Assembly: GCF_019747315.1 (NCBI RefSeq)
Contig: NZ_JAIEQY010000180.1
Coordinates: forward strand, 1-59,513
Source: Roseococcus sp.
GTDB taxonomy: Bacteria; Pseudomonadota; Alphaproteobacteria; Acetobacterales; Acetobacteraceae
DNA length: 59,513 nt
Reading direction: 5' to 3'
Positions within the stretch are counted from its first letter, which is position 1, and every line of letters starts with the position of its first letter. This document shows positions 1-59,513 of the stretch, piece after piece. The translations under genes and the position numbers were made by a program. The notes below the pieces were generated by a model. The model was not told the DNA's origin and made no database searches. It saw only the letters and a program-made list of their open reading frames with translations.

Positions 1-72
1 ACACGCCGCGTCGACGACAGCGACAAGTCTCGCTCCTGCAAACGCCAAAATCAGCGTTATGTTAGCGCCTAT

Positions 73-110
73 GGGGCCAGCCCCTCGGCCGCCGGAGGCT
101 CTTTTCCCTG
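73..110. repeat. Partial copy of a dispersed GC-rich palindromic repeat
   Basis: This stretch ends in GCCGCCGGAGGCTCTTTT, the right arm of the palindromic repeat seen in full at 27107-27234, 31117-31197 and 36892-37026. Only the right half is visible, and the left arm looks degenerate. The rest of the first 144 bases shows no gene, RNA or promoter that I can support. Confidence 0.5.
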
Positions 111-144
111 GTTTTTGTTCTTTATTTGTTCTTATAATACATGC

Positions 145-666
145 ATGCAAACCCTCCTTCTCACCGACGCCGAATACGCTCTCCTAGCCCCGCTCATCCC
201 GGTCTTTGGCCGCCCCTGTCGGGACCGTCGGCGTGTGTTGGACGGCATCTTTCATGTGGTGATGACGCGCAGCACCTGGGCGGAGATGCCGGAGCGGTTC
301 GGCAAGGCCGAGACGGCGCGGCGGCAGTTGGTGCGTTGGATGAAGGCGGGGGTGCTGGATACCTGGCTCATTTCGGCGACGAATGAGGAGTTTGCCAGCC
401 TCAGGGAGCGGATCTGCCGCGCCTGGCGGCGGGTGGCGCGGCGGGCGACGGTCAGTCAGCTGTTGCTGGCCAAGCGGTTGTCGCTGCCGGCGGCCCTGCC
501 GTGTGCGCCGTGTTTCCTGCCCGACCTGACTTTGTCTGAAACCGTGCAGAAGCGGGTTTTGCACCACATGAAAAACCCCTGGGGGGCGCCCAGGGGGTTC
601 TTCGGGCTGGCCGGCAAGCTGTTGAAGCTGGCCGGCGGGGATATGCGGCAGTGGCGGGTCCGATGA
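145..666 (+). CDS. Solo DUF4096-type transposase N-terminal (HTH) protein, possible remnant
   Basis: Residues 1-75 from the ATG at 145 (MQTLLLTDAEYALLAPLIP...) match the DUF4096 DNA-binding domain that begins IS5-family transposases. The expected DDE catalytic domain does not follow: the next hundred residues are Arg/Ala-rich and unfamiliar. I saw no inverted repeats or target duplication. The last third of the frame runs through a rho-independent terminator (571-596) that serves the opposite strand, so the C-terminus is probably read-through of intergenic DNA. It is either a domesticated HTH protein or an IS fragment. The upstream frame could begin at 115, but 145 fits the domain start better. 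Confidence 0.5.
   Translation: MQTLLLTDAEYALLAPLIPVFGRPCRDRRRVLDGIFHVVMTRSTWAEMPERFGKAETARRQLVRWMKAGVLDTWLISATNEEFASLRERICRAWRRVARRATVSQLLLAKRLSLPAALPCAPCFLPDLTLSETVQKRVLHHMKNPWGAPRGFFGLAGKLLKLAGGDMRQWRVR
571..596 (-). terminator. Rho-independent terminator of the trxB-LysR operon
   Basis: On the minus strand an 8-bp perfect stem (CCCCTGGG / CCCAGGGG, arms at 589-596 and 576-583) is followed at once by TTTTT (575-571). It lies about 90 bp past the LysR stop codon, where the end of that transcript is expected. Confidence 0.75.
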
Positions 667-683
667 TGCGGCCCCGCCACGCT

Positions 684-1577
684 TCAGTTGTGGGTGCCGG
701 CGAGTTCGGCGACGAGGAAGTCGCGGAAGACCGAAACGCGCTTGGAGGCGCGCATTTCCTCGGGATAGACGAAATAGGCGTTGATCTTGGGCGCCTTGAG
801 CTCGGGCAGGACGGTCAGCAGGCCTTCCAGCTCGGGGCCCATGTAGTCCGGCATGGCGGCGAGCCCCATGCCGGATTGCACGGCGCGGAGCATGCCGGTC
901 AGGCTGTTCACCTCGAGCGTGCCGCGGCGGCCCTGGCCTGGCTTGCGGCCGATCTCGGCGAGCCAGTTGATCTCCTCAACCGGCGGGCGGTAGTCGCCCC
1001 AGACGATGAGCTTGTGGGCGTCGAGGTCTTCCGGGCGCTGGGGGATGCCCTGGCGCTTCAGGTAGTCCGGGCTGCCGACGATGCGCCAGCCGAAGCTCGC
1101 GACATGGCGCTGGATCAGGTCGGGCTGGCGGGGCGGGTGCATGCGGATGGCGACGTCGGCCTCGCGCATGGCGAGGTCGAGATCGGCATCGTCCAGGATC
1201 ACGGAGACGTTGATCTCCGGGTACATTTCCAGGAAGCGGTGCAGGCGGGGTGCCAGCCAGGAGCCGCCGAAGCCCGTGGTGGTGGTGATCTTGAGGCGGC
1301 CGGCCGGGCGTTCGCGGCCCTCGGTCAGCAGCGCCTCGGTCATGGCGAGCTTCGCGAAGACCTCGCGCACGGTGCGGTTCAGCGTCTCGCCCGATTCGGT
1401 CAGGATCAGGCCGCGCGCATGCCGGTGAAACAGCGGCACGGAGAGCGCATCCTCCAGCGCCTGGATCTGGCGCGAGACGGCGGATTGGCTCAGCGCCAGG
1501 GTTTCACCCGCATGGGTGAAGGAGCCCGCTTCGGCCACGGCGTGGAAGACGCGCAGCTTGTCCCAATCGAGCGGCAT
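684..1577 (-). CDS. LysR-family transcriptional regulator
   Basis: A 297-residue LysR-type regulator of normal length. Residues 1-60 form the winged HTH (LRVFHAVAEAGSFTHAGETL...SQSAVSRQIQALE). The rest is the periplasmic-binding-like effector domain, beginning near GRLKITTTTGFGGSWLAPRL. Its start overlaps the trxB stop (TAATG at 1579-1575), so the two are translationally coupled. The pairing with trxB suggests, but does not prove, a link to thiol or redox stress. The effector is unknown. The operon ends at the terminator at 571-596. Confidence 0.9.
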   Translation of the reverse strand: MPLDWDKLRVFHAVAEAGSFTHAGETLALSQSAVSRQIQALEDALSVPLFHRHARGLILTESGETLNRTVREVFAKLAMTEALLTEGRERPAGRLKITTTTGFGGSWLAPRLHRFLEMYPEINVSVILDDADLDLAMREADVAIRMHPPRQPDLIQRHVASFGWRIVGSPDYLKRQGIPQRPEDLDAHKLIVWGDYRPPVEEINWLAEIGRKPGQGRRGTLEVNSLTGMLRAVQSGMGLAAMPDYMGPELEGLLTVLPELKAPKINAYFVYPEEMRASKRVSVFRDFLVAELAGTHN

Positions 1578-2548
1578 TATGCGGCAACCTGGCTATGGTC
1601 CGCCTCGTGAGCGGCGAGGAACTTCTCCGCGTCGAGTGCGGCCATGCAGCCGGTGCCGGCGGCGGTGACGGCCTGGCGGTAGATCTTGTCCGCCACGTCG
1701 CCGGCGGCGAAGACGCCCTCGACGCTGGTGCGGGTGCCGCCGGGGGTGACCATCAGGTAGCCTCCGTCATCCATGTTGAGCTGGCCGCGGAACAGGCTGG
1801 TCGCGGGGTCATGGCCGATCGCCACGAAGATGCCGTCCACCGCGACTTCGCGGCGCTCGCCGGTGCGGGCGTGGCGGAGGGCGAGGCCGCGGGCCACGGG
1901 GCGCGGCGCGTCGGTGCCGAGCATTTCCTCGGTCACCATGTCCCAGAGCACGGTCACGTTTTCCTTGGCGAAGAGGCGCTGCTGCAGGATGCGCTCGGCG
2001 CGCAGGCTGTCGCGGCGGTGGATGAGGGTGACATGGCGCGCGAGGTTGGCGAGGTAGAGCGCTTCCTCGACGGCCGAATTGCCGCCGCCGATGACGGCCA
2101 CGTCCTTGCCGCGGAAGAAGAAGCCGTCGCAGGTCGCGCAGGCCGAGACGCCGAAGCCGGAGAGCGCCTGCTCGCCGGGGATGCCGAGCCAGCGCGCCTG
2201 GGCGCCGGTGGCGATGATGATGGATTCGGCGAAGTAGGTGTCGCCGCTGTCGCATTCGGCGCGGAAGGGGCGGCGGGAGAGGTCGACCTTGGTGACGAGG
2301 TCGTATTTCAGCTCGGTGCCGACATGTTCGGCCTGGGCGCGCATCTGCTCCATCAGCCAGGGGCCTTGGACGGCCTCGGCGAAGCCCGGGTAGTTCTCGA
2401 CATCGGTGGTGATCGTCAGCTGGCCACCCGGCTGCATGCCGGCGACGAGCACGGGCTTGAGCCCGGCGCGGGCCGCATAGATCGCGGCGGTGTAGCCGGC
2501 GGGGCCGGCGCCGATGATCAGGAGTCGGGTGGGGATGGTGGCGGGCAC
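1577..2548 (-). CDS. trxB: Thioredoxin-disulfide reductase
   Basis: A 323-residue low-molecular-weight thioredoxin reductase that reduces thioredoxin with NADPH in the cytoplasm. Visible features are the N-terminal FAD-binding GxGxxG (IIGAGPAGYTAAIYAARAG), the redox-active CATC at residues 137-140, the NADPH-binding GGGNSAVEEALYLA segment and the C-terminal FAD motif VFAAGDVAD. The length is normal. It is the first gene of a two-gene operon with the LysR regulator and is divergent from lrp. The shared upstream region carries three 24-bp-spaced repeats (2569-2635). Confidence 0.97.
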   Translation of the reverse strand: MPATIPTRLLIIGAGPAGYTAAIYAARAGLKPVLVAGMQPGGQLTITTDVENYPGFAEAVQGPWLMEQMRAQAEHVGTELKYDLVTKVDLSRRPFRAECDSGDTYFAESIIIATGAQARWLGIPGEQALSGFGVSACATCDGFFFRGKDVAVIGGGNSAVEEALYLANLARHVTLIHRRDSLRAERILQQRLFAKENVTVLWDMVTEEMLGTDAPRPVARGLALRHARTGERREVAVDGIFVAIGHDPATSLFRGQLNMDDGGYLMVTPGGTRTSVEGVFAAGDVADKIYRQAVTAAGTGCMAALDAEKFLAAHEADHSQVAA

Positions 2549-2568
2549 GGGCGATTCCGGGGGTTGTC

Positions 2569-2635
2569 GTGTGGGACACGCGCGGGGTTAACGTTTGGCA
2601 CGCGCGCGGGGGTGGCGTGTGTGGAACGCATATCT
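2569..2635. repeat. Three imperfect repeats at 24-bp spacing in the trxB/lrp promoter region
   Basis: Related segments begin at 2569 (GTGTGGGACACGCGCGGGGTT), 2593 (GTTTGGCACGCGCGCGGGGGT, first 20 bases shown as GTTTGGCACGCGCGCGGGGG) and 2617 (GTGTGTGGAACGCATATCT). The exact 24-bp step and location between divergent trxB and lrp suggest phased protein binding, possibly by the adjacent Lrp protein. That function is inference. Confidence 0.5.
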
Positions 2636-2703
2636 GCCCATCTTGGCATGCGGAACAAGAGAGTGGGTTGCATATCGCAGCATCCGCAAGGATATTGCGC
2701 GCC

Positions 2704-3198
2704 ATGGCACCGCGTAGCAACGAAACAACGCCCACCGGCATGGCCGAACTGGATGCGATCGACCTCCGGATTCTGGCCGAGCTGCAATCGGATGGGCGGA
2801 TCACGAATGTGGAGCTGGCGAGCCGCGTGGGCCTCTCGGCGCCGCCCTGCCTGCGCCGGGTGCGCCGGCTGGAGGAGGCGGGGGTGCTGCGCGGCTATCA
2901 TGCCGATGTGGAGCCCTCGGCCCTCGGATTCGAGGTCACCTTCTTCGCGATCGTGGGGCTGGAGAGCCAGAAGCAGGTGGTGCTGGACGCCTTCGAGGCC
3001 GAGGTCATCGGCTGGGCGGAGGTGCGGGAATGCCACATGATCCGCGGTGGTGGCGACTTCCTGCTGCGCCTGGTGGCGCGGGACACGGCGCACGAGAATG
3101 CGCTGACGGCGCGGCTGACCAGCGCGCAGAATGTGCTGCGCGTGCAGACGCTGCAGACGATCCGCACCGCGAAGAATGCGGCGGGCGTGCCCTTCTAG
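2704..3198 (+). CDS. Lrp/AsnC-family transcriptional regulator
   Basis: A 164-residue Lrp-type regulator. Residues about 14-60 form the HTH (LDAIDLRILAELQSDGRITNVELASRVGLSAPPCLRRVRRLE). It is followed by the RAM/AsnC ligand-binding domain, which normally senses amino acids and mediates oligomerisation. I chose the ATG at 2704; the frame is open back to 2569, but that upstream part is the 24-bp repeat region and unlike protein. It lies divergent to trxB and 88 bp upstream of a TRAP transporter on the same strand, so the transporter could be a target. Confidence 0.93.
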   Translation: MAPRSNETTPTGMAELDAIDLRILAELQSDGRITNVELASRVGLSAPPCLRRVRRLEEAGVLRGYHADVEPSALGFEVTFFAIVGLESQKQVVLDAFEAEVIGWAEVRECHMIRGGGDFLLRLVARDTAHENALTARLTSAQNVLRVQTLQTIRTAKNAAGVPF

Positions 3199-3286
3199 CC
3201 CCTTCCCCTCGGAGCTTCCCCGGGCATAGGCTTCCCCTCGCGAGCGGGCCAACCGCCGTGAGACGGACCACAGGGAGGATCCGCAT

Positions 3287-4276
3287 ATGAATCGCAGAAC
3301 GCTCTTGGGCGGCGCTGCCGCCGGCCTGCTCGCGCCCACCGTCGTGCGGGCGCAGGCGCCCATCACGCTGAACGGCGCGGTGCAGTTCAACGACGACCAC
3401 GTCTTCAACCGGACGCTGCTTCGCTTCGAGGAACTGGTGAAGCAATATGCCGGCAGGCCGGTGAATTTCGTCCTGCACCGCAACAGCAGCCTCGGCCTCG
3501 AGAAGCAGTATTTCGAGTACATGTCGGCCGGGCGCGCGGTGGATTACGGCATCGTCTCGCCCGCGCACATGTCCACCTTCAGCCGGGCGGCGCCCTTCAT
3601 CGACGCGCCGTTCCTGTTCCGCAACCTGGCGCATTGGAACCAGGTGATGGACCAGGACCTGCTCTCGCCCGTCGCGCAGGAGGTGGAGCGGCGCGCGCGC
3701 GTGATGCTGATCGGCTATGCGGGCGGCGGCATCCGCAACATCTTCGCGAACAAGCCGGTCTCGAACATGGCGGAGATGCGCGGGCTTCGCGTGCGCGTGC
3801 AGGGCGCGCCCATCTGGAACCGCACCTTCGCGGCGGCCGGCATGGCGCCGCAGGTCATCGCCTATAACGAGATCTACAACGCCATCCAGAACAACGTGCT
3901 GGAAGCCGGCGAGAACGAGGCGGCCGGCGTGCTGGCGATGCGCTTCTTCGAGGTGGCGCCGCAACTCGCCATCACCGAGCACGCGATCACGGTGCGGCCC
4001 ATCTGCTTCTCGGCGCAGACCTTCGCGCGCCTCCCGCGTGAGGTGCAGGAGGCGGTGCGCCGCGCGGGCCGTGAGGCGGGCGTCTTCGGCCGCAACGCCG
4101 AAAGCAGCGAGGACGGGCAGACGCTGGCACGCCTCGAGGGCGAGGGCCGGCTCCGCCGCATTCCCTTCACCGACCGCGCGGCCATGCTCGCCGCCGTGGC
4201 CCCGGTGATGGCCGCCTATGCGCGCGAGATCGAGGCGGAGAACATCTTCGCCCGCATCAACGCCCTGAGCAGCTGA
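3287..4276 (+). CDS. TRAP transporter periplasmic substrate-binding protein, DctP family
   Basis: A 329-residue DctP-type solute receptor delivering a carboxylate-type substrate to the membrane TRAP complex. The N-terminus MNRRTLLGGAAAGLL...VRAQA is a Tat-like signal with cleavage near residue 23. The family's central Arg-containing segment is present (RGLRVRVQGAPIWNRTFAAAGMAP). A good Shine-Dalgarno (AGGGAGGA) precedes the ATG. The genes for the small and large permease follow with 4-bp and overlapping junctions, giving a complete dctPQM operon. The actual ligand cannot be read from sequence. Confidence 0.93.
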   Translation: MNRRTLLGGAAAGLLAPTVVRAQAPITLNGAVQFNDDHVFNRTLLRFEELVKQYAGRPVNFVLHRNSSLGLEKQYFEYMSAGRAVDYGIVSPAHMSTFSRAAPFIDAPFLFRNLAHWNQVMDQDLLSPVAQEVERRARVMLIGYAGGGIRNIFANKPVSNMAEMRGLRVRVQGAPIWNRTFAAAGMAPQVIAYNEIYNAIQNNVLEAGENEAAGVLAMRFFEVAPQLAITEHAITVRPICFSAQTFARLPREVQEAVRRAGREAGVFGRNAESSEDGQTLARLEGEGRLRRIPFTDRAAMLAAVAPVMAAYAREIEAENIFARINALSS

Positions 4277-4280
4277 GCCG

Positions 4281-4784
4281 ATGTCGCACCACCAGCCACG
4301 CGGCGCCTTTCGCCGCGCGACCTTCCTCTACAGTCGCTTCCTCGATGTGCTGGTGGTGCTCACCGTCGTCATCCTGATCATCCCGGTGACGTTGCAGATC
4401 TTCGCGCGCTTCACGGACCTGATCCCGCGCTACATCTGGACCGAGGAGGCGGCGCGCTTCCTCCTCGTCTGGATGGTGATGATCGGCGGCATGATCGGCG
4501 TGCGGGAAGGGAGCCACTTCATCGTGGACCTCTTCCCCTCGCTGACCGGCAAGGCCAAGGCCGCGATGGACCTGGTTGCGGGCGTGTTCATGCTGATCTT
4601 CGGCGCCGTCTTCCTCTGGTGGGGGATCGAGTTCACCGAATTCGCCTGGTTCCGCATCAGCGAATTGGCGGAACTGCCGCTCTGGACCATCCACATCGCC
4701 TGGCCGATCGCGGGCTTCTCCTGGCTGCTCTTCACCGGCGAGCGCATGTGGGACAGCCTCCAGGTGCTGCGGGGGCGCGGCTGA
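4281..4784 (+). CDS. TRAP transporter small permease, DctQ family
   Basis: A 167-residue inner-membrane protein with four hydrophobic segments, starting at about residues 20, 57, 93 and 140. The DctQ hallmark (ARFLLVWMVMIGGMIGVREGSHFIVD) lies in the middle. It partners the large permease for sodium-driven uptake. Its TGA shares a base with the next start (TGATG at 4782-4786), indicating translational coupling. Confidence 0.93.
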   Translation: MSHHQPRGAFRRATFLYSRFLDVLVVLTVVILIIPVTLQIFARFTDLIPRYIWTEEAARFLLVWMVMIGGMIGVREGSHFIVDLFPSLTGKAKAAMDLVAGVFMLIFGAVFLWWGIEFTEFAWFRISELAELPLWTIHIAWPIAGFSWLLFTGERMWDSLQVLRGRG

Positions 4785-6103
4785 TGGGGGCGAGCACACT
4801 TTCCTCCGCGCAGGCCGCCTGGATCCTCTTCGGTGGCTTCTTCGGCATGCTGGCGCTGCGGGTTCCGGTGGCGGTCGCCATCGGCCTGGCCTGCCTGCCC
4901 ATCCTGCTGATCGAGGACCGGCTCTGGCCGATGCTCCTCCTGCAGGAGACCTTCAACGCCTATAACAGCTTCATCCTGCTGGCCGTCCCCTTCTTCCTGC
5001 TGACGGCGAATTTGATGAATGTGGGCGGCATCACGGACCGGCTGGTGCGCTTCTCCCGCGCGCTGGTGGGCCACTTCCCGGGCGGGCTCGCGCAGGTGAA
5101 TGTGGTGCTCTCGATCTTCTTCGCCGGCATCTCCGGCAGTTCCACGGCGGATGCGGCGAGCCAGGCGAAGCTCTTCATCGAGGCACAACGGAAGGAGGGC
5201 TATGATGACAGCTTCTCCGTCGCCATCACCGCCGTCTCGGCCGTGCTGGCCGTCATCATCCCGCCCTCGATCCTGATGATCGTCTGGGGCGGCGTGCTGA
5301 CGGTCTCGATCGGCGCGCTGTTCCTGGCGGGGATATTGCCGGGGCTGCTGATCGGCCTCGCGCAGATGGGCACCGTGCATGTCTATGCGAAGATCCGCGG
5401 CTACCCGACCTATCCGCGCTCGACCCTGCGGGAGATCTTCGCGTCTTTCCTGGTGTCCATCCCGGCGCTGCTGACGCCCTTCATCATCATCGGCGGCAAG
5501 ATCTTCGGCTGGTTCACCGCGACCGAGAGTGCGTGCATCGCGGTGCTCTATGCGGGCTTCCTCTCCATCATCGTCTATCGCGAGATGAATTGGCGGGGCC
5601 TGTGGAATGCCTTCAGCGACACGGGCAAGCTCTCCGCCATCGCGCTCTTCTGCGTGGGGACGGCGAGCGCCTTCGGCTGGCTGCTGGCCTTCTACAAGAT
5701 CCCCGAGGCGCTGATGGTGGGTGTCGGCGCCTGGGGCATGGGGCCGGTGATGACGGGCTTCTTCATCGCGGGCGTCTTCCTGGTGGTGGGCTGCTTCCTG
5801 GATGCCATCCCGGCCATCATCATCGTGGGCGCCATCCTGCAACCGATTGCCGAGGCCGCGGGGCTGCACCCGGTGCATTTCGCGATGATCGGCATCGTCT
5901 CGCTCGCCTTCGGGCTGGTCACGCCGCCTTACGGGCTCTGCCTGCTCATCACCTGCGCGGTGGCGGAGATGCGCGTGGTGGATGCGCTGAAGGATGTGGG
6001 CATCATGCTGCTGCCCATGCTGGGCGTGCTGGCGCTGCTGATCTTCTGGCCCGACATGGCGCTGCTGCTGCCGCGCCTGATCGAGCCGGATTTCCTGAAA
6101 TGA
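4784..6103 (+). CDS. TRAP transporter large permease, DctM family
   Basis: A 439-residue multi-spanning permease with the usual DctM signatures: FNAYNSFILLAVPFFLLTANLMN, GISGSSTADAASQAKLF, AVIIPPSILMIVWGG and FGLVTPPYGLCLLITCAVA. It is the transport channel of the system formed with 3287-4784. The frame is open further upstream, but the ATG at 4784 overlapping the dctQ stop is the natural start. A decayed copy of a different DctM gene lies at 20614-21381. Confidence 0.95.
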   Translation: MGASTLSSAQAAWILFGGFFGMLALRVPVAVAIGLACLPILLIEDRLWPMLLLQETFNAYNSFILLAVPFFLLTANLMNVGGITDRLVRFSRALVGHFPGGLAQVNVVLSIFFAGISGSSTADAASQAKLFIEAQRKEGYDDSFSVAITAVSAVLAVIIPPSILMIVWGGVLTVSIGALFLAGILPGLLIGLAQMGTVHVYAKIRGYPTYPRSTLREIFASFLVSIPALLTPFIIIGGKIFGWFTATESACIAVLYAGFLSIIVYREMNWRGLWNAFSDTGKLSAIALFCVGTASAFGWLLAFYKIPEALMVGVGAWGMGPVMTGFFIAGVFLVVGCFLDAIPAIIIVGAILQPIAEAAGLHPVHFAMIGIVSLAFGLVTPPYGLCLLITCAVAEMRVVDALKDVGIMLLPMLGVLALLIFWPDMALLLPRLIEPDFLK

Positions 6104-6109
6104 TCTAGT

Positions 6110-6137
6110 CCGGGGCCAGGCGCAGGCTTGGCCCCGG
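6110..6137. terminator. Hairpin between convergent dctM and threonine dehydratase genes
   Basis: Perfect 9-bp arms CCGGGGCCA (6110-6118) and TGGCCCCGG (6129-6137) with a 10-base loop, placed 6 bp after the dctM stop and 22 bp before the end of the convergent gene. There is no T-run, so termination activity is uncertain. Confidence 0.45.
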
Positions 6138-6159
6138 ATGTCTGAAACGGGCGCGGTGG

Positions 6160-7362
6160 CTACCCGCGCCGCACCACATAATCGCCGGCTTCCAGCGCCG
6201 CCACGATCGCATCGGCCTGCGCCCGGTCCCGCACCTCGATCATCAGCTCCAACTCGGCCGTCTGCACGCTGGGGGCGGCGAAGAGGCGCTGGTGGCTGAC
6301 CTCGATCACATTGCCGCCGGCATCGGCCACGCGGGTCGCGATATCGGCCAGCACGCCGGGACGGTCGGGGATGTCGAGGTGCAGGCGGAGCAGGCGGCCA
6401 TCGCGCAGCAGGTTGCGCAGCAGCACATTGGAAAGGATGCGCGGGTCGATGTTGCCGCCGCAAACCACGGTGCCGACATGCTTGCCCCCGAAGCGCTCCG
6501 GGTAAGTCAGGAGCGCAGCCACACCCGCGGCCCCCGCGCCCTCGGAGACGACCTTGGCACCCTCGGCCAGCAGGGCGATGCCCTGCTCCACCGCGCGCTC
6601 GGGCACGACGAGGATCTCGACGCCCAGGCGGCGCAGCATTTCCAGCGGCAGCTCGCCCACATCGCGCACGGCGATGCCCTCGGCGATGGTGGGGCCGCCC
6701 ACCTGCACGGGCTGGCCCGCCAGGCGCTGGCGCATGGCCTGGTAGCCCTCTACCTCCACGCCGAAGACCGGGAGGCCCGGCCGCAGCGCATGGGCCGCGA
6801 CGGCGCAGCCGGTGACGAGCCCACCGCCGCCGGTCGGGAAGATCAGCGCGTCGAGATCGGGCGCGTCCTCCAGCATTTCCAGCGCCATAGTGCCCTGGCC
6901 CGCGATCACACCGGGGTCGTCATAGGGGTGGATGAAGGTGAGGCCCTGTTCCCGCGCGAGCTGATGCGCATGGGCCGCGGCCTCGGCCAGGGTCTCGCCA
7001 TGCAGCACCACGCGGGCGCCGAAGCCCTCGGTGCGGAGAACCTTGTTGGAGGGGGTGAAGCGCGGCATCACGATGGTGGACGCGATGCCGAGCAGCGTGG
7101 AATGCCGCGCCACCGCCTGGGCGTGGTTGCCGGCCGACATGGCGATGACGCCCGCCGCATGCTCCCGCGCGGTCAGCAGCGCGAGGCGATTAGCCGCCCC
7201 GCGCTCCTTGAAGGCACCAGTGGCCTGGAGGTTGTCGAGCTTAAGCGCCACACGCGCGCCGCAGGCTGCGGAAACGGCCGGGTTCTCGATGCTGGGCGTA
7301 CGCAGGACACGCCCATGGATGCGCGCGGCGGCCGCGCGGATATCCGCCAGGGTCAAAAGCAT
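6160..7362 (-). CDS. ilvA: Threonine ammonia-lyase (threonine dehydratase) with C-terminal ACT domain
   Basis: A 400-residue fold-type II PLP enzyme that deaminates L-threonine (and usually serine) to 2-oxobutyrate, the entry step to isoleucine. The PLP lysine is K52 in FKERGA; SAGNHAQ and the phosphate-binding loop PTGGGGLVTG are present. Residues about 325-400 form one ACT-like regulatory domain (DIPDRPGVLADIATRVADAGGNVIEVSHQR). The length and single ACT domain match the shorter, catabolic-type enzymes, so tdcB-like naming is equally possible. It starts 3 bp after the greA stop, in the same operon direction. Confidence 0.9.
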   Translation of the reverse strand: MLLTLADIRAAAARIHGRVLRTPSIENPAVSAACGARVALKLDNLQATGAFKERGAANRLALLTAREHAAGVIAMSAGNHAQAVARHSTLLGIASTIVMPRFTPSNKVLRTEGFGARVVLHGETLAEAAAHAHQLAREQGLTFIHPYDDPGVIAGQGTMALEMLEDAPDLDALIFPTGGGGLVTGCAVAAHALRPGLPVFGVEVEGYQAMRQRLAGQPVQVGGPTIAEGIAVRDVGELPLEMLRRLGVEILVVPERAVEQGIALLAEGAKVVSEGAGAAGVAALLTYPERFGGKHVGTVVCGGNIDPRILSNVLLRNLLRDGRLLRLHLDIPDRPGVLADIATRVADAGGNVIEVSHQRLFAAPSVQTAELELMIEVRDRAQADAIVAALEAGDYVVRRG

Positions 7363-7365
7363 GGA

Positions 7366-7839
7366 CTAGTTGTAGGCGACGGCGGTGATTTCGACGGCGC
7401 GCGCACCACCCGGCGTCGGCACTTCCACGCTGTCGCCCACCGTCTTGCCCATCAGCGCCTTCGCCAGTGGAGAGGAAAGCGAGATCGAACCCGTCTTCAT
7501 GTCGGCCTCATATTGGCCAACGATGCGATAGGTCGTCTCCTTCTCCGTTTCCTCATCGATGATGGTGACACGGGCACCGAAGCGCACCTGCGAGCCGGTG
7601 ATTTTGCTGACATCAATCACCTCCACCGAGGGGATAATGGATTCGAGCTCGGCCAAGCGGCCCTCGATGAAGGATTGCCGCTCCCGCGCCGCATGATATT
7701 CAGCGTTTTCCGAAAGATCGCCATGGGCGCGCGCCTCCGCGATCGCCAGGATGATCGCAGGCCGCTCGACGGATTTCAGCTGCTTCAGTTCCTCTTCCAG
7801 CTTGGCCAGCCCCTCGGCGGTCATCGGGAACTTCTGCAC
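7366..7839 (-). CDS. greA: Transcription elongation factor GreA
   Basis: A 157-residue cleavage factor that rescues backtracked RNA polymerase. The N-terminal coiled-coil carries the acidic tip ([18 protein letters not shown], residues about 36-53) that reaches the polymerase active site. The C-terminal FKBP-like domain contains [24 protein letters not shown]. The length is normal. It lies downstream of carB, a neighbourhood common in alphaproteobacteria, and just upstream of ilvA. Confidence 0.97.
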
Positions 7840-7944
7840 GGCAGTTTCTTCCTTCGCGGCAACGCCTCCCTCGCCGGCAACCTCTGTTGCGCAAAACGCC
7901 GGAAAGAGAGGGGGAGGGAGGGGGCTTGATCGCCCCCGACCCAG

Positions 7945-10900
7945 TCAGAACGACGTAGTAGAGTAGGATTGCAGGGGCGCGACATCAAGGGTTCCCGCAC
8001 GCAGCGCCGCAATTGCCCCCGCCGCGGCCCGCGCCCCGGCGATGGTGGTGTAATGCGGCACCCCCTGCGTGAGAGCCGAGCGGCGGATGTCGAAGCTGTC
8101 GGAAACGCTCCGCCCACCGCCGGAGGTGTTGATCACCAGCTGAATCTCTCCCGACTTGATGGCATCCACGCAATGGGGGCGGCCTTCCAGCACCTTGTTC
8201 ACCAGCGTCACCTCGATTCCGGCCTCGCGCAAACGTGCCGCTGTGCCGCGGGTTGCCATAACGCGGAAACCCATTTCGGCGAGGCGACGGGCGATACTGA
8301 CAGCCGCCGCCTTGTCCCCCTCGCGCACCGAGATGAAGGCGGTTCCCGTCTCCGGCAGCTTCACGCCGGCGCCCATCTGGGATTTCAGGAAAGCGCGCTC
8401 AAAGCTGGTATCCAGGCCCATCACCTCGCCCGTGGATTTCATCTCGGGGCCGAGCAGCACATCCACGCCGGGGAACCGGTTGAAGGGGAAGACAGCCTCC
8501 TTCACCGCCACATGCTTGGCCACTGCGTCGTCATCCAGGTTGAATTCGGCCAGCTTCGCGCCCGCCATCACGCGCGCACCTATCTTCGCGACGGGCACGC
8601 CTGTCGCCTTGGCGACAAAGGGCACGGTGCGGCTTGCGCGCGGGTTCACCTCAAGGACAAAGATTTCCCCATCCTTCACCGCGTATTGCACGTTCATCAG
8701 GCCGCGCACCTTGAGTGCGCGGGCCATCGCCTCCGTCTCCGCCTTGAGTTCCGTGATGATGGCGGGAGGCAGGGAATAGGGCGGCAGCGAGCAAGCGCTG
8801 TCGCCCGAATGGATGCCGGCCTCCTCGATGTGTTCCATGACGCCGGCCACATAGACGGCGCCATCGGCATCCGCGATGCAATCCACATCCACCTCGATGG
8901 CATCGGCCAGATACTGGTCGATCAGGATGGGATTTTCGCCCGATACACGCACAGCCTCCGCGCCGAAGCGGCGCAGCTGCTCGGCATTGTAGGCGATCTC
9001 CATGGCGCGGCCGCCCAACACGTAACTCGGGCGCACCACAACGGGATAGCCGATGCGCGCGGCCTCGACCTCGGCCTCATCCAGATTGCGCGCGATGCCG
9101 TTTTGCGGCTGCTGCAGGCCGAGCCCCTTCAGCATCAGTTGGAAGCGCTCGCGGTCCTCGGCGATGTCGATTGCCTCAGCGGAGGTGCCGAGGATGGGGA
9201 TGCCGTACTTGTCGAGCGCCTGGCTGAGCTTCAGCGGAGTCTGCCCGCCATACTGCACAATGCAGCCGAGGAGCGTGCCATTCTCCTGCTCGCGCCGGAT
9301 CAGCGCGATCACGTCCTCGGCCATCAGGGGTTCAAAATAGAGGCGGTCGGCCGTCTCGGGGTCGGTGCTGACAGTCTCGGGGTTGCAGTTGACCATGATG
9401 GTCTCGATGCCCGCTTCCTTCAGCGCGTAGCAGGCATGGACACAGCAATAATCGAACTCGATCCCCTGGCCGATGCGGTTCGGCCCGCCGCCCAGAATTA
9501 CCACCTTGTTGCGATTCGTCGGACGCGATTCACAGACGGGCGTGCCAAAGCCGCCCTCATAGGTGGAGTACATATAGGGCGTGTCGGCGGCGAATTCCGC
9601 CGCGCAGGTATCGATGCGCTTGTAGACGGGATGCACGCCGAGATTCTGCCGGGCATCGAACACCGCCGTCTCCGCGAGGCCCGTCAGCTTGCCCAACTGC
9701 TTGTCGGAAAAGCCAAGCGCCTTGAGGCTGCGCATCCCCTGCGCCGTCCTGGGCAGGCCATTCGCCTGCACGCCGCGCTCGGCGATGACAATCCGTTCGA
9801 TCTCGCGAATGAACCAGGGGTCGAATTTGCAGGCGGCGTGGATCTCCTCGACCGAGACGCCGGCGCGGAGCGCCTGCGCCACGGTCAGCACGCGGTCCGG
9901 GCGGGGAATGGCGAGAGAGGCGTGAAACGCTTCGTGCGAGCCATCGCCCGGCGGGGCCTGCTCATCGAGACCGGAAAGCCCTGTCTCCAGGCTGCGCAGC
10001 CCTTTCTGCAAGGCTTCGGCGAAGGAGCGGCCGATTGCCATCGCCTCGCCCACCGACTTCATACTGGTGGTCAGCGTGGCGGGCGTGCCCGGGAATTTCT
10101 CGAAGGTGAAGCGGGGGATCTTCACCACGACATAGTCGATCGTCGGCTCGAAGCTGGCCGGCGTCACCATGGTGATGTCGTTCTTCAGCTCATCCAGCGT
10201 GTAGCCGACGGCGAGCTTCGCCGCGATCTTCGCGATGGGGAAACCCGTGGCCTTCGACGCCAGCGCCGAGGAACGCGAGACGCGCGGATTCATCTCGATG
10301 ACGACCATGCGGCCATCCACCGGATTGATGCCGAACTGCACGTTGGAGCCACCGGTATCCACGCCGATCTCGCGCAGGCAGGCGATGCTCGCATCGCGCA
10401 TGCGCTGGTATTCCTTGTCGGTCAGCGTCAGCGCGGGCGCGATGGTCACGGAGTCGCCCGTGTGCACGCCCATCGCGTCCAGGTTCTCGATGGAGCAGAC
10501 GATGATGCAGTTATCCGCACGGTCGCGAACGACTTCCATCTCGTATTCCTTCCAGCCCAGCACGCTCTCCTCGACCAGCACCTCGCTCGTCATGGAGGCG
10601 GCGAGGCCGGCGCCGACGATCTGCTCGAACTCCTCGCGGTTATAGGCGATGCCGCCGCCGGTGCCGCCCAGCGTGAAGCTCGGCCGGATCACGCAAGGCA
10701 GGCCGACGATGGCGAGGCCCGCCCAGGCCTCCTCCATCGTATGCGCGATCTCGCTCTTGGGGCTTTCGATGCCAATCTTGGTCATCGCGTTGCGGAACTT
10801 CTGACGGTCCTCCGCCTTGTCGATCACCTCGGCATTGGCGCCGATCAACTCGCAGCCATACTTCTTCAACACACCGGCCGCATCCAGCTTCAGCGCGGTG

Positions 10901-11190
10901 TTCAGCGCGGTCTGCCCACCCATGGTGGGCAGCAGCGCATCCGGGCGCTCCTTCGCGATGATCTTTTCCACGATCTCGGGCGTGATGGGCTCGATATAGG
11001 TGGCATCCGCCAGGCCCGGATCGGTCATGATCGTCGCCGGGTTGGAATTGACCAGGATGACGCGATAGCCCTCCGCCCGCAGCGCCTTGCAGGCCTGCGC
11101 GCCGGAATAATCGAACTCACAGGCCTGGCCGATCACGATGGGGCCGGCGCCGATGATGAGGATCGAGGAAATGTCAGTGCGCTTGGGCAT
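7945..11190 (-). CDS. carB: Carbamoyl-phosphate synthase large subunit
   Basis: A 1081-residue enzyme subunit that makes carbamoyl phosphate from bicarbonate, ATP and ammonia supplied by CarA, for pyrimidine and arginine synthesis. The two homologous ATP-grasp halves are visible: the first from [22 protein letters not shown], the second from [23 protein letters not shown]-terminal allosteric MGS-like domain ([24 protein letters not shown]) completes it. The ATG at 11190 has GAGG 7 bp upstream, better than the GTG at 11202. Unusually, carA is 2.7 kb away with six genes between, and a terminator-like hairpin lies directly in front. Confidence 0.98.
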
Positions 11191-11202
11191 GGGAAACCTC
11201 AC

Positions 11203-11234
11203 AAGAAAAAACAGAACGAGGGGCTCTGCCCCTC
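11203..11234 (-). terminator. Terminator or attenuator hairpin immediately upstream of carB
   Basis: On the minus strand GAGGGG-CAGAG-CCCCTC (11234-11218) is followed by GTTCTG and then TTTTTT within a T-rich tract ending near 11203. The T-run ends 13 bases before the carB ATG and overlaps no other gene. The preceding ORF stops 17 bases before the hairpin. Because no space remains for a separate carB promoter, it may act as an attenuator. Confidence 0.6.
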
Positions 11235-11250
11235 AACCCCGGCAAGAACC

Positions 11251-11517
11251 TCAGGTTCTTGCATCTCCGGATCCGCGGCGCCGCCAGAGCAGCACCAAGG
11301 GCGTGAGGACGTGGCCGGGGAGCCAGAAGACGAGCCAAGTGACCAGCCAGGCGGGCGGGATCAGGAAGCTGAGCGCGCCATGCAACAGGATCAGCGCGGC
11401 GGCCGCCGCCAGCACCGGCGCGGCGCCACTGCGCCCGCGCGAGAGCCGGTTGGTCAGCAGCGTGACAACCAGGCCGGAATAGACCAGCCCCTGCACGATG
11501 ATGAGGATTTGTTCCAT
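11251..11517 (-). CDS. Small membrane protein C, paralogue of the adjacent gene
   Basis: An 88-residue protein of unknown function with three predicted membrane helices. It aligns without gaps over about 78 residues to the upstream neighbour (11517-11786), sharing Y13-S14-G15, H46-G47, F51, P55, F64-W65 and H69 at identical positions. By eye that is roughly 23 identities, so the two arose by tandem duplication. Its ATG overlaps the neighbour's stop (TGATG). Its own TGA forms the three-base loop of a perfect 9-bp inverted repeat (11242-11262), and a terminator-like hairpin follows before carB. Confidence 0.7.
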   Translation of the reverse strand: MEQILIIVQGLVYSGLVVTLLTNRLSRGRSGAAPVLAAAAALILLHGALSFLIPPAWLVTWLVFWLPGHVLTPLVLLWRRRGSGDART

Positions 11518-11786
11518 CAGCCCTGCACCCCCTTGGATTCACGCCACGCCGAATACAGCAGCGCCGGCAGCAACAGCAGATGCGGCACGCCCCAGAAGCC
11601 CAGCGCCGTCAGCACATGCTCCGGCTCCAGGAAGAACATGGTCACGCCATGCACCGTGGCCGAGATGGCAAAGGCGGTGAGCGCCGCGCGTATCGGCGGG
11701 AACATCTTCTTCAGCGCATGCGCCAGCCAGAAGAGCACGCCGCCGGAATATGCCAGCGCGAAGAGGGCGAAGACGAAGCCGTTCAT
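11517..11786 (-). CDS. Small membrane protein B, paralogue of the adjacent gene
   Basis: An 89-residue hydrophobic protein with three likely membrane segments and no family that I recognise. Conserved residues with protein C are listed in that entry; the charged loop KKMFPPIR separates helices 1 and 2. The start ATG overlaps the stop of the preceding gene (ATGA at 11786-11783), and its stop overlaps the start of the next (TGATG), so all three small genes are probably translated as a coupled set. Membrane location is inferred from hydrophobicity only. Confidence 0.7.
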   Translation of the reverse strand: MNGFVFALFALAYSGGVLFWLAHALKKMFPPIRAALTAFAISATVHGVTMFFLEPEHVLTALGFWGVPHLLLLPALLYSAWRESKGVQG

Positions 11787-12046
11787 CGGCCGAACACCTT
11801 CTTGCGATACCAGATCAGGCCGCCGGCGATGGCATGCGAGAGCGCCACCAGCCCGACGACGTACAGCGCGCCCGTGCCGGGAAACACGAGGTAGAGCAGC
11901 AGGCCCATCATGACCATGGAGAGGCCCAGCGCCTGCTCCAACCGCGGCAGCATCCGCCCGAAGGCCGTGGTCGCGATGATCGCGACCAGCGTGCAACCCG
12001 CCAGCAGCATCACAACAACCAGAACCGCGACCAGCATCTCCGCCAT
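11783..12046 (-). CDS. Small membrane protein A
   Basis: An 87-residue very hydrophobic protein, with segments about 4-27, 40-55 and 58-77, ending in the basic tail YRKKVFGR. It shows no clear similarity to proteins B and C and no family that I recognise. I start it at the ATG at 12046, which overlaps the stop of the LysE-type exporter (TGATG). A longer open frame upstream lies wholly inside the exporter gene. Gene order and overlaps suggest a functional tie to the exporter, for example as accessory subunits, but this is inference. Confidence 0.65.
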   Translation of the reverse strand: MAEMLVAVLVVVMLLAGCTLVAIIATTAFGRMLPRLEQALGLSMVMMGLLLYLVFPGTGALYVVGLVALSHAIAGGLIWYRKKVFGR

Positions 12047-12693
12047 CAGCTTCGTGCCCCCGAAAAGCCATCGCCAAAGGCCAGCTTCGCTGCGATCACC
12101 GCCAGCGCCGCGCCCAGCACGTAGCGCTGAGCGGCAAGCCAAAGCGGCCGTGTGCCAAGAAAGCGCGCCGTGCCGGCCGCGCCCTTGACCAGCACCATGT
12201 CAAACACTGTGCAGACGGCGATCTGCGTGGCGCCCAGCATCGCCCCCTGCAGAAAGACATGCCCCGCCGATGGGTCGAGGAAAGGCGGCAGCACGGCCAC
12301 GTAGAAGAGCGCGACTTTCGGGTTCAGCGCGGCCGTGGCGAAGCCGACGGCGAAGAGCTTCGCATCTGGCTCCGGCGGCAGGCTGCGCGGTGCGAAGAGC
12401 GGCTCCGCCCCCGGGCGGACGCATTGCCAGGCGAGCCAGGCCAAATATATCGCACCGCCGATCCGAAGCGCATCCCAGGCATAGGGCACGGCAAACAGCG
12501 CGGCGGTGATCCCCGCCGCGGCGCAGAGCATGATGGCGATCGTCCCCGCCTGGCAGCCGGCCAGCGAGACCATGCCCGCCCGCGTTCCCTGCGCCAGTGA
12601 GCGGCTGACGAGGTAAAGCATGTTCGGCCCGGGCGTGAGCGCCAGGCCGAGCGAGAGGGCCGCGAAAACCAGCAGGGTTTCGAAGGAGGGCAT
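12046..12693 (-). CDS. LysE/RhtB-family amino-acid exporter
   Basis: A 215-residue inner-membrane protein with about six hydrophobic segments and the LysE-family signature near the N-terminus (ALTPGPNMLYLVSRSLAQGTRAGM). Known members export lysine, homoserine, threonine or other amino acids; the substrate here is not predictable. The ATG at 12693 overlaps the stop of the upstream unknown gene (TGATG), preferable to the TTG one codon earlier. The three tiny membrane proteins downstream are coupled to it. Confidence 0.88.
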   Translation of the reverse strand: MPSFETLLVFAALSLGLALTPGPNMLYLVSRSLAQGTRAGMVSLAGCQAGTIAIMLCAAAGITAALFAVPYAWDALRIGGAIYLAWLAWQCVRPGAEPLFAPRSLPPEPDAKLFAVGFATAALNPKVALFYVAVLPPFLDPSAGHVFLQGAMLGATQIAVCTVFDMVLVKGAAGTARFLGTRPLWLAAQRYVLGAALAVIAAKLAFGDGFSGARS

Positions 12694-13067
12694 CAATCCT
12701 CCAGGATCTTGCGCAGCATGGCATCGGGCGTCTTCTTCGTTTCCGCGATTGCGCGCTCCAGCTCCTCGATCGCGCGGTTCGTCGGCACGATGCCGCGCCG
12801 GCGGATCTCGATCAGCTCGGCTGTGGAAAGCCGTTCCAGCGCCATCTCCAGCACGTTCATGCCGAATTGCTTGTTCTGGTCGCGCACGGGATGCGGCGAG
12901 AGGGCGCCGCGCAGCTTGTCCAGCGCCTCGCCATCGATCGGCCAGACATCATCACGCCAGAGATGGTATGCGGCGAGCAGCAGGAATTGCTCCGTCTCCA
13001 GCAGGGAGAGGGTGCGACGCGGCGCGAAGACGGGCGCCTCGATCTGCATGAATTCCGGCAGCGGCAC
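12693..13067 (-). CDS. Conserved-looking protein of unknown function
   Basis: A 124-residue soluble protein, rich in charged helices, that I do not recognise. Segments include LSLLETEQFLLLAAYHLWRDDVWPIDGEALDKLRGAL and IEELERAIAETKKTPDAMLRKILED. I chose the GTG at 13067 because AGGGA lies 7 bases upstream, overlapping the end of the SDR gene. An ATG at 13049 is the alternative and would give 118 residues. It is sandwiched in the coupled series SDR - unknown - exporter, so it is very likely a real gene. Confidence 0.6.
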   Translation of the reverse strand: MPLPEFMQIEAPVFAPRRTLSLLETEQFLLLAAYHLWRDDVWPIDGEALDKLRGALSPHPVRDQNKQFGMNVLEMALERLSTAELIEIRRRGIVPTNRAIEELERAIAETKKTPDAMLRKILED

Positions 13068-13071
13068 CGCG

Positions 13072-13836
13072 TCATCCCTGGATCGAATAGCCGCCATCCA
13101 CGGCGATGGAGGTGCCGGTGATGTAGGCGGAAGCATCGCTCGCATAGAAGGCCGCGATGCCCTCGAAATCCTCGGGCGTGCCCCAGCGGCCGGCGGGCGC
13201 ACGGGTGCGGACATTCTGGTCCAGCGCCGGCATGTCCTTGCGCGCGCCGCGCGTGAGCGCGGTATCAATCCAGCCCGGCAGCACGCAATTCACGGTGATG
13301 CCGTCCTTCGCCCAGGCCGTCGCCAGCGTCTTGGTGAGCTGCACCACCGCGCCCTTGGACGAGGAATAGGCGGCATGCAGCGGCATCCCGAAGATGGAGA
13401 GCATGGAGCCATTGTTGATGATGCGCCCCACGCCGCCCGCCTTGAGATGCGGATAGGCCGCCTGGGCCGCGAACATGGTGCTGGTCAGGTTGGTGTTCAG
13501 CACCGTGTGCCAATCGGCCAGCGAGGTTTCCTCGGGGCGCGAGCGGATATTGGTGCCGGCATTGTTCACGAGGATGTCGAGCCGCCCGAAGGTCGAGACC
13601 GTCGCCGCCACCATCGCCTGGATGGATTCCGGGTTGGTCACATCGGCACTCACCGCCTCGGCCTTCGCGCCGAGCGCCCGCAGTTCGGCCAGCGCCGCCT
13701 CGCTCTTCGCCGCATCGCGCCCGGCCAGCATGACGTGGGCGCCGGCCTTGGCAAGCCCGCGGGCAAAGCCCAGGCCAATTCCGCCATTGCCGCCGGTGAC
13801 GAGCGCAACGCGCCCCGTGAGATCGAACATCGCCAT
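13072..13836 (-). CDS. SDR-family NAD(P)-dependent oxidoreductase
   Basis: A 254-residue classical short-chain dehydrogenase. It has the cofactor motif TGGNGGIGLG (residues 14-23), NNAG, and the catalytic Tyr-x-x-x-Lys in AAYSSSKGA. The C-terminal SAYITGTSIAVDGG is typical of the 3-oxoacyl/glucose dehydrogenase-like group. The substrate is unknown. It is 13 bp downstream of carA and is the first of the six genes that separate carA from carB. Confidence 0.92.
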   Translation of the reverse strand: MAMFDLTGRVALVTGGNGGIGLGFARGLAKAGAHVMLAGRDAAKSEAALAELRALGAKAEAVSADVTNPESIQAMVAATVSTFGRLDILVNNAGTNIRSRPEETSLADWHTVLNTNLTSTMFAAQAAYPHLKAGGVGRIINNGSMLSIFGMPLHAAYSSSKGAVVQLTKTLATAWAKDGITVNCVLPGWIDTALTRGARKDMPALDQNVRTRAPAGRWGTPEDFEGIAAFYASDASAYITGTSIAVDGGYSIQG

Positions 13837-13849
13837 TTCCTTCCCTGTT

Positions 13850-15217
13850 TCAGGCCTTCGCCTGGGCCATCATCTCCACAAAGCGATGGAACAGGTAGTG
13901 GCTATCGGATGGGCCGGGCGCGGCCTCGGGGTGGTATTGCACCGAGAAGCAGCCAGGCCCCGCAATGCCCTCATTCGTGCCGTCGAAGAGGCTCACATGC
14001 GTCACGCGCACGCCCTCGGGCAGGGAGTTCGGGTCCACCGCGAAGCCGTGATTTTGGCTCGTGATCTCGACCTTGCCGGTCGCGAGGTCCTGCACCGGCT
14101 GGTTGGCGCCGCGATGGCCGCGCTCCAGCTTGAAGGTCTTGGCCCCCAGAGCGAGGGCCAGCAATTGATGGCCGAGGCAGATGCCGAAGACCGGCACCTT
14201 CGCCGCAAGCACGCCCTGGATCGCCGGCACGGCGTAAACGCCCGTCGCCGCCGGGTCGCCCGGGCCGTTGGAGAGGAAAACGCCATCCGGCTTCTCGCGC
14301 AGGATGTCCTCGGCGGTCGCGGTCGCGGGCAGCACCGTCACATGGCAGCCGGCATCGGCCAGGCAGCGCAGGATGTTGCGCTTGGCGCCGTAATCCAGCG
14401 CCACCACGCGATGCGCCGGCGTGATCTGCTTGCCGAAGCCCTGGCCCCAGGACCAGCAGCTTTCGTCCCAGGTATAGGCCTGCCGGGCGGTGACCTCCTT
14501 GGCGAGGTCCATGCCCTCCAGCCCCGGCCAGGCCTTGGCCTGGGCCAGCAGCGCGGGCACGTCGAAGCGGCCATCGGCCGGGAAGCTGATCACGCCATTG
14601 GGCGCGCCGCCGTCGCGGATGCGCGCTGTCAGCGCCCGCGTGTCCAGGCCGCAAAGCCCCGTGACGCCATGGCGCTTCAGCCAGTCCTGCAGGTTCAGCG
14701 TGGCGCGGTAATTCGCGGGCTCGGTCACGTCCTGCTTCACGATCAGGCCGCGGGCGACGGGCGTCGCCGCCTCCATATCCTCGGCGTTGGTGCCGACGAT
14801 GCCGATATGCGGGAAGGTGAAGTTGATGATCTGCCCGGCATAGGAGGGGTCGGTCAGCGTCTCCTGATAGCCTGTCAGGCCCGTGTTGAAGCAGATCTCC
14901 GCCACCTGCGTGCCATGCGCGCCGAAGCCCCAGCCCCAATGCACGCTGCCATCATCGAGCACGAGGACGGCGGTGGCACCTTCGGGAGTTTGGTCGGGCA
15001 TGGGGGCTTCCTGGGCGTTGGGGGCTGCGCCATTGGGGGCTGTGCTTGTGAGGTCGGAGAGGGCGAGGCCGGTGGCGGCCAGCACCGCGGGCCAATGCTT
15101 GGCCGGGATGGACTTGGCCTGGCGCCATTTGCGAATGGCCTCGGTGCCCACCTGGCATTGGGCGGCCGCGGCCTCGGCGCCCCCCATGAGGGCGAGGATG
15201 TCTTCCACGGTGCGCAT
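13850..15217 (-). CDS. carA: Carbamoyl-phosphate synthase small subunit with N-terminal HTH domain
   Basis: A 455-residue protein. Residues about 73-455 are a complete CarA glutaminase: the N-terminal CPSase domain from ATAVLVLDDGSVHWGWGFG, then a class I amidotransferase with the Cys nucleophile in GICLGHQ and His/Glu in YHPEA. It hydrolyses glutamine and passes ammonia to CarB. Residues 1-56 look like a Cro/YdaS-type helix-turn-helix (EDILALMGGAEAAAAQCQVG, then EAIRKWRQAKSIPAKHWPAV), joined by a Pro/Ala linker. A second start exists at 15001 (MPDQTPEG) with AGGAAG five bases upstream, so a short standard CarA could also be made. The long start has no Shine-Dalgarno. Confidence 0.93.
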   Translation of the reverse strand: MRTVEDILALMGGAEAAAAQCQVGTEAIRKWRQAKSIPAKHWPAVLAATGLALSDLTSTAPNGAAPNAQEAPMPDQTPEGATAVLVLDDGSVHWGWGFGAHGTQVAEICFNTGLTGYQETLTDPSYAGQIINFTFPHIGIVGTNAEDMEAATPVARGLIVKQDVTEPANYRATLNLQDWLKRHGVTGLCGLDTRALTARIRDGGAPNGVISFPADGRFDVPALLAQAKAWPGLEGMDLAKEVTARQAYTWDESCWSWGQGFGKQITPAHRVVALDYGAKRNILRCLADAGCHVTVLPATATAEDILREKPDGVFLSNGPGDPAATGVYAVPAIQGVLAAKVPVFGICLGHQLLALALGAKTFKLERGHRGANQPVQDLATGKVEITSQNHGFAVDPNSLPEGVRVTHVSLFDGTNEGIAGPGCFSVQYHPEAAPGPSDSHYLFHRFVEMMAQAKA

Positions 15218-15220
15218 GGG

Positions 15221-15276
15221 CTACAATATGTGGGAAATGACTTCCCAGGGCAAGACGAAAGCCCGACGCCTGGGAA
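15221..15276. promoter_or_regulatory. Probable carA promoter with embedded palindromic operator
   Basis: TGGGAA (15231-15236), five bases, TTCCCA (15242-15247) form a perfect inverted repeat. A third copy, CCTGGGAA, lies at 15269-15276. In the carA direction a TATTGT -10-like hexamer sits about 8 bases before the ATG and a TTGCCC -35-like hexamer 19 bases further up, with the palindrome exactly between. The promoter assignment is a reading by eye; a leaderless carA transcript would follow from it. Confidence 0.5.
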
Positions 15277-15303
15277 AAACACTCCCTGTTCAGGATTTGC
15301 GCC

Positions 15304-15756
15304 ATGGATCTCCGTACCCGTTTCACCGCCGAATTGAAAACCGCCATGCTGGCGAAGGACGCCCCCACTGTGGGCACGCTGCGCATGGTCACGGCCAAGC
15401 TGAAGGATATGGACATCGCTGCCCGCCCCGGCCCGCCGCTGGAGGATCCCGCCATCATCGCCATGCTGCGCGGCATGGCGAAGTCCCGCCGCGAATCCGT
15501 CGAGCTCTACCGCCAGGGCAACCGCGAGGAACTCGCCGCCAAGGAGGAGGCCGAGATCAAGGTGATCGAGAGCTTCCTGCCGACGCAGATGGATGACGCC
15601 GCACTCGCCGCCGCCGTCGCCGCCGCGGTGGCGGAGACGGGTGCCACCACCATCAAGGAAATGGGCAAGGTCATGGCCGTGCTGAAGGCCAAGCACGCGG
15701 CGAGCCTGGACATGGCCAAGGCGGGGCCGGCGGTGAAGGCCGCCCTGGGCGGATAA
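15304..15756 (+). CDS. GatB/YqeY domain-containing protein
   Basis: A 150-residue YqeY-family protein. The family shares the C-terminal tRNA-interacting domain of GatB (the Asn/Gln amidotransferase subunit), but the solo proteins have no settled function. The N-terminal helical part (RFTAELKTAMLAKDAPTVGTLRMVTAKLKD) and the C-terminal domain with TTIKEMGKVMAVLKAKH are clear. It is divergent from carA, an arrangement found in other alphaproteobacteria. Confidence 0.93.
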   Translation: MDLRTRFTAELKTAMLAKDAPTVGTLRMVTAKLKDMDIAARPGPPLEDPAIIAMLRGMAKSRRESVELYRQGNREELAAKEEAEIKVIESFLPTQMDDAALAAAVAAAVAETGATTIKEMGKVMAVLKAKHAASLDMAKAGPAVKAALGG

Positions 15757-15760
15757 CACC

Positions 15761-15802
15761 CCAGGGCTCCGCCCTGGACCCGCCGGGGCCGAGAGGCCCC
15801 GG
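15761..15802. terminator. Tandem hairpins between convergent genes
   Basis: Two perfect hairpins stand between the yqeY stop and the end of the convergent Fe-S gene: CCAGGGC-TCC-GCCCTGG (15761-15777) and CCGGGGCC-GAGA-GGCCCCGG (15783-15802). Neither has a T-run; they look like bidirectional transcription barriers. Confidence 0.5.
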
Positions 15803-15809
15803 ACCCCGA

Positions 15810-16640
15810 TTATACGAGGCGGGGGCGGGTCAGTTCGGGTTCCACCAGCTTGCGGACGGCCACTTCGCCGGCTGCCGCGACGCGCTCGGCGCCGATGGCA
15901 GCCAGCGGATCCTCGGCGTTGCGCCAGGCCTTGTATTCATCCTCGTAGGGCAGGCCCATGCCCTCCGCCAGCAGATGCACCCAGTTCACCACGCGAATGC
16001 CGTGGTCCCGCTCCAGCCCGATCATCTCGCGGTGGCAGGAGTGGAAGATCGTCACCAGCGTGTCGGCCCCCGTCTCGCGCATGGCAGCCAGCGTCGTCCG
16101 CTGCACATCGGCGAGCGCGCCCGACACGCTGGCCAGGCCGAAGCACATGTAGCTCGGCGCGCGATAAGGGTGGTCCACCACCTCGACGCCCGGAATCATC
16201 CCCAGCAATTCCGGGATGATGTCATTCACCGGCACGCGCCCCTGGAACCCCACATGCCGGTCCACGAAGACCCGCGCCGCCACGCGCTGCGTCAGCAGGG
16301 GCGCCAGCCTCGCACGCTGCTCATGGATCGCCTCGCAGAGGTGCTGGCTGTCGAAATTCTGCTCCTTCGTCTGCCCCATGAAGTCGTCGAGATTGGCATG
16401 GCAGGAGGGGCACCAGGTAATCACGCGCGGCGTGCCGCTGGCGGCGAATTTCTCCATGGTCCGGTCGGCCATGCCCTCGGCGATGCGCGGCGCGCTCTCC
16501 TTCGGGCTGCCGCAGCAGGCGCCGGGGCCACCGACCGGCGCTGCCTCCACCCCCACGGCTTCGAGGATCCGCTGGCTGAGGCGGATGATCTCGCCATGGC
16601 GGGTCATGTTGCAGCCATACCAGAAGGTGTTCACAGCCAT
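15810..16640 (-). CDS. HdrB-like (Fe-S)-binding protein with CCG domains
   Basis: A 276-residue protein resembling heterodisulfide reductase subunit B. The first cysteine-rich domain is intact: C10, C42-C43-G and C77-x2-C80, the CX31CCX33CXXC pattern that binds a noncubane Fe-S centre in HdrB. The second copy is degenerate, keeping only CFG and HSCH. The open frame extends upstream to 17021, but that part is a shadow of the 4Fe-4S gene. The ATG at 16640 overlaps that gene by 10 bases. It probably transfers electrons with its partner to or from an unidentified substrate. Confidence 0.8.
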   Translation of the reverse strand: MAVNTFWYGCNMTRHGEIIRLSQRILEAVGVEAAPVGGPGACCGSPKESAPRIAEGMADRTMEKFAASGTPRVITWCPSCHANLDDFMGQTKEQNFDSQHLCEAIHEQRARLAPLLTQRVAARVFVDRHVGFQGRVPVNDIIPELLGMIPGVEVVDHPYRAPSYMCFGLASVSGALADVQRTTLAAMRETGADTLVTIFHSCHREMIGLERDHGIRVVNWVHLLAEGMGLPYEDEYKAWRNAEDPLAAIGAERVAAAGEVAVRKLVEPELTRPRLV

Positions 16641-17038
16641 TCGCCCTGTTCCTTCCCGGTAAACGACAGCCGCGCGAAGACCTTCACGCGGGACATGGTC
16701 TCGGCCGCGTCGCGCTTCGGGAGCACGCCGCCCTCCTGCGCCTGCCACTTGGCGAGCCGCAGCATGAGCATGGGGTTCACCGCCTCCGGGCAGGCCGCGT
16801 TGCAGGAGCCGCTGCGGGTGCAGACGCTGATCCAATTGCGCGCGGCCGCATCGCCCGCGCCGCCGGTCAGCACGTCCAGCACGCCGATGACGGCCGCCTT
16901 GGCATCCGTGCCGCGTGCTTCCGGCGCGTAGGGAATCATCGGGCAGGCCTCGAAGCAGGCGCCGCAGCGCGTGCAGGCGGCCAGCATGCGCTCGGTCTCG
17001 GCCGCGCGCAGCGCCGACCAATCCTCATGCGCTACCAT
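16631..17038 (-). CDS. HdrC-like 4Fe-4S dicluster protein
   Basis: A 135-residue ferredoxin-like protein. The first site, C22-x2-C25-x2-C28-x3-CP, is a complete 4Fe-4S motif. In the second, C73-x5-C79-x3-CP, the usual second cysteine is replaced by Ser76, so it may hold a 3Fe cluster or use another ligand. The ATG at 17038 is favoured; one at 17056 would lengthen the overlap with the upstream PLP enzyme. With the HdrB-like product it forms the usual two-subunit module seen in membrane or soluble electron-transfer complexes, but no flavin or membrane subunit gene is nearby. Confidence 0.8.
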   Translation of the reverse strand: MVAHEDWSALRAAETERMLAACTRCGACFEACPMIPYAPEARGTDAKAAVIGVLDVLTGGAGDAAARNWISVCTRSGSCNAACPEAVNPMLMLRLAKWQAQEGGVLPKRDAAETMSRVKVFARLSFTGKEQGEWL

Positions 17039-18117
17039 CCGTTGATGCGGTCCCATGTGGCGATCACCTCGCGCGAGCCATCCACGACATGATAGCGGTC
17101 AAACGCCGCCGCTGTCAGGCAGGTATGATTGGGGGCCACGCGCAGCTTGGTGCCGATGGGCAGCATAGGAGCGGGCACCGCTTCGCCATGCTCCTGATGG
17201 ACCCGCGCCAGGATGGGCTCGCCCAGCGTATTGCCGCCATCCATGTCGAGCACCAGGCCGAAGCCGTAGTCGCGCGGTGCCTTCTCCGTGCTGCGGTCCT
17301 TGCTCATCGCCAGCGCGCCGGAATCCAGCAGCAGCGCGCCGCGCGCCGGCTTGCGGCCGATGACGCTGGCCAGCACCGTCACCGCGATGTCGCCCTCCGG
17401 ATGCGTGCCGAGCTGTGCCTGGAACAGGTCGCCGAACATATAGACGCCCGCGCGGATGTCGGTGATGCCGTCCAGCCGTTCCGCATGCAGCGCGGTGGGG
17501 GAGGAGCCGAGGCTCACGATCTCCAGCGCGAAGCCGGCCTCGCGCAGCGCCTCGGCGGCGCGCACCACGCCGGCGCGTTCCAGCTCGGCGATGGCGGCCA
17601 TCTCCGGGATGCTGCGCCCGCCATAGGAATGGCCCGCATGGGTGAAGACGCCGGCGAGCTTGTTCCCCAAGGCCGCCGCAATCGCCCGGGCTTCGTCCGG
17701 CGGCACGCCTCCCCGGCCTTCGCCCACATCCACCTCGACCAGCGCGCGGATCTTGCCTGGATGCGCGGCGATCGCCTGGGCCGCCTCCACATCATCCGTG
17801 ATGACCTTCACATCGGCGCCATCCGCGTTCAGCGCCGCAACCGCATCCAGCTTCTGCGGCGTGATGCCGACGGCATAGATCTGGTCATGCCAGCCGCCCT
17901 CGGCGAAGTAGCGCGCCTCGGCCAGCGTGCTGACGGTGATGGGGCCGAAATTCGGTGCGGCCAGCATCGCCACGTCGCGCGACTTCGCGGTCTTGAGGTG
18001 CGGCCGCAGGACGACGCCCGGATGCCGCGCGATGGCGCGCTGCATCATGGCCAGGTTGCGCTTCAGCACGCCGAGATCCAGCACCAAAGCGGGCGTGGTC
18101 AATTCATCGAGGGTCAT
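17032..18117 (-). CDS. D-serine dehydratase-like / D-threonine aldolase-family PLP enzyme
   Basis: A 361-residue fold-type III (alanine racemase-like) PLP enzyme of the DSD1/D-threonine aldolase group. The Schiff-base lysine is K42 in RPHLKTAKS. The C-terminal NHTCL (His-x-Cys) matches the zinc ligands of eukaryotic-type D-serine dehydratase. Reaction candidates are removal of water and ammonia from D-serine or cleavage of beta-hydroxy D-amino acids. It is the second gene of a four-gene overlapping operon: its ATG shares bases with the stop of the M81 gene (ATGA), and its end overlaps the Fe-S gene. Confidence 0.88.
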   Translation of the reverse strand: MTLDELTTPALVLDLGVLKRNLAMMQRAIARHPGVVLRPHLKTAKSRDVAMLAAPNFGPITVSTLAEARYFAEGGWHDQIYAVGITPQKLDAVAALNADGADVKVITDDVEAAQAIAAHPGKIRALVEVDVGEGRGGVPPDEARAIAAALGNKLAGVFTHAGHSYGGRSIPEMAAIAELERAGVVRAAEALREAGFALEIVSLGSSPTALHAERLDGITDIRAGVYMFGDLFQAQLGTHPEGDIAVTVLASVIGRKPARGALLLDSGALAMSKDRSTEKAPRDYGFGLVLDMDGGNTLGEPILARVHQEHGEAVPAPMLPIGTKLRVAPNHTCLTAAAFDRYHVVDGSREVIATWDRINGW

Positions 18118-19610
18118 CGCGAGGCATCCTGATCCAGCGGCAGCACGGGCCGCGGCAATTTCGTCCAGTCGAAGCGGGAAAGGATCGGCGAGGTGAGGCC
18201 CGGCGCATCCACCTCGACAATCTGCTCATGCGCGAAGAACTCGTCGAAGCCGCCGCGGAAATGCCCGCGCGACTTCACCACGACGCAGCGCGCCGCGCCC
18301 ACGTCGATACCCAAATGCTCCAGGAAGGCCGGGTCCGCGCATTGCGTGCGCTGGCTGATCACCACCACGTCAATGCCGCCCAGCCGCAGCCAGGCGGTAT
18401 CGCCCAGCTGCATCGCCGTGCCCGCGAAAATGCCGCGCCGCCCCGTGACCTGGCCGTTGGAGAGCGCCTTCACCTCGGCCTCCGCCGCGAAGGGGCGGCT
18501 GAAGGGGTCCTGCTCGGCCGCGCGGTTGAAGCGTGCCTCGAAGCGGGCGCCCACGCCCACAGCCTTCGCCTCCGCCACCAGCGCCGGATCATGGATCACG
18601 CCGAAGATGGCGCCCTGCACGCCCGCGCGATGGAAGGATTCCAGCAGCCACATGGTGTTGCCACGCCCGCCGCCGCCGGGGTTGTCGGCAACATCGGCGA
18701 AGGCCAGCGGCGTGGTGCTGGTGAGCGCGCGTTCTGTCGCGTCCTCCAGCGGGGTCAGCTTCGCCACGAAGCGGTCCCGCCTGGCCCAGGCGGCCTCGGC
18801 CAGCTCATCGGCCAGCGCATCGGCGGCGCCCTGGTGCGTGGCGGTGACGATGGCGCACATGCCGTTGAAAGGCGTGTCGCCATAGGCGAAGCCCGCCATG
18901 ACCGAGACATTCACGATGCGCGGATCCGCCGCGCGGCGCTCCTGGCCGAGGTTGATCACCTCCGCATAAGGCCCCTGCGCCGTGAGCAGCGAGACGGTGG
19001 GCGCCACGATCGGGAGCCGCCGATGCGCGCGCACGAAGCGCTCGCCCTTCAGCAGGCGACGCATCAGGCCCGCGCTTTCCTCGCCGCGTGCGCGCATGTC
19101 CATGTGCGGGTTTGTGAGGTAGCCGACATAGGCATCGTTCAGCGCGACATTGGCGTCGGACACATTGGCATGCAGATCATAGGTGCAGATGAAGGGGATT
19201 TCCCCGAGTTCCGCCCGCACCAGCGCCTGCACCGCGCCCTCGGGATCATCCAGCAGGGTGGTCAGCCCCGCGCCATGCATGACGCAGAAGGCGCCCTCGA
19301 CCTGCCCGCGCAGGGCGCGCAGCCCCACGCGCCATTCCTCCATCAGGCTCTCGAAGAAGGCGTGATCCACCGGGCCATTGGGCTCGGCCATGGCCAGCGT
19401 CAGAGGGCGCGGCTGCCAGGGGCCGGTCGCATCCATGGCGGTGACGAAGCCGGGCATCTCGCCCAGCGCCTGGGGGCTGGCGCTGCGCGCATCGGTGACG
19501 ATCCGCTCACCGCGCAGCAGGCAGCGATAGGCGAAATCCGCCTCCGTCGCGATCGGCGCGAAGCGGTTGCACTCGATGGAAAAGCCCAGGAGGGCGATGC
19601 GTGGAATCAT
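18114..19610 (-). CDS. M81-family (MlrC-like) metallopeptidase
   Basis: A 498-residue protein of the MlrC family, first known for breaking down linearised microcystin peptides and more widely found in catabolic operons for amide-type compounds. Conserved segments are MIPRIALLGFSIECNRFAP at the N-terminus, CTYDLHANVSD (metal-binding region) and DNPGGGGRGNTMWLL in the C-terminal domain. I start at the ATG at 19610 rather than 19622. It leads the operon with a D-amino-acid PLP enzyme and two Fe-S proteins. Upstream lies the transketolase pseudogene. Confidence 0.9.
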   Translation of the reverse strand: MIPRIALLGFSIECNRFAPIATEADFAYRCLLRGERIVTDARSASPQALGEMPGFVTAMDATGPWQPRPLTLAMAEPNGPVDHAFFESLMEEWRVGLRALRGQVEGAFCVMHGAGLTTLLDDPEGAVQALVRAELGEIPFICTYDLHANVSDANVALNDAYVGYLTNPHMDMRARGEESAGLMRRLLKGERFVRAHRRLPIVAPTVSLLTAQGPYAEVINLGQERRAADPRIVNVSVMAGFAYGDTPFNGMCAIVTATHQGAADALADELAEAAWARRDRFVAKLTPLEDATERALTSTTPLAFADVADNPGGGGRGNTMWLLESFHRAGVQGAIFGVIHDPALVAEAKAVGVGARFEARFNRAAEQDPFSRPFAAEAEVKALSNGQVTGRRGIFAGTAMQLGDTAWLRLGGIDVVVISQRTQCADPAFLEHLGIDVGAARCVVVKSRGHFRGGFDEFFAHEQIVEVDAPGLTSPILSRFDWTKLPRPVLPLDQDASR

Positions 19611-19780
19611 GCGATGGAACACCTCGGATCACGCGGGGTGTGCGACCGCCCGCCCAACAAGGCGGACATGCTTGCCCGGCGCCCCGCCGGTGCGCAACAC
19701 GCGCCGCCCGAAATAATGCCGGGATGGCGGGCAGCAGGCCCGGCCAGCGCGCCTGAGGCGGCTTGGCTGTCCCGCACGGC

Positions 19781-20606
19781 TTATGCCACGGCCTCCACCG
19801 TGAGGCCGAAATGGCGCCACAGCTCGGCCTCAGCCCCCAAGGCACCAAAGCCGCGCATCCCAATGAACAGGCCATGAGGCCCGATCAGCGGTCCCAGCCC
19901 AGCCGCACGGCGGCCTCCAACCCAATGCGCGGCGCGGGGCTGAGGATGGCCTCGCCCACGGCGCGCGGCTGTTGCTCGAACAGCGCCCAGGAGGGCCTGG
20001 AGATCACGGCCACCGCGATCCCTTCCTTGGCGAGCATGGCGCGCGCACGCATCGCCAGCGCCACCTCCGTCCTGGTGGCCAGGATGGTGACAGCCCGCGG
20101 GCTCTCGGCTTCTGCCAGCAAAAAGGCGCCGGCCGCGCCGCGATTCGACCCAGCCGTGCGGCGGATGCTCTCATGCATCTGGCGCCTGAGGATCAGCGCC
20201 GAAGGGCCGCGGCGATGCGCGATGGCCAATTCCCAGCATTCAGCCCCCTCCCACCGCATCCGCCGGCCGGAAGACCAGCAGGTTGGGAATGGCGCCGAGC
20301 GACGCCAGGTACTCCACTGGCTGCTGCTTCGGCCCCTTGCAACCAATCCCGATGCTGTCATGCGTAAAGGCACAGAGCACCGGCGTATATCTTGCAGCCA
20401 GGCTGCGCCAGGCCTGCCTCGGCCGCGCGCGTGGCATGGGCGCGCAGGCGATCCTGCCAGCCCTCCGGCTGAAGTCCCTCGTGCAGGCGGTCCAGCAGCC
20501 GACGCTTCGCCAATGCCAGCGTGACATCCAGCGCCTCTGGATCATGCCGGTCCACCTCCAGCACCGGCCAATGGGCGGCGTGGAAGCGAGCTGGCAGGTC
20601 CTCGCT
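19781..20606 (-). pseudogene. Decayed transketolase gene, frameshifted and internally deleted
   Basis: Pieces of transketolase occur in order in three minus-strand frames. They are [19 protein letters not shown] and [15 protein letters not shown] (from 20606), [19 protein letters not shown] and [19 protein letters not shown] (20386-20255), and [44 protein letters not shown] and the rest (20244 to about 19888). A last shifted piece, GLFIGMRGFGALGAEAELWR..., ends at the TAA at 19781. At least two frameshifts and one in-frame TGA-type break separate them. The N-terminal third and the thiamine-binding core are missing, so it cannot be functional. Confidence 0.85.
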
Positions 20607-21381
20607 CTGCGCGATGCTGGTGGCGCAGCAGATGTTCGCGCAGACGCGATGCTTCCCCATGCTGGCCCTGCCTTTCTTCATCCTGGCCGGCGCCCTGATG
20701 ATGGATGGCCGCCTGGGGGCAGGAGCTGCTGCGCTTCGCCGGCGAGGCGATCATGCCCTTCCGCGGCAGCCTCCCGGCGAGCGACGGGGGGTGGAATCGT
20801 TGGTCTTTGGCGGCGTCTCGGGCTCGGCCGTCGCCAATGCCTCGCTGGGCTCGGTGCTGATCCATGGCAGCGGCGGCTGGGCTACGCGCCGGGCTTGTGC
20901 GCGGCGAACAACGCCACTTCCTCGGTGATCGACATCCTGATCCCGCCCTCCATTCCGACGCCCCTTCTCGGTGGTCTCCGCCGTCTCGGTGGGCGCCTTG
21001 TTCCTGCCGGCCGCGCTGCCGGGGTTGATGATGGCCGGCGGCTTCATCGCGGTGTGCTGGTCGAAAGGCTGCCCGCCCGAAGCCGATGCGAAGCTTGACC
21101 TGAGGCGGCTCTCTCGCCTGACGCTGCTGGTCTCGCCGGATTTGGTGCTTCCCATCCTGTCCTGCTGGCGCTGCGCTTCGGCTTCGCGATGTCCACCGAA
21201 ATCGCGGTGATGCTGGTCATCATGGGAAGCGCCACCGATGGGGACTACTTTCTTCATCTCCCGCACCTTCCCCCGCGCGCAGATGGGCGAGACGGTATGG
21301 CCGATATGGCCCTTCTTCGGCGCGGCGGTCGGCGTTCTGCTGGCGATCCGCGATGTGCCGGCCTTGACGCTGCGCTTCTGA
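20607..21381 (+). pseudogene. Decayed TRAP large permease (DctM) gene, 5'-truncated
   Basis: From 20614 the plus strand encodes DctM fragments in several frames. They include [88 protein letters not shown], and finally FFISRTFPRAQMGETVWP with a tail ending at the TGA at 21379-21381. These follow DctM order with several frameshifts; the 5' end is missing. The head abuts the truncated head of the transketolase pseudogene within about 8 bases, marking a recombination junction. It is not a copy of the intact dctM at 4784-6103 in any obvious way. Confidence 0.8.
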
Positions 21382-21438
21382 GGCCGGGACAGAGGCCCCC
21401 CATAGCCGAACGCCCCCGCCAGGCTGTATGCGGCGCGG

Positions 21439-21771
21439 ATGGACATCTACTTCCTGGCCCTCGTCGCCCTCTCCATCGCCGGCATGATCGAGGCGCGCTG
21501 CTCCACGCCCGGCCTGCGCCCGGAATACGAGCCGGCGGACCGCACCTTCCGCTGGCTCGGGCGCTCGGCCTTCGCCATGTGGCTGGGCCTTCTCGCCTTC
21601 GGCTTCTGGCAGCTGGCCTGGTGGCAGCCGCTGGCCGGGCTGGTCGGCTCGCTCGCCGCCAATGCCCTGGTGCTGCAATACGGCGCGCGGCCCTATTGGC
21701 CGGGGATCTCCATGGGCTTGTCGCTGCTGGGGCTGGGGCTGTCCAGCAAGGTCCTCTTCGACGCCTTCTGA
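21439..21771 (+). CDS. Small membrane protein of unknown function
   Basis: A 110-residue protein that I do not recognise, with likely membrane helices at about 3-16, 42-62, 64-80 and 87-104. The segment WLGRSAFAMWLGLLAFGFWQ is Trp-rich. The frame is clean and the start ATG is clear, but it has no operon partner: degenerate DNA lies upstream and rppH converges from downstream with 6 bases between. It is probably a real gene. Confidence 0.6.
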   Translation: MDIYFLALVALSIAGMIEARCSTPGLRPEYEPADRTFRWLGRSAFAMWLGLLAFGFWQLAWWQPLAGLVGSLAANALVLQYGARPYWPGISMGLSLLGLGLSSKVLFDAF

Positions 21772-21777
21772 CGCCGC

Positions 21778-22257
21778 TCAGGCGGCAAATCGGGAAAAGT
21801 CCACGGCCAGCCGCTCATAGATCGCCCGCTTGAAGGGCACCGCGAGGCCTGGAAGCTCCGCCAGCCGCGCCCAGCGCCAGGCATCGAATTCCGGATGCGG
21901 GTCAAGGTCGAGGCGGATATCGGAATCCTCGCCCAGGAAGCGCAGGGCGAACCATTTCTGCGTCTGGCCGCGATACTTGCCGCCCAGCGCCTTGCCGATC
22001 AGCTCCGGCGGCAGGTCGTAGTTCAGCCAGTCCGGATGCTCGGCCAGGATTTCGGCGTGGGCGGTGCCGACCTCCTCCTCCAATTCGCGGAAGACGGCGA
22101 CGGCCGGGTCCTCGCCCTCATCCATGCCGCCTTGCGGCAGCTGCCAGCCGCCCGGCGCGCCCTCGGCATTGGGCATGTCCGCCCGGCGGGCGACGAGGAT
22201 CAGCCCGGCCGCGTTGAACAGCACGGCGCCCACATTGGGCCGATAGGGCAGCGTCAT
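21778..22257 (-). CDS. rppH: RNA pyrophosphohydrolase (Nudix)
   Basis: A 159-residue Nudix hydrolase that removes pyrophosphate from 5'-triphosphate RNA, starting mRNA decay; orthologues also act on dinucleoside polyphosphates. The Nudix box is at about residues 43-65 (GGMDEGEDPAVAVFRELEEE followed by VG), and YRPNVGAVLFN and KWFALRF are family features. I use the ATG at 22257, which overlaps the stop of the deacetylase-like gene (ATGA). It ends the conserved ctpA - yibQ - rppH series. Confidence 0.95.
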   Translation of the reverse strand: MTLPYRPNVGAVLFNAAGLILVARRADMPNAEGAPGGWQLPQGGMDEGEDPAVAVFRELEEEVGTAHAEILAEHPDWLNYDLPPELIGKALGGKYRGQTQKWFALRFLGEDSDIRLDLDPHPEFDAWRWARLAELPGLAVPFKRAIYERLAVDFSRFAA

Positions 22258-23276
22258 CGGGTGGCGATCTCCGGGCGTCGAATCAAGGCGGTGACGGGTG
22301 CCAGCACAACCCCGCGCGAGTCGAGCCCCGCGAACCATTCGGACAGGCGTTGCAGGGAAACCGGCGTCACCTCGCCCAGATAGCCCAGCGCGCCGCCGCG
22401 CTCGCGCGCCAGGCGCTCCAGCAGGGCCAGGCGCTGGTCCATTTCGCCGCGGGTGTGCGGCTCATCCACCACGACATCCACGGTCAGGCCCCAGGCGCGC
22501 TCGGGATTGGGCGCGCCGGGGCGGGCGTCGAAATAGAGCAGGCCGCGGGCGCTGAGGGCGAGTTGCATCTGCGCGAAGGGCTCGGCCAGGGCGGCGAAGC
22601 GCTCGCCGCGCATCGAGGTCAGGGCGCCCACCGCGCCGACATGGCCGGGGTAGCGCGCCAGCAGCCAATCCAGCCGCTGTGCATTCTCGCCGGCGGATAG
22701 CCCGGTCAGCAGGGCACGGTGGCCCGGGTCGTTCATCGGGAAGCCGGTGGGCTCCATGGGCAGGGCCAGCAGCGTCTCGAAGCCGCGGTCGCGCGCCGCC
22801 TCGATCAGCGGCGCGGCGTTGAGCGCATAGGGGGTGAAGGCGAGCGCGATGGCGGGCGGCAGGGTGCGGATCGCCTCGTCCGAGAGGCTGGTCCTGAGCC
22901 CGATTCCGCCCAGGATGAGGGCCACGCGCGGGCGCTGATCCTGCCGGTTGAAGGGGCGGGCATAGGCGCGCATGGGCATCCGGCCATCCGCGCCTATGCG
23001 TGGCATGGCGCCGAGCGCGGTGAACTCCACCAGGGCCGGGTCCACATGACGCGCCAGATTCTCCGGCACACCGCGCGGTGCCGGCGCCGCGGGCGCCGGG
23101 GTTTCGCTTGGCGCCACCGGCTCGCGCGCAATGTCCGCGAGGGCAGTGGCGGGCTCAGCGGGCGGGCCCAGAACGGCCAGCGTCACGGCGCCCCCGCCAA
23201 AGCCGAGAAGGGCCAGAAGCCAGAAGACTCCGAGCCAGAGCCAGCCGCGTCCCGGATGCGCAAGCTCGTCGGACAC
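22254..23276 (-). CDS. Divergent polysaccharide deacetylase family protein (YibQ/DUF610)
   Basis: A 340-residue membrane-anchored protein. A short cytoplasmic N-terminus and one helix (WLWLGVFWLLALLGFGGGAV, residues 12-31) are followed by a Pro/Ala linker and a periplasmic NodB-like domain. Family segments include PRVALILGGIGLRTSLSDEAI, LPPAIALAFTPYA, LALPMEPTGFP and LLYFDARPG. YibQ proteins lie next to cell-wall processing genes and may act on peptidoglycan or polysaccharide; their reaction is not established. It starts 18 bp after ctpA and overlaps rppH. Confidence 0.88.
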   Translation of the reverse strand: MSDELAHPGRGWLWLGVFWLLALLGFGGGAVTLAVLGPPAEPATALADIAREPVAPSETPAPAAPAPRGVPENLARHVDPALVEFTALGAMPRIGADGRMPMRAYARPFNRQDQRPRVALILGGIGLRTSLSDEAIRTLPPAIALAFTPYALNAAPLIEAARDRGFETLLALPMEPTGFPMNDPGHRALLTGLSAGENAQRLDWLLARYPGHVGAVGALTSMRGERFAALAEPFAQMQLALSARGLLYFDARPGAPNPERAWGLTVDVVVDEPHTRGEMDQRLALLERLARERGGALGYLGEVTPVSLQRLSEWFAGLDSRGVVLAPVTALIRRPEIATR

Positions 23277-23294
23277 GGTGCCGGGCTGGCTCCC

Positions 23295-24689
23295 TTACCG
23301 CTGCGCGCGGCGCTGCGGATTGGCCGCCAGGGCGCGCACCAAGGAGAGGCCCTGCTGCAGCTGGAAATCCGTCTCGGGCTTGGTGATGTCGAGCGCGGGC
23401 CAGTTTTCCGGCGGCTGGTTCTGCACGCGATCCGTGATCGCGGCAGGCAGGTTCAGCGGCGGCAGCGTGACCGTGGGGGGCGCCGGGGTAGCGGCACCTT
23501 CCGCCCGCAACGAGCGGCGCAGATCCTGCTCGCGGTCGCGCTGGGGCGTGGCATTGGCGGTCTGGGCATCGGCGCGGGTGGCGCGCACCTCGAAATCTGG
23601 CTCGATGCCGGTCGCCTGGATGGAGCGGCCAGAGGGGGTGTAGTAGCGCGCGGTGGTGAGGCGGATGGCGCCATTGTTGCCGCCCAGCGGCATCACCGTC
23701 TGCACCGAGCCCTTGCCGAAGCTGCGCGTGCCCAGCACCACCGCACGGCGATGATCCTGCAGCGCGCCGGCCACAATCTCGGAGGCGGAGGCCGATCCGC
23801 CATTGATCAGCACCACCATGGGCAGGCCCTGGGTGATGTCGCCCGCGCGGGCATTCCAGCGCTGCGCATCCTCGGGACGGCGGGCGCGGGTGGAGACGAT
23901 CTCGCCCTGGTCCAGCAGGTCATCCGTCACCTGCACCGCCTGGTCCAGAAGGCCGCCCGGATTGTTGCGCAGATCCAGCACCACGCCGCGGAGATTTCCG
24001 GCGGCCTGCTGGCGCAGCGTGGTCATGGCGCGGCGGAGATTCACCTCGGTCTGCTCGTTGAAGGAGGTGATGCGGATATAGGCCACGTCATTCCCCTCCA
24101 GCCGGAAGCGCACCACCTGCGGGCGGATCACGTCCCGCGTGATGGAAATTTCCAGCGGCCGCTGCTCATTCTCGCGGCGGATGGTGAGGCGGATGGCGGT
24201 GCCACGCTCGCCGCGCATCTGCTCGACGGCCTCCTGCAGGGTCATGCCCTGGGTGGAATTGCCGTTCAGATGGGTGATGAAATCCCCCGGACGGATGCCG
24301 GCGCGGGCAGCGGGCGTCTCGTCGATCGGGGAGATGACGCGGATATAACCGCCCTCCTGCGTGACCTCGATACCGAGGCCGCCGAATTCGCCGCGGGTCT
24401 GTACCTGCATGTCGCGGAAATTGCGCGGGTTCAGGTAGGCGCTGTGCGGGTCGAGGCCGGTGAGCATGCCGTTCACGGCGTTCTCGACGAGGTCGCGGTC
24501 CTGCACCGGCTCCACATATTCCGCGCGGACGCGGGCGAAGACGTCGCCGAAGAGTTGCAGGAGCCGGTAGGTCTCGGCGCGCCCGCCATCCGAGGCACCC
24601 TGCGCCCAGGCCGCCACCATGGGGCCGATGATGATGCCCGCGGCGAAGGCGCCTGCCACGGCAGCGGTGGTCCCGACCTTGAGCTTCAT
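23295..24689 (-). CDS. ctpA: S41-family C-terminal processing peptidase
   Basis: A 464-residue periplasmic carboxyl-terminal protease. An N-terminal signal or anchor (VGTTAAVAGAFAAGIIIGPM) precedes a PDZ domain (GLGIEVTQEGGYIRVISPID) and the S41 catalytic core. The nucleophile Ser lies in GSASASEIVAGAL and the catalytic Lys in RSFGKGSVQ. The extended Gln/Arg-rich C-terminus is typical of alphaproteobacterial members. The ATG at 24689 places the signal correctly. The murein hydrolase gene (envC) usually upstream is absent here, replaced by an unrelated acyltransferase gene. Confidence 0.95.
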   Translation of the reverse strand: MKLKVGTTAAVAGAFAAGIIIGPMVAAWAQGASDGGRAETYRLLQLFGDVFARVRAEYVEPVQDRDLVENAVNGMLTGLDPHSAYLNPRNFRDMQVQTRGEFGGLGIEVTQEGGYIRVISPIDETPAARAGIRPGDFITHLNGNSTQGMTLQEAVEQMRGERGTAIRLTIRRENEQRPLEISITRDVIRPQVVRFRLEGNDVAYIRITSFNEQTEVNLRRAMTTLRQQAAGNLRGVVLDLRNNPGGLLDQAVQVTDDLLDQGEIVSTRARRPEDAQRWNARAGDITQGLPMVVLINGGSASASEIVAGALQDHRRAVVLGTRSFGKGSVQTVMPLGGNNGAIRLTTARYYTPSGRSIQATGIEPDFEVRATRADAQTANATPQRDREQDLRRSLRAEGAATPAPPTVTLPPLNLPAAITDRVQNQPPENWPALDITKPETDFQLQQGLSLVRALAANPQRRAQR

Positions 24690-24772
24690 CCAGCCAGCCT
24701 CATCCAAAGAGTCACAGAGCCTTTCCCGCCGATGGTCCCAGGCGGGGCGGCGGAATCGCCGCCAACTCCCCG

Positions 24773-24789
24773 CATGATGCACCATCATG
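24773..24789. promoter_or_regulatory. Perfect palindrome upstream of ctpA
   Basis: CATGATG, CAC, CATCATG is a perfect 7-bp inverted repeat, 84-100 bp upstream of the ctpA start, in the 195-bp space between ctpA and the acyltransferase gene. It looks like a dimeric repressor site, but the protein that binds it is unknown. Confidence 0.3.
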
Positions 24790-24884
24790 AGGCCCGGAAA
24801 AGCTTAAAGCTTCACCAAGACGGCATAGAACGCGCAGCAGTTGCGCCTTTCGAAGCCCATTGCAAGCCTGAGTCACGCTTTGTC

Positions 24885-25475
24885 TCAATTCACGGAACGG
24901 GCGGGCACGCCGGCGAAGACGGCGCCAGGGGGCACATCGGCCAGCACGGCGGCACCGGCACCCACCACCGCACCCTCGCCCAGGACCAGATTGGGTGCGA
25001 TCACGGCACCCGCCCCCACCAGCGCCCGCGCGCCCACCCGCACCCCGCCGCAGAGGATTGCTCCCGGCGCAATATGCGCGCCCTCCCCCAACTCCACATC
25101 ATGCTCGATGATGGCGCCAGTGTTGACCAAGGCCAGCCGGCCGACACGCGCCAAGGCGCCCAGTACGGCACGCGGCATCACCACCGCGCCCTCCGCGATC
25201 TCGGCGCTGCGGGCCCGGATGGCGGAGGGATGCAGCAGCACCGGCAAGGCGCAGCGAAGCCGTGCCGCCGCTGCCAGACGCAACGCGTTGCCGCCGAGCG
25301 CGATCAGCAAAGGCCCGCCATCATGCGCGCCTTCATCGCCCAGCACGGGCAGGCCCAGCATCGCCGGCAGGGGCGCCCGCGCATCGAGGAAGCCGCGCGG
25401 CGAAAACCCGGCATCGCGCGCTGCCTCGCAGACAGCCCGACCATGCCCGCCGGCGCCGAGGATCAGAATATCCAT
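24885..25475 (-). CDS. NeuD-type sugar O-acetyltransferase (left-handed beta-helix)
   Basis: A 196-residue acyltransferase. Residues 1-70 form the Rossmann-like substrate domain (MDILILGAGGHGRAVCEAAR). Residues about 85-190 form the hexapeptide-repeat beta-helix (NTGAIIEHDVELGEGAHIAP, then GAVVGAGAAVLADVPPGAVF). NeuD/PglD-like enzymes acetylate amino or hydroxyl groups of surface sugars. No other surface-polysaccharide genes are adjacent, so the substrate is unknown. I chose the ATG at 25475, 54 bp from the divergent serine hydrolase gene. Confidence 0.85.
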   Translation of the reverse strand: MDILILGAGGHGRAVCEAARDAGFSPRGFLDARAPLPAMLGLPVLGDEGAHDGGPLLIALGGNALRLAAAARLRCALPVLLHPSAIRARSAEIAEGAVVMPRAVLGALARVGRLALVNTGAIIEHDVELGEGAHIAPGAILCGGVRVGARALVGAGAVIAPNLVLGEGAVVGAGAAVLADVPPGAVFAGVPARSVN

Positions 25476-25529
25476 GTGGCACACTCGGGAATTTCGTGTA
25501 GGAGCAAGCGGCCAGGGAGTTTGGGGACA

Positions 25530-27077
25530 ATGCGGGACTTGGATTTGCTGCGGCTGGAACGCCGGGTCGGCCTGATGCTTGCGCCCCTTGTGGAGCAGCC
25601 GGGAGCGGCTGTGGGCGTCGCGCGCGACGGCGCGCTGCTGCTGCGGCGCGCGGTGGGGCTGGCCTCGGTGGACCTGCATGTTCCGCTCGGAGTCACCTCC
25701 ACCTTCCGCATCGCCTCCGTCTCCAAGCAATTCACCTGCGCCGCCATCCTGCTGCTGTCCCAGGACGGGCTGCTCTCGCCACAGGACCCGGTGCGGCTGC
25801 ATCTGCCGGAATTGCCCGAGGCGCTGTCCAGCATCACCCTCGATCACCTCATGCGCAACTCGTCCGGCCTGCGGGACATGCTGGAATTGCTGCGCCTGGG
25901 CGGCGCCGACCTGGCAACACCCGTGACCGAGGCCGAGCTGGACGCCGCCATCGCGCGCCAGACCACGCTGAATTTCGCGCCCGGCTCCCGCTTCCTCTAT
26001 TCCAACAGCGGCTTCCGGCTGCTGGGCCGGGTGGTGGAGCGGGTCTCTGGCCAATCCCTGGCCGAGTTCCTGGAATCCCGCATCTTCCAGCCGCTGGGCA
26101 TGACGCGGACGCGGCACACGGCCGATCTTGGCCGCCCCGTGCCGGGCCTGGCCACCGGCTATCTGCCCGCGCCGGAAGGCGGCTTCACCCGGGCGCCGCA
26201 CGGCTTCCCGCTGGGCGGCGAGGGCGGCATGGTCTCCGGCATTGAAGATCTGGCCCTTTGGGCGCGCTGCCTTTCCGTGGGAGGCCTGGGCGGCGGGCTG
26301 GAGGCAGCGCTGGTGCAGACCACCCCTTTCACCGGCGGTGCGATGAACCGCTACGCGCTGGGGCTGGAAGTGGAGGCGTGGCGGGGGTTCCGGCTGGTCA
26401 GCCATGGCGGCCTCTGGCCCGGCTACAAGACCGCCTTCCTGCGCATTCCCGAAAAGCGCCTGACCGTAATCGTCATCGCCAACAATGCGCGGCTCGACCC
26501 CCACCACATGGCGCTGCAGGTGCTGGAGGCCGCCCTGGATGGCGATCCTGCGCTGCGCCCGGCCCCTGCCCAAATTGACCACGGCGCGATGACCGGCACC
26601 TGGCTGTCAGAGACGGAGGGTCTCTCGCTCGACATCGCCGAGGATGGCACGGCCCGCATGCATGGCGTGCCCTTCGCACTGGTCCCGGGCGAGGATGGCC
26701 GCATGATGGCCCGCCGCGGCGCCTTCCCCTTCCGCGCGGCGCTGCCACAGGGCGGTTTGATGGAGGTGGAGTTCGACGCTGGGCACCGCGCCAGCTTCCG
26801 CCGGGCGCAACCGGTGATCCTGCCCGCGCTCGATGGCAACTGGCATTGCGCGGAGCTGGCGACGGAATGGCGGGTCACGGGCGGGGTGGTCCATGCCTCG
26901 GGCCCGGTGCGCCGCGGCGGCCCCTGGCCGATCACCGCACTCGGGGCGCGGCACCTGCGCATCGCCATGCCTTCCGCCCTGTATGAGGGCTGGGTGGATG
27001 CGGTGGTGGCCGAGGACGGGAAGACCCTGGTCGTGAATGCAAGCCGGGCGCGCGGGCTGGTGTTCACGCGGGGGTGA
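25530..27077 (+). CDS. S12-family serine hydrolase, D-aminopeptidase-like
   Basis: A 515-residue penicillin-binding-protein-like hydrolase. The nucleophile motif S63-V-S-K66 occurs in FRIASVSKQFTCAAILLL, the tyrosine motif in FLYSNSGFRLL, and the third motif as HGGLWPG. Length and motif context (SVSKQFTC, NSSGLRDMLELL, FAPGSRFLYSN) match the D-aminopeptidase (DAP) group, which adds two C-terminal antiparallel beta domains; residues about 345-515 fit this. DAP frees N-terminal D-amino acids from small peptides. Assignment to that exact activity is inference. No signal peptide is seen, so it is probably cytoplasmic. Confidence 0.85.
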   Translation: MRDLDLLRLERRVGLMLAPLVEQPGAAVGVARDGALLLRRAVGLASVDLHVPLGVTSTFRIASVSKQFTCAAILLLSQDGLLSPQDPVRLHLPELPEALSSITLDHLMRNSSGLRDMLELLRLGGADLATPVTEAELDAAIARQTTLNFAPGSRFLYSNSGFRLLGRVVERVSGQSLAEFLESRIFQPLGMTRTRHTADLGRPVPGLATGYLPAPEGGFTRAPHGFPLGGEGGMVSGIEDLALWARCLSVGGLGGGLEAALVQTTPFTGGAMNRYALGLEVEAWRGFRLVSHGGLWPGYKTAFLRIPEKRLTVIVIANNARLDPHHMALQVLEAALDGDPALRPAPAQIDHGAMTGTWLSETEGLSLDIAEDGTARMHGVPFALVPGEDGRMMARRGAFPFRAALPQGGLMEVEFDAGHRASFRRAQPVILPALDGNWHCAELATEWRVTGGVVHASGPVRRGGPWPITALGARHLRIAMPSALYEGWVDAVVAEDGKTLVVNASRARGLVFTRG

Positions 27078-27106
27078 GGCGTGGCGGGCGAGCAGAGAAG
27101 AACAGC

Positions 27107-27234
27107 GCCTCCGGCGGCTGGGGCCACGGGCCCCAGACCCCTTTCCATCAAGCCGTACCGCCCGACCAAGTGCTTGCAAACACGATCAAAAAAAGGGGCC
27201 TGGGGCCAAGGCCCCAGCCGCCGGAGGCTCTTTT
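27107..27234. repeat. Long palindromic intergenic repeat (complete copy)
   Basis: Perfect 19-bp arms GCCTCCGGCGGCTGGGGCC (27107-27125) and GGCCCCAGCCGCCGGAGGC (27210-27228) enclose a less perfect inner palindrome (CCCCAGACCCCTTT with AAAAGGGGCCTGGGG). TTTT follows the right arm. It separates two convergent genes and could terminate both. Related copies lie at 73-110, 31117-31197 and 36892-37026. Confidence 0.75.
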
Positions 27235-27256
27235 CGTCTTCGAAAGAGGTCCGCTT

Positions 27257-27739
27257 TCAGTCCCGCTTGCGACGAAAGGCGTCAAGGCTGACCACCTGTG
27301 GCGCCTCGACGGCGGGCGGGGGCGGCGCCGCGGGTTCTGGCACGGGCGGAGCGGCGTCTTCCACCGGATCAGCCTCGAAGCGCAGGCCGAAATTCGCCTG
27401 GGGGTCCTGGAAGGCGGTCAGCGCGCCGAAGGGAATCGAGAGCATCGAAGGCACGCCGGAAAACGAGAGCCCGACCGAAAAGCGCTGCGCTGCGCGGTCC
27501 ACCGCCAGATCCCAGAAGCGGTGCTGGAGCACGATGGTCATCTCACTCGGGTAGCGCGCCTTCAGGTGACCCGGGATGTTGGTGCCCGGGTGGTCGGTGC
27601 GGAAGGAGATGTAGAAATGGTGCTCGCCCGGCATGCCGTTGCGGGCGGCGAATTCCAGCGCGTCCACGGCCACGCCGCGCAAGGCGCGCGCCGCCCAACT
27701 GTCATAGGGGAGAAGACTTTCGGGGGGTGTGTTGCTCAT
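27257..27739 (-). CDS. sspB: SspB-family ClpXP adaptor
   Basis: A 160-residue alpha-type SspB that delivers tmRNA-tagged proteins to ClpXP. The beta-rich substrate-binding domain covers residues about 5-115 (HHFYISFRTDHPGTNIPGHL, MTIVLQHRFWDLAVDRAAQR, FSVGLSFSGVPSMLSIPFGA). A Pro/Ala-rich linker leads to a conserved C-terminal tail (VVSLDAFRRKRD) likely to bind ClpX. ssrA itself lies just upstream on the same strand, so the adaptor and its tag RNA are neighbours. The start is the ATG at 27739, not the preceding TTG. Confidence 0.93.
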   Translation of the reverse strand: MSNTPPESLLPYDSWAARALRGVAVDALEFAARNGMPGEHHFYISFRTDHPGTNIPGHLKARYPSEMTIVLQHRFWDLAVDRAAQRFSVGLSFSGVPSMLSIPFGALTAFQDPQANFGLRFEADPVEDAAPPVPEPAAPPPPAVEAPQVVSLDAFRRKRD

Positions 27740-27742
27740 CAA

Positions 27743-27985
27743 GACCTGCCTGTGGGGATCAGCATATCGGCGGAAGGCGGTTTGGGGAAGGAAGGGCGTC
27801 GTTTTCGTGATGCTTCCTGCCCCGCGGCGGCTCGCGGAAGGGACGCCCCCCGCTCCGCGCGAGGCCGGCAGAGGACACGCGCCGCACAGAACCAGCCTTG
27901 CAAGCCTCAGGCGGCGGATTGTCCGCTCACACCAGGAACTGCGTTCAGCACGGCTGCTGCCGGCGGGAAGCCGCGCATGGCCTTG
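27743..27985. other. Space between ssrA and sspB
   Basis: About 240 bases between the tmRNA 3' end and the sspB start, with no convincing frame or RNA. It should contain the sspB promoter and leader; I cannot place a -35/-10 pair with confidence. Confidence 0.3.
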
Positions 27986-27991
27986 TCAAAA

Positions 27992-28262
27992 GTGGGGGGC
28001 TTCTGTTGCCCGGTGCCCCCCGAACCGCGCTTACCTATTCCTAGGCAGCGAGCGCCATGTCCTCACGGACATTGTCATTGGCACTTGTGATTTAGCCCGA
28101 TAACGGCGGTACAATGCCGGGCAAAAGCAGCGTCTTTACCACGCACGTCGAGCCTGTTTCGTCCCCGAGACCAAACCCCTGACATGGGGTGGAACATGGT
28201 GGAGACGCCGGGCACTGCCCCCGGGTCCGTAACGTTTATGCCACGCTGCGTTTATCGCCATA
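27992..28262 (-). ncRNA. ssrA: Transfer-messenger RNA, circularly permuted two-piece alphaproteobacterial type
   Basis: The minus strand encodes the tag ANDNVREDMALAA ending in TAG (28082-28041). Upstream in the gene is the tRNA-like acceptor piece, whose T-arm (CCGGG/CCCGG) is followed by CGTCTCC and ACCA (ending at 28197). The coding piece begins at 28166 with GGGGACG, which pairs all seven positions with CGTCTCC (one G-U) and continues into AAACAGGCTCGACG. The roughly 30-base spacer between the pieces is removed in mature RNA. The 3' end is near a GGGGGG/CCCCCC hairpin (28021-27994) followed by ACTTTTG. The acceptor 5' end is approximate. tmRNA rescues stalled ribosomes. Confidence 0.93.
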
Positions 28263-28391
28263 GACGGGGGCGGCGAACCGCCCGCGACAACCCTCATATA
28301 GGTGAAGCGTGTCTCAAAAGCCAGGGGAGCCGCCACCGGTTTCCCCAGCGCGGGGCCTGGGCTACATCGCCCGCATCAGAGGGTTGCGCAG

Positions 28392-29330
28392 ATGGCATTG
28401 ACGGCAGAGCAGCGGGCGGAATTGGAACAGGCGCGGGACGCGCGGGCGGAAACGCGCCGCGCCACCGTTCCGGCGCTGGAGGCCATGCTCTACCAGGCCA
28501 TGCCCGTGCTGGATCACGGCTTCGTCCGCGTGGTGGACTATATGGGCGATGACGGCGCCGTGGTGCAGTCGGCCCGCGTCTCCTACGGGCGCGGCACCAA
28601 GGCCGCCAATGAGGATCGCGGGTTGATCCGCTACCTCATGCGCCACCGTCACTCCACGCCCTTCGAGATGTGCGAGATCAAGTACCACGTGAAGCTGCCC
28701 ATCTTCGTGGCGCGGCAATGGATCCGGCACCGCACCGCCAATGTGAACGAGTATTCCGCACGCTATTCCGTGCTGGACCGGGAATTCTACATCCCCGAGC
28801 CCGAGCAGCTGGCCGCGCAATCCAGCAGCAACCGGCAAGGCCGCGGCGATGTGCTGGAGGGCGAGGATGCGGCCCTCGTGCTCGACATGCTGCGCGAGGA
28901 TGCGACCCGCAATTACGACCACTACGCCTGGATGCTGAACGAGGATGAGGCGGGCGAGCCGGTCGAGCGCGGCCGCACCGGCCTCGCGCGCGAACTGGCC
29001 CGCATGAATTTGACTCTCAATACTTATACGCAGTGGTACTGGAAGACGGATCTGCACAACCTCCTGCATTTCCTGAGCCTGCGGGCTGATTCCCACGCGC
29101 AGTACGAAATCCGCGTCTATGCCGAGGCGATGCTGGAGACGGTGAAGGCCTGGGTCCCGCTGACCTATGAGGCCTTCGCCGATTACCGCATGGGGGCGGT
29201 GATGATGTCGGCCCAGATGCTGGGCATCGTGCGCCGCATGCTGGACGGCGAGGCGGTGACGCAGGAGACGAGCGGCCTGTCCAAGCGCGAATGGCGGGAA
29301 TTGATGGAGGTCCTGGGGCGTGCCGCCTGA
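28392..29330 (+). CDS. thyX: FAD-dependent thymidylate synthase
   Basis: A 312-residue flavin-dependent thymidylate synthase that methylates dUMP to dTMP using methylenetetrahydrofolate and NADPH. The ThyX signature [11 protein letters not shown] is at residues 112-122, and [21 protein letters not shown] and [17 protein letters not shown] are other family segments. I use the ATG at 28392; the frame is open upstream to 28302 without protein-like content. A downstream HD phosphohydrolase overlaps it by 11 bases. It is divergent from ssrA, whose promoter region (TATATG near 28285-28280) lies within the same roughly 130-bp gap. Confidence 0.96.
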
Positions 29331-29904
29331 GCGGGGCCAGGCGCTCCTCGACTTCATCGCGCTCGCCGACCGACTGAAGCATGTTCTTCGCGCCTCGCGA
29401 AGCGGCGAGCGACGCGAGAATGCGGGCGAGCACGCCTGGCATGTGGCGCTGATCGCCGTGCTCCTGGCCGAGGAGGTGGAGCCCGGGCCGGACATGGCGC
29501 GCGTGCTCTCCATGATCGCCATTCACGACGTCATCGAGATCGAATCCGGGGACACCTTCGCCTTCGACGAGGCGGGCCTGCTCACCCAGGCGGCGCGGGA
29601 GGAAGCGGCGGCCGAGCGCATCTTCGGCAGCCTGCCCCGGGATCTCGGTGCGCGCCTGCACGCCCTTTGGCGGGAATTCGAGGCGCAGGAGACGCCGGAG
29701 GCACGCTTCGCCATGGGCTGTGACCGGCTGCAGGGCTTTGCCCAGCAGGTGGAATGCGGCGCGCCCGCCTGGGCGGAAGTGGGGCTGACCAAGGCGCGCA
29801 GCCTGGTCCGCATGCAGCCGGCCATCGATCTCGGCCCGCCCTTCGCGCCCATGATCGAAGCGCTTTATGAGCGAGCGATGCGCGAAGAGCTGCTGCGGCC
29901 ATGA
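29320..29904 (+). CDS. HD-domain phosphohydrolase (YfbR/HDDC2-like)
   Basis: A 194-residue metal-dependent HD hydrolase: the ligands are H in [15 protein letters not shown] and HD in [13 protein letters not shown], with a further Asp in [11 protein letters not shown]. YfbR-like members dephosphorylate deoxynucleoside monophosphates, which fits overlap with thyX (GTG start at 29320 inside the end of thyX). Nucleotide-pool function is inferred from family and neighbour. Its TGA overlaps the start of the next gene (ATGA at 29901-29904). Confidence 0.85.
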
Positions 29905-30782
29905 CCGTCACCATCTTCGGCTCTGCCATCACCGACCTGATCTTCCGGGTGAGCACCCTGCCCCGCCCCGGCGAGACGGTGCTGGGCCAGGCCGGCGCCC
30001 CCCTGCCTGGCGGCAAGGGGCTGAACCAGGCCATCGCGGCCGCGCGGGACGGCGCGGATGCGCGCTTCATCGGCTGCGTGGGAGACGACCCGAACGGGGC
30101 CATGCTGCGCGCGGCGCTGATTGCCGGCTGCGTGAATGTCGCCGGGCTGCGCCAGGTGGCAGCGCCGAGCGGCCTGGCCTGCGTCTGCGTGGATGCGACT
30201 GGCCAGAACCAGATCGCCGTCTCGGCCGGCGCGAACCTGCATGCGCGGGCCGACCAGGTGGCCGAGATCGCCCATGGCGCCACGCTGCTGATGCAGATGG
30301 AAGTGCCGCCCGCGGAGAATGCCCGCCTCATCGCCCGGGCCCGCGCCGCCGGCGCCCGCGTGCTACTGAACCTAGCCCCTGCCGGGCCGATGGACCGCGC
30401 CGTGCTGGGCGCGGTGGACCTCCTGATCCTGAACGAGCCCGAAGCCGCCTGGCTTGGCCAGCAGTTGGGCCGCGAGGGCGATGCGGTGGCGCTGCACGAA
30501 GCGCTCGGCATCGGAATCGCGGTCACCAGGGCCGAGCGTGGCGCGACGGTGGCGAGCCATGCGGGCGTGGTCCGCGTGCCGGCCTTCGAAGTCACCGTGG
30601 TGGACAGCACCGGCGCGGGAGATGCCTGGTGCGGCGTGCTGGCCGCGGCGCTGGATCTCGGCATGCCGATGGAATTGGCGATGCGGCGGGCGAATGCAGC
30701 CGGCGCGCTGGCCTGCACCAGGCGAGGGGCTGCGCCTGCCATGCCGGACAGCGGGGCGCTGGACGATCTGCTCAGCGCGTGA
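29901..30782 (+). CDS. PfkB-family carbohydrate kinase, ribokinase-like
   Basis: A 293-residue kinase with both PfkB signatures: N-terminal PLPGGKGLNQAIAAA and C-terminal VDSTGAGDAWCGVL with the catalytic Asp. It most resembles ribokinases, which phosphorylate D-ribose at O5, but nucleoside or other sugar substrates are possible in this family. It is coupled to the HD hydrolase and thyX, so a role in recycling ribose or nucleosides is a reasonable guess. The end overlaps the convergent MmcQ-like gene by 11 bases. Confidence 0.9.
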   Translation: MTVTIFGSAITDLIFRVSTLPRPGETVLGQAGAPLPGGKGLNQAIAAARDGADARFIGCVGDDPNGAMLRAALIAGCVNVAGLRQVAAPSGLACVCVDATGQNQIAVSAGANLHARADQVAEIAHGATLLMQMEVPPAENARLIARARAAGARVLLNLAPAGPMDRAVLGAVDLLILNEPEAAWLGQQLGREGDAVALHEALGIGIAVTRAERGATVASHAGVVRVPAFEVTVVDSTGAGDAWCGVLAAALDLGMPMELAMRRANAAGALACTRRGAAPAMPDSGALDDLLSA

Positions 30783-31104
30783 GGCGGCGCGGGGCGATCA
30801 TCGAATAGCTCCGCCGCACCAGCGCCTCCACCTCGGCCCAATCGGGCCGGTGGGTGAGGTGCACGCCCACCCAGGCCTTGTGGCCCAGGTAGGGCGGGCG
30901 GAAGAAGCGCTCCGGCGCGGCCTCGATCAGCAATTCCTGGCTGCCGCGCGGCGCCTTCACCCAGATGGCGGGCGGCTTCAGCATCGCCATGCAGAAGATT
31001 TTCCCGCCGATGCGAAAAGTCGGCGTCTCCCAGGTCTCGCGCTCCTCGGCTTCGGGCAAAGCGAGGCAGATGCGGCGCAGGCGGGCGAGAATTGCGTCAG
31101 TCAT
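30772..31104 (-). CDS. MmcQ/YjbR-family protein
   Basis: A 110-residue protein with the CyaY-like MmcQ/YjbR fold. The family segments are CLALPEAEERETWETPTFRI, GGKIFCMAM and HKAWVGVHL. It is often labelled DNA-binding, but its function is not established. The C-terminus overlaps the end of the convergent kinase gene by 11 bases. Confidence 0.88.
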   Translation of the reverse strand: MTDAILARLRRICLALPEAEERETWETPTFRIGGKIFCMAMLKPPAIWVKAPRGSQELLIEAAPERFFRPPYLGHKAWVGVHLTHRPDWAEVEALVRRSYSMIAPRRLTR

Positions 31105-31116
31105 CGAAGGAAAAAT

Positions 31117-31197
31117 GGCCTCCGGCGGAAGGGGCCCCAGACCCCTTGAATTGATTGGGGTTTGGGGCCTTTCGGCCCCAGCCGCCGGCGGCCTTTT
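31117..31197. repeat. Palindromic intergenic repeat (shorter copy)
   Basis: Left arm GGCCTCCGGCGGAAGGGGCC and right arm GGCCCCAGCCGCCGGCGGCC, with GACCCCTT / GGGGTT inside and TTTTCC after. It lies between two minus-strand genes (apbC end and MmcQ-like start). It belongs to the same family as 27107-27234 but has a shorter middle. Confidence 0.65.
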
Positions 31198-31206
31198 CCT
31201 TCTCTC

Positions 31207-32325
31207 TCATTCCATCACGATGCGCGGCCCGCTGGCGGCCGGCTGTTCCACCTTCTCCCAGATGCGCGCCGCCATGCGCCGATAGGTTGCGGCTTCCGGG
31301 CTGTCCGGCGCCGCCAGCACGATGGGTGTGCCGGCATCGGCCATCTCGCGGATGGCGAGCTTCAGGGGCAATTCGCCCAGGAATTCCGCGCCTAACCGCT
31401 CCGCCTCCAGCCGCGCACCGCCATGGCCGAAGATTTCGGTGCGATGGCCACATTCCGGGCAGCAGAAATAGGACATGTTCTCGATCAGCCCGATCACCGG
31501 GACATTCACCTTCTCGAACATCTTGATGCCCCGCCGCGCATCCAGCAGCGCAACATCCTGCGGCGTGGAGACGATGACGGCGCCAGCCAGCGGCACCCGC
31601 TGGGACATGGTGAGCTGCGCATCCCCCGTGCCCGGCGGCATGTCCACCACCATGATGTCGAGCTCGCCCCACTCGACCTGGCCCATCATCTGCTCCAGGG
31701 CGCCCATCACCATGGGGCCGCGCCAGACCATTGCCGTCTCCTGCTCGACAAGGAAACCGATGGACATGGCCTTCAGGCCCCAGCGCTGGATGGGAATGAT
31801 CCGCTGGCCCACGGCGCGCGGCTTCTCCTGGGTGCCCAGCATCTGCGGCAGCGAGGGGCCGTAGATATCGGCATCGAGCAGCCCCACGCGCAACCCCTGC
31901 GCGGCCAGCGCCACGGCCAGGTTGACCGAGGTGGTGGACTTGCCCACGCCCCCCTTCCCCGAGGCGATGGCGACGATGCGCTTCACATCCGGCAGCAGCA
32001 TCGCGCCCTGGCCCGGCGGCGGCCGGGTGGCGCGGGCGGTGGCGGCGGGCGCCTCGGCCGTGGGGGCCGCGACGTCGCGATGCGCCGTCAGCACGACCGT
32101 GGCGGAGATCACGCCCGGAACGCCGGCGGCCGCCTTCTCGCAGGCGGCACGCACCGGCTCCATGGACCGCGCCCGCTCGCGCGGGACGGCGAGGGTGAAC
32201 TGGACCATGCCGTCGCGGGCGGAAATGCCCTCCACCATGCCGGAACTCACCACATCCAGGCCCGTGGCCGGGTCCATGACACGGGATAAAGCGGCCTTGA
32301 TGGCCCCGATGAGCGTCTCAGACAT
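31207..32325 (-). CDS. apbC: Mrp/ApbC/NBP35-type iron-sulfur cluster carrier ATPase
   Basis: A 372-residue P-loop protein that carries and transfers Fe-S clusters. The N-terminal MIP18/DUF59-like domain (residues 1-85) is followed by a Pro/Ala linker and the ATPase domain with the deviant Walker A SGKGGVGKSTT. The cluster-binding CxxC lies in MSYFCCPECGHRTEIFG. I start at the ATG at 32325 (MSETLIGAIK). It is divergent from hflK. Confidence 0.94.
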   Translation of the reverse strand: MSETLIGAIKAALSRVMDPATGLDVVSSGMVEGISARDGMVQFTLAVPRERARSMEPVRAACEKAAAGVPGVISATVVLTAHRDVAAPTAEAPAATARATRPPPGQGAMLLPDVKRIVAIASGKGGVGKSTTSVNLAVALAAQGLRVGLLDADIYGPSLPQMLGTQEKPRAVGQRIIPIQRWGLKAMSIGFLVEQETAMVWRGPMVMGALEQMMGQVEWGELDIMVVDMPPGTGDAQLTMSQRVPLAGAVIVSTPQDVALLDARRGIKMFEKVNVPVIGLIENMSYFCCPECGHRTEIFGHGGARLEAERLGAEFLGELPLKLAIREMADAGTPIVLAAPDSPEAATYRRMAARIWEKVEQPAASGPRIVME

Positions 32326-32494
32326 GATGGTGACCTTTCCTTGACCGGCGGGGCGGCACATATGCACATGGACAGGCTGTCGCGCACCCCTCCCCGAAGG
32401 GCGCAAGACACCATATGTTGAAGAGAATTCAGAATTGGCCGGAGGCTGCACCCGCAAGGGTGGGTGGCCGGCCGCAGCGGAGATCTCGGTAGAA

Positions 32495-33724
32495 ATGTCT
32501 TGGAACAATGGTGGACCGAGCCCCTGGGGCAATCCGCGTCCTCCCGGTGGTGGGGGAAATGGCGGCGGACCCTGGGGCGGCCCGCCTTCCGGGCCGCCGG
32601 GCGGCGGCAATCGCGGCCAGGGCCCCGATATCGAGGAGATGATCCGCAACGCCCAGAACGCCGTCCGGCGCTTCCTGCCGAGTGGTGGGGCGGGCGGCGG
32701 CAAGCTGATCGCACTCGCGGCCGTGGTGCTGGCGGGCGCATGGGGCGCCTCGGGTTTCTATCGCGTTCAGCCGGACGAGTTGGGTGTGGTCATGCGCTTC
32801 GGCGCCTTTGATCGCACGGCCCCGCCGGGCCTGAACTACCGCATCCCCTGGCCGGTCGAGACGGTGACCACGCCGCGCGTCACACGCATCAATCGCGTGG
32901 ATGTCGGCTTCCGCGGCGCCCCCGACACGGCCCCGGGCGGCCGCGTCGTCGCGGCGCGGGATGTGCTGGCGGAGTCGCTGATGCTGACCGGCGATGAGAA
33001 CATCATCGACATCGACTTCGCCATTTTCTGGCGCATCCGCGACGCGGGCGACTTCCTGTTCAACACGCGCAATCCGGAAGAGACGGTGAAATCCGCCGCC
33101 GAATCCGTGATGCGCGAAGTGATCGGCAAGACGCCCATCCAGCCCGCGCTGACCGAAGCGCGCGCGCAGATCGAGCAGGATGTGCGGCGCGGCACGCAGG
33201 CGATCATGGACCAGTATCGCGCCGGGGTGGAAATCACCCAGGTGCAGATGCAGAAATCCGACCCGCCGGCCGCCGTGGTGGAAAGCTTCCGCGACGTGCA
33301 GCGCGCCAATGCCGACCGCGAGCGCGTCCGCAACGAGGCGGAAAGCTTCCGCAACGACATCATTCCCCGGGCCCGCGGCGAGGCGGAGCGCATGCTTCAG
33401 GAAGCCCAGGGCTTCCGCGACAGCCAGATTGCCCGCGCCCGAGGCGAGGCCGGCCGGTTCACGGCCGTGCTCAGCGCCTACAGCCAGGCGCAGGATGTGA
33501 CCGTGCGCCGCATCTACCTGGAAACCATGGAAGAAATCTTCAAGCGCAACGGCATGACCCTGGTGGATGATCGCCTCCAGGGCCTCGTGCCCTTCCTGCC
33601 GCTGGGCGAGACGCGCGGCGCGGCACCGACTGGCCAGACGCAGGCCCGCCCGCCCATTCCGCCAGCCGCCCTGGCCCCGGTGATCCAGCAGCAACAGCCG
33701 CCGCGCGGAGGGATTGGCCGATGA
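32495..33724 (+). CDS. hflK: FtsH protease activity modulator HflK
   Basis: A 409-residue inner-membrane SPFH/prohibitin protein. A Gly/Pro/Asn-rich N-terminus (residues 1-50, unusually long GGG runs) precedes one helix (KLIALAAVVLAGAWGASGFY) and the band-7 domain. An Ala/Glu/Arg-rich helical region and a Pro/Gln tail end it. HflK and HflC form a cage around FtsH and limit its proteolysis. The ATG at 32495 gives the usual MSWNN start. The stop overlaps the hflC start (ATGA). Confidence 0.96.
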   Translation: MSWNNGGPSPWGNPRPPGGGGNGGGPWGGPPSGPPGGGNRGQGPDIEEMIRNAQNAVRRFLPSGGAGGGKLIALAAVVLAGAWGASGFYRVQPDELGVVMRFGAFDRTAPPGLNYRIPWPVETVTTPRVTRINRVDVGFRGAPDTAPGGRVVAARDVLAESLMLTGDENIIDIDFAIFWRIRDAGDFLFNTRNPEETVKSAAESVMREVIGKTPIQPALTEARAQIEQDVRRGTQAIMDQYRAGVEITQVQMQKSDPPAAVVESFRDVQRANADRERVRNEAESFRNDIIPRARGEAERMLQEAQGFRDSQIARARGEAGRFTAVLSAYSQAQDVTVRRIYLETMEEIFKRNGMTLVDDRLQGLVPFLPLGETRGAAPTGQTQARPPIPPAALAPVIQQQQPPRGGIGR

Positions 33725-34602
33725 ACAAGCTTGCCATTGCCGGCGGCGTCCTGGTCGCCGCACTCTTCGTCGCCGCCTCCAGCTTCTTCACCGTGCAGCA
33801 GACACAGCAGGTGCTGATCACGCAATTCGGCCAGCCGATCCGCGTGATCCAGACCCCTGGCCTGAATATGAAGCTGCCCTTCATCCAGAACGTGATCGTC
33901 TTCGACCGTCGCCTGCTCGATTTCGAAGCGCCGGGCGAGGAAGTCATCCTGGGCGACCAGCGCCGCCTGATCGTGGACAGCTTCACCCGCTATTCCATCA
34001 CCGACCCGCTGCTGTTCTTTCAGACCGTGGGCGCGACCGAGGCCGGTATTCGTGGCCGTCTCAACTCGATCGTGACCTCCTCGCTGCGCCGCGTGCTGGC
34101 CGGTGAGAGCCTGTTGGCCGTGCTCAGCGCCGATCGCGGCCGAATCATGGGTGAGATCCGCCGCCAGGTGAATGACGAGGCCCGCCGCTTCGGCATCGAG
34201 GTGACGGATGTCCGCATCCGCCGCGCCGACCTGCCCGATGAGAACACCCAGGCCATTCTCTCGCGCATGCAGTCCGAGCGTGAGCGCGTGGCCCGCGAAG
34301 CCCGCGCCGAGGGTGCCGAGGTCGCGGCCCGCATCTGTGCCCAGGCCGAGCGTGACCGCACCGTGCTGCTGGCCACGGCCGAAGCCGACGCCGCCATCCA
34401 GCGTGGTACGGGCGAGCAGGAGGCGATCCGCATCTTCGCCGAGGCCTTCCAGCGCGATCCGGAATTCTTCCAGTTCTGGCGCACCATGCAGGCTTACCGC
34501 GACGTCTTCTCGACCGGCGAGTCCCGCATGGTCCTGACCCCGGAGAGCGATTTCTTCCGCTACTTCCGGGAGATGCCCGTGCGGCCAGCCGCACCGAGGT
34601 GA
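33721..34602 (+). CDS. hflC: FtsH protease activity modulator HflC
   Basis: A 293-residue partner of HflK with an N-terminal membrane anchor (KLAIAGGVLVAALFVAASSF) and an SPFH domain (QQTQQVLITQFGQPIRVIQT, VILGDQRRLIVDSFTRYSIT). The helical MQSERERVAREARAEGAE region and the conserved FFRYFRE tail are present. It is translationally coupled to hflK, and a periplasmic protease gene follows after 145 bp. Confidence 0.96.
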   Translation: MNKLAIAGGVLVAALFVAASSFFTVQQTQQVLITQFGQPIRVIQTPGLNMKLPFIQNVIVFDRRLLDFEAPGEEVILGDQRRLIVDSFTRYSITDPLLFFQTVGATEAGIRGRLNSIVTSSLRRVLAGESLLAVLSADRGRIMGEIRRQVNDEARRFGIEVTDVRIRRADLPDENTQAILSRMQSERERVAREARAEGAEVAARICAQAERDRTVLLATAEADAAIQRGTGEQEAIRIFAEAFQRDPEFFQFWRTMQAYRDVFSTGESRMVLTPESDFFRYFREMPVRPAAPR

Positions 34603-34747
34603 TGGTTGCGGCCTGCTGCACTCAGGTGGCGGGCGCGCAACGCTTTGGCACTGGCGTGGTGGACAGAGCGGCTTTAGCTTCCATGTGACGGTCCTGGGGT
34701 GGCCTCCCGCCTCCCCAGGCTTCTCTCTTTCCTGAGGTGCTCGCCCG

Positions 34748-36280
34748 ATGCGGCTTGTTGCAACCGCCTTTCTCCTGGCCCTCTCGCTTCCCGCCATGGC
34801 ACAACAGGCGCCCGCGCCCGCCATGGCACCTTTCGTGGCGCCGGAGAGCTTCGCGCCCCTGGTGCGCAACCTGCTGCCGGCGGTGGTGAACATCTCCACC
34901 TCACAGAATGTGGCCCCACGCCCGGGCCGCCCGGACGCGCCCGAGACCCCGCAGGCGCCGCCCGGCTCGCCCTTCGAGGAGTTCTTCCGCGACTTCTTCA
35001 ACCGCAACCGCCCGCCTGGCCCACAGGGCGAGGCGCAGCCCCAGCCGAACCAGCCTAACCGCCCGGCGCCGCGCCGCGCGCAATCGTTGGGCTCGGGCTT
35101 CATCGTGGATGCGTCGGGCATCGTCATCACCAACAACCACGTGATCGACGGCGCGGACGAGATCAACGTCATTCTGCAGGACAACACCTCGCTGCGCGCC
35201 ACCCTGCTCGGGACCGATCCGCGAACCGATCTGGCCGTGCTGCGGGTGAACCACACGGCGCCCCTGCCCTTCGTGCCCTGGGGTGATTCCGACACGGCGC
35301 TGGTGGGCGACTGGGTGGTGGCCATCGGTAACCCCTTCGGCCTCGGTGGCACGGTGACGGCCGGCATCGTCTCGGCCCGAGGACGTGACATCCGCCAGGG
35401 CCCCTTCGACGACTTCATCCAGACGGATGCCGCCATCAATCGCGGCAATTCCGGCGGCCCGCTCTTCAACATGCGGGGCGAGGTGGTGGGCATCAACACC
35501 GCCATCTATTCGCCGACCGGCGGCTCCATCGGCATCGGCTTCTCCATCCCCTCCAACCTGGCCCGCGGCGTGGCGCGCCAGTTGGCCGATGGCGGCCGGG
35601 TGCGGCGCGGCTGGCTCGGCGTGAACATCCAGCAGGTGACGGACGAGATCGCGGAGAGCCTGGGCCTGCGCGGAGGCACCCGCGGAGCGCTGATCGCCCG
35701 CGCGCAGGAGGGGGCGCCCGCCGCCGCCGCGGGCATCCGCAATGGCGACGTGGTGCTGCGATTCAACAACCAGGAGGTGCGCGAGATGCGCACACTGCCG
35801 CGCATCGTGGCCGAAACCGCTGTGGGGGCACAGGTGCCCGTGGTGGTCTGGCGCGATGGGCGAGAGGAGACAGTGACCGTCACACTGGGCGAATTGCCCA
35901 ATGAGGCGACGCCCGCCGCCACCGCCCCGACCCAGACGCCGCGCCCCGATCGCCCGATCGAGCTCTCGGGCCTCGGCCTGCGCGTCACCGCGCTCACCGC
36001 CGAGCTGCGCGAGCGCTTCCGCCTGCGCCCCGAGGCGCGCGGCGTGGTGGTGACGGAGGTGCTGCCCAACACACCCGGCGCCGAGCGCGAAATCCGCCCC
36101 GGCGACCTGATCCTGGAAGTGCAGCAGGAGCGGGTGACGACGCCGCAGGAGTTGCAGGAGCGGATCGAGCGCCTGCGCCGCCAGGGCCGCGCCACCGCGC
36201 TCTTCCTGATCGAAAGCCAGCAGCAGGGGCAGCGCTTCGTGCCGTTGCGGCTGGCGCCGCCCCGCGGCGCGCCGGGCTGA
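34748..36280 (+). CDS. degP: Do-like periplasmic serine protease (DegP/DegQ)
   Basis: A 510-residue periplasmic protease/chaperone. A signal peptide ends at MA-QQ (residue 18). The trypsin-like domain has the triad H131 (NNHVIDG), D161 (DPRTDLAVL) and S235 (NRGNSGGPL). Two PDZ domains follow (from RRGWLGVNIQQV and from LSGLGLRVTALT). A Pro-rich insert between residues 56 and 110 is typical of the alphaproteobacterial type. The hflK-hflC-degP order is conserved in the class and fits joint quality control of envelope proteins. Confidence 0.95.
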   Translation: MRLVATAFLLALSLPAMAQQAPAPAMAPFVAPESFAPLVRNLLPAVVNISTSQNVAPRPGRPDAPETPQAPPGSPFEEFFRDFFNRNRPPGPQGEAQPQPNQPNRPAPRRAQSLGSGFIVDASGIVITNNHVIDGADEINVILQDNTSLRATLLGTDPRTDLAVLRVNHTAPLPFVPWGDSDTALVGDWVVAIGNPFGLGGTVTAGIVSARGRDIRQGPFDDFIQTDAAINRGNSGGPLFNMRGEVVGINTAIYSPTGGSIGIGFSIPSNLARGVARQLADGGRVRRGWLGVNIQQVTDEIAESLGLRGGTRGALIARAQEGAPAAAAGIRNGDVVLRFNNQEVREMRTLPRIVAETAVGAQVPVVVWRDGREETVTVTLGELPNEATPAATAPTQTPRPDRPIELSGLGLRVTALTAELRERFRLRPEARGVVVTEVLPNTPGAEREIRPGDLILEVQQERVTTPQELQERIERLRRQGRATALFLIESQQQGQRFVPLRLAPPRGAPG

Positions 36281-36383
36281 GCCTGGAACCCCGCGGCGCG
36301 GCCCTGCCGGGGCGCGCCGCGTGATGGCGCTCATTCGCGCTGATGATTGGCCAGGGGCGCCTGCCGGGTGGCAGGATGCGCCC

Positions 36384-36881
36384 ATGGAACAGCCCCCACC
36401 GGCCTTCACGGCCCACCCCGAAACCCGCATCGGCCATGTTCACCTTAAGGTGGCCGATCTGCCTCGCGCGCTCGCCTTCTGGCGGGACAAGCTGGGGCTG
36501 ACCCTCATGCTGGAGCGGCCCGGCGCGGCCTTTCTCTCGGCCGGGGGCTATCATCACCACATCGCCCTCAACACCTGGGAGAGCGCGGGTGGCACGCCCC
36601 CGCCGGCGCATCACACCGGGCTTTATCACGTGGCGCTGCTGTATCCGAACCGCGCGGCGCTCGCCACCATCGTCAAGCGCTTGCTGGGCGCCGGCGTGAC
36701 GCTGGACGGTGCCTCAGATCACGGTGTGAGCGAGGCGATCTATCTGCGCGACCCCGACGGCAATGGCGTAGAGCTCTACCGGGACCGCCCGCAAGCCGAG
36801 TGGCCGCGCGACGCAGAAGGCGCCATGACCATGTTCACGCGGCGGCTGGATGTGGCGGGGCTCTTGGCGGAGGCAGCCTAG
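36384..36881 (+). CDS. VOC-family (glyoxalase/bleomycin resistance-like) protein
   Basis: A 165-residue vicinal-oxygen-chelate protein with a metal-binding layout: H in IGHVHLKVADLPRALAFW, H in YHHHIALNTW, H in GLYHVALLYP, and E in DGNGVELYRDRP. That set resembles extradiol dioxygenases of the CatE type more than plain glyoxalase I, but one substrate cannot be chosen. I use the ATG at 36384; an upstream start at 36321 adds 21 low-quality residues. Confidence 0.82.
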   Translation: MEQPPPAFTAHPETRIGHVHLKVADLPRALAFWRDKLGLTLMLERPGAAFLSAGGYHHHIALNTWESAGGTPPPAHHTGLYHVALLYPNRAALATIVKRLLGAGVTLDGASDHGVSEAIYLRDPDGNGVELYRDRPQAEWPRDAEGAMTMFTRRLDVAGLLAEAA

Positions 36882-36891
36882 CAAGACAGGG

Positions 36892-37026
36892 AAAAGGGCC
36901 TCCGGCGGCTGGGTCTGGGGCCGGGGCCCCAGACCCCTTTCCCTGGCGCCGCCCTCTGCCCCATCAACCAGTTGATAACAAAGGGGGTCTTGGGCCCTGG
37001 CCCCAGCCGTCGGAGGCCTTTTGCCT
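36892..37026. repeat. Long palindromic intergenic repeat (complete copy)
   Basis: Left side AAAAGGGCCTCCGGCGGCTG and right side CAGCCGTCGGAGGCCTTTT, with GGGGCCCCAGACCCCTTT and AAGGGGGTCTTGGGCC inside. It sits between the convergent VOC and cupin genes, 10 bp after one stop and 2 bp before the other. The A-run on the left and T-run on the right allow termination in both directions. Confidence 0.75.
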
Positions 37027-37028
37027 CG

Positions 37029-37409
37029 TCAAGCCGGATCGTAGCTGTGATTCTCATACAGGATGCAGCCGCCCTCGCTGCGGAAGGGGCCGTGCCAGGC
37101 GCCCGGCGGGCGCGAGGCGTAGGTCATGGGCAGGAATTTCTCGCCGCCTCGGCCTTCCGCGTCATTGCCGACGAAAAGATCGCCGCTCACCAGGAACACC
37201 TCCTCCCAATAGTCGTGCACAAAGGGGGCGGTGGTGAAGGCGCCGGGCGCGAAGCGCAGCAGGCGGGTGCGGCAGCCGCGCTTGCCGACTTCATCCAGGG
37301 CGCCGGCCAGGATCTTCTGCTGGATGCCGGGCGGATAGCCCGGCGGCGTCTCCCAGCCGGTGCCGAGATCGAGCGTGTGGAATTCGAGATGGGCCTTGTT
37401 GATGGGCAT
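37029..37409 (-). CDS. Cupin-domain protein
   Basis: A 126-residue single-domain cupin. Metal-ligand candidates are H in APFVHDYWEEVFLVSGDLFV, E in the same segment, and H in RPPGAWHGPF. Small cupins of this type serve as dioxygenases, isomerases or sensors, and nothing here fixes the role. It is divergent from the marR gene that opens the catabolic island, so it may belong to that regulon. Confidence 0.8.
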   Translation of the reverse strand: MPINKAHLEFHTLDLGTGWETPPGYPPGIQQKILAGALDEVGKRGCRTRLLRFAPGAFTTAPFVHDYWEEVFLVSGDLFVGNDAEGRGGEKFLPMTYASRPPGAWHGPFRSEGGCILYENHSYDPA

Positions 37410-37502
37410 GACTGCCTCCCTGTCATCGCAAAATGCTGAAGAAACTCAGCTCTGCTGTCCAGCCAGACCAGCGGAAGAGCTGGGAAGAAATGCGTTGCAA
37501 TG

Positions 37503-37522
37503 CCTAATCTAGTTAACCTAGG
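37503..37522. promoter_or_regulatory. Candidate MarR operator
   Basis: CCTA...CTAGTTAACCTAGG is an AT-rich near-palindrome centred on GTTAAC (37512-37517), lying 10 bases before the marR ATG in otherwise GC-rich DNA. Position and symmetry suggest autoregulation and control of the divergent cupin gene. Confidence 0.45.
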
Positions 37523-37531
37523 CTTGGCGCC

Positions 37532-38092
37532 ATGCCGAAACGCCGTGCCGCCACGCCAAGCCCAGCGCCGCTGACCACCTCACGGGCAGCATTGCTGGAA
37601 GATGGCTCGGACGCCGCGTTTCGCCGGCTGGTGAACGGTCTGCTGGCGCTCTCCCAGCGGCACCAGGCGTTGCGCGATGGGCATGCCGCGCGCATCGGCC
37701 TCGCCGGCCCCGCCTATTCCATCCTCATCTCCGTGCTGCATTTGGGCGCACAGGGGCCGGTCTCGGTGAGCGACGTGGCGAGCCACATGAAGGTGAGCGC
37801 CGCCTTCATCACCGCCGAGACCAACAAGCTCGAAGCGGCCGGCTTGCTGGAAAAGCGTCGCGATCCGCAGGATGGGCGCCGCGTGCAACTCGCCGTCACG
37901 GCGGCCGGGAGCGCGCGCCTGGCAGCCCTCGCGCCAACGCAGCGGCTGGTCAACGACATCGAATTCGGCCCGCTCAGCCGCACGGAATTCCGCACGCTGC
38001 TGCGGTTGGTCGAGAGCCTGACCGGCGCGGCCGACCGCGCACTCGAACTCCAGCAGGCGCTGACCGCCGAAGACCAGCGCGGTGCCGCATGA
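37532..38092 (+). CDS. MarR-family transcriptional regulator
   Basis: A 186-residue regulator with the MarR winged HTH (VSVSDVASHMKVSAAFITAE, then KLEAAGLLEKRRDPQDGRRV). A basic N-terminal extension of about 25 residues precedes it. Such proteins usually release DNA when they bind an aromatic or phenolic ligand, which fits the HpaB-type monooxygenase gene 21 bp downstream. It heads the operon reaching 45790. A palindrome overlies its own start region. Confidence 0.92.
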   Translation: MPKRRAATPSPAPLTTSRAALLEDGSDAAFRRLVNGLLALSQRHQALRDGHAARIGLAGPAYSILISVLHLGAQGPVSVSDVASHMKVSAAFITAETNKLEAAGLLEKRRDPQDGRRVQLAVTAAGSARLAALAPTQRLVNDIEFGPLSRTEFRTLLRLVESLTGAADRALELQQALTAEDQRGAA

Positions 38093-38113
38093 ACCCCCAG
38101 GGAGTTTCCCCTC

Positions 38114-39598
38114 ATGGCTGACGTGAAGACCGGTGCCCAGCACATCGCGAGCCTGCGCGATGGCCGCAGCGTCTATCTGGATGGCGCCCTCGTTGCCGAT
38201 GTGACGACCCATCCGGCATTTCGTGGCGCCGTGCAGTCCGCCGGCATGCTCTATGACTACCAGGCCAAGCCCGACAACATCGAGCGCATGACCTTCGATT
38301 GCGGCGGCGGACGGCGCGCGAGCCGCGCCTGGCAGATGCCCCGCTCGCGCGAGGAGCTGGTGGCGCGGCGTGAGGCGCTTTCGTCCTGGTCGGCGCAATC
38401 CTGCGGGTTCATCGGCCGCAGCCCGGACCATGTGGCCTCGGCGCTGATCGGCCAGGCCATGGGAATCGAGGTCTTCGAAAAGCACGGCCCGGCCCGCGCC
38501 CGCGCGCTGCGCGACTATGTGGCGGAAGCCACGCGGCAGGACTGGTTCCTGACCTATGTCATCATCAACCCGCAGGCCGATCGTTCCAAGGCCTGGGGCG
38601 AGCAGGCGGAGGCGGATCTTTCCGCGCGCATCGTGGATGAGGATGCCGGCGGCATCACCATCCGCGGTGGCAAGATGCTCGGCACCTCCTCCATTATGGC
38701 CAATGAGGTGCTGGTCGCGAATCTGCAGCCGCTGAAGCCGGGCGAGGAAAGCCTCGCCTTCTCCTGCGCGCTGCCGATGAACACCAAGGGCATCAAGGTT
38801 CTCTCGCGCAAATCCTATGAGGCGCATGCGGTGAGCGAGTGGGACAACCCGCTCTCCTCGCGCTACGATGAGAATGACGCGGTGCTGTGGTTCCAGGATG
38901 TGAAGGTGCCGTGGGAGCGGGTGTTTGTGCATCGCGACACCGACATGTGCCGCGCCCAGTTCCACGACACCTGGGGCCACACCATGCAGAACTACCAGGC
39001 GCAAATTCGCCTGACGGAGAAGCTGCGCTTCCTCACCGGCATCGCCCGCCGCGTGGCCGAGACCATCGGCACGGTGAACATGCCCCCGGTGCGCGATGCG
39101 CTGGGCAAGCTCGCCGCGCAGGCCGCCGGCGTCGAGGCGATCCTGCACGGCATGGAGGCCTCCGGCGCACAGCAGGGCGAGTGGTTCGTGCCCAACAAGC
39201 ACATGATGTACGCGGCCCAGGTGCTGACGCAGGAGCTGTATCCGCAGATCGTCTCCACCATTCGCGACCTCGCGGGGGGCGGCATGATCATGCTGCCCTC
39301 CTCGGCGGCGGATTATGGCAATCCGGAGATGGCCCGCATCATCCGCACCACGCAGCAATCGCCGGTGGCGACGCCGGATGAGCGGGTGAAATTCATGAAG
39401 CTGGCCTGGGACGCAGTGGGCAGCGAATTCGCCAGCCGGCATCTGCAATACGAGATGTTCTACGCCGGCGCGCAATTCGTCACGCGCGGGCATTCCTGGC
39501 GCACTTATGACTGGGACCGGGCGCTGGGCATGGTGGATGGGCTGCTGGACAGCTACGCAATGGCCGACAGCGTCGCTGCGCCAGGACGCGCGGCATGA
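38114..39598 (+). CDS. HpaB-family FADH2-dependent monooxygenase
   Basis: A 494-residue member of the 4-hydroxyphenylacetate 3-hydroxylase family (N-terminal and C-terminal domains both present). Recognisable segments are QDWFLTYVIINPQADRSKAW, NPLSSRYDENDAVLWFQDVK and GGGMIMLPSSAADYGNPEMA. Relatives hydroxylate phenols, pyrrole-carboxylate or other heteroaromatics with free FADH2 from a separate reductase; no reductase gene (HpaC) is visible in this window. Its stop overlaps the transporter start (ATGA), so uptake and hydroxylation are co-expressed. The substrate is unknown. Confidence 0.9.
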   Translation: MADVKTGAQHIASLRDGRSVYLDGALVADVTTHPAFRGAVQSAGMLYDYQAKPDNIERMTFDCGGGRRASRAWQMPRSREELVARREALSSWSAQSCGFIGRSPDHVASALIGQAMGIEVFEKHGPARARALRDYVAEATRQDWFLTYVIINPQADRSKAWGEQAEADLSARIVDEDAGGITIRGGKMLGTSSIMANEVLVANLQPLKPGEESLAFSCALPMNTKGIKVLSRKSYEAHAVSEWDNPLSSRYDENDAVLWFQDVKVPWERVFVHRDTDMCRAQFHDTWGHTMQNYQAQIRLTEKLRFLTGIARRVAETIGTVNMPPVRDALGKLAAQAAGVEAILHGMEASGAQQGEWFVPNKHMMYAAQVLTQELYPQIVSTIRDLAGGGMIMLPSSAADYGNPEMARIIRTTQQSPVATPDERVKFMKLAWDAVGSEFASRHLQYEMFYAGAQFVTRGHSWRTYDWDRALGMVDGLLDSYAMADSVAAPGRAA

Positions 39599-40470
39599 TC
39601 GCACAGCAGCTCGTCAACGGGCTGATGCTGGGTGGCATTTACGTTTTGGTCGCAGTCTCCTTCACGCTGTTTTTCGGCTGCTTGAACTTCCTCAACTTCT
39701 CCGTCCCCGCGCTGTTCATGCTGGGCGGGTTCCTCACCTGGGCGGGTGTGGCGGCGGGTCTCGCCTGGCCGCTCGCGGTGCTGCTGGCGCTGGTGGTGGC
39801 GGCACTCGCCTCGCTGCTGGTCGAGCGTCTCACCTGGCGATTGCAACGCGGCGGGCCACCGCTGATCCCGCTCGTCTCCTCGCTCGGCTTCCTCATCCTG
39901 TTCGAGAATCTGGTCCTGGTGCGCTGGGGCTCCGATGCGCGGGCCATCCCCTCGCCCTTCGGCGATGCCAATTGGCGGATCGGCGAGCTGGTGATCGGCC
40001 TGCCGCAGCTCTTTGGTCTGATCCTCTCCATCGGCCTGGTCTTCGGGCTGCAGGCGCTGCTGAAGCGCACCAAGCTCGGCCGGGGCATCCGCAGCCTCGC
40101 CGAGAATGCCGAGACGGCGACCATGCTGGGCGTGGAGGTGGACCGCGTGGCACCGCGCCTGTTCCTCCTGGCGGGGCTGTTCTGCGCGTTGGCGGGCGTG
40201 CTCTTCTCGCTCTCCTACCAGCTGGTCTCGCCCTATATGGGCGACCAGGTGGCGCTGAAGGGGCTTTCGGCGATGGTGCTCGGCGGCATGGGGAATATCT
40301 GGGGCGCGGTGATCGGCGGGCTGATCATCGGGCTGGTCGAGATCTTTGCGGTGGGCGCGCTTTCGGCCGATCACGTGAATGTGGTGGTCTTCGGCATCCT
40401 GCTGCTGAGCCTGATCATCAGGCCCACGGGCCTCTTCGGGGACCCCGCGCTGGGCCAGCAGAAGCTGTGA
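39595..40470 (+). CDS. Branched-chain-type ABC transporter permease (LivH family)
   Basis: A 291-residue inner-membrane permease with about eight hydrophobic segments. LivH features include QQLVNGLMLGGIYVLVAVSF, GRGIRSLAENAETATMLGVE and LSAMVLGGMGNIWGAVIGGL. It begins a complete five-gene transporter (permeases, two ATPases, receptor) in overlapping order. Given the monooxygenase upstream, it more likely imports an aromatic or heterocyclic carboxylate than leucine. Confidence 0.93.
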   Translation: MIAQQLVNGLMLGGIYVLVAVSFTLFFGCLNFLNFSVPALFMLGGFLTWAGVAAGLAWPLAVLLALVVAALASLLVERLTWRLQRGGPPLIPLVSSLGFLILFENLVLVRWGSDARAIPSPFGDANWRIGELVIGLPQLFGLILSIGLVFGLQALLKRTKLGRGIRSLAENAETATMLGVEVDRVAPRLFLLAGLFCALAGVLFSLSYQLVSPYMGDQVALKGLSAMVLGGMGNIWGAVIGGLIIGLVEIFAVGALSADHVNVVVFGILLLSLIIRPTGLFGDPALGQQKL

Positions 40471-41303
40471 GCGGCTACACCGCCGCCATCCTCACGCTTT
40501 TGGCGATCAACATCATCGCCGCCTATGCGGCCTGGCTTCCGCTTGCGGCGGGGCAGGTGAATCTCGGCACGGCCGGCTTCATGGCGATCGGTGCCTATTC
40601 CTCGGCCGTGCTGAGCAATGAATTCGAATGGTCGCTCGCGACTTCGATTGCGGCGGGCGCGCTTTGCGCGGGCGGCTTCGCCATGGCCATCGGGGGGCCG
40701 GTGCTGCGGACGCGGGGGCTTTACCTTGCGCTGGCTACGCTCGCCTTCAACGAGGTGGTGCGCGGCATCCTGATCAACCTCGATGTGGTGGGCGGGGCCG
40801 CTGGCTATCCGGTCATCGGCCATCTGGGCTTGGCACCCATCGCCGCCTGTGCGGCCGGCGTCTTCCTCCTGGCGCTCTGGCTCGGCGCGAGCCGGCTGGG
40901 GATGAACCTGCACGCCATCGAGCAGGATGAGACGGTGACGGCGCTGTTCGGCGTGCATGTGCCCTTCACCCAGCTCGCGGCCTTCACCATCGGCGGCGCG
41001 ATGGCGGGGTTGGCGGGCGGGCTCTACGGGCATCACTTCTCCTTCATCGAGGGCCAGCATTTCAACGTGCTGCTTTCCGTCACCATCGTGCTCTCGGTGG
41101 TGCTGGGCGGCACGCAGACGGTCTGGGGGCCAGCCATCGGTGCCGCGTTCTTCACCCTGCTGCCGGAGATTTTCCGCGGTGCCGCCGCCTGGCGCTACGT
41201 GCTCTTCGCTGCCGCTGTCATCCTGGTGATGGCGATCCGGCCACAGGGGTTGATAACCCGCGCCGACCTGATGCGGCTGCGCCGGGCGGTCCGGCCGGCA
41301 TGA
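40467..41303 (+). CDS. Branched-chain-type ABC transporter permease (LivM family)
   Basis: A 278-residue permease with the LivM pattern (LPLAAGQVNLGTAGFMAIGA, LRTRGLYLALATLAFNEVVR, GGTQTVWGPAIGAAFFTLLP). I place the start at the GTG at 40467, overlapping the LivH stop (GTGA). The frame is open far upstream, but that part is a shadow of livH. It pairs with LivH in the membrane. Confidence 0.92.
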   Translation: MSGYTAAILTLLAINIIAAYAAWLPLAAGQVNLGTAGFMAIGAYSSAVLSNEFEWSLATSIAAGALCAGGFAMAIGGPVLRTRGLYLALATLAFNEVVRGILINLDVVGGAAGYPVIGHLGLAPIAACAAGVFLLALWLGASRLGMNLHAIEQDETVTALFGVHVPFTQLAAFTIGGAMAGLAGGLYGHHFSFIEGQHFNVLLSVTIVLSVVLGGTQTVWGPAIGAAFFTLLPEIFRGAAAWRYVLFAAAVILVMAIRPQGLITRADLMRLRRAVRPA

Positions 41304-42068
41304 GCGCGCCGCTCCTCGACATCCGCGGCCTGCGCAAGAGTTTCGGCGGCCTGGATGTCGTGCGGGGCTTGGACCTCCAGGTGGCGCAGGGGGAGCGTGT
41401 GGCGCTGATCGGACCCAACGGCGCGGGCAAGACCACCGTCTTCAACCTCGTCAATGGCTACTACGCGCCGGATGCCGGCGAGATTCGGCTGGGCGCCGTG
41501 GATCTCGTGCCCGTGGCACCCCGCCGGCGCATCCGCCATGGCCTCGCGCGCTCCTTCCAGAATATCCGCCTGATCGGCCATCTGACAGTGCTGGAGAATG
41601 TGCTGCTCGGCGCGCATGTGCATGCCGGCGGGCCGCTCGCCATGCTGCTGCCCATGGGATTGGGCCGTGGCCGCGCCCTGCGCGAGGACGCCCGCGCGCG
41701 CCTGGCCGAGGCCGGGCTGGCTGGCCATGCCGGCAGCCTCGCCGGCGGCCTCGCCTATGGCTTGCGCAAGCGCGTCGAGGTGGTGCGCGCCCTGATGGCG
41801 CGGCCGCGCCTGCTCCTGCTGGACGAGCCCTGCGCAGGGCTCAACACGCAGGAGCGCGGCGCCCTGCTGGCGGAGCTGCACCGCGTCGCCGCGGGCGGCG
41901 TGACGCTCCTGGTGGTGGAGCACGACATGCATTTCGTGGGCGGCCTGTGCCAGCGCGCCGCCGTCCTCAACTTCGGCGAGAAGATCGCGGAGGGCACGCC
42001 CGCCGAAATCGCCCGCGAGCCCGCCGTGATCGAGGCCTATCTGGGCCACGCGCCGGAGCGCTACGCCC

Positions 42069-42076
<8 letters not shown>
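41300..42076 (+). CDS. Branched-chain-type ABC transporter ATPase (LivG family)
   Basis: A 258-residue ATPase with Walker A GPNGAGKTTVFN and Walker B LLLLDEP. The C-terminal AVIEAYLGHAPERY is typical of LivG. The ABC signature region reads SLAGGLAYGLRKRVEVVRAL, where the usual LSYGQQR-type motif appears as LAYGLRKR. It overlaps its neighbours on both sides (ATGA upstream, 8 bases downstream). Confidence 0.92.
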
Positions 42077-42814
<738 letters not shown>

Positions 42815-42818
<4 letters not shown>

Positions 42819-43999
42819 TCCGCCGTCGCCCCCTGCTGCTGGCCGGGCTTGCCCTGCCGGCCATCGCCACCGCGCAATCCGCGCCGCTTCCCCTCGGTTT
42901 CACCACCGCGAAATCCGGCAACTGGGTCTCGCTCACCCGCCGGAACGAGATCGCGGTGAACCTCGCCGTGGAGGAGGTGAATGCGGCGGGCGGCATCCAT
43001 GGCCGGCCGATCGCCATCCGCACCTTCGACACCGCCTCGCGCCCCGAGCAGGCGGCCATCGCGACCCGCCAATTCGCTGAGGATGACGGCGCGCTAGCCG
43101 TCATCGGCCCCTTCAGCAGCAGCGAATGCCGTGTGGCCTTCCCGGTGGGGGATCGCCTGGGCATTTCGCAGATGGCCATTGCCAGCAGCGCGCCGGGCCT
43201 GGCGGCTCCCTTCCGCTTCGCCTTCCGCAACACCTCCGACGAGGCGTATCTGTTTGAGCGCCTGCTTTCCGTGGTGCGCGAGCGCGGCATCGAGACCCGC
43301 AACGCCGCCATCGCCTACACGACGGATGAGGTGATAGGCCGCTCCATGGGCACGTCGGTCTTCCCGAACCTGTTGCAGGCGGCGGGCATCCCGATCACCG
43401 GTTCCGTCTCCTTCCCCGTCGCGGCCTTCGACATGTCGGCGCAGGTCGCGCAGATGCGCGGCGGCGCGCCGGACCTGGTCTGCATGGGCGGCCCGCCGGA
43501 GCCCGCCATCGTGCTGGTGCGCGAGATGCGGCGCCAGGGCATGCGCGGGCGCATCGTGGGCGGCACCACCATCGTGGATGTGAACCTGCCCTCCCGCATG
43601 GGGGCGGATGGCAATGGCACGCTGGTGTCCTCCACGCATTTCTACAATTTCGACAGCCCGCGCGCGGTCGCCTTCCGCGACGAGTTCGTGAAGCGCGCCC
43701 AGGCCGCGGGCGAGACGGGCGATCTCCGGCCCGGCATGTATGACGCGGCGGCGCACAGCATCGTGCATTTCTACGCCGCCGCCATGCGCCAGGTGCGCGT
43801 AACGGGCGAGCGCGCGCGCCTCGCCGCCGAGCGCGCCGCCATCCGCGACACGCTGCGCGCCATGCGCAATGTGGAAACCATCGAGGGCACGCTGGCCCGC
43901 TTCACCGAGCAGGGCGACGCGCTGAAGACCACCTATGTGCTGGAAGTGCGCGACGGCAATTTCGTGCTGGTGGGCACCCGCCCGCCGCCGACGGCCTGA
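42815..43999 (+). CDS. ABC transporter substrate-binding protein (LivK family)
   Basis: A 394-residue periplasmic receptor of the Leu/Ile/Val-binding type. The signal peptide is MIRRRPLLLAGLALPAIATA with cleavage near residue 20. The first lobe has RNEIAVNLAVEEVNAAGGIH and GRPIAIRTFDTASRPEQAAI. It is unusual for the receptor to come last in the transporter set. The ligand is unknown; compounds acted on by the co-expressed HpaB-type enzyme or enamidase-like enzyme are candidates. Confidence 0.92.
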
Positions 44000-44009
44000 G
44001 GCGCGGGAG

Positions 44010-44594
44010 ATGCGACTGGAACTCCGGCGCTCCTTCGTGATGGTGGATCAGACGGAGGTGCCGGCCGCCAGCCGCGATCCCGGCCCACCGCTGCGCCGCG
44101 TGGCCGTGACCGGCGTCGTCGCGAACCCCTATGCCGGGCAGGGCTTCGTGGCCGATCTCTCGGCCAGCATCGCGGCGAGCGAGGCGGTGGGGCGCGAACT
44201 CTCGGGCATGGCGGTCGCCGCCATGGGCCCGCATGCCGTCGAGAGCTACGGCAAGGGCGCCGTCGTCGGGCTGAATGGCGAGCAGGAGCACGCCAATGCC
44301 ATGCTCACCACCGTCTTCGCCGAGCCCTTGCGCGCGGCGGTGGGCGGCGGCCTGGCCTGGCTGCCCAGCTTCACCAAGCGCGGCGGGCCGGGCACGATCA
44401 TCGACGTGCCGCTCGCGCATAAGGACGCGCTCTATGTCCGCTCCCATTATGACGGCATGACGCTGATGCTGCCCGATGCGCCGCAAGCCGATGAGGTGGC
44501 GCTGATCATCGTCATCGCCAATCGCGGGCGGTTTGATGCGCGCGTGGGCGGTCTTGCCGCGGCCGATATCTCGCGGCGCGACGGGCTGCGCTGA
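44010..44594 (+). CDS. Amino acid synthesis family protein (PF06684, DUF1185)
   Basis: A 194-residue protein of the DUF1185 family. Structures of this family show a variant Bacillus-chorismate-mutase fold, and a role in amino-acid metabolism has been proposed, but no reaction is established. Conserved segments are VAVTGVVANPYAGQGFVADL, SYGKGAVVGLNGEQEHANAM and TIIDVPLAHKDALYVRSHYD. The ATG at 44010 has GGGAG directly before it; 44037 is the alternative start. Its TGA shares a base with the amidohydrolase start, so they are probably coupled and may act in sequence. Confidence 0.88.
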   Translation: MRLELRRSFVMVDQTEVPAASRDPGPPLRRVAVTGVVANPYAGQGFVADLSASIAASEAVGRELSGMAVAAMGPHAVESYGKGAVVGLNGEQEHANAMLTTVFAEPLRAAVGGGLAWLPSFTKRGGPGTIIDVPLAHKDALYVRSHYDGMTLMLPDAPQADEVALIIVIANRGRFDARVGGLAAADISRRDGLR

Positions 44595-45790
44595 TGCGCA
44601 CCGCCATCATCAACATCGGCGGCATCGCCACGGGCGATCTCGCGGCGCCGCTGCGAGAGGGCGAGGCCATCCTGATGGAGGCCGGACGGATCATGCGCAT
44701 CGGCACGCTCGATGCGGCGGCGCTGGAATCCTGCGATGTGGTGGTGGATGCGGCCGGCACCCTCGCCACCCCCGGCCTGGTCGACAGCCATGTCCACATC
44801 ACCTTCGGCGACTACACGCCGCGCCAGCGAACGGTGGGTTTCCTGGAGAGCTACCTGCATGGCGGCGTCACCACCGCCATCACCGCCTCCGAGGTGCATG
44901 TGCCCGGCCGCCCCAAGGACCCGGCGGGGGTGAAGGCGCTGGCGCTGGCCGCCGCCGCCTGCTTCCGGGATTACCGGCCGGGCGGGATGCGCGTGCATGC
45001 GGGCTCGGTGATCCTGGAGCCTGGCCTGACCACGGCCGATCTGCAGGAATTGGCGGCGGCCGGAATCTGGCTGGCCAAGGCCGGCTTCGGCGCCTTCCCT
45101 ACACCGCATGACTACGCGCCCCTGATGCTGGCGGCGCGCGCGGCCGGCATGATCACGACCATGCACACGGGTGGCGCCTCCATCCCCGGCTCCTCCGGCA
45201 TCTGGGCCGAGCATGTGCTGGCCAGCCACCCCAATGTCAGCTTCCACGTAAATGGCGGCCCCGTCGCCATGCCCGAGCCGGGCTTCGCGCGCCTGGTGAA
45301 TGAGAGCGACATCGCCCTGCAGATCTGCACCGCCGGCAATCTGCGCACCGCGCTGCTGACGGCAAAACTCCTGGCCGAGGCGGGGCAGTTGGAACGCCTG
45401 CTCATCGCGACCGATACGCCGACCGGCAGCGGAATCATGCCGCTCGGCATGCTCTACACCATCAGCCATCTTGCGAGCCTGGGCGGCATGGCGCCGGAGA
45501 TCGCCATCGCGGCCGCCACCGGCAACAACGCCCGCGTCTATCGGCTGAATTCCGGCATCCTCGCCGAAGGGCGGGACGCGGATGTGATCCTGCTCGATGC
45601 TTGCGCCGGCGGGGCCTGCGACGATGCGCTGTCAGCCCTCCGCAATGGGGATATTCCGGCGGTGGGCGCGGTGTTCTCGGCCGGCGTGCCGCGGTTTGTG
45701 GGGCGCAGCCGGAACACGCCGGCGACCATTCGCCCGGTGCGGGTGGCGGCTTGCCGGCTGCCGATGGATTTCTCCGGCGCGGGGCATTGA
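44594..45790 (+). CDS. Enamidase-like amidohydrolase
   Basis: A 398-residue amidohydrolase-superfamily enzyme. It has the metal motif HVHITFGDY (HxH near residue 71), HTGG, HVNGGP and the Asp in IATDTPTGSGIMPLG. As recalled, the run DYTPRQRTVGFLESYLHGGV, the HVPGRPKDPAG segment and the MHTGGASIPGSSG segment parallel the enamidase of Eubacterium barkeri, which opens the ring amide of 6-oxo-tetrahydronicotinate. Ring opening of a partly reduced N-heterocycle is therefore the leading hypothesis; other cyclic amides or imides are possible. It ends its operon at a hairpin that includes its stop codon. Confidence 0.85.
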   Translation: MRTAIINIGGIATGDLAAPLREGEAILMEAGRIMRIGTLDAAALESCDVVVDAAGTLATPGLVDSHVHITFGDYTPRQRTVGFLESYLHGGVTTAITASEVHVPGRPKDPAGVKALALAAAACFRDYRPGGMRVHAGSVILEPGLTTADLQELAAAGIWLAKAGFGAFPTPHDYAPLMLAARAAGMITTMHTGGASIPGSSGIWAEHVLASHPNVSFHVNGGPVAMPEPGFARLVNESDIALQICTAGNLRTALLTAKLLAEAGQLERLLIATDTPTGSGIMPLGMLYTISHLASLGGMAPEIAIAAATGNNARVYRLNSGILAEGRDADVILLDACAGGACDDALSALRNGDIPAVGAVFSAGVPRFVGRSRNTPATIRPVRVAACRLPMDFSGAGH

Positions 45791-45806
45791 GGGGCGCCGC
45801 CCCTCA
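45788..45806. terminator. Hairpin between convergent amidohydrolase and bicupin genes
   Basis: TGAGGGG-CGCCG-CCCCTCA, a perfect 7-bp stem that includes the stop codon of the amidohydrolase. It stands 12 bp from the end of the convergent bicupin gene and probably serves both transcripts. There is no T-run. Confidence 0.5.
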
Positions 45807-45817
45807 AGCTTCCCGAC

Positions 45818-46720
45818 TCACTCCAGGAATTCGAAGCCCATCGTCCGCGCGTGATAATGCAGCCCGCCATCCTGCACGATGAGAAAGCGCGCCTGCACAT
45901 CGCCGCCATTGTGATGCGAATGCGGCTCGCCCGGCGGGGTGACGAGCGTATTGCCCAGGCTCCATTTCCGCGCCTCTCCCGCGATACGCGAATGGCAATT
46001 CTCGCCCTGCAAGACCAGCGTGATGGCGGCCGCGTTGTGGCGATGCGCGCGCTGGCTCTCGCGCGGCGGCAAGGTGTTGAGCGAGAGCGTCATGCTGGGG
46101 GTCAGGTTGCGCCAGGCCTCCAGCCCATCGGAGGAGAAGATCAGCGCAAGCCCCGCCGTGCTGTCATTGCTGGTGCAGGCGCCGATCAGTGCCAATTGCC
46201 GCTCGATCTCGGCAGCGGGAAAATGCACGGGTGCTGCGGCGACGGGGCCGGGGCGCAGGCCTTCAAAGGCGAGCATGGGTTCATTGCCGACCAGCCAGAG
46301 CACGGAATCCGCGCTGGCGCTGAGCGCCACGGCGCCGCCGGGCAGCAGCAGCACATCGCCCGCGCCCCAGGCGAAGCCCGGCGCGTCGCCCCCGCCGCGC
46401 AGGACATAGCCGATCAGCCCGGTGGAAAGCGTGTCCAGCGCCAACACTTCTCCCGCGCGGATCACGGCGTAGCGCGCGAGAATCAGCGGCGATGTGGCGG
46501 GGAAGGGGCAGCCGATCGCATCCGACTGGTCGCAGAGATGAATCCCTGTGGGCGCATCCGGCGCCAGGGCGCGGGCCACGACGGCGCTGAACTCGGCCGC
46601 CGGCACCGGCGCCAGCTTCACGTTGAAGGCATTGCCCGAGTTGAAGAAGCGTGCCCGCGCGGCGGCGACGGAGGTCGGTGCCTGGGGCCGTTGGACGGGC
46701 AGGCTGGCCATGTCGGTCAT
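45818..46720 (-). CDS. Bicupin protein, gentisate-dioxygenase-like
   Basis: A 300-residue two-domain cupin. The C-terminal cupin has the HxH site (SQRAHRHNAAAITLVLQG) and a later His (PPGEPHSHHNGGD), as in gentisate 1,2-dioxygenase-type ring-cleavage enzymes, which use three His and no Glu. The N-terminal cupin (YVLRGGGDAPGFAWGAGDVL) lacks metal-binding His. The ATG at 46720 overlaps the stop of the M20 gene (ATGA). Last gene of a five-gene operon; ring cleavage by oxygen is plausible but not proven. Confidence 0.78.
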   Translation of the reverse strand: MTDMASLPVQRPQAPTSVAAARARFFNSGNAFNVKLAPVPAAEFSAVVARALAPDAPTGIHLCDQSDAIGCPFPATSPLILARYAVIRAGEVLALDTLSTGLIGYVLRGGGDAPGFAWGAGDVLLLPGGAVALSASADSVLWLVGNEPMLAFEGLRPGPVAAAPVHFPAAEIERQLALIGACTSNDSTAGLALIFSSDGLEAWRNLTPSMTLSLNTLPPRESQRAHRHNAAAITLVLQGENCHSRIAGEARKWSLGNTLVTPPGEPHSHHNGGDVQARFLIVQDGGLHYHARTMGFEFLE

Positions 46721-47919
46721 GCGCAAAGCTCCTTCACGGTTTCGGCGAGCAAGGCGGCGCCGGCCGCCACATGCGCGGGCTCAGCCCATTCCAGCGGCGA
46801 GTGGCTGATGCCGCCGCGGCAGGGGATGAAGATCATCGCCGTCGGGCAGCGCGGCGCCATGTGGCGCGCGTCATGTCCGGCGGCGGAGAGCATATCCATA
46901 TGGCCGAGGCCAAGCCGCGTGGCGGCGCCCGCGATGCGCGCGCGCAGCGCTTCGTTGAAGCTGTTGGAAGGCGCATGCACGAGCCGCGTCATCCTCACGT
47001 CACACGGGGCGGCCTCGGCAGCGGCGATGGCTTCCAGCCGCACGCCATGCGCCAGCAGGGCGGTATTGTCCGGGTGGCGCAGGTCAATGCGGAACACCAG
47101 CCGGCCCGCGATCACCGAAGGCGCGTTCGGCTCAACCCGCACCATGCCGATGGTGAATTTCACGATCGGGTCGGCATCGCCCACCTCGCGCTGCATCCGT
47201 GCCGCGATCCGCGCGAATGCCATGACGGCATCGCGCCGCAGGGCCATGTCACGCGTGCCGGCATGGCCTTCCTCGCCCTCCAGCACCACTTCCCAGGTGA
47301 TCTTGCCCTGGATGCCCGTGACCACGCCGATGGGCAACCGGGCTTCCTCCAGCAGCGTTGCCTGCTCGATATGCGGCTCGATGCAGAAGGCGAAGTCGCG
47401 GTTCAACGGCAGGCGCGGCAGTTCGGGGAAGGCGGCGTGCAGCGCGTCCAGCGCATCGCCCAGCGCCACGCCATCGGCATCGCGCAGCGCGCGGATGGTG
47501 GGAAGGTCACGCAGCCCCACAAAGGCCTCGGAGCCCGTCATGCCGGGGGCGAAGCGGCACCCTTCCTCATTGCACCAGGCGACGACGCTGATGTCGCGCG
47601 CCGGCGTGAAGCCGAGATTCGTCACGACCTCCAACGCGGCCAGCACGCCAAAGGCGCCGTCGAATTTCCCGCCATTGGGCTGGGTGTCGAGATGGCTGCC
47701 GATCACGCCCGGCGGCAAGGAGCGGTCACGCCCGGGGAGGGTGAGGAAAAGGTTGCCCGCGTCATCGGTCGCTGGCTCCAACCCCGCCTCGGCCGCCCAG
47801 CCGAGCACGAGGCGCCAGGCCTCGATCTCGCCCGCGGTCAGCGCCTGGCGGTTCACGCCGCCATCCGGCCGGGCGCCGATTTCGGCCAGGCGCATCAGGC
47901 GAGACCAAAGGCGGTCCAT
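46717..47919 (-). CDS. M20-family Zn-dependent amidohydrolase (allantoate / N-carbamoyl-amino-acid hydrolase-like)
   Basis: A 400-residue enzyme of the hydantoinase/carbamoylase branch of M20. Metal ligands occur in GSHLDTQPNGGKFDGAFGVL (H, D), WCNEEGCRFAPGM (double Glu) and FCIEPHIEQATLLE (H). AGHDARHMA is the C-terminal metal site. Such enzymes split carbamoyl or amidine C-N bonds of allantoate, ureido acids or N-carbamoyl-L-amino acids. With the enamidase-like gene nearby it supports degradation of a nitrogenous ring. It starts 3 bp after the alpha/beta-hydrolase gene. Confidence 0.9.
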   Translation of the reverse strand: MDRLWSRLMRLAEIGARPDGGVNRQALTAGEIEAWRLVLGWAAEAGLEPATDDAGNLFLTLPGRDRSLPPGVIGSHLDTQPNGGKFDGAFGVLAALEVVTNLGFTPARDISVVAWCNEEGCRFAPGMTGSEAFVGLRDLPTIRALRDADGVALGDALDALHAAFPELPRLPLNRDFAFCIEPHIEQATLLEEARLPIGVVTGIQGKITWEVVLEGEEGHAGTRDMALRRDAVMAFARIAARMQREVGDADPIVKFTIGMVRVEPNAPSVIAGRLVFRIDLRHPDNTALLAHGVRLEAIAAAEAAPCDVRMTRLVHAPSNSFNEALRARIAGAATRLGLGHMDMLSAAGHDARHMAPRCPTAMIFIPCRGGISHSPLEWAEPAHVAAGAALLAETVKELCA

Positions 47920-47922
47920 GCC

Positions 47923-48804
47923 TCAGTCGGTCCGCATGATCTGGCCGGGCAGGGCGCGCGGGTCGCGCACCTCCCAGCGGCCGGCTTCCACCTGCGCGAT
48001 GAACTCGGCCAAGTGCATATTGAACCAGTCGGGCTCCTCCAGGTTCAGCGTGTGGCCGGTCTTGGGGAAGACGCAGAGGCCGCAGGCCGGGATGGTCTTC
48101 TTCAGGAAGATGCCGGGTTGCAGGCAATGATCATCCTCATCGCCGACGACGACGAGGGTGGGCAGCATCATCGCCTTCAGCTCCGTCTCGAGATCCCAGA
48201 AGGAGGGGCGGCGCGCCTGCACGCCGCGCATGGTCAGTGCCGCGCCCATATCGGAATGGGTGGCCAGGCGCTCGGCGAATTCCTGCCAGCCGCGCGGGTC
48301 CTTGTTCTGGAACTGCACGCGGCTGGCGCCGGCGCCATAGGTGGGCGCGAAGGCGCGCGCACCATCCGTCTCGAAGCGCCGCGCCACTTCGAGCGAGACG
48401 TTGCGAAAGTATTCCTCATGCTCCTTCTCGCAGCCATAGCCGGCGCCGGCGACGGTGAGCGAGAGGGCGCGTTCGGGCGCGCGCAGGCCGAAATGCACGG
48501 TGGCGAAGCCGCCCATGGAGAGGCCCACGATATGCGCCTTGGCGATGCCAAGGCCATCCAGCACCGCGACCGCATCCGCCACCGCGATGGCCTGGGAATA
48601 GCGCTCGACATCCAGCGGCACATCGGAGGGCGGATAGCCGCGCGCGGCATAGGTGATGCAGCGGTGGCGCCGGGCGAAATACCGCATCTGCGGCTCCCAG
48701 CTTTCATGATTGCCGCCGAATTCGTGGATGAAGAGGATGGGCGTGCCTTGGCCCGCTTCCTCGTAATGCAGCGAGATGCCGTCCGGCGTGGTGATGCGGG
48801 GCAT
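47923..48804 (-). CDS. Alpha/beta-fold hydrolase
   Basis: A 293-residue hydrolase with the nucleophile elbow GLSMGGFATV and His in FPKTGHTLNLEEPD; the acid is probably in VVVGDEDDHCL. The oxyanion region reads FIHEFGGNHESW. It resembles ring-cleavage-product hydrolases and lactonases used in aromatic degradation. The start ATG at 48804 was chosen because upstream residues are a shadow of the aminotransferase gene. It lies 11 bp after that gene in the same operon. Confidence 0.87.
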   Translation of the reverse strand: MPRITTPDGISLHYEEAGQGTPILFIHEFGGNHESWEPQMRYFARRHRCITYAARGYPPSDVPLDVERYSQAIAVADAVAVLDGLGIAKAHIVGLSMGGFATVHFGLRAPERALSLTVAGAGYGCEKEHEEYFRNVSLEVARRFETDGARAFAPTYGAGASRVQFQNKDPRGWQEFAERLATHSDMGAALTMRGVQARRPSFWDLETELKAMMLPTLVVVGDEDDHCLQPGIFLKKTIPACGLCVFPKTGHTLNLEEPDWFNMHLAEFIAQVEAGRWEVRDPRALPGQIMRTD

Positions 48805-48815
48805 GGGGCCTCCTC

Positions 48816-49949
48816 TCAGAATTGCGGCGTGATGTCGTTCAGGCTGCGCGCCGTCTCGACCAAGGCGGGCAGGCGATCGGCCAGCTTCTCGGCCCATTCG
48901 CCGGGGACCGAGGTGCTGATCTTCACGAAGCGATGCCCGAAGCGGGCCGTGTGGTAGCTGCCCTGGCGGATCATGATGCCCTCGCGCCGTGCCGCTTCCA
49001 CCAGCGCTTCGGGGCGGATTTGGGCGGCCTCGGTCTCGATCACCAGGAAATTGCCGTGGCTCGGCCAGACGGGGACGGAGAAGCCGGGGATGGCGAGCGC
49101 CGCCGCATGGATCATGGCGTTGTTGGCGCGCGTGGTGGCGCGCACGCCTTCCATCCATTCGGGCTTCACGGCAAGGCCGGCGAGTGCGGCGCGCTGCGCG
49201 ATCACGCTGGCGCCCAGTACACCCGTCGCCTGATCGGCGAATTCCTCCAGCAGGCCAGCGGGCGCCACCAACGCGCCGATGCGCAAGCCCGCGAGCCCCA
49301 GCCATTTGGAGAAGGAGAGCGAGACCACGGCGTTATCCGGCGCCTCCAGCAGGGCCGGGTGATGGCCATCTGCGAAGTCGCGATAGGTGCAGTCATGCAC
49401 CAGCAGCGCGCCCACCTCGCGCGCGATGGCGGCGAAGGCGGCGATCTCGTCGCGCGTGTAGCAGATGCCGAGCGGGTTGTTCGGGTCCACGATGTAGATG
49501 ATGGCGGTGCGGTCATCCACGGCGGCGCGCAGGGCCTCGGGCGTCAGGCGAAAGGCGCAGGCGGGGTCGTAGATCGGGATTTCGATCACCTCCGCCCCCG
49601 CCTGGCGGGCGAAAAGGCAGGGCCATTTCCAGGTGGGGTCGGTGGTGACGAAGGTGGTGCCAGGCCGGCAGCGCGCGCGGCAGACCAGCGCCAGGGCGTT
49701 CACGCCGCCCTCGGTCACCAGCGCTTCCGCACCCGGTACGCCGAGATCGGCGATGATGGCCGCGCGCAGCGCCTCGAAGCCCAGCGGCGGCGCATAGGCG
49801 TTGAATTCCAGCCCATCCACCGCCGCATGCATGGCCGCGAGCACGGCCGGATGCGCCGGGATGTGGTTGGTGTTCTGCCCCATCCAGGCGAGGCCCGGCG
49901 TGGCGCTGAGCTGATCGAAATAGCGGTTGCGGAGAAGCGCGCCGGCCAT
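48816..49949 (-). CDS. Class I/II PLP-dependent aminotransferase
   Basis: A 377-residue fold-type I aminotransferase. The PLP lysine is in SLSFSKWLGLAGLRIGALVA. DPNNPLG (the Asn binding PLP) and the C-terminal substrate-binding Arg (HRFVKISTS) are present. It could release or transfer the amino group from an amino acid formed after ring opening. The ATG overlaps the SDR stop (TGATG), so the pair is coupled. Confidence 0.9.
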   Translation of the reverse strand: MAGALLRNRYFDQLSATPGLAWMGQNTNHIPAHPAVLAAMHAAVDGLEFNAYAPPLGFEALRAAIIADLGVPGAEALVTEGGVNALALVCRARCRPGTTFVTTDPTWKWPCLFARQAGAEVIEIPIYDPACAFRLTPEALRAAVDDRTAIIYIVDPNNPLGICYTRDEIAAFAAIAREVGALLVHDCTYRDFADGHHPALLEAPDNAVVSLSFSKWLGLAGLRIGALVAPAGLLEEFADQATGVLGASVIAQRAALAGLAVKPEWMEGVRATTRANNAMIHAAALAIPGFSVPVWPSHGNFLVIETEAAQIRPEALVEAARREGIMIRQGSYHTARFGHRFVKISTSVPGEWAEKLADRLPALVETARSLNDITPQF

Positions 49950-50728
49950 CAGATGACCGAGCCGCGGGCCGAGATGCCGCCATCAATGGTGACGACGGTG
50001 CCGGTGATGTAGCCCGCGCGCGGCGAGGCCATGAAGGCGCAGAGATCGGCCGTCTCGCGCGCCGTGGCGGGGCGCTTGCCAGGGTATTTGGCGAAGAGCT
50101 CCTCCCAGCGGGTTTCATCGCCCAGCATCTCGCGCGCCTTCATCTTCATGATCTTGATCATGCGGTCAGTTGCGACCGGGCCGGGATTGATGCCGACCAC
50201 GCGGATGCCGTCATCCAGGCTGCGGCCGCCGATCGCCTTGCTGAAGGACATCAGCGCGGCATTGCCGGTGGAGCCGGCGAAATAGCTGGCATCCCAGTTC
50301 TCGCCGGAATTGCCGATGACGTTGATGATGACGCCATCCCGCCCCTTCATCCGCGGATAGAACAGCCGGGTGAGCGTGATGTAGCCGAAGACCTTCAGGT
50401 CGAAGCCGTGCCTGAGCGCGGCGTCGGTGACCTGGTCCAGCGGGCCGGCGGGGATGTCGCCCGCATTGTTGATCAGGATGGTGGAATCCTGCGCGGCCTC
50501 GGCCAGCTGCTCCATCGCGGCGGTGCTGGAGAGGTCCAGCGCATGGGTGGTCACGCGGATCTGGTGCTGCGCGCGCAGCCGCTCAGCCGCCTCGGTCAGG
50601 GCCGCGCCGTTGCGGGCGGCGAGATGGAGGTGGCAGCCCTCCTCCGCCAGGACCTCGGCACAGGCGAGGCCGATGCCCTTGGAAGCCCCGGTGATAAGGA
50701 CGGTCTTTCCCGCGAGATCAAGCTGCAA
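49949..50728 (-). CDS. SDR-family oxidoreductase
   Basis: A 259-residue short-chain dehydrogenase with TGASKGIGLA near residue 13, NNAG, Ser-Tyr near NSGENWDASYFAGSTGNAA and IDGG at the C-terminus. In this protein the Tyr-x-x-x-Lys motif reads YFAGS, with Ser/Gly where Lys is usual, so catalysis may differ. I favour a TTG start at 50728 with GGAG 7 bases upstream; an ATG at 50776 would place the operator 50750-50778 inside the gene. It is the first gene of a GntR-linked five-gene operon. Confidence 0.82.
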   Translation of the reverse strand: MQLDLAGKTVLITGASKGIGLACAEVLAEEGCHLHLAARNGAALTEAAERLRAQHQIRVTTHALDLSSTAAMEQLAEAAQDSTILINNAGDIPAGPLDQVTDAALRHGFDLKVFGYITLTRLFYPRMKGRDGVIINVIGNSGENWDASYFAGSTGNAALMSFSKAIGGRSLDDGIRVVGINPGPVATDRMIKIMKMKAREMLGDETRWEELFAKYPGKRPATARETADLCAFMASPRAGYITGTVVTIDGGISARGSVI

Positions 50729-50749
50729 GGGGGCGCTCCATGGTGAGTG

Positions 50750-50778
50750 TTGTATGCAAAGACCAGCAATCTGCATAC
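50750..50778. promoter_or_regulatory. Candidate GntR operator in the SDR promoter
   Basis: TTGTATGCAA (50750-50759) lies 22 bases upstream of the SDR start. With TGCATAC (50772-50778) it makes a perfect GTATGCA/TGCATAC inverted repeat with a 13-base spacer. The same TTGTRTGCAA motif occurs twice on the other side of the gntR gene. Confidence 0.6.
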
Positions 50779-50795
50779 CAACACGCCGTGGCGCC

Positions 50796-51506
50796 TCAGT
50801 CGAGGCCCGCGATCAGGTCCAGCAGGTTCTCACCGAGCAGGGTGAGGTGCGCGCGCATGCTGCGATGCGCCGCCTCCGGATCGCGTGCCAGAATGGCGGC
50901 CATGATCTCGGCATGCTCGCGCAGCGTGTCCTCGACGCGGGTGGGCATGTGCGTGACGCGGCGGCGGTAGGCAGCCACGCGGTTGCGCAGGCGGCGGGTT
51001 TCCTCGGCCAGGAAGGCGTTGTGCGCGGCCTCGTAGATCGCCTCGTGGAATTCCTCGTTGATGTCGTAGAACACATCGGCCGGTGCGGGAGCAGCCTCCA
51101 TCAGGCGGGTGTGGATGGCCTGGAGCGCCGCGTTCTGGGCCGGCGTGCTGCGCCGGGCGGCGAGGCGCGCGCAGAGCCCCTCCAACTCGCCCATGACCTG
51201 GAACATCTCGATCAGCGTCTGCGCGGAGATGCTGCGCACCACCGCACCCTGCCGGCCGCGCAACTCCACCAGGCGCTCGGCGGCGAGCAGGCGGAACGCC
51301 TCGCGCACCGGCGTGCGGGAGCAGCCGCTGCTGTCGGCGATGTCCTGCTCATCCAGTCGCGCGCCGGGCTCGAGGCGTCCGCTGGCGATCTCGTCCCGCA
51401 GGCGGCGGTGGAGCGTATTGGCCAGGGAGCCAGCCCCCGGCGTGGCGCGGCCCATGCGCCCGGAAGCTGGCCATTCTGCCTCGGTGGCTGCCTGTTTTGC
51501 GCGCAT
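50796..51506 (-). CDS. GntR-family regulator (FadR/FCD subfamily)
   Basis: A 236-residue regulator. The N-terminal winged HTH reads LHRRLRDEIASGRLEPGARL, then SGCSRTPVREAFRLLAAERL. The C-terminal FCD all-helical domain has the metal-ligand pattern D/H in FYDINEEFHEAIYEAAHN and H in REHAEIMAAILARDPEAAHR. Members respond to organic acids. It lies between the two operons that carry its likely sites. The start is uncertain: the ATG at 51506 abuts an operator and has no Shine-Dalgarno; 51455 is an alternative. Confidence 0.9.
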   Translation of the reverse strand: MRAKQAATEAEWPASGRMGRATPGAGSLANTLHRRLRDEIASGRLEPGARLDEQDIADSSGCSRTPVREAFRLLAAERLVELRGRQGAVVRSISAQTLIEMFQVMGELEGLCARLAARRSTPAQNAALQAIHTRLMEAAPAPADVFYDINEEFHEAIYEAAHNAFLAEETRRLRNRVAAYRRRVTHMPTRVEDTLREHAEIMAAILARDPEAAHRSMRAHLTLLGENLLDLIAGLD

Positions 51507-51544
51507 TTGTGTGCAAAAGCCCCTTCATTGTGTGCAAACGCCCC
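51507..51544. promoter_or_regulatory. Two tandem GntR-type operators in front of the NMT1-type ABC operon
   Basis: TTGTGTGCAAAAGCCCC (51507-51523) and TTGTGTGCAAACGCCCC (51528-51544) are direct repeats with a 21-base step, two helical turns. Each holds the TTGTRTGCAA motif seen at 50750. They lie 38-75 bases upstream of the ABC ATPase start and touch the gntR start, so one protein could control both directions. Confidence 0.65.
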
Positions 51545-51581
51545 GGGCTTTGTATTTCAAAACCCGGCGCCTGTCGCGAAC

Positions 51582-52430
51582 ATGTTGCCGGCCTTACCCC
51601 AAGGCGCCGAAGTGGAAAACCATTTGCCCAGCCCGCCCTCGCCCCTGCTCGAATTGCGTGGCCTGTCGAAGCGCTTCGGTGCCGTCCAGGCGCTGGACGG
51701 CTTCGGCCTGGATGTGCAGCCGGGCGAGTTCGTCACGGTGGTCGGCCCCTCGGGCTGCGGCAAGAGCACGCTCTTCAACATCGTGGCCGGGCTGGATGAG
51801 CCCGATGCCGGAGGCATCCTGCGCTTCAAGGGCCGCGGCTGCCACGCGAAGGAATTGCTGGGCCAGGTCTCCTTCATGCCGCAGCGCGATCTGCTGCTGC
51901 CCTGGCGCAACGTGGTGGACAACGCCATCCTCGCCAATGAGATCGAGGGCGCGAACCGGCGCGAGGCGCGGGCCAAGGCCCTCTCCATGCTGCCCGAATT
52001 TGGCCTGACCGGCTTCGAGAAGCAGTATCCGCATCAGCTCTCCGGCGGCATGCGCCAGCGGGTGGCCCTGATGCGGACCTTCCTCTTCGAGCGCGAACTC
52101 ATGCTGCTGGACGAGCCCTTCGGCGCGCTGGACGCCTTGACGCGCAGCATGATGCAGCGCTGGCTGCTGGATGTGTGGCAGCGCCACCGCCGCACCATCC
52201 TCTTCATCACGCATGACGTGGATGAGGCGATCTTCCTGGGTGACCGCGTGGTGGTGATGACCGCGCGCCCAGGTGCGGTGAAGCTGATGCGCGAGGTGAA
52301 CCTGCCCCGCCCGCGCGCGCCGGAACTGCTCACTTCGCCCGAATTCACCGCCATCAAGCGCGAGGTGCTGGACGCGATCGAGGAGGAGGCCATGAAGTCC
52401 TTCATCTCCAGCACGGCGGCAGCACCATGA
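51582..52430 (+). CDS. ABC transporter ATPase, nitrate/sulfonate/taurine type
   Basis: A 282-residue ATPase: Walker A GPSGCGKSTLFN, Q-loop MPQRDLLLPWRNVVDN, signature LSGGMRQRVALMRT and Walker B LMLLDEPFGALD. The sequence resembles SsuB/TauB-like subunits of importers for small organic anions or pyrimidine/thiamine precursors. Start ATG at 51582; a GTG at 51612 is possible. It leads the plus-strand operon from the GntR-controlled promoter. Confidence 0.92.
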   Translation: MLPALPQGAEVENHLPSPPSPLLELRGLSKRFGAVQALDGFGLDVQPGEFVTVVGPSGCGKSTLFNIVAGLDEPDAGGILRFKGRGCHAKELLGQVSFMPQRDLLLPWRNVVDNAILANEIEGANRREARAKALSMLPEFGLTGFEKQYPHQLSGGMRQRVALMRTFLFERELMLLDEPFGALDALTRSMMQRWLLDVWQRHRRTILFITHDVDEAIFLGDRVVVMTARPGAVKLMREVNLPRPRAPELLTSPEFTAIKREVLDAIEEEAMKSFISSTAAAP

Positions 52431-53164
52431 CGGATGCCGAGCGCGAGGCGCGCATCTCGCTCGCCGCCTGCTACCGCATGGTGGCGCGGCTCGGGCTGGA
52501 TGACGTGATCTACAACCACATCTCGCTGCGCGTGCCGGGGGAGGATGGGGCCTTCCTGCTCAACCCCTATGGCTTCCTGTTCAGCGAGATCACCGCCTCC
52601 TCGCTCGTGAAGATCGACACCGAAGGCCGCAAGCTGGCACCGAGCCCGCATGAGGCCAATGTCGCCGCCTTCGTCATCCATGCCGCCATCCACAAGGCGC
52701 GGCATGACGCGGCCTGCGTTCTGCACGCGCATTCGGATGCGGCCATCGCCGTCTCGGCCCAGGCCGGTGGGCTGCGCCCGCTCAGCCAATTCGCCATGTG
52801 GTTCCATGAGCGGCAGGCCTTTCACGATTACGAAGGGGTGGCGATCGACCTCGATGAGCAGCAGCGCCTCGTGCGGGATTTGGGCACGCATCCCGTCATG
52901 CTCATGCGCAACCATGGCACGCTGACGGTCGGCCGCACGCCGGGCGCCGCCTTCATGCTTCTCTACTACTTCGAGCGCGCGGCGCGCATCCAGCTGATGA
53001 TGCAGGCCTCCGGCCAGCCCATCATCGAACCTCCGCCCGAGATCTGCGCCCGCGCCGCCGACCAGTTCTGGCAGCAGCAGGGCGACATCCTGGGCCCCGG
53101 CGAGCGCGAATGGCCCGCCTTCCTCCGGCAGCTCGACCGCGAGGACCCGTCCTATCGTGACTGA
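52427..53164 (+). CDS. Class II aldolase/adducin-family protein
   Basis: A 245-residue Zn-dependent aldolase-fold protein. Metal ligands are HAH in ACVLHAHSDAAIAVSAQ and H in LMRNHGTLTVG. YNHISLRVPGEDGAFLLNPY is the N-terminal signature. Members cleave or decarboxylate hydroxy-acid intermediates; here it probably acts on a late catabolic product. It overlaps the upstream ATPase gene (ATGA), so it is inserted inside the transporter gene set. Confidence 0.9.
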   Translation: MTDAEREARISLAACYRMVARLGLDDVIYNHISLRVPGEDGAFLLNPYGFLFSEITASSLVKIDTEGRKLAPSPHEANVAAFVIHAAIHKARHDAACVLHAHSDAAIAVSAQAGGLRPLSQFAMWFHERQAFHDYEGVAIDLDEQQRLVRDLGTHPVMLMRNHGTLTVGRTPGAAFMLLYYFERAARIQLMMQASGQPIIEPPPEICARAADQFWQQQGDILGPGEREWPAFLRQLDREDPSYRD

Positions 53165-53185
53165 AACCCCGCAGGAGACCTCATC

Positions 53186-54184
53186 ATGAACAGGCGCCAC
53201 ATCCTGGCCGCAAGCCTCGCCACCCCCTTCATCCGGCCCGCCGGCGCGCAGACCCTGGTGCGCGCCTCGCTGCGCCTGAAATGGCTGACGCAGGCGCAAT
53301 TCGCCGGCTTCTACGTGGCGCTGCAAAAGGGCTATTACCGCGAGGCCGGCATCGACCTCACCATCAACCCGGGCGGGCCGAACATCCTGACCGAGAACCT
53401 GGTTGCCTCGGGGGCAGACACCTTCGGCCTTTCCGGTGGCACGGACAGCGTCTTCGCGGCGCGCGAGCGCAGCCTGCCCATCGTCTGCGTGGGCGTGATG
53501 CACCAGCAGACGCCCTTCGTCTTCGTGGCGCGCGCCGACGGGCCCATCCGCACGCTGGCCGATTTCCGCGGCAAGACCATCACCACATGGTTCACCGGCG
53601 CCAACTTTGTGCTGCTGGGCATGCTGGCGCAGGCGGGGCTCAGCCGCACCGACTTCACCATGCAGCCGCAGCAGGTGAGCGTGCAGCCCTTCGTGGACCG
53701 CCAAGTGGATGTCGTCACCGCCACCCGCTACAACGAGTTCTTCACGCTGATGAACCGGGTGGGTCGCGACAACCTCCGCAGCTTCGTGCCCGATGAGCAC
53801 GGCATCACCTTCCCGCGCGACACCGTCATCGTCAGCGAGCAGACGGCGCGCGACCGCCCGCAGATGGTGCAGGGCTTCCTGCGCGCCACCATTCGCGGCT
53901 GGCGCGATGCGCTGGCCGACAACAAGGCCGGCGTAGATGCCGTGATGTCCGTCGCCCCCACGCTCAACCGCCCCCATCAGGAATTCATGCTGGTGGAGGC
54001 CGGAAAGCTGATGGTGGCGGGCGGCGCCGCGCGGAACGGCCTGTTCTGGATTGACCGCCCGGTCATCCAGGCCGCGCATGATTTCTTCTTGCGCAACGAG
54101 GTGATCAAGACGCCGCTCGACCTCGCAGCCGCCTACAATTCCAGCTTCCTGGAGGCCCTGCCGGTGGCGGACCGCATGGCATGA
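53186..54184 (+). CDS. ABC transporter substrate-binding protein, NMT1/THI5-like
   Basis: A 332-residue periplasmic receptor. Signal peptide MNRRHILAASLATPFIRPAGA is cut near residue 21. VRASLRLKWLTQAQFAGFYV and GYYREAGIDLTINPGGPNIL are typical of the NMT1/THI5 (HMP-precursor, pyrimidine) receptor group. Relatives bind formylaminopyrimidine, nitrogen heterocycles or sulfonates. Its start has a Shine-Dalgarno (GGAGA). Confidence 0.9.
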   Translation: MNRRHILAASLATPFIRPAGAQTLVRASLRLKWLTQAQFAGFYVALQKGYYREAGIDLTINPGGPNILTENLVASGADTFGLSGGTDSVFAARERSLPIVCVGVMHQQTPFVFVARADGPIRTLADFRGKTITTWFTGANFVLLGMLAQAGLSRTDFTMQPQQVSVQPFVDRQVDVVTATRYNEFFTLMNRVGRDNLRSFVPDEHGITFPRDTVIVSEQTARDRPQMVQGFLRATIRGWRDALADNKAGVDAVMSVAPTLNRPHQEFMLVEAGKLMVAGGAARNGLFWIDRPVIQAAHDFFLRNEVIKTPLDLAAAYNSSFLEALPVADRMA

Positions 54185-54936
54185 AGCCAATGGCGATGGC
54201 CGCACTCCGCCTGCTGGGCGGGGTGATCCTGGCGGGCCTGGTCTGGGAGGCGGTGGTGGTGGGCTTCGGCATCCGCCCGCATCTGCTGCCGCGCCTGTCG
54301 GAAATCCTCGCCGCCATCGCCTTCACGCCCGGCGCCTATTGGGCCGGGCTGCAACGCACCGCCGCCGAGACGCTGATCGGCTTCGCCGCCGGCACGGTGG
54401 TGGGCATCGTAAACGGACTGATCTTCTTTCGCGCGCCGCTGCTGCGCGACATGCTGCTGCCGGTCTTCATCGTCTCGCAGACCATCCCGGTCATCGCCTT
54501 CGGCGCGCTGGTGGTGATGTGGTTCGGCAATACGTTGCTGGCCAAGGCTGTCATCGCCTTCTACCTGACCTTCTTCCCGGTGACGGTGAACACGCTGCTC
54601 GGACTGAACAGCGTGGACCCGCGGCAGGTGGCGCTGCTGCGCAGCTTCGGCGCTACTCCGCGGCAGATCCTGTTTCGCCTGCAACTGCCCATGGCGCTGC
54701 CGCAGATCTTCGTGGCGCTGCGGCTCGGCGCCTCGCTCAGCCTGGTCGGCGCCATCGTGGGCGAGTGGTTCGGCGACAACACCGGCATCGGCGTGCTGCT
54801 GCTCCAAGCCATGTACAATGAGAGCGTGGTGGCGCTCTGGGCCGCCATCCTTTGCGCCGCCCTGCTGGGCACGGGCTTCTACGCGCTGGTCGCCTGGGCC
54901 GAGCGGCGCATCGTCTTCTGGGGAGCCGAGCAGTGA
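54181..54936 (+). CDS. ABC transporter permease (SsuC/ThiX-like), first of two
   Basis: A 251-residue permease with about six membrane segments and the EAA-type loop (LLGLNSVDPRQVALLRSFGA, then TPRQILFRLQLPMALPQIFV). It overlaps the receptor gene (ATGA) and the second permease (GTGA). Confidence 0.92.
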   Translation: MKPMAMAALRLLGGVILAGLVWEAVVVGFGIRPHLLPRLSEILAAIAFTPGAYWAGLQRTAAETLIGFAAGTVVGIVNGLIFFRAPLLRDMLLPVFIVSQTIPVIAFGALVVMWFGNTLLAKAVIAFYLTFFPVTVNTLLGLNSVDPRQVALLRSFGATPRQILFRLQLPMALPQIFVALRLGASLSLVGAIVGEWFGDNTGIGVLLLQAMYNESVVALWAAILCAALLGTGFYALVAWAERRIVFWGAEQ

Positions 54937-55673
54937 ATGCCCGCTCCGCCGTACGCGGCGCGGTGGGCATGGTGATCATCCTGGCGATCTGGGAGACGCT
55001 GGCGCGCGGTCTGGCGCTGCCCGCCTATACCCTGCCGGCGGTGAGCCAGATCCTCGCCGCCGTGGCCGAGCACCGCAAGGCGCTGCAGGCGGCGGCCCTG
55101 GTGACGGGCTTCGAGGCGGTGACGGGCTATGTCATCGGCGCCCTGGCGGGGTTGGCGGTGGCCACGCTCCTCATCCTCGCGCGGCCCTTGCGGGCGACGG
55201 CGCTGCCCTTGCTGCTCGCCATCAACTCCGTGCCGGTGGTGGCATGGTCCCCGCTCGTGCTGCTGTGGTTCGGCATGGGGGTCGCGTCCAAGATCGTCAT
55301 GGTGGCGCTGGCGGTGGGCTTCACCGTCTTCCTCAGCGCGCTGGCGGGTTTCGACCGGGTGGATCGGCGCAGCGTGGATCTGATGCGCAGCTTCGGCGCC
55401 GGGCGTTTCGGCATCTTCTGGCGGCTGCGCCTTCCGGCGGCCCTGCCGTTGATCGCGGCGGGGCTGCGCGTCGCCACCGTGCGGAGCCTGATCGTCGCCA
55501 TCGTCACGGAGATGCTGGGCGCCTATGGCGGGCTCGGCTGGATCATCTACCAATCCGTCACGCTGATTGATTTCGTGCAGGTCTGGGCCGCCATCCTTGT
55601 CGCCTCCACGCTCAGCCTCGCCTTCTTCGGCCTGGTCGGTGCGCTCGAGCGGCGCCTGATCTTCTGGCGATGA
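54933..55673 (+). CDS. ABC transporter permease (SsuC/ThiX-like), second of two
   Basis: A 246-residue permease homologous to the first, with the loop AGFDRVDRRSVDLMRSFGAG and FGIFWRLRLPAALPLIAAGL. I use the GTG at 54933, overlapping the previous stop. Two different permeases indicate a heterodimeric channel, as in ThiXYZ-related and pyrimidine-precursor importers. Confidence 0.9.
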   Translation: MNARSAVRGAVGMVIILAIWETLARGLALPAYTLPAVSQILAAVAEHRKALQAAALVTGFEAVTGYVIGALAGLAVATLLILARPLRATALPLLLAINSVPVVAWSPLVLLWFGMGVASKIVMVALAVGFTVFLSALAGFDRVDRRSVDLMRSFGAGRFGIFWRLRLPAALPLIAAGLRVATVRSLIVAIVTEMLGAYGGLGWIIYQSVTLIDFVQVWAAILVASTLSLAFFGLVGALERRLIFWR

Positions 55674-56974
55674 GCGCGCCCATGCGTCAGATGCATCTCG
55701 GCCTGTTCCTGCTGGGCACCGGCAGCCATGTGGCCGGCTGGCGCATGCCGGGCGCGGTAACGAGCTTCCAGGACATCCACGCCATCCAGCAAATGGCGGC
55801 GACGGCCGAGCGCGGTTGCTTCGACCTCATCTTCATGGGCGACAATCTCTACGCCGACCCCGGCGCGCACCCCTCCTACACGCTCCGCCTGGAACCGCTG
55901 ACCATGCTGGCGGCGCTGGCGATGACGACGACGCATATCGGCCTGGGCGCCACCGTCGCGACCACCTACAGCGACCCCTGGAGCGTGGCCCGCGCCTTCG
56001 CCTCGCTCGACCACATCAGCGGCGGGCGGGCGGCCTGGAATGCGGTGACGGGATCGAGCGCGCAGGCCGCGCCGAATTTCGGCCGCACCCATCCCAACCA
56101 CGCCGAGCGCTACGCCATCGCCGCCGAATTCGTGGATGTGGTGCGCGGCCTCTGGGATGGTTGGGAAGATGACGCGCTGGTGGCGAACCGCGCGACGGGC
56201 CTCTATCTCGACCCCGCCAAGCTGCACCCGCTCAACCATGAGGGCGTGCATTTCTCGGTGAAGGGACCGCTCAACATCGGCCGCGCGCCGCAGGGCAGGC
56301 CCGTCATCCTGCAGGCAGGCGGTTCCGAGGCGGGGCTCGACCTGGCCGCGCGCACGGCCGATGTGGTCTTCGCCGTGGTGCAGGATTTCGACGAGGCGCG
56401 CGGGCAGTACCAGGCGCTGAAATCCCGCCTGGGCGCGCATGGACGCCGCCCGCAGGATGTCGCCGTGCTGCCCGGCGTCATGCCCATCGTGGGCCGCACC
56501 GAGCGCGAGGCGCTGGACAAGCTGGCCCAGCTGCAAGGCTTCATCAGCCCGGGCAATGCACTGCAATTGCTGCAGGACCGGCTGGGCATCGACCTCACGG
56601 GGCAGGACATGGACGCCCCGCTCCGTGACCTGCCGCTGCATGATGGCGGCCATGGCTTCGCCCGCACCCTGCTGAGCAAGGCGCGGCGCGACAACCTCAC
56701 CTTGCGCGATGTCTACAACCTGCTGGGGGCGGCGCGCGGCCATTGGGTGCTCTGCGGCGCGGCCGAGCAGGTGGCGGATACCTTGCAGCACTGGTTCGAG
56801 GGGGGCGCGGCCGATGGCTTCAACGTCATGCCCTCGCATTTCCCGGGCGGCATGGATGATTTTGTGGAGCTGGTGGTGCCCATCCTCCAGGCGCGCGGCC
56901 TTTTCCGCACACGCTACGAGGGGCGCACATTGCGGGATTCGCTGAGGCTCACCCGGCCGGAGCGAGGTGGCTGA
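55670..56974 (+). CDS. NtaA/SnaA/DmoA-family FMN-dependent monooxygenase
   Basis: A 434-residue bacterial-luciferase-like monooxygenase of the NtaA group (nitrilotriacetate, dimethyl sulfide, alkane-type substrates). Family segments include CFDLIFMGDNLYADPGAHPS, TTHIGLGATVATTYSDPWSV, ISGGRAAWNAVTGSS and GRPVILQAGGSEAGLDLAAR. It needs FMNH2 from a separate reductase, not seen nearby. The start overlaps the permease stop (ATGA). It may cleave C-N or C-S bonds of the imported compound. Confidence 0.92.
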   Translation: MSAPMRQMHLGLFLLGTGSHVAGWRMPGAVTSFQDIHAIQQMAATAERGCFDLIFMGDNLYADPGAHPSYTLRLEPLTMLAALAMTTTHIGLGATVATTYSDPWSVARAFASLDHISGGRAAWNAVTGSSAQAAPNFGRTHPNHAERYAIAAEFVDVVRGLWDGWEDDALVANRATGLYLDPAKLHPLNHEGVHFSVKGPLNIGRAPQGRPVILQAGGSEAGLDLAARTADVVFAVVQDFDEARGQYQALKSRLGAHGRRPQDVAVLPGVMPIVGRTEREALDKLAQLQGFISPGNALQLLQDRLGIDLTGQDMDAPLRDLPLHDGGHGFARTLLSKARRDNLTLRDVYNLLGAARGHWVLCGAAEQVADTLQHWFEGGAADGFNVMPSHFPGGMDDFVELVVPILQARGLFRTRYEGRTLRDSLRLTRPERGG

Positions 56975-57192
56975 TCGGCAGGCGACACTGGGTGTCCGTC
57001 TGACCGGCAGAGGGCCGCGCGCTCTTTCGATGCAAGTCTCGTCTACGCCACAGAGCTCCGCGTTGCGCAATTTCAGCCGGCGGTTGAGGATGGCCGCCAT
57101 CCACCACGCCCAGCCGGAATTCCGCACCCGGGCCCACCCAAGCCGGGCGCAGCCGCGTGCCGGCATCATCGCGGAGTGACACCTTGACCCTG
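56975..57192. other. Unassigned 218-bp interval
   Basis: A break in an otherwise continuous operon. Both strands hold short open frames (for example 56967-57179 plus) with no recognisable domain, and I see no strong terminator or promoter. It may be an intergenic promoter region for the alcohol dehydrogenase and hydratase genes, or a degraded gene. Confidence 0.35.
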
Positions 57193-58320
57193 ATGATCCT
57201 GCTGAACCGCATCCAGTTCGCGCATGGCGCGATCGCGGAGACCGCGGGCGAATTGGCGCTGGCGGGCATCACCAGGCCGCTCGTCATCACCGATACGGGC
57301 GTGGTCGCTGCCGGGCTGTGGGACCGGCTGCGCGCAACACTTCCCCCGGGCTTGCCGCTCGCCGTCTTTACCGATGTCCCACCCAACCCGACCGAGGCGG
57401 CGGTGCGCGCGGCCGTTGCCGCCTTCCACGCGCATGGCGCCGATGGCGTGCTGGCGCTGGGTGGCGGTTCGCCGATGGACCTGGCCAAGGCCGTGGCCCT
57501 GCTGGCGACCCATGGCGGCGGCTCGCTCGCCGCATTCTCGGTCGTCGAAGGTGGACTGGCGCGGATCACCGCGCGCGCCGCGCCCATCATCGCGGTGCCC
57601 ACGACCTCGGGCACGGGCAGCGAGGTCTCGCGCGGCGCGTTGATCGTGATGGAGGATGGCCGCAAGCTCTCCGTCGGCAGTCCGCATCTGATCCCCCGCG
57701 CGGCCATCTGCGATCCGGATCTTACCCTCGGCCTGCCGCCGCGCCTGACCGCAGGGACAGGCATGGATGCGCTGGCCCATGCCGTGGAGACGCTGTGCTC
57801 ACCGCGCGAGAACCCGATCGCCGATGCCATCGCGCGCGATGGGCTGGCGCGGGCCTGGGCGCATCTGCCCCGCGCCGTGGCCGATGGCCGCGACGCCGTG
57901 GCACGGCATCAGATGATGCTGGCCTCGGTGGAAGCGGCCCTGGCCTTCCAGAAGGGGCTGGGTGCGGTGCACGCGCTCTCGCATCCGCTGGGCGGCCTCG
58001 CGGTCTCGCCGCATCACGGCACGCTGAACGCGCTGCTGCTGCCGCATGTGCTGCGCTTCAACGCGCCGGCCATCGCCCCCGTTCTGCCGGTGCTGGGTGC
58101 GGCGATGGGCCTCGCGGATCACCGTGCGGAGGCCCTCGCAGATGCCATCTCCGCCATGTCCGAGCGCATCGGGCTGCCCGCGCGACTCTCGGCGCTGGCC
58201 GTCACGCCGGCGGATCTTGGCCCCCTTGCGGCGGCGGCGATGCGCGATCACCATCACCTGACAAATCCGCGCCGCGCCAGCGAGGCCGAGTATCTCGGCC
58301 TGTTGCAAGCGGCGTTCTGA
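57193..58320 (+). CDS. Iron-containing alcohol dehydrogenase, maleylacetate-reductase-like
   Basis: A 375-residue group III dehydrogenase. It has the NAD-binding [11 protein letters not shown] and [14 protein letters not shown]. Metal ligands occur in [13 protein letters not shown] (D, H), [12 protein letters not shown] (H) and [13 protein letters not shown] (H). The family includes maleylacetate reductase, which feeds ring-cleavage products into 3-oxoadipate, and alcohol dehydrogenases. I start at the ATG at 57193; a TTG at 57184 and an ATG at 57157 are alternatives. Confidence 0.9.
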
Positions 58321-58331
58321 CGGGGGAAACC

Positions 58332-59513
58332 ATGGCCACCGAGCCACGGACGATGTTCGACAAGATCTGGGCGCGGCACCGCGTCCTGGAGCGCGAGGAC
58401 GGGCAGACGCTGCTCTATGTGGACCGCCACCTGGTGCATGACGGCTCCGCCCCCGCCTTCGAGATGCTGCGCGCGCGCGGCATGTCGCCCCGTGCGCCGG
58501 ACCGCATCTTCGCTACCCCCGACCACTATGTGCCGACCGACACGCGCGAGGTGAACGAGATCGCCAATGCCGAGCATCGCGGCATGGTGGAAGCGCTGGA
58601 ACGCCATGCGAAGGAAAGCGGCTTCCGGCTCTTCGGGCTGAAGGATGGCGGCCAGGGCATCGTGCATGTCGTCGGGCCCGAGACGGGGCTGAGCCAGCCC
58701 GGCATGCTCATCGTCTGCGGCGACAGCCATACCTCGACCCATGGCGCCTTGGGCGCCTTGGCCTTCGGCATCGGTTCGACCGAGGTGGCGCATGTGTTGG
58801 GCACGCAGACGCTGTGGCAGCGCAAGCCGAGGACGATGCGCATCACGGTCACCGGCGCGCTCGGCTTCGGCGTCACGGCCAAGGACGTGATCCTCGCCAT
58901 CATCGCCGAGATCGGCGCGGCGGGCGCCAATGGCCATGTGATTGAATATGCCGGCAGCGCCATCACCGGCCTCTCGATGGAGGGGCGGCTGACGCTGTGC
59001 AACATGTCCATCGAGGCGGGCGCGCGCGCCGGCATGGTGGCGCCGGACGAGACGACCTTCGCCTATCTCAAGGGCCGCGAATACGCGCCCGCCGATTGGG
59101 ACCTCGCCGTGGCGCGCTGGCGCGAATTGCCAAGCGACGCTGACGCCGTCTTCGATCGCGAGGTGGTGCTGGATGGCAGCGCCATCGCGCCCATGGTGAC
59201 CTGGGGCAACAGCCCCGAGGATGCCCTGCCCATCACCGCCCATCTGCCCGATCCGACGCAGGAGGCCGATGCCGAGCGCGCGGCGACGATCCGCGCCAAC
59301 TTCGCCTATATGGGCCTCTCGGCCGAGATGCCGCTGACCGACATCCAGGTGGATCGCGTCTTCATCGGCTCCTGCACCAATGGCCGCATCGAGGATCTTC
59401 GCGCCGCCGCCGCCGTGGCCCGCGGGCGCAGCGTGGCACCCGGCGTCATCGCCTGGGTTGTGCCTGGCTCCGCCCCGGTGAAGCGCCAGGCCGAGGCCGA
59501 AGGGCTGGACCGT
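58332..59513 (+). CDS. 3-isopropylmalate dehydratase large subunit family protein (LeuC-like), truncated by window edge
   Basis: An aconitase-superfamily subunit running off the window after 394 codons; the full family length is about 470. [33 protein letters not shown] (here as [20 protein letters not shown]), and [15 protein letters not shown] with a cluster-ligand Cys are clear. Its start is 11 bp after the alcohol dehydrogenase gene, so it belongs to the catabolic operon. It could be the leucine enzyme or a hydratase paralogue (citraconate or methylmaleate type). Whether leuD and leuB follow would distinguish these. Confidence 0.85.

What the first reader, a model, noticed from the sequence alone, without database searches (positions are those of the whole stretch)
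37410..59513. Catabolic island with an enamidase-like ring opener, two flavin monooxygenases and two ABC importers
Three operons with two regulators carry an HpaB-type and an NtaA-type monooxygenase, an enamidase-like amidohydrolase, a DUF1185 protein, an M20 carbamoylase-like enzyme, a bicupin, an alpha/beta hydrolase, an aminotransferase, an aldolase, a maleylacetate-reductase-like dehydrogenase and a LeuC-type hydratase. No named pathway that I know combines these. Seen: families and gene order. Known: E. barkeri enamidase opens 6-oxo-tetrahydronicotinate, and nicotinate fermentation also uses an aconitase-type dimethylmaleate hydratase. Inferred: the island degrades a nitrogen heterocycle or cyclic amide.
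Basis: partly seen in the sequence, partly recalled or inferred. Interest (0 to 1): 0.75.

Follow-up and report, generated by a model that had tools for sequence, protein, structure and literature searches.

The report
Modular pyridine-type ring-opening gene cassette
The stretch is not one pathway but at least three gene sets that occur separately in related genomes; the first looks like an undescribed bacterial kit that hydroxylates a nitrogen-containing ring and then opens it, and its reaction is testable but not yet shown.

Summary
The genes are real, but the "island" is not one pathway. Relatives separate it into modules. (A) cupin / marR–hpaB–livHMGF–SBP–DUF1185–enamidase-like. (B+C) a 12-gene GntR unit with the M20, aminotransferase, aldolase and NtaA genes; it occurs intact in 7 relatives, 4 of which lack A's enamidase. 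(D) Fe-ADH–leuC, which in 4 relatives lies elsewhere and continues with leuD–leuB.

Its amidohydrolase ("Enam1") matches E. barkeri enamidase over its full length. Lys162 is invariant in 85 of 85 Enam1, where 16 of 16 "Enam2" paralogues and E. barkeri enamidase have Glu. The same genome carries Enam2 in a molybdenum-hydroxylase cluster resembling the published nicotinate cluster. Enam1 is therefore probably not the nicotinate enamidase.

In 80 named loci, DUF1185 is adjacent to Enam1 in 70. An HpaB monooxygenase (22 loci) and a PnpA/HspB-like FAD monooxygenase (20 loci) are mutually exclusive at the thresholds used, and swap at least 5 times on the tree. Best reading: a DUF1185–Enam1 ring-opening core fed by interchangeable ring hydroxylases. 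Substrate and chemistry are unproven. New variant of a known kind.

The parts
   Evidence: translation; 71% to the cupin of L051; PF12973 26.3 bits, just under the cut-off of 27; present in 8 of 22 HpaB-type loci
37492..37503 (.). module A: candidate MarR operator, imperfect palindrome around TTGCAA in the cupin/marR gap
   Evidence: its TTGCAATG core is invariant in the 5 same-genus genomes aligned; TTGCAA in 16 of 22 HpaB-type loci against 2.5 expected, with two AT-rich control hexamers also enriched
37532..38092 (+). module A: MarR-family regulator
   Evidence: PF12802/PF01047; in 21 of 22 HpaB-type loci
38114..39598 (+). module A: HpaB-type flavin monooxygenase, oxygenase component
   Evidence: PF11794 + PF03241; best PDB 9lft 247 bits; below both HpaB equivalog cut-offs
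39595..40470 (+). module A: LivH-type permease
   Evidence: PF02653
40467..41303 (+). module A: LivM-type permease
   Evidence: open frame and synteny
41300..42076 (+). module A: LivG-type ATPase
   Evidence: ORF and synteny
42069..42818 (+). module A: LivF-type ATPase
   Evidence: ORF and synteny
42815..43999 (+). module A: LIV-type substrate-binding protein
   Evidence: PF13458
44010..44594 (+). module A core: DUF1185/PF06684 protein
   Evidence: PF06684 199.7 bits; 2qtp 3.5e-42; AlphaFold model TM 0.9 to 3byq
44594..45790 (+). module A core: enamidase-like amidohydrolase Enam1
   Evidence: 2vun 3.5e-101 full length; model TM 0.88 to 2vun, next listed fold 0.62; K162 in 85 of 85
45818..46726 (-). 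module B: gentisate-dioxygenase-like cupin
   Evidence: PF07883; weak NCBIfam gentisate dioxygenase match, far under cut-off
46717..47919 (-). module B: M20 carbamoylase/deacylase-like hydrolase
   Evidence: TIGR01879 359 bits, cut-off 204
47923..48804 (-). module B: alpha/beta hydrolase
   Evidence: PF00561; esterase 5egn 84.5 bits
48816..49949 (-). module B: PLP aminotransferase (PRK06225)
   Evidence: 510 bits, cut-off 351
49949..50776 (-). module B: SDR dehydrogenase (PRK06125)
   Evidence: 396 bits, cut-off 261
50796..51506 (-). module B: GntR/FCD regulator
   Evidence: PF07729 + PF00392
51597..52430 (+). module C: NitT-type ATPase (start uncertain)
   Evidence: PF00005
52427..53164 (+). 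module C: class II aldolase/adducin family protein (PRK07044)
   Evidence: 349 bits, cut-off 207
53186..54184 (+). module C: NMT1/THI5-type substrate-binding protein
   Evidence: PF09084
54181..54936 (+). module C: permease 1
   Evidence: PF00528
54933..55673 (+). module C: permease 2
   Evidence: ORF and synteny
55670..56974 (+). module C: NtaA/DmoA-family FMN monooxygenase
   Evidence: TIGR03860 above cut-off; 3sdo 362 bits
57193..58320 (+). module D: Fe-dependent alcohol dehydrogenase, near 4-hydroxybutyrate dehydrogenase
   Evidence: NF058672 484.6 bits, cut-off 500
58332..59513 (+). module D: leuC-type large subunit, cut by the contig end
   Evidence: PRK12466 571 bits, cut-off 531; leuD and leuB follow in four relatives (the pair of G005 scanned)

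Best explanation
The finding fuses independent modules. Module A (37029-45790) is most likely a MarR-controlled catabolic operon for an anionic nitrogen-ring compound. SHOWN: the gene families, the conserved gene order, the frequent DUF1185-Enam1 pairing, the mutually exclusive oxygenases, and the conserved active-site pattern. INFERRED: (1) the LIV-type ABC importer takes up a pyridine- or pyrrole-type carboxylate or hydroxy compound. (2) HpaB, with reduced FAD from a reductase encoded elsewhere, adds a hydroxyl to the ring, so that the ring takes a keto (cyclic enamide) form. (3) Enam1, a two-metal amidohydrolase with Lys162 as the probable bridging ligand, hydrolyses the lactam bond and the resulting enamine, releasing ammonia and an aldehyde or keto acid, as E. 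barkeri enamidase does with 6-oxo-tetrahydronicotinate. (4) DUF1185 acts on the reactive product or helps the next enzyme, as reported for its homologue TgnF. In other bacteria the same DUF1185-Enam1 core is fed by unrelated flavin hydroxylases, so the core is a portable ring-opening cassette.
For: Enam1: full-length hit to enamidase and a structure model that matches 2vun far above any other fold listed. DUF1185 lies within 400 bp of Enam1 in 70 of 80 named loci, and 28 of 31 Enam1/Enam2 places in 60 genomes have DUF1185 adjacent. HpaB (>=55% to the window) in 22 of 80 loci, FMO (>=40%) in 20, both in 0; Fisher p 0.0009, not corrected for kinship. At least 5 switches between them on the Enam1 tree, 45 rows. 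The FMO's best solved relatives are PnpA (203 bits) and HspB, a 6-hydroxypyridine hydroxylase (179 bits); a third type's best is NicC, 104 bits. HpaB at >=65% identity is in 7 of 7 relatives that have Enam1 and in 0 of 52 that do not. HpaC-like flavin reductases stand in 10 of 22 HpaB loci and in none of the 20 FMO loci, as expected for two-component versus one-component enzymes. A molybdenum-hydroxylase iron-sulfur subunit lies within 5 of the 80 loci. TTGCAA stands upstream of module genes in 16 of 22 HpaB-type loci and 1 of 22 FMO-type loci.
Against: I found no assay of any enzyme of this clade. HpaB scores below both 4-hydroxyphenylacetate models, so its substrate is open. 38 of 80 named loci have neither HpaB nor FMO at the thresholds; setting aside 3 with a NicC-like gene and 4 with a 38-41% HpaB, 31 show none of the types I looked for (which also count 2 plasmid loci). 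Some of these are truncated, others have only transporters. HpaB at 60-62% occurs in G016 and G023 without Enam1, and 10 of 38 DUF1185 places lie away from any Enam. The first His of the HxH metal motif is Gln in 24 of 85 Enam1, though not in the window. No flavin reductase was found in the window; the genome gave one distant candidate, 37%. At lower thresholds one locus (L066) has both an FMO and a 39% HpaB at its far edge. Two AT-rich control hexamers were enriched upstream too. DUF1185 also occurs in a coumarin (no nitrogen) pathway, which weakens step 4. Best-hit analogies to HspB, PnpA and NicC are remote; salicylate hydroxylase is nearly as good as NicC (97 bits).
Confidence: 0.55

Rival explanations
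1. Enam1 is simply the nicotinate enamidase: it opens 6-oxo-1,4,5,6-tetrahydronicotinate (THON) as in E. barkeri and Azorhizobium, and HpaB and the rest are incidental.
For: Full-length similarity to E. barkeri enamidase, 42%.
Against: The same genome has Enam2 (G000:C247) beside DUF1185, LIV ATPases and genes that read as molybdenum-hydroxylase subunits (the G005 copy was scanned), like the nicotinate cluster described for Azorhizobium, Bradyrhizobium and SG-6C. Enam2 keeps the Glu of 2vun (16 of 16) where Enam1 has Lys (85 of 85). Enam1 loci of the window type carry an oxygenase, which THON chemistry does not need.
Confidence: 0.08
2. Enam1 is an amidohydrolase-fold ring-cleaving dioxygenase like KpiC, acting on a dihydroxypyridine made by the hydroxylase.
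For: KpiC follows a flavin hydroxylase and cleaves 3,4-dihydroxypyridine; of its closest homologues only enamidase, at 28%, had a confirmed function (passages). The order hydroxylase then amidohydrolase is the same here.
Against: Enam1 is much closer to hydrolytic enamidase (42%) than KpiC is.
Confidence: 0.15
3. A narrower form of the best reading: the substrate is a five-membered ring; HpaB acts as a pyrrole-2-carboxylate-type monooxygenase, and Enam1 hydrolyses the resulting pyrrolinone to 2-oxoglutarate and ammonia.
For: [quoted passage not shown] Lactam plus enamine hydrolysis would give 2-oxoglutarate without extra enzymes (chemical inference), and I saw no downstream enzyme shared by most HpaB-type loci.
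Against: The FMO types that replace HpaB have 6-hydroxypyridine or nitrophenol hydroxylases as best solved relatives, not pyrrole enzymes. No sequence of the pyrrole enzyme was compared.
Confidence: 0.15
4. The whole 37-59.5 kb stretch is one N-heterocycle pathway.
For: A and B+C are adjacent in the window and in G014, and about 9 kb apart in G008.
Against: B+C is intact without Enam1 in G003, G004, G010 and G023; A occurs without B+C in G005; they are about 66 kb apart in G015; D lies elsewhere in G005, G014, G015 and G019 and continues as leuD-leuB.
Confidence: 0.05
5. Module B+C is a separate pathway that cleaves a C-N or C-S bond in an N-acylated or N-carbamoylated amino-acid-like compound: NMT1-type import, NtaA-type oxygenation, M20 deacylation or decarbamoylation, transamination.
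For: The twelve genes stay together in 7 relatives. The NtaA protein is near 3sdo and YtnJ/MoxC, and the M20 protein is above the carbamoylase-family cut-off. LLM monooxygenase plus M20 deacetylase is the S-(2-succino)cysteine pattern in B. subtilis (PMC12757645 and PMC9706529 seen in the search listing with abstract starts; the gene roles are recalled).
Against: The roles of the aldolase, cupin, alpha/beta hydrolase and SDR are not explained; no substrate evidence.
Confidence: 0.3

Closest known systems
Eubacterium barkeri enamidase (PDB 2vun), nicotinate fermentation
   Same: Full-length homology, same fold (TM 0.88), conserved His66, His68, His191, His218 and Asp274 pattern in the window protein
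   Different: Lys162 in place of Glu in 85 of 85 Enam1; no 6-hydroxynicotinate reductase or molybdenum hydroxylase recognised in module A; an oxygenase is present instead; the paralogue Enam2 in the same genome fits the nicotinate role better
Nicotinate cluster of Azorhizobium, Bradyrhizobium and SG-6C (THON route; PMC3511419)
   Same: Enamidase-type gene beside an ABC importer; [quoted passage not shown] DUF1185 stands next to Enam2 in the similar clusters here
   Different: Reductive route without an oxygenase; its enamidase belongs, by gene context, to the Enam2 clade, not Enam1 (inferred; the published sequences were not compared)
Trigonelline pathway of Acinetobacter baylyi (TgnABCDEF)
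   Same: TgnF is a homologue of DUF1185 proteins; a flavin monooxygenase opens an N-ring and an enamide is then hydrolysed (TgnF from PMC7913881 passages; the rest recalled, the PNAS paper was not held)
   Different: As recalled, luciferase-like ring-opening oxygenase and alpha/beta hydrolase rather than HpaB and amidohydrolase; no SSADH in module A
4-Hydroxypyridine kpi cluster of Arthrobacter IN13 (KpiA-KpiC)
   Same: Flavin hydroxylase followed by an amidohydrolase-family ring opener
   Different: KpiC is reported to act as a dioxygenase and is only 28% identical to enamidase; single-component hydroxylase; no DUF1185 named in the printed gene table
HpaB/HpaC 4-hydroxyphenylacetate 3-hydroxylase
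   Same: HpaB domains; HpaC-like reductases in 10 of 22 HpaB-type loci
   Different: Below both HpaB equivalog cut-offs; no homoprotocatechuate genes among the named window genes
NicC/NicX and HspB routes through 2,5-dihydroxypyridine
   Same: Replacement hydroxylases in Enam1 loci have HspB or NicC among their best solved relatives
   Different: No dioxygenase of the NicX kind was recognised beside Enam1 in the loci read by eye (25 loci asked for, one of which printed nothing); not searched with a profile. Ring opening would be by the amidohydrolase

Membership tests
Enamidase (E. barkeri type) | full-length sequence and fold match | tested here: met
Enamidase (E. barkeri type) | metal-ligand pattern HxH ... 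H ... H ... D | tested here: met
   H66, H68, H191, H218, D274 in the window; but Q66 in 24 of 85 Enam1; that these are the ligands is from knowledge of the superfamily
Enamidase (E. barkeri type) | Glu at the strand-4 position (probable bridging ligand) | tested here: not met
   K162 in 85 of 85 Enam1; Glu in 2vun and in 16 of 16 Enam2
Enamidase (E. barkeri type) | operon with nicotinate hydroxylase and 6-hydroxynicotinate reductase | tested here: not met
   none recognised in module A; molybdenum-hydroxylase subunits flank Enam2 instead; no model named the reductase candidate
Enamidase (E. barkeri type) | hydrolyses THON to 2-formylglutarate and ammonia | not testable with these tools
   needs an assay
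HpaB two-component monooxygenase | HpaB_N and HpaB domains | tested here: met
HpaB two-component monooxygenase | 4-hydroxyphenylacetate equivalog score | tested here: not met
   283 vs 480.2 and 271.7 vs 885.2 bits
HpaB two-component monooxygenase | HpaC-type reductase partner | tested here: inconclusive
   none found in the window; 10 of 22 HpaB loci; a 37% candidate elsewhere in the genome
DUF1185/PF06684 (TgnF, HcdD family) | PF06684 above cut-off and DUF1185 fold | tested here: met
Trigonelline (Tgn) pathway | SSADH partner gene | tested here: not met
   no SSADH hit in the window; SSADH (>=50%) in 4 of 80 Enam1 loci
KpiC-type amidohydrolase-fold dioxygenase | orthology to KpiC | not tested
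   KpiC sequence not at hand; only the printed 28% to enamidase
NtaA/DmoA FMN monooxygenases (module C) | TIGR03860 above cut-off | tested here: met
   526.4 vs 279.7 bits

The most novel reading that the evidence does not exclude
DUF1185-Enam1 is a portable hydrolytic ring opener for hydroxylated pyridines: several unrelated flavin hydroxylases (HpaB two-component, PnpA/HspB-like, NicC-like) make one common hydroxypyridone or dihydroxypyridine, and Enam1, with a probable carboxylated-lysine metal bridge, opens it with water instead of the usual ring-cleaving dioxygenase. This would be an undescribed route for aerobic hydroxypyridine breakdown, spread through Alpha- and Betaproteobacteria and Acidobacteria, with DUF1185 given a defined catalytic role.
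Probability: 0.3. Interest if true: 0.75.

Novelty: new variant of a known kind. Interest (0 to 1): 0.55.

Why it matters
DUF1185 structures were released in 2007-2008, but I found no settled function for the family. Enamidase has one PDB entry among my hits. Here the two form a frequent pair across several classes of bacteria, beside interchangeable ring hydroxylases. If the pair opens hydroxylated N-rings with water, it adds an aerobic route that needs no ring-cleaving dioxygenase, gives DUF1185 an assignable role, and lets "amidohydrolase family protein" and "amino acid synthesis family protein" annotations be corrected. The test is small: two or three purified proteins and a panel of hydroxypyridines. 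Splitting the island also stops a false pathway from being built out of unrelated operons.

Tried and rejected
Rejected: one-island pathway. Dimethylmaleate-hydratase analogy for LeuC: in 4 relatives the genes run FeADH-leuC-leuD-leuB, with leuD and leuB above their curated cut-offs in the one set scanned, that of G005. Maleylacetate reductase for the Fe-ADH. Succinate semialdehyde as the general product: SSADH (>=50%) is in only 4 of 80 loci. RidA/YjgF-like role for DUF1185: no RidA chain among the 50 Foldseek rows listed; one chorismatase appears at E 0.056, not significant.

Led nowhere: paper searches for the cluster, judged by their listings, showed no HpaB-DUF1185-enamidase cluster; one search found the DUF1185 and KpiC papers. 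This covers only the open-licence library. The trigonelline paper is not held. NCBIfam and Pfam name no 6-hydroxynicotinate reductase in the Enam2 cluster. Promoter scan empty.

Caveats on my counts: genes in fetched loci were called by an ad hoc codon-usage script or placed by tblastn; the 80 loci are the best of 226 confirmed, several truncated; the NicC-like class (L082, L086, L099) was recognised by eye, one member tested against the PDB. TTGCAA control: of six control hexamers, AT-rich TTGGAA and TAGCTA were also enriched (9 of 22 each), so intergenic composition explains part of the signal. The tree is a quick one; 25 of 84 inner branches are weak, and no shuffled-label control was printed for the 5 changes.

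Full report
WHAT IS THERE. The window is a whole contig (C404, 59,513 bases) of a 407-contig assembly. Two same-genus relatives carry Enam1 on contigs of the same length as named Roseococcus contigs (G008/L048, G007/L050), so the genus is probably Roseococcus (inferred).

THE ISLAND FALLS APART. I compared 25 window proteins with stretches of relatives. Module A (marR-hpaB-livHMGF-SBP-DUF1185-Enam1) is syntenic in G005, G008, G014 and G015 at 89-98% identity. Modules B+C form one 12-gene unit around gntR: intact in G003, G004, G010, G015 and G023, G014 and G008 (read by eye). The aminotransferase search found a match in 9 of 60 genomes including our own; seven relatives are at 80% identity or more. 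Of these seven, only G008, G014 and G015 have Enam1. G005 has A without B+C: no aminotransferase hit at E <= 1e-60 and an aldolase of at best 51%. In G015 A and B+C lie about 66 kb apart. Module D (Fe-ADH-leuC) lies elsewhere in G005, G014, G015 and G019 and continues there with leuD- and leuB-like genes (those of G005 scored 185 and 462 bits against cut-offs of 116 and 353). Among 80 named Enam1 loci, the B cupin, M20, aminotransferase and aldolase were found in one (L047, whose contig length equals that of G014's contig), NtaA relatives in two others at 33 and 46%, and Fe-ADH and leuC in none.

THE ENAMIDASE-LIKE PROTEIN. It matches E. barkeri enamidase 2vun over residues 2-383 of 398, E 3.5e-101; the next PDB sequence is at 4e-8. 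An AlphaFold model (39 sequences, mean pLDDT 85) matches 2vun with TM 0.88 and 42% identity; the next row, imidazolonepropionase, is at 0.62. In 85 Enam1 proteins (window, 80 named loci, 4 plasmid records) Lys162 is invariant, as are H68, H191, H218 and D274; the first His of HxH is His in 61 and Gln in 24. In 16 of 16 "Enam2" paralogues, and in 2vun, the position of Lys162 is Glu. That this residue bridges the two metals, as a carboxylated lysine in Enam1, is inference from the amidohydrolase superfamily.

THE SAME GENOME HAS THE OTHER TYPE. Enam2 (G000:C247) stands beside DUF1185, LIV ATPases and genes that read as molybdenum-hydroxylase subunits (domains named for the G005 copy). [quoted passage not shown] I could not name the 6-hydroxynicotinate reductase with a profile. 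So Enam2 is the better candidate for the nicotinate enamidase, and Enam1 most likely does something else.

DUF1185 IS THE USUAL PARTNER. In 60 genomes (own included), 28 of 31 Enam places have DUF1185 adjacent and 28 of 38 DUF1185 places have an Enam adjacent. In 80 named loci, DUF1185 is within 400 bp of Enam1 in 70 and somewhere in the held stretch in 74. [quoted passage not shown] A homologue, TgnF, stimulates succinate-semialdehyde oxidation in the trigonelline pathway, and another, HcdD, is induced in a 7-hydroxycoumarin pathway without a proven role (PMC7913881, passages). The coumarin case has no nitrogen and counts against a purely nitrogen-linked role.

OXYGENASES ARE INTERCHANGEABLE. 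HpaB (>=55% to the window) is in 22 of 80 loci, a single-component FAD monooxygenase (FMO, >=40%) in 20, both in none; Fisher p 0.0009, not corrected for kinship. At lower thresholds four more loci have HpaB of 38-41%, and L066 has both an FMO and a 39% HpaB at its far edge. HpaB loci carry marR (21 of 22), LIV genes (18), an HpaC-like reductase (10) and the small cupin (8); FMO loci carry a DUF4286/EthD-like gene (16 of 20) and a GntR gene (11), and no reductase. The FMO's best solved relatives are PnpA (203 bits) and HspB, 6-hydroxy-3-succinoylpyridine 3-monooxygenase (179 bits). A third type, recognised by eye in L082, L086 and L099, has NicC, 6-hydroxynicotinate 3-monooxygenase, as best hit (104 bits, with salicylate hydroxylase at 97; L082 tested). 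On the Enam1 tree the HpaB/FMO labels of 45 rows (window, 42 named loci, 2 plasmid loci) need at least 5 changes. Of the 80 loci, 38 have neither; less the 3 NicC-like and 4 low-identity HpaB loci, 31 have none of these types, some truncated, some with transporters only. The core may also serve substrates that need no hydroxylation.

CO-OCCURRENCE. Enam1 is in 8 of 60 genomes, own included. HpaB at >=65% is in the same 8 and in none of the other 52; at 60-62% it is also in G016 and G023, which lack Enam1. In G007 HpaB and Enam1 are on different contigs yet both present, and a flavin reductase follows Enam1.

REGULATION. An imperfect palindrome around TTGCAA (37492-37503) lies in the cupin/marR gap; TTGCAATG is invariant in the 5 same-genus genomes aligned. 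TTGCAA occurs upstream of module genes in 16 of 22 HpaB-type loci against 2.5 expected from random stretches of the same loci, and in 1 of 22 FMO-type loci (2.7 expected; 20 named and 2 plasmid loci). Two of six control hexamers, both AT-rich, were also enriched (9 of 22 each), so part of this is intergenic composition.

MECHANISM AND STATUS. Best reading: import, ring hydroxylation to a keto (cyclic enamide) form, hydrolytic opening and deamination by Enam1, product handling by DUF1185. The first two steps and the last are inferred; the third rests on homology to a characterised enzyme plus conserved residues. The ring could be six- or five-membered, and a KpiC-like dioxygenase role for Enam1 (PMC7356986, passages) is not excluded. 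Within the open-licence library, the listings of searches showed no description of this gene set.

Noticed in passing
window 37029-37409 (-): Small ChrR-like cupin divergent from marR, 71% to the cupin next to HpaB in Bradyrhizobium L051; its role is unknown. A cupin (HcdF, not compared) also accompanies DUF1185 in the 7-hydroxycoumarin cluster.
   Followed up: partly
window 45818-56974: A 12-gene unit (GntR, SDR, aminotransferase, alpha/beta hydrolase, M20, cupin, NitT importer, class II aldolase, NtaA) travels as one block in 7 relatives; a pathway in its own right, function unknown to me.
   Followed up: partly
window 57193-59513; L179, L180, L181, L182: Fe-ADH followed in relatives by a leuC-leuD-leuB set and a gene that reads like a tripartite-tricarboxylate-type binding protein; another leuC-like stretch lies elsewhere in our genome (G000:C377, 71% DNA identity).
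   Followed up: partly
L087, L089-L093, L095, L096, L100, L102-L104, L106, L108, L109, L112, L115, L117, L119-L121, L123-L125: 24 of 85 Enam1 proteins have Gln in place of the first His of the HxH metal motif; 13 of them are FMO-type loci.
   Followed up: no
L123: Two Enam1 copies about 8.5 kb apart on one betaproteobacterial contig, the first cut by the contig end.
   Followed up: no
L089, L096: Burkholderiales loci in which two genes that read like dihydrodipicolinate-synthase family members flank DUF1185-Enam1, with no oxygenase seen (by eye).
   Followed up: no
L051, L055, L057, L058, L062: Bradyrhizobium loci with two HpaB genes (59-60% and 66-68% to the window) around one DUF1185-Enam1 pair.
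   Followed up: no
window 27950-28293 (-): tmRNA gene, printed as tmRNA* by ARAGORN, tag ANDNVREDMALAA.
   Followed up: no
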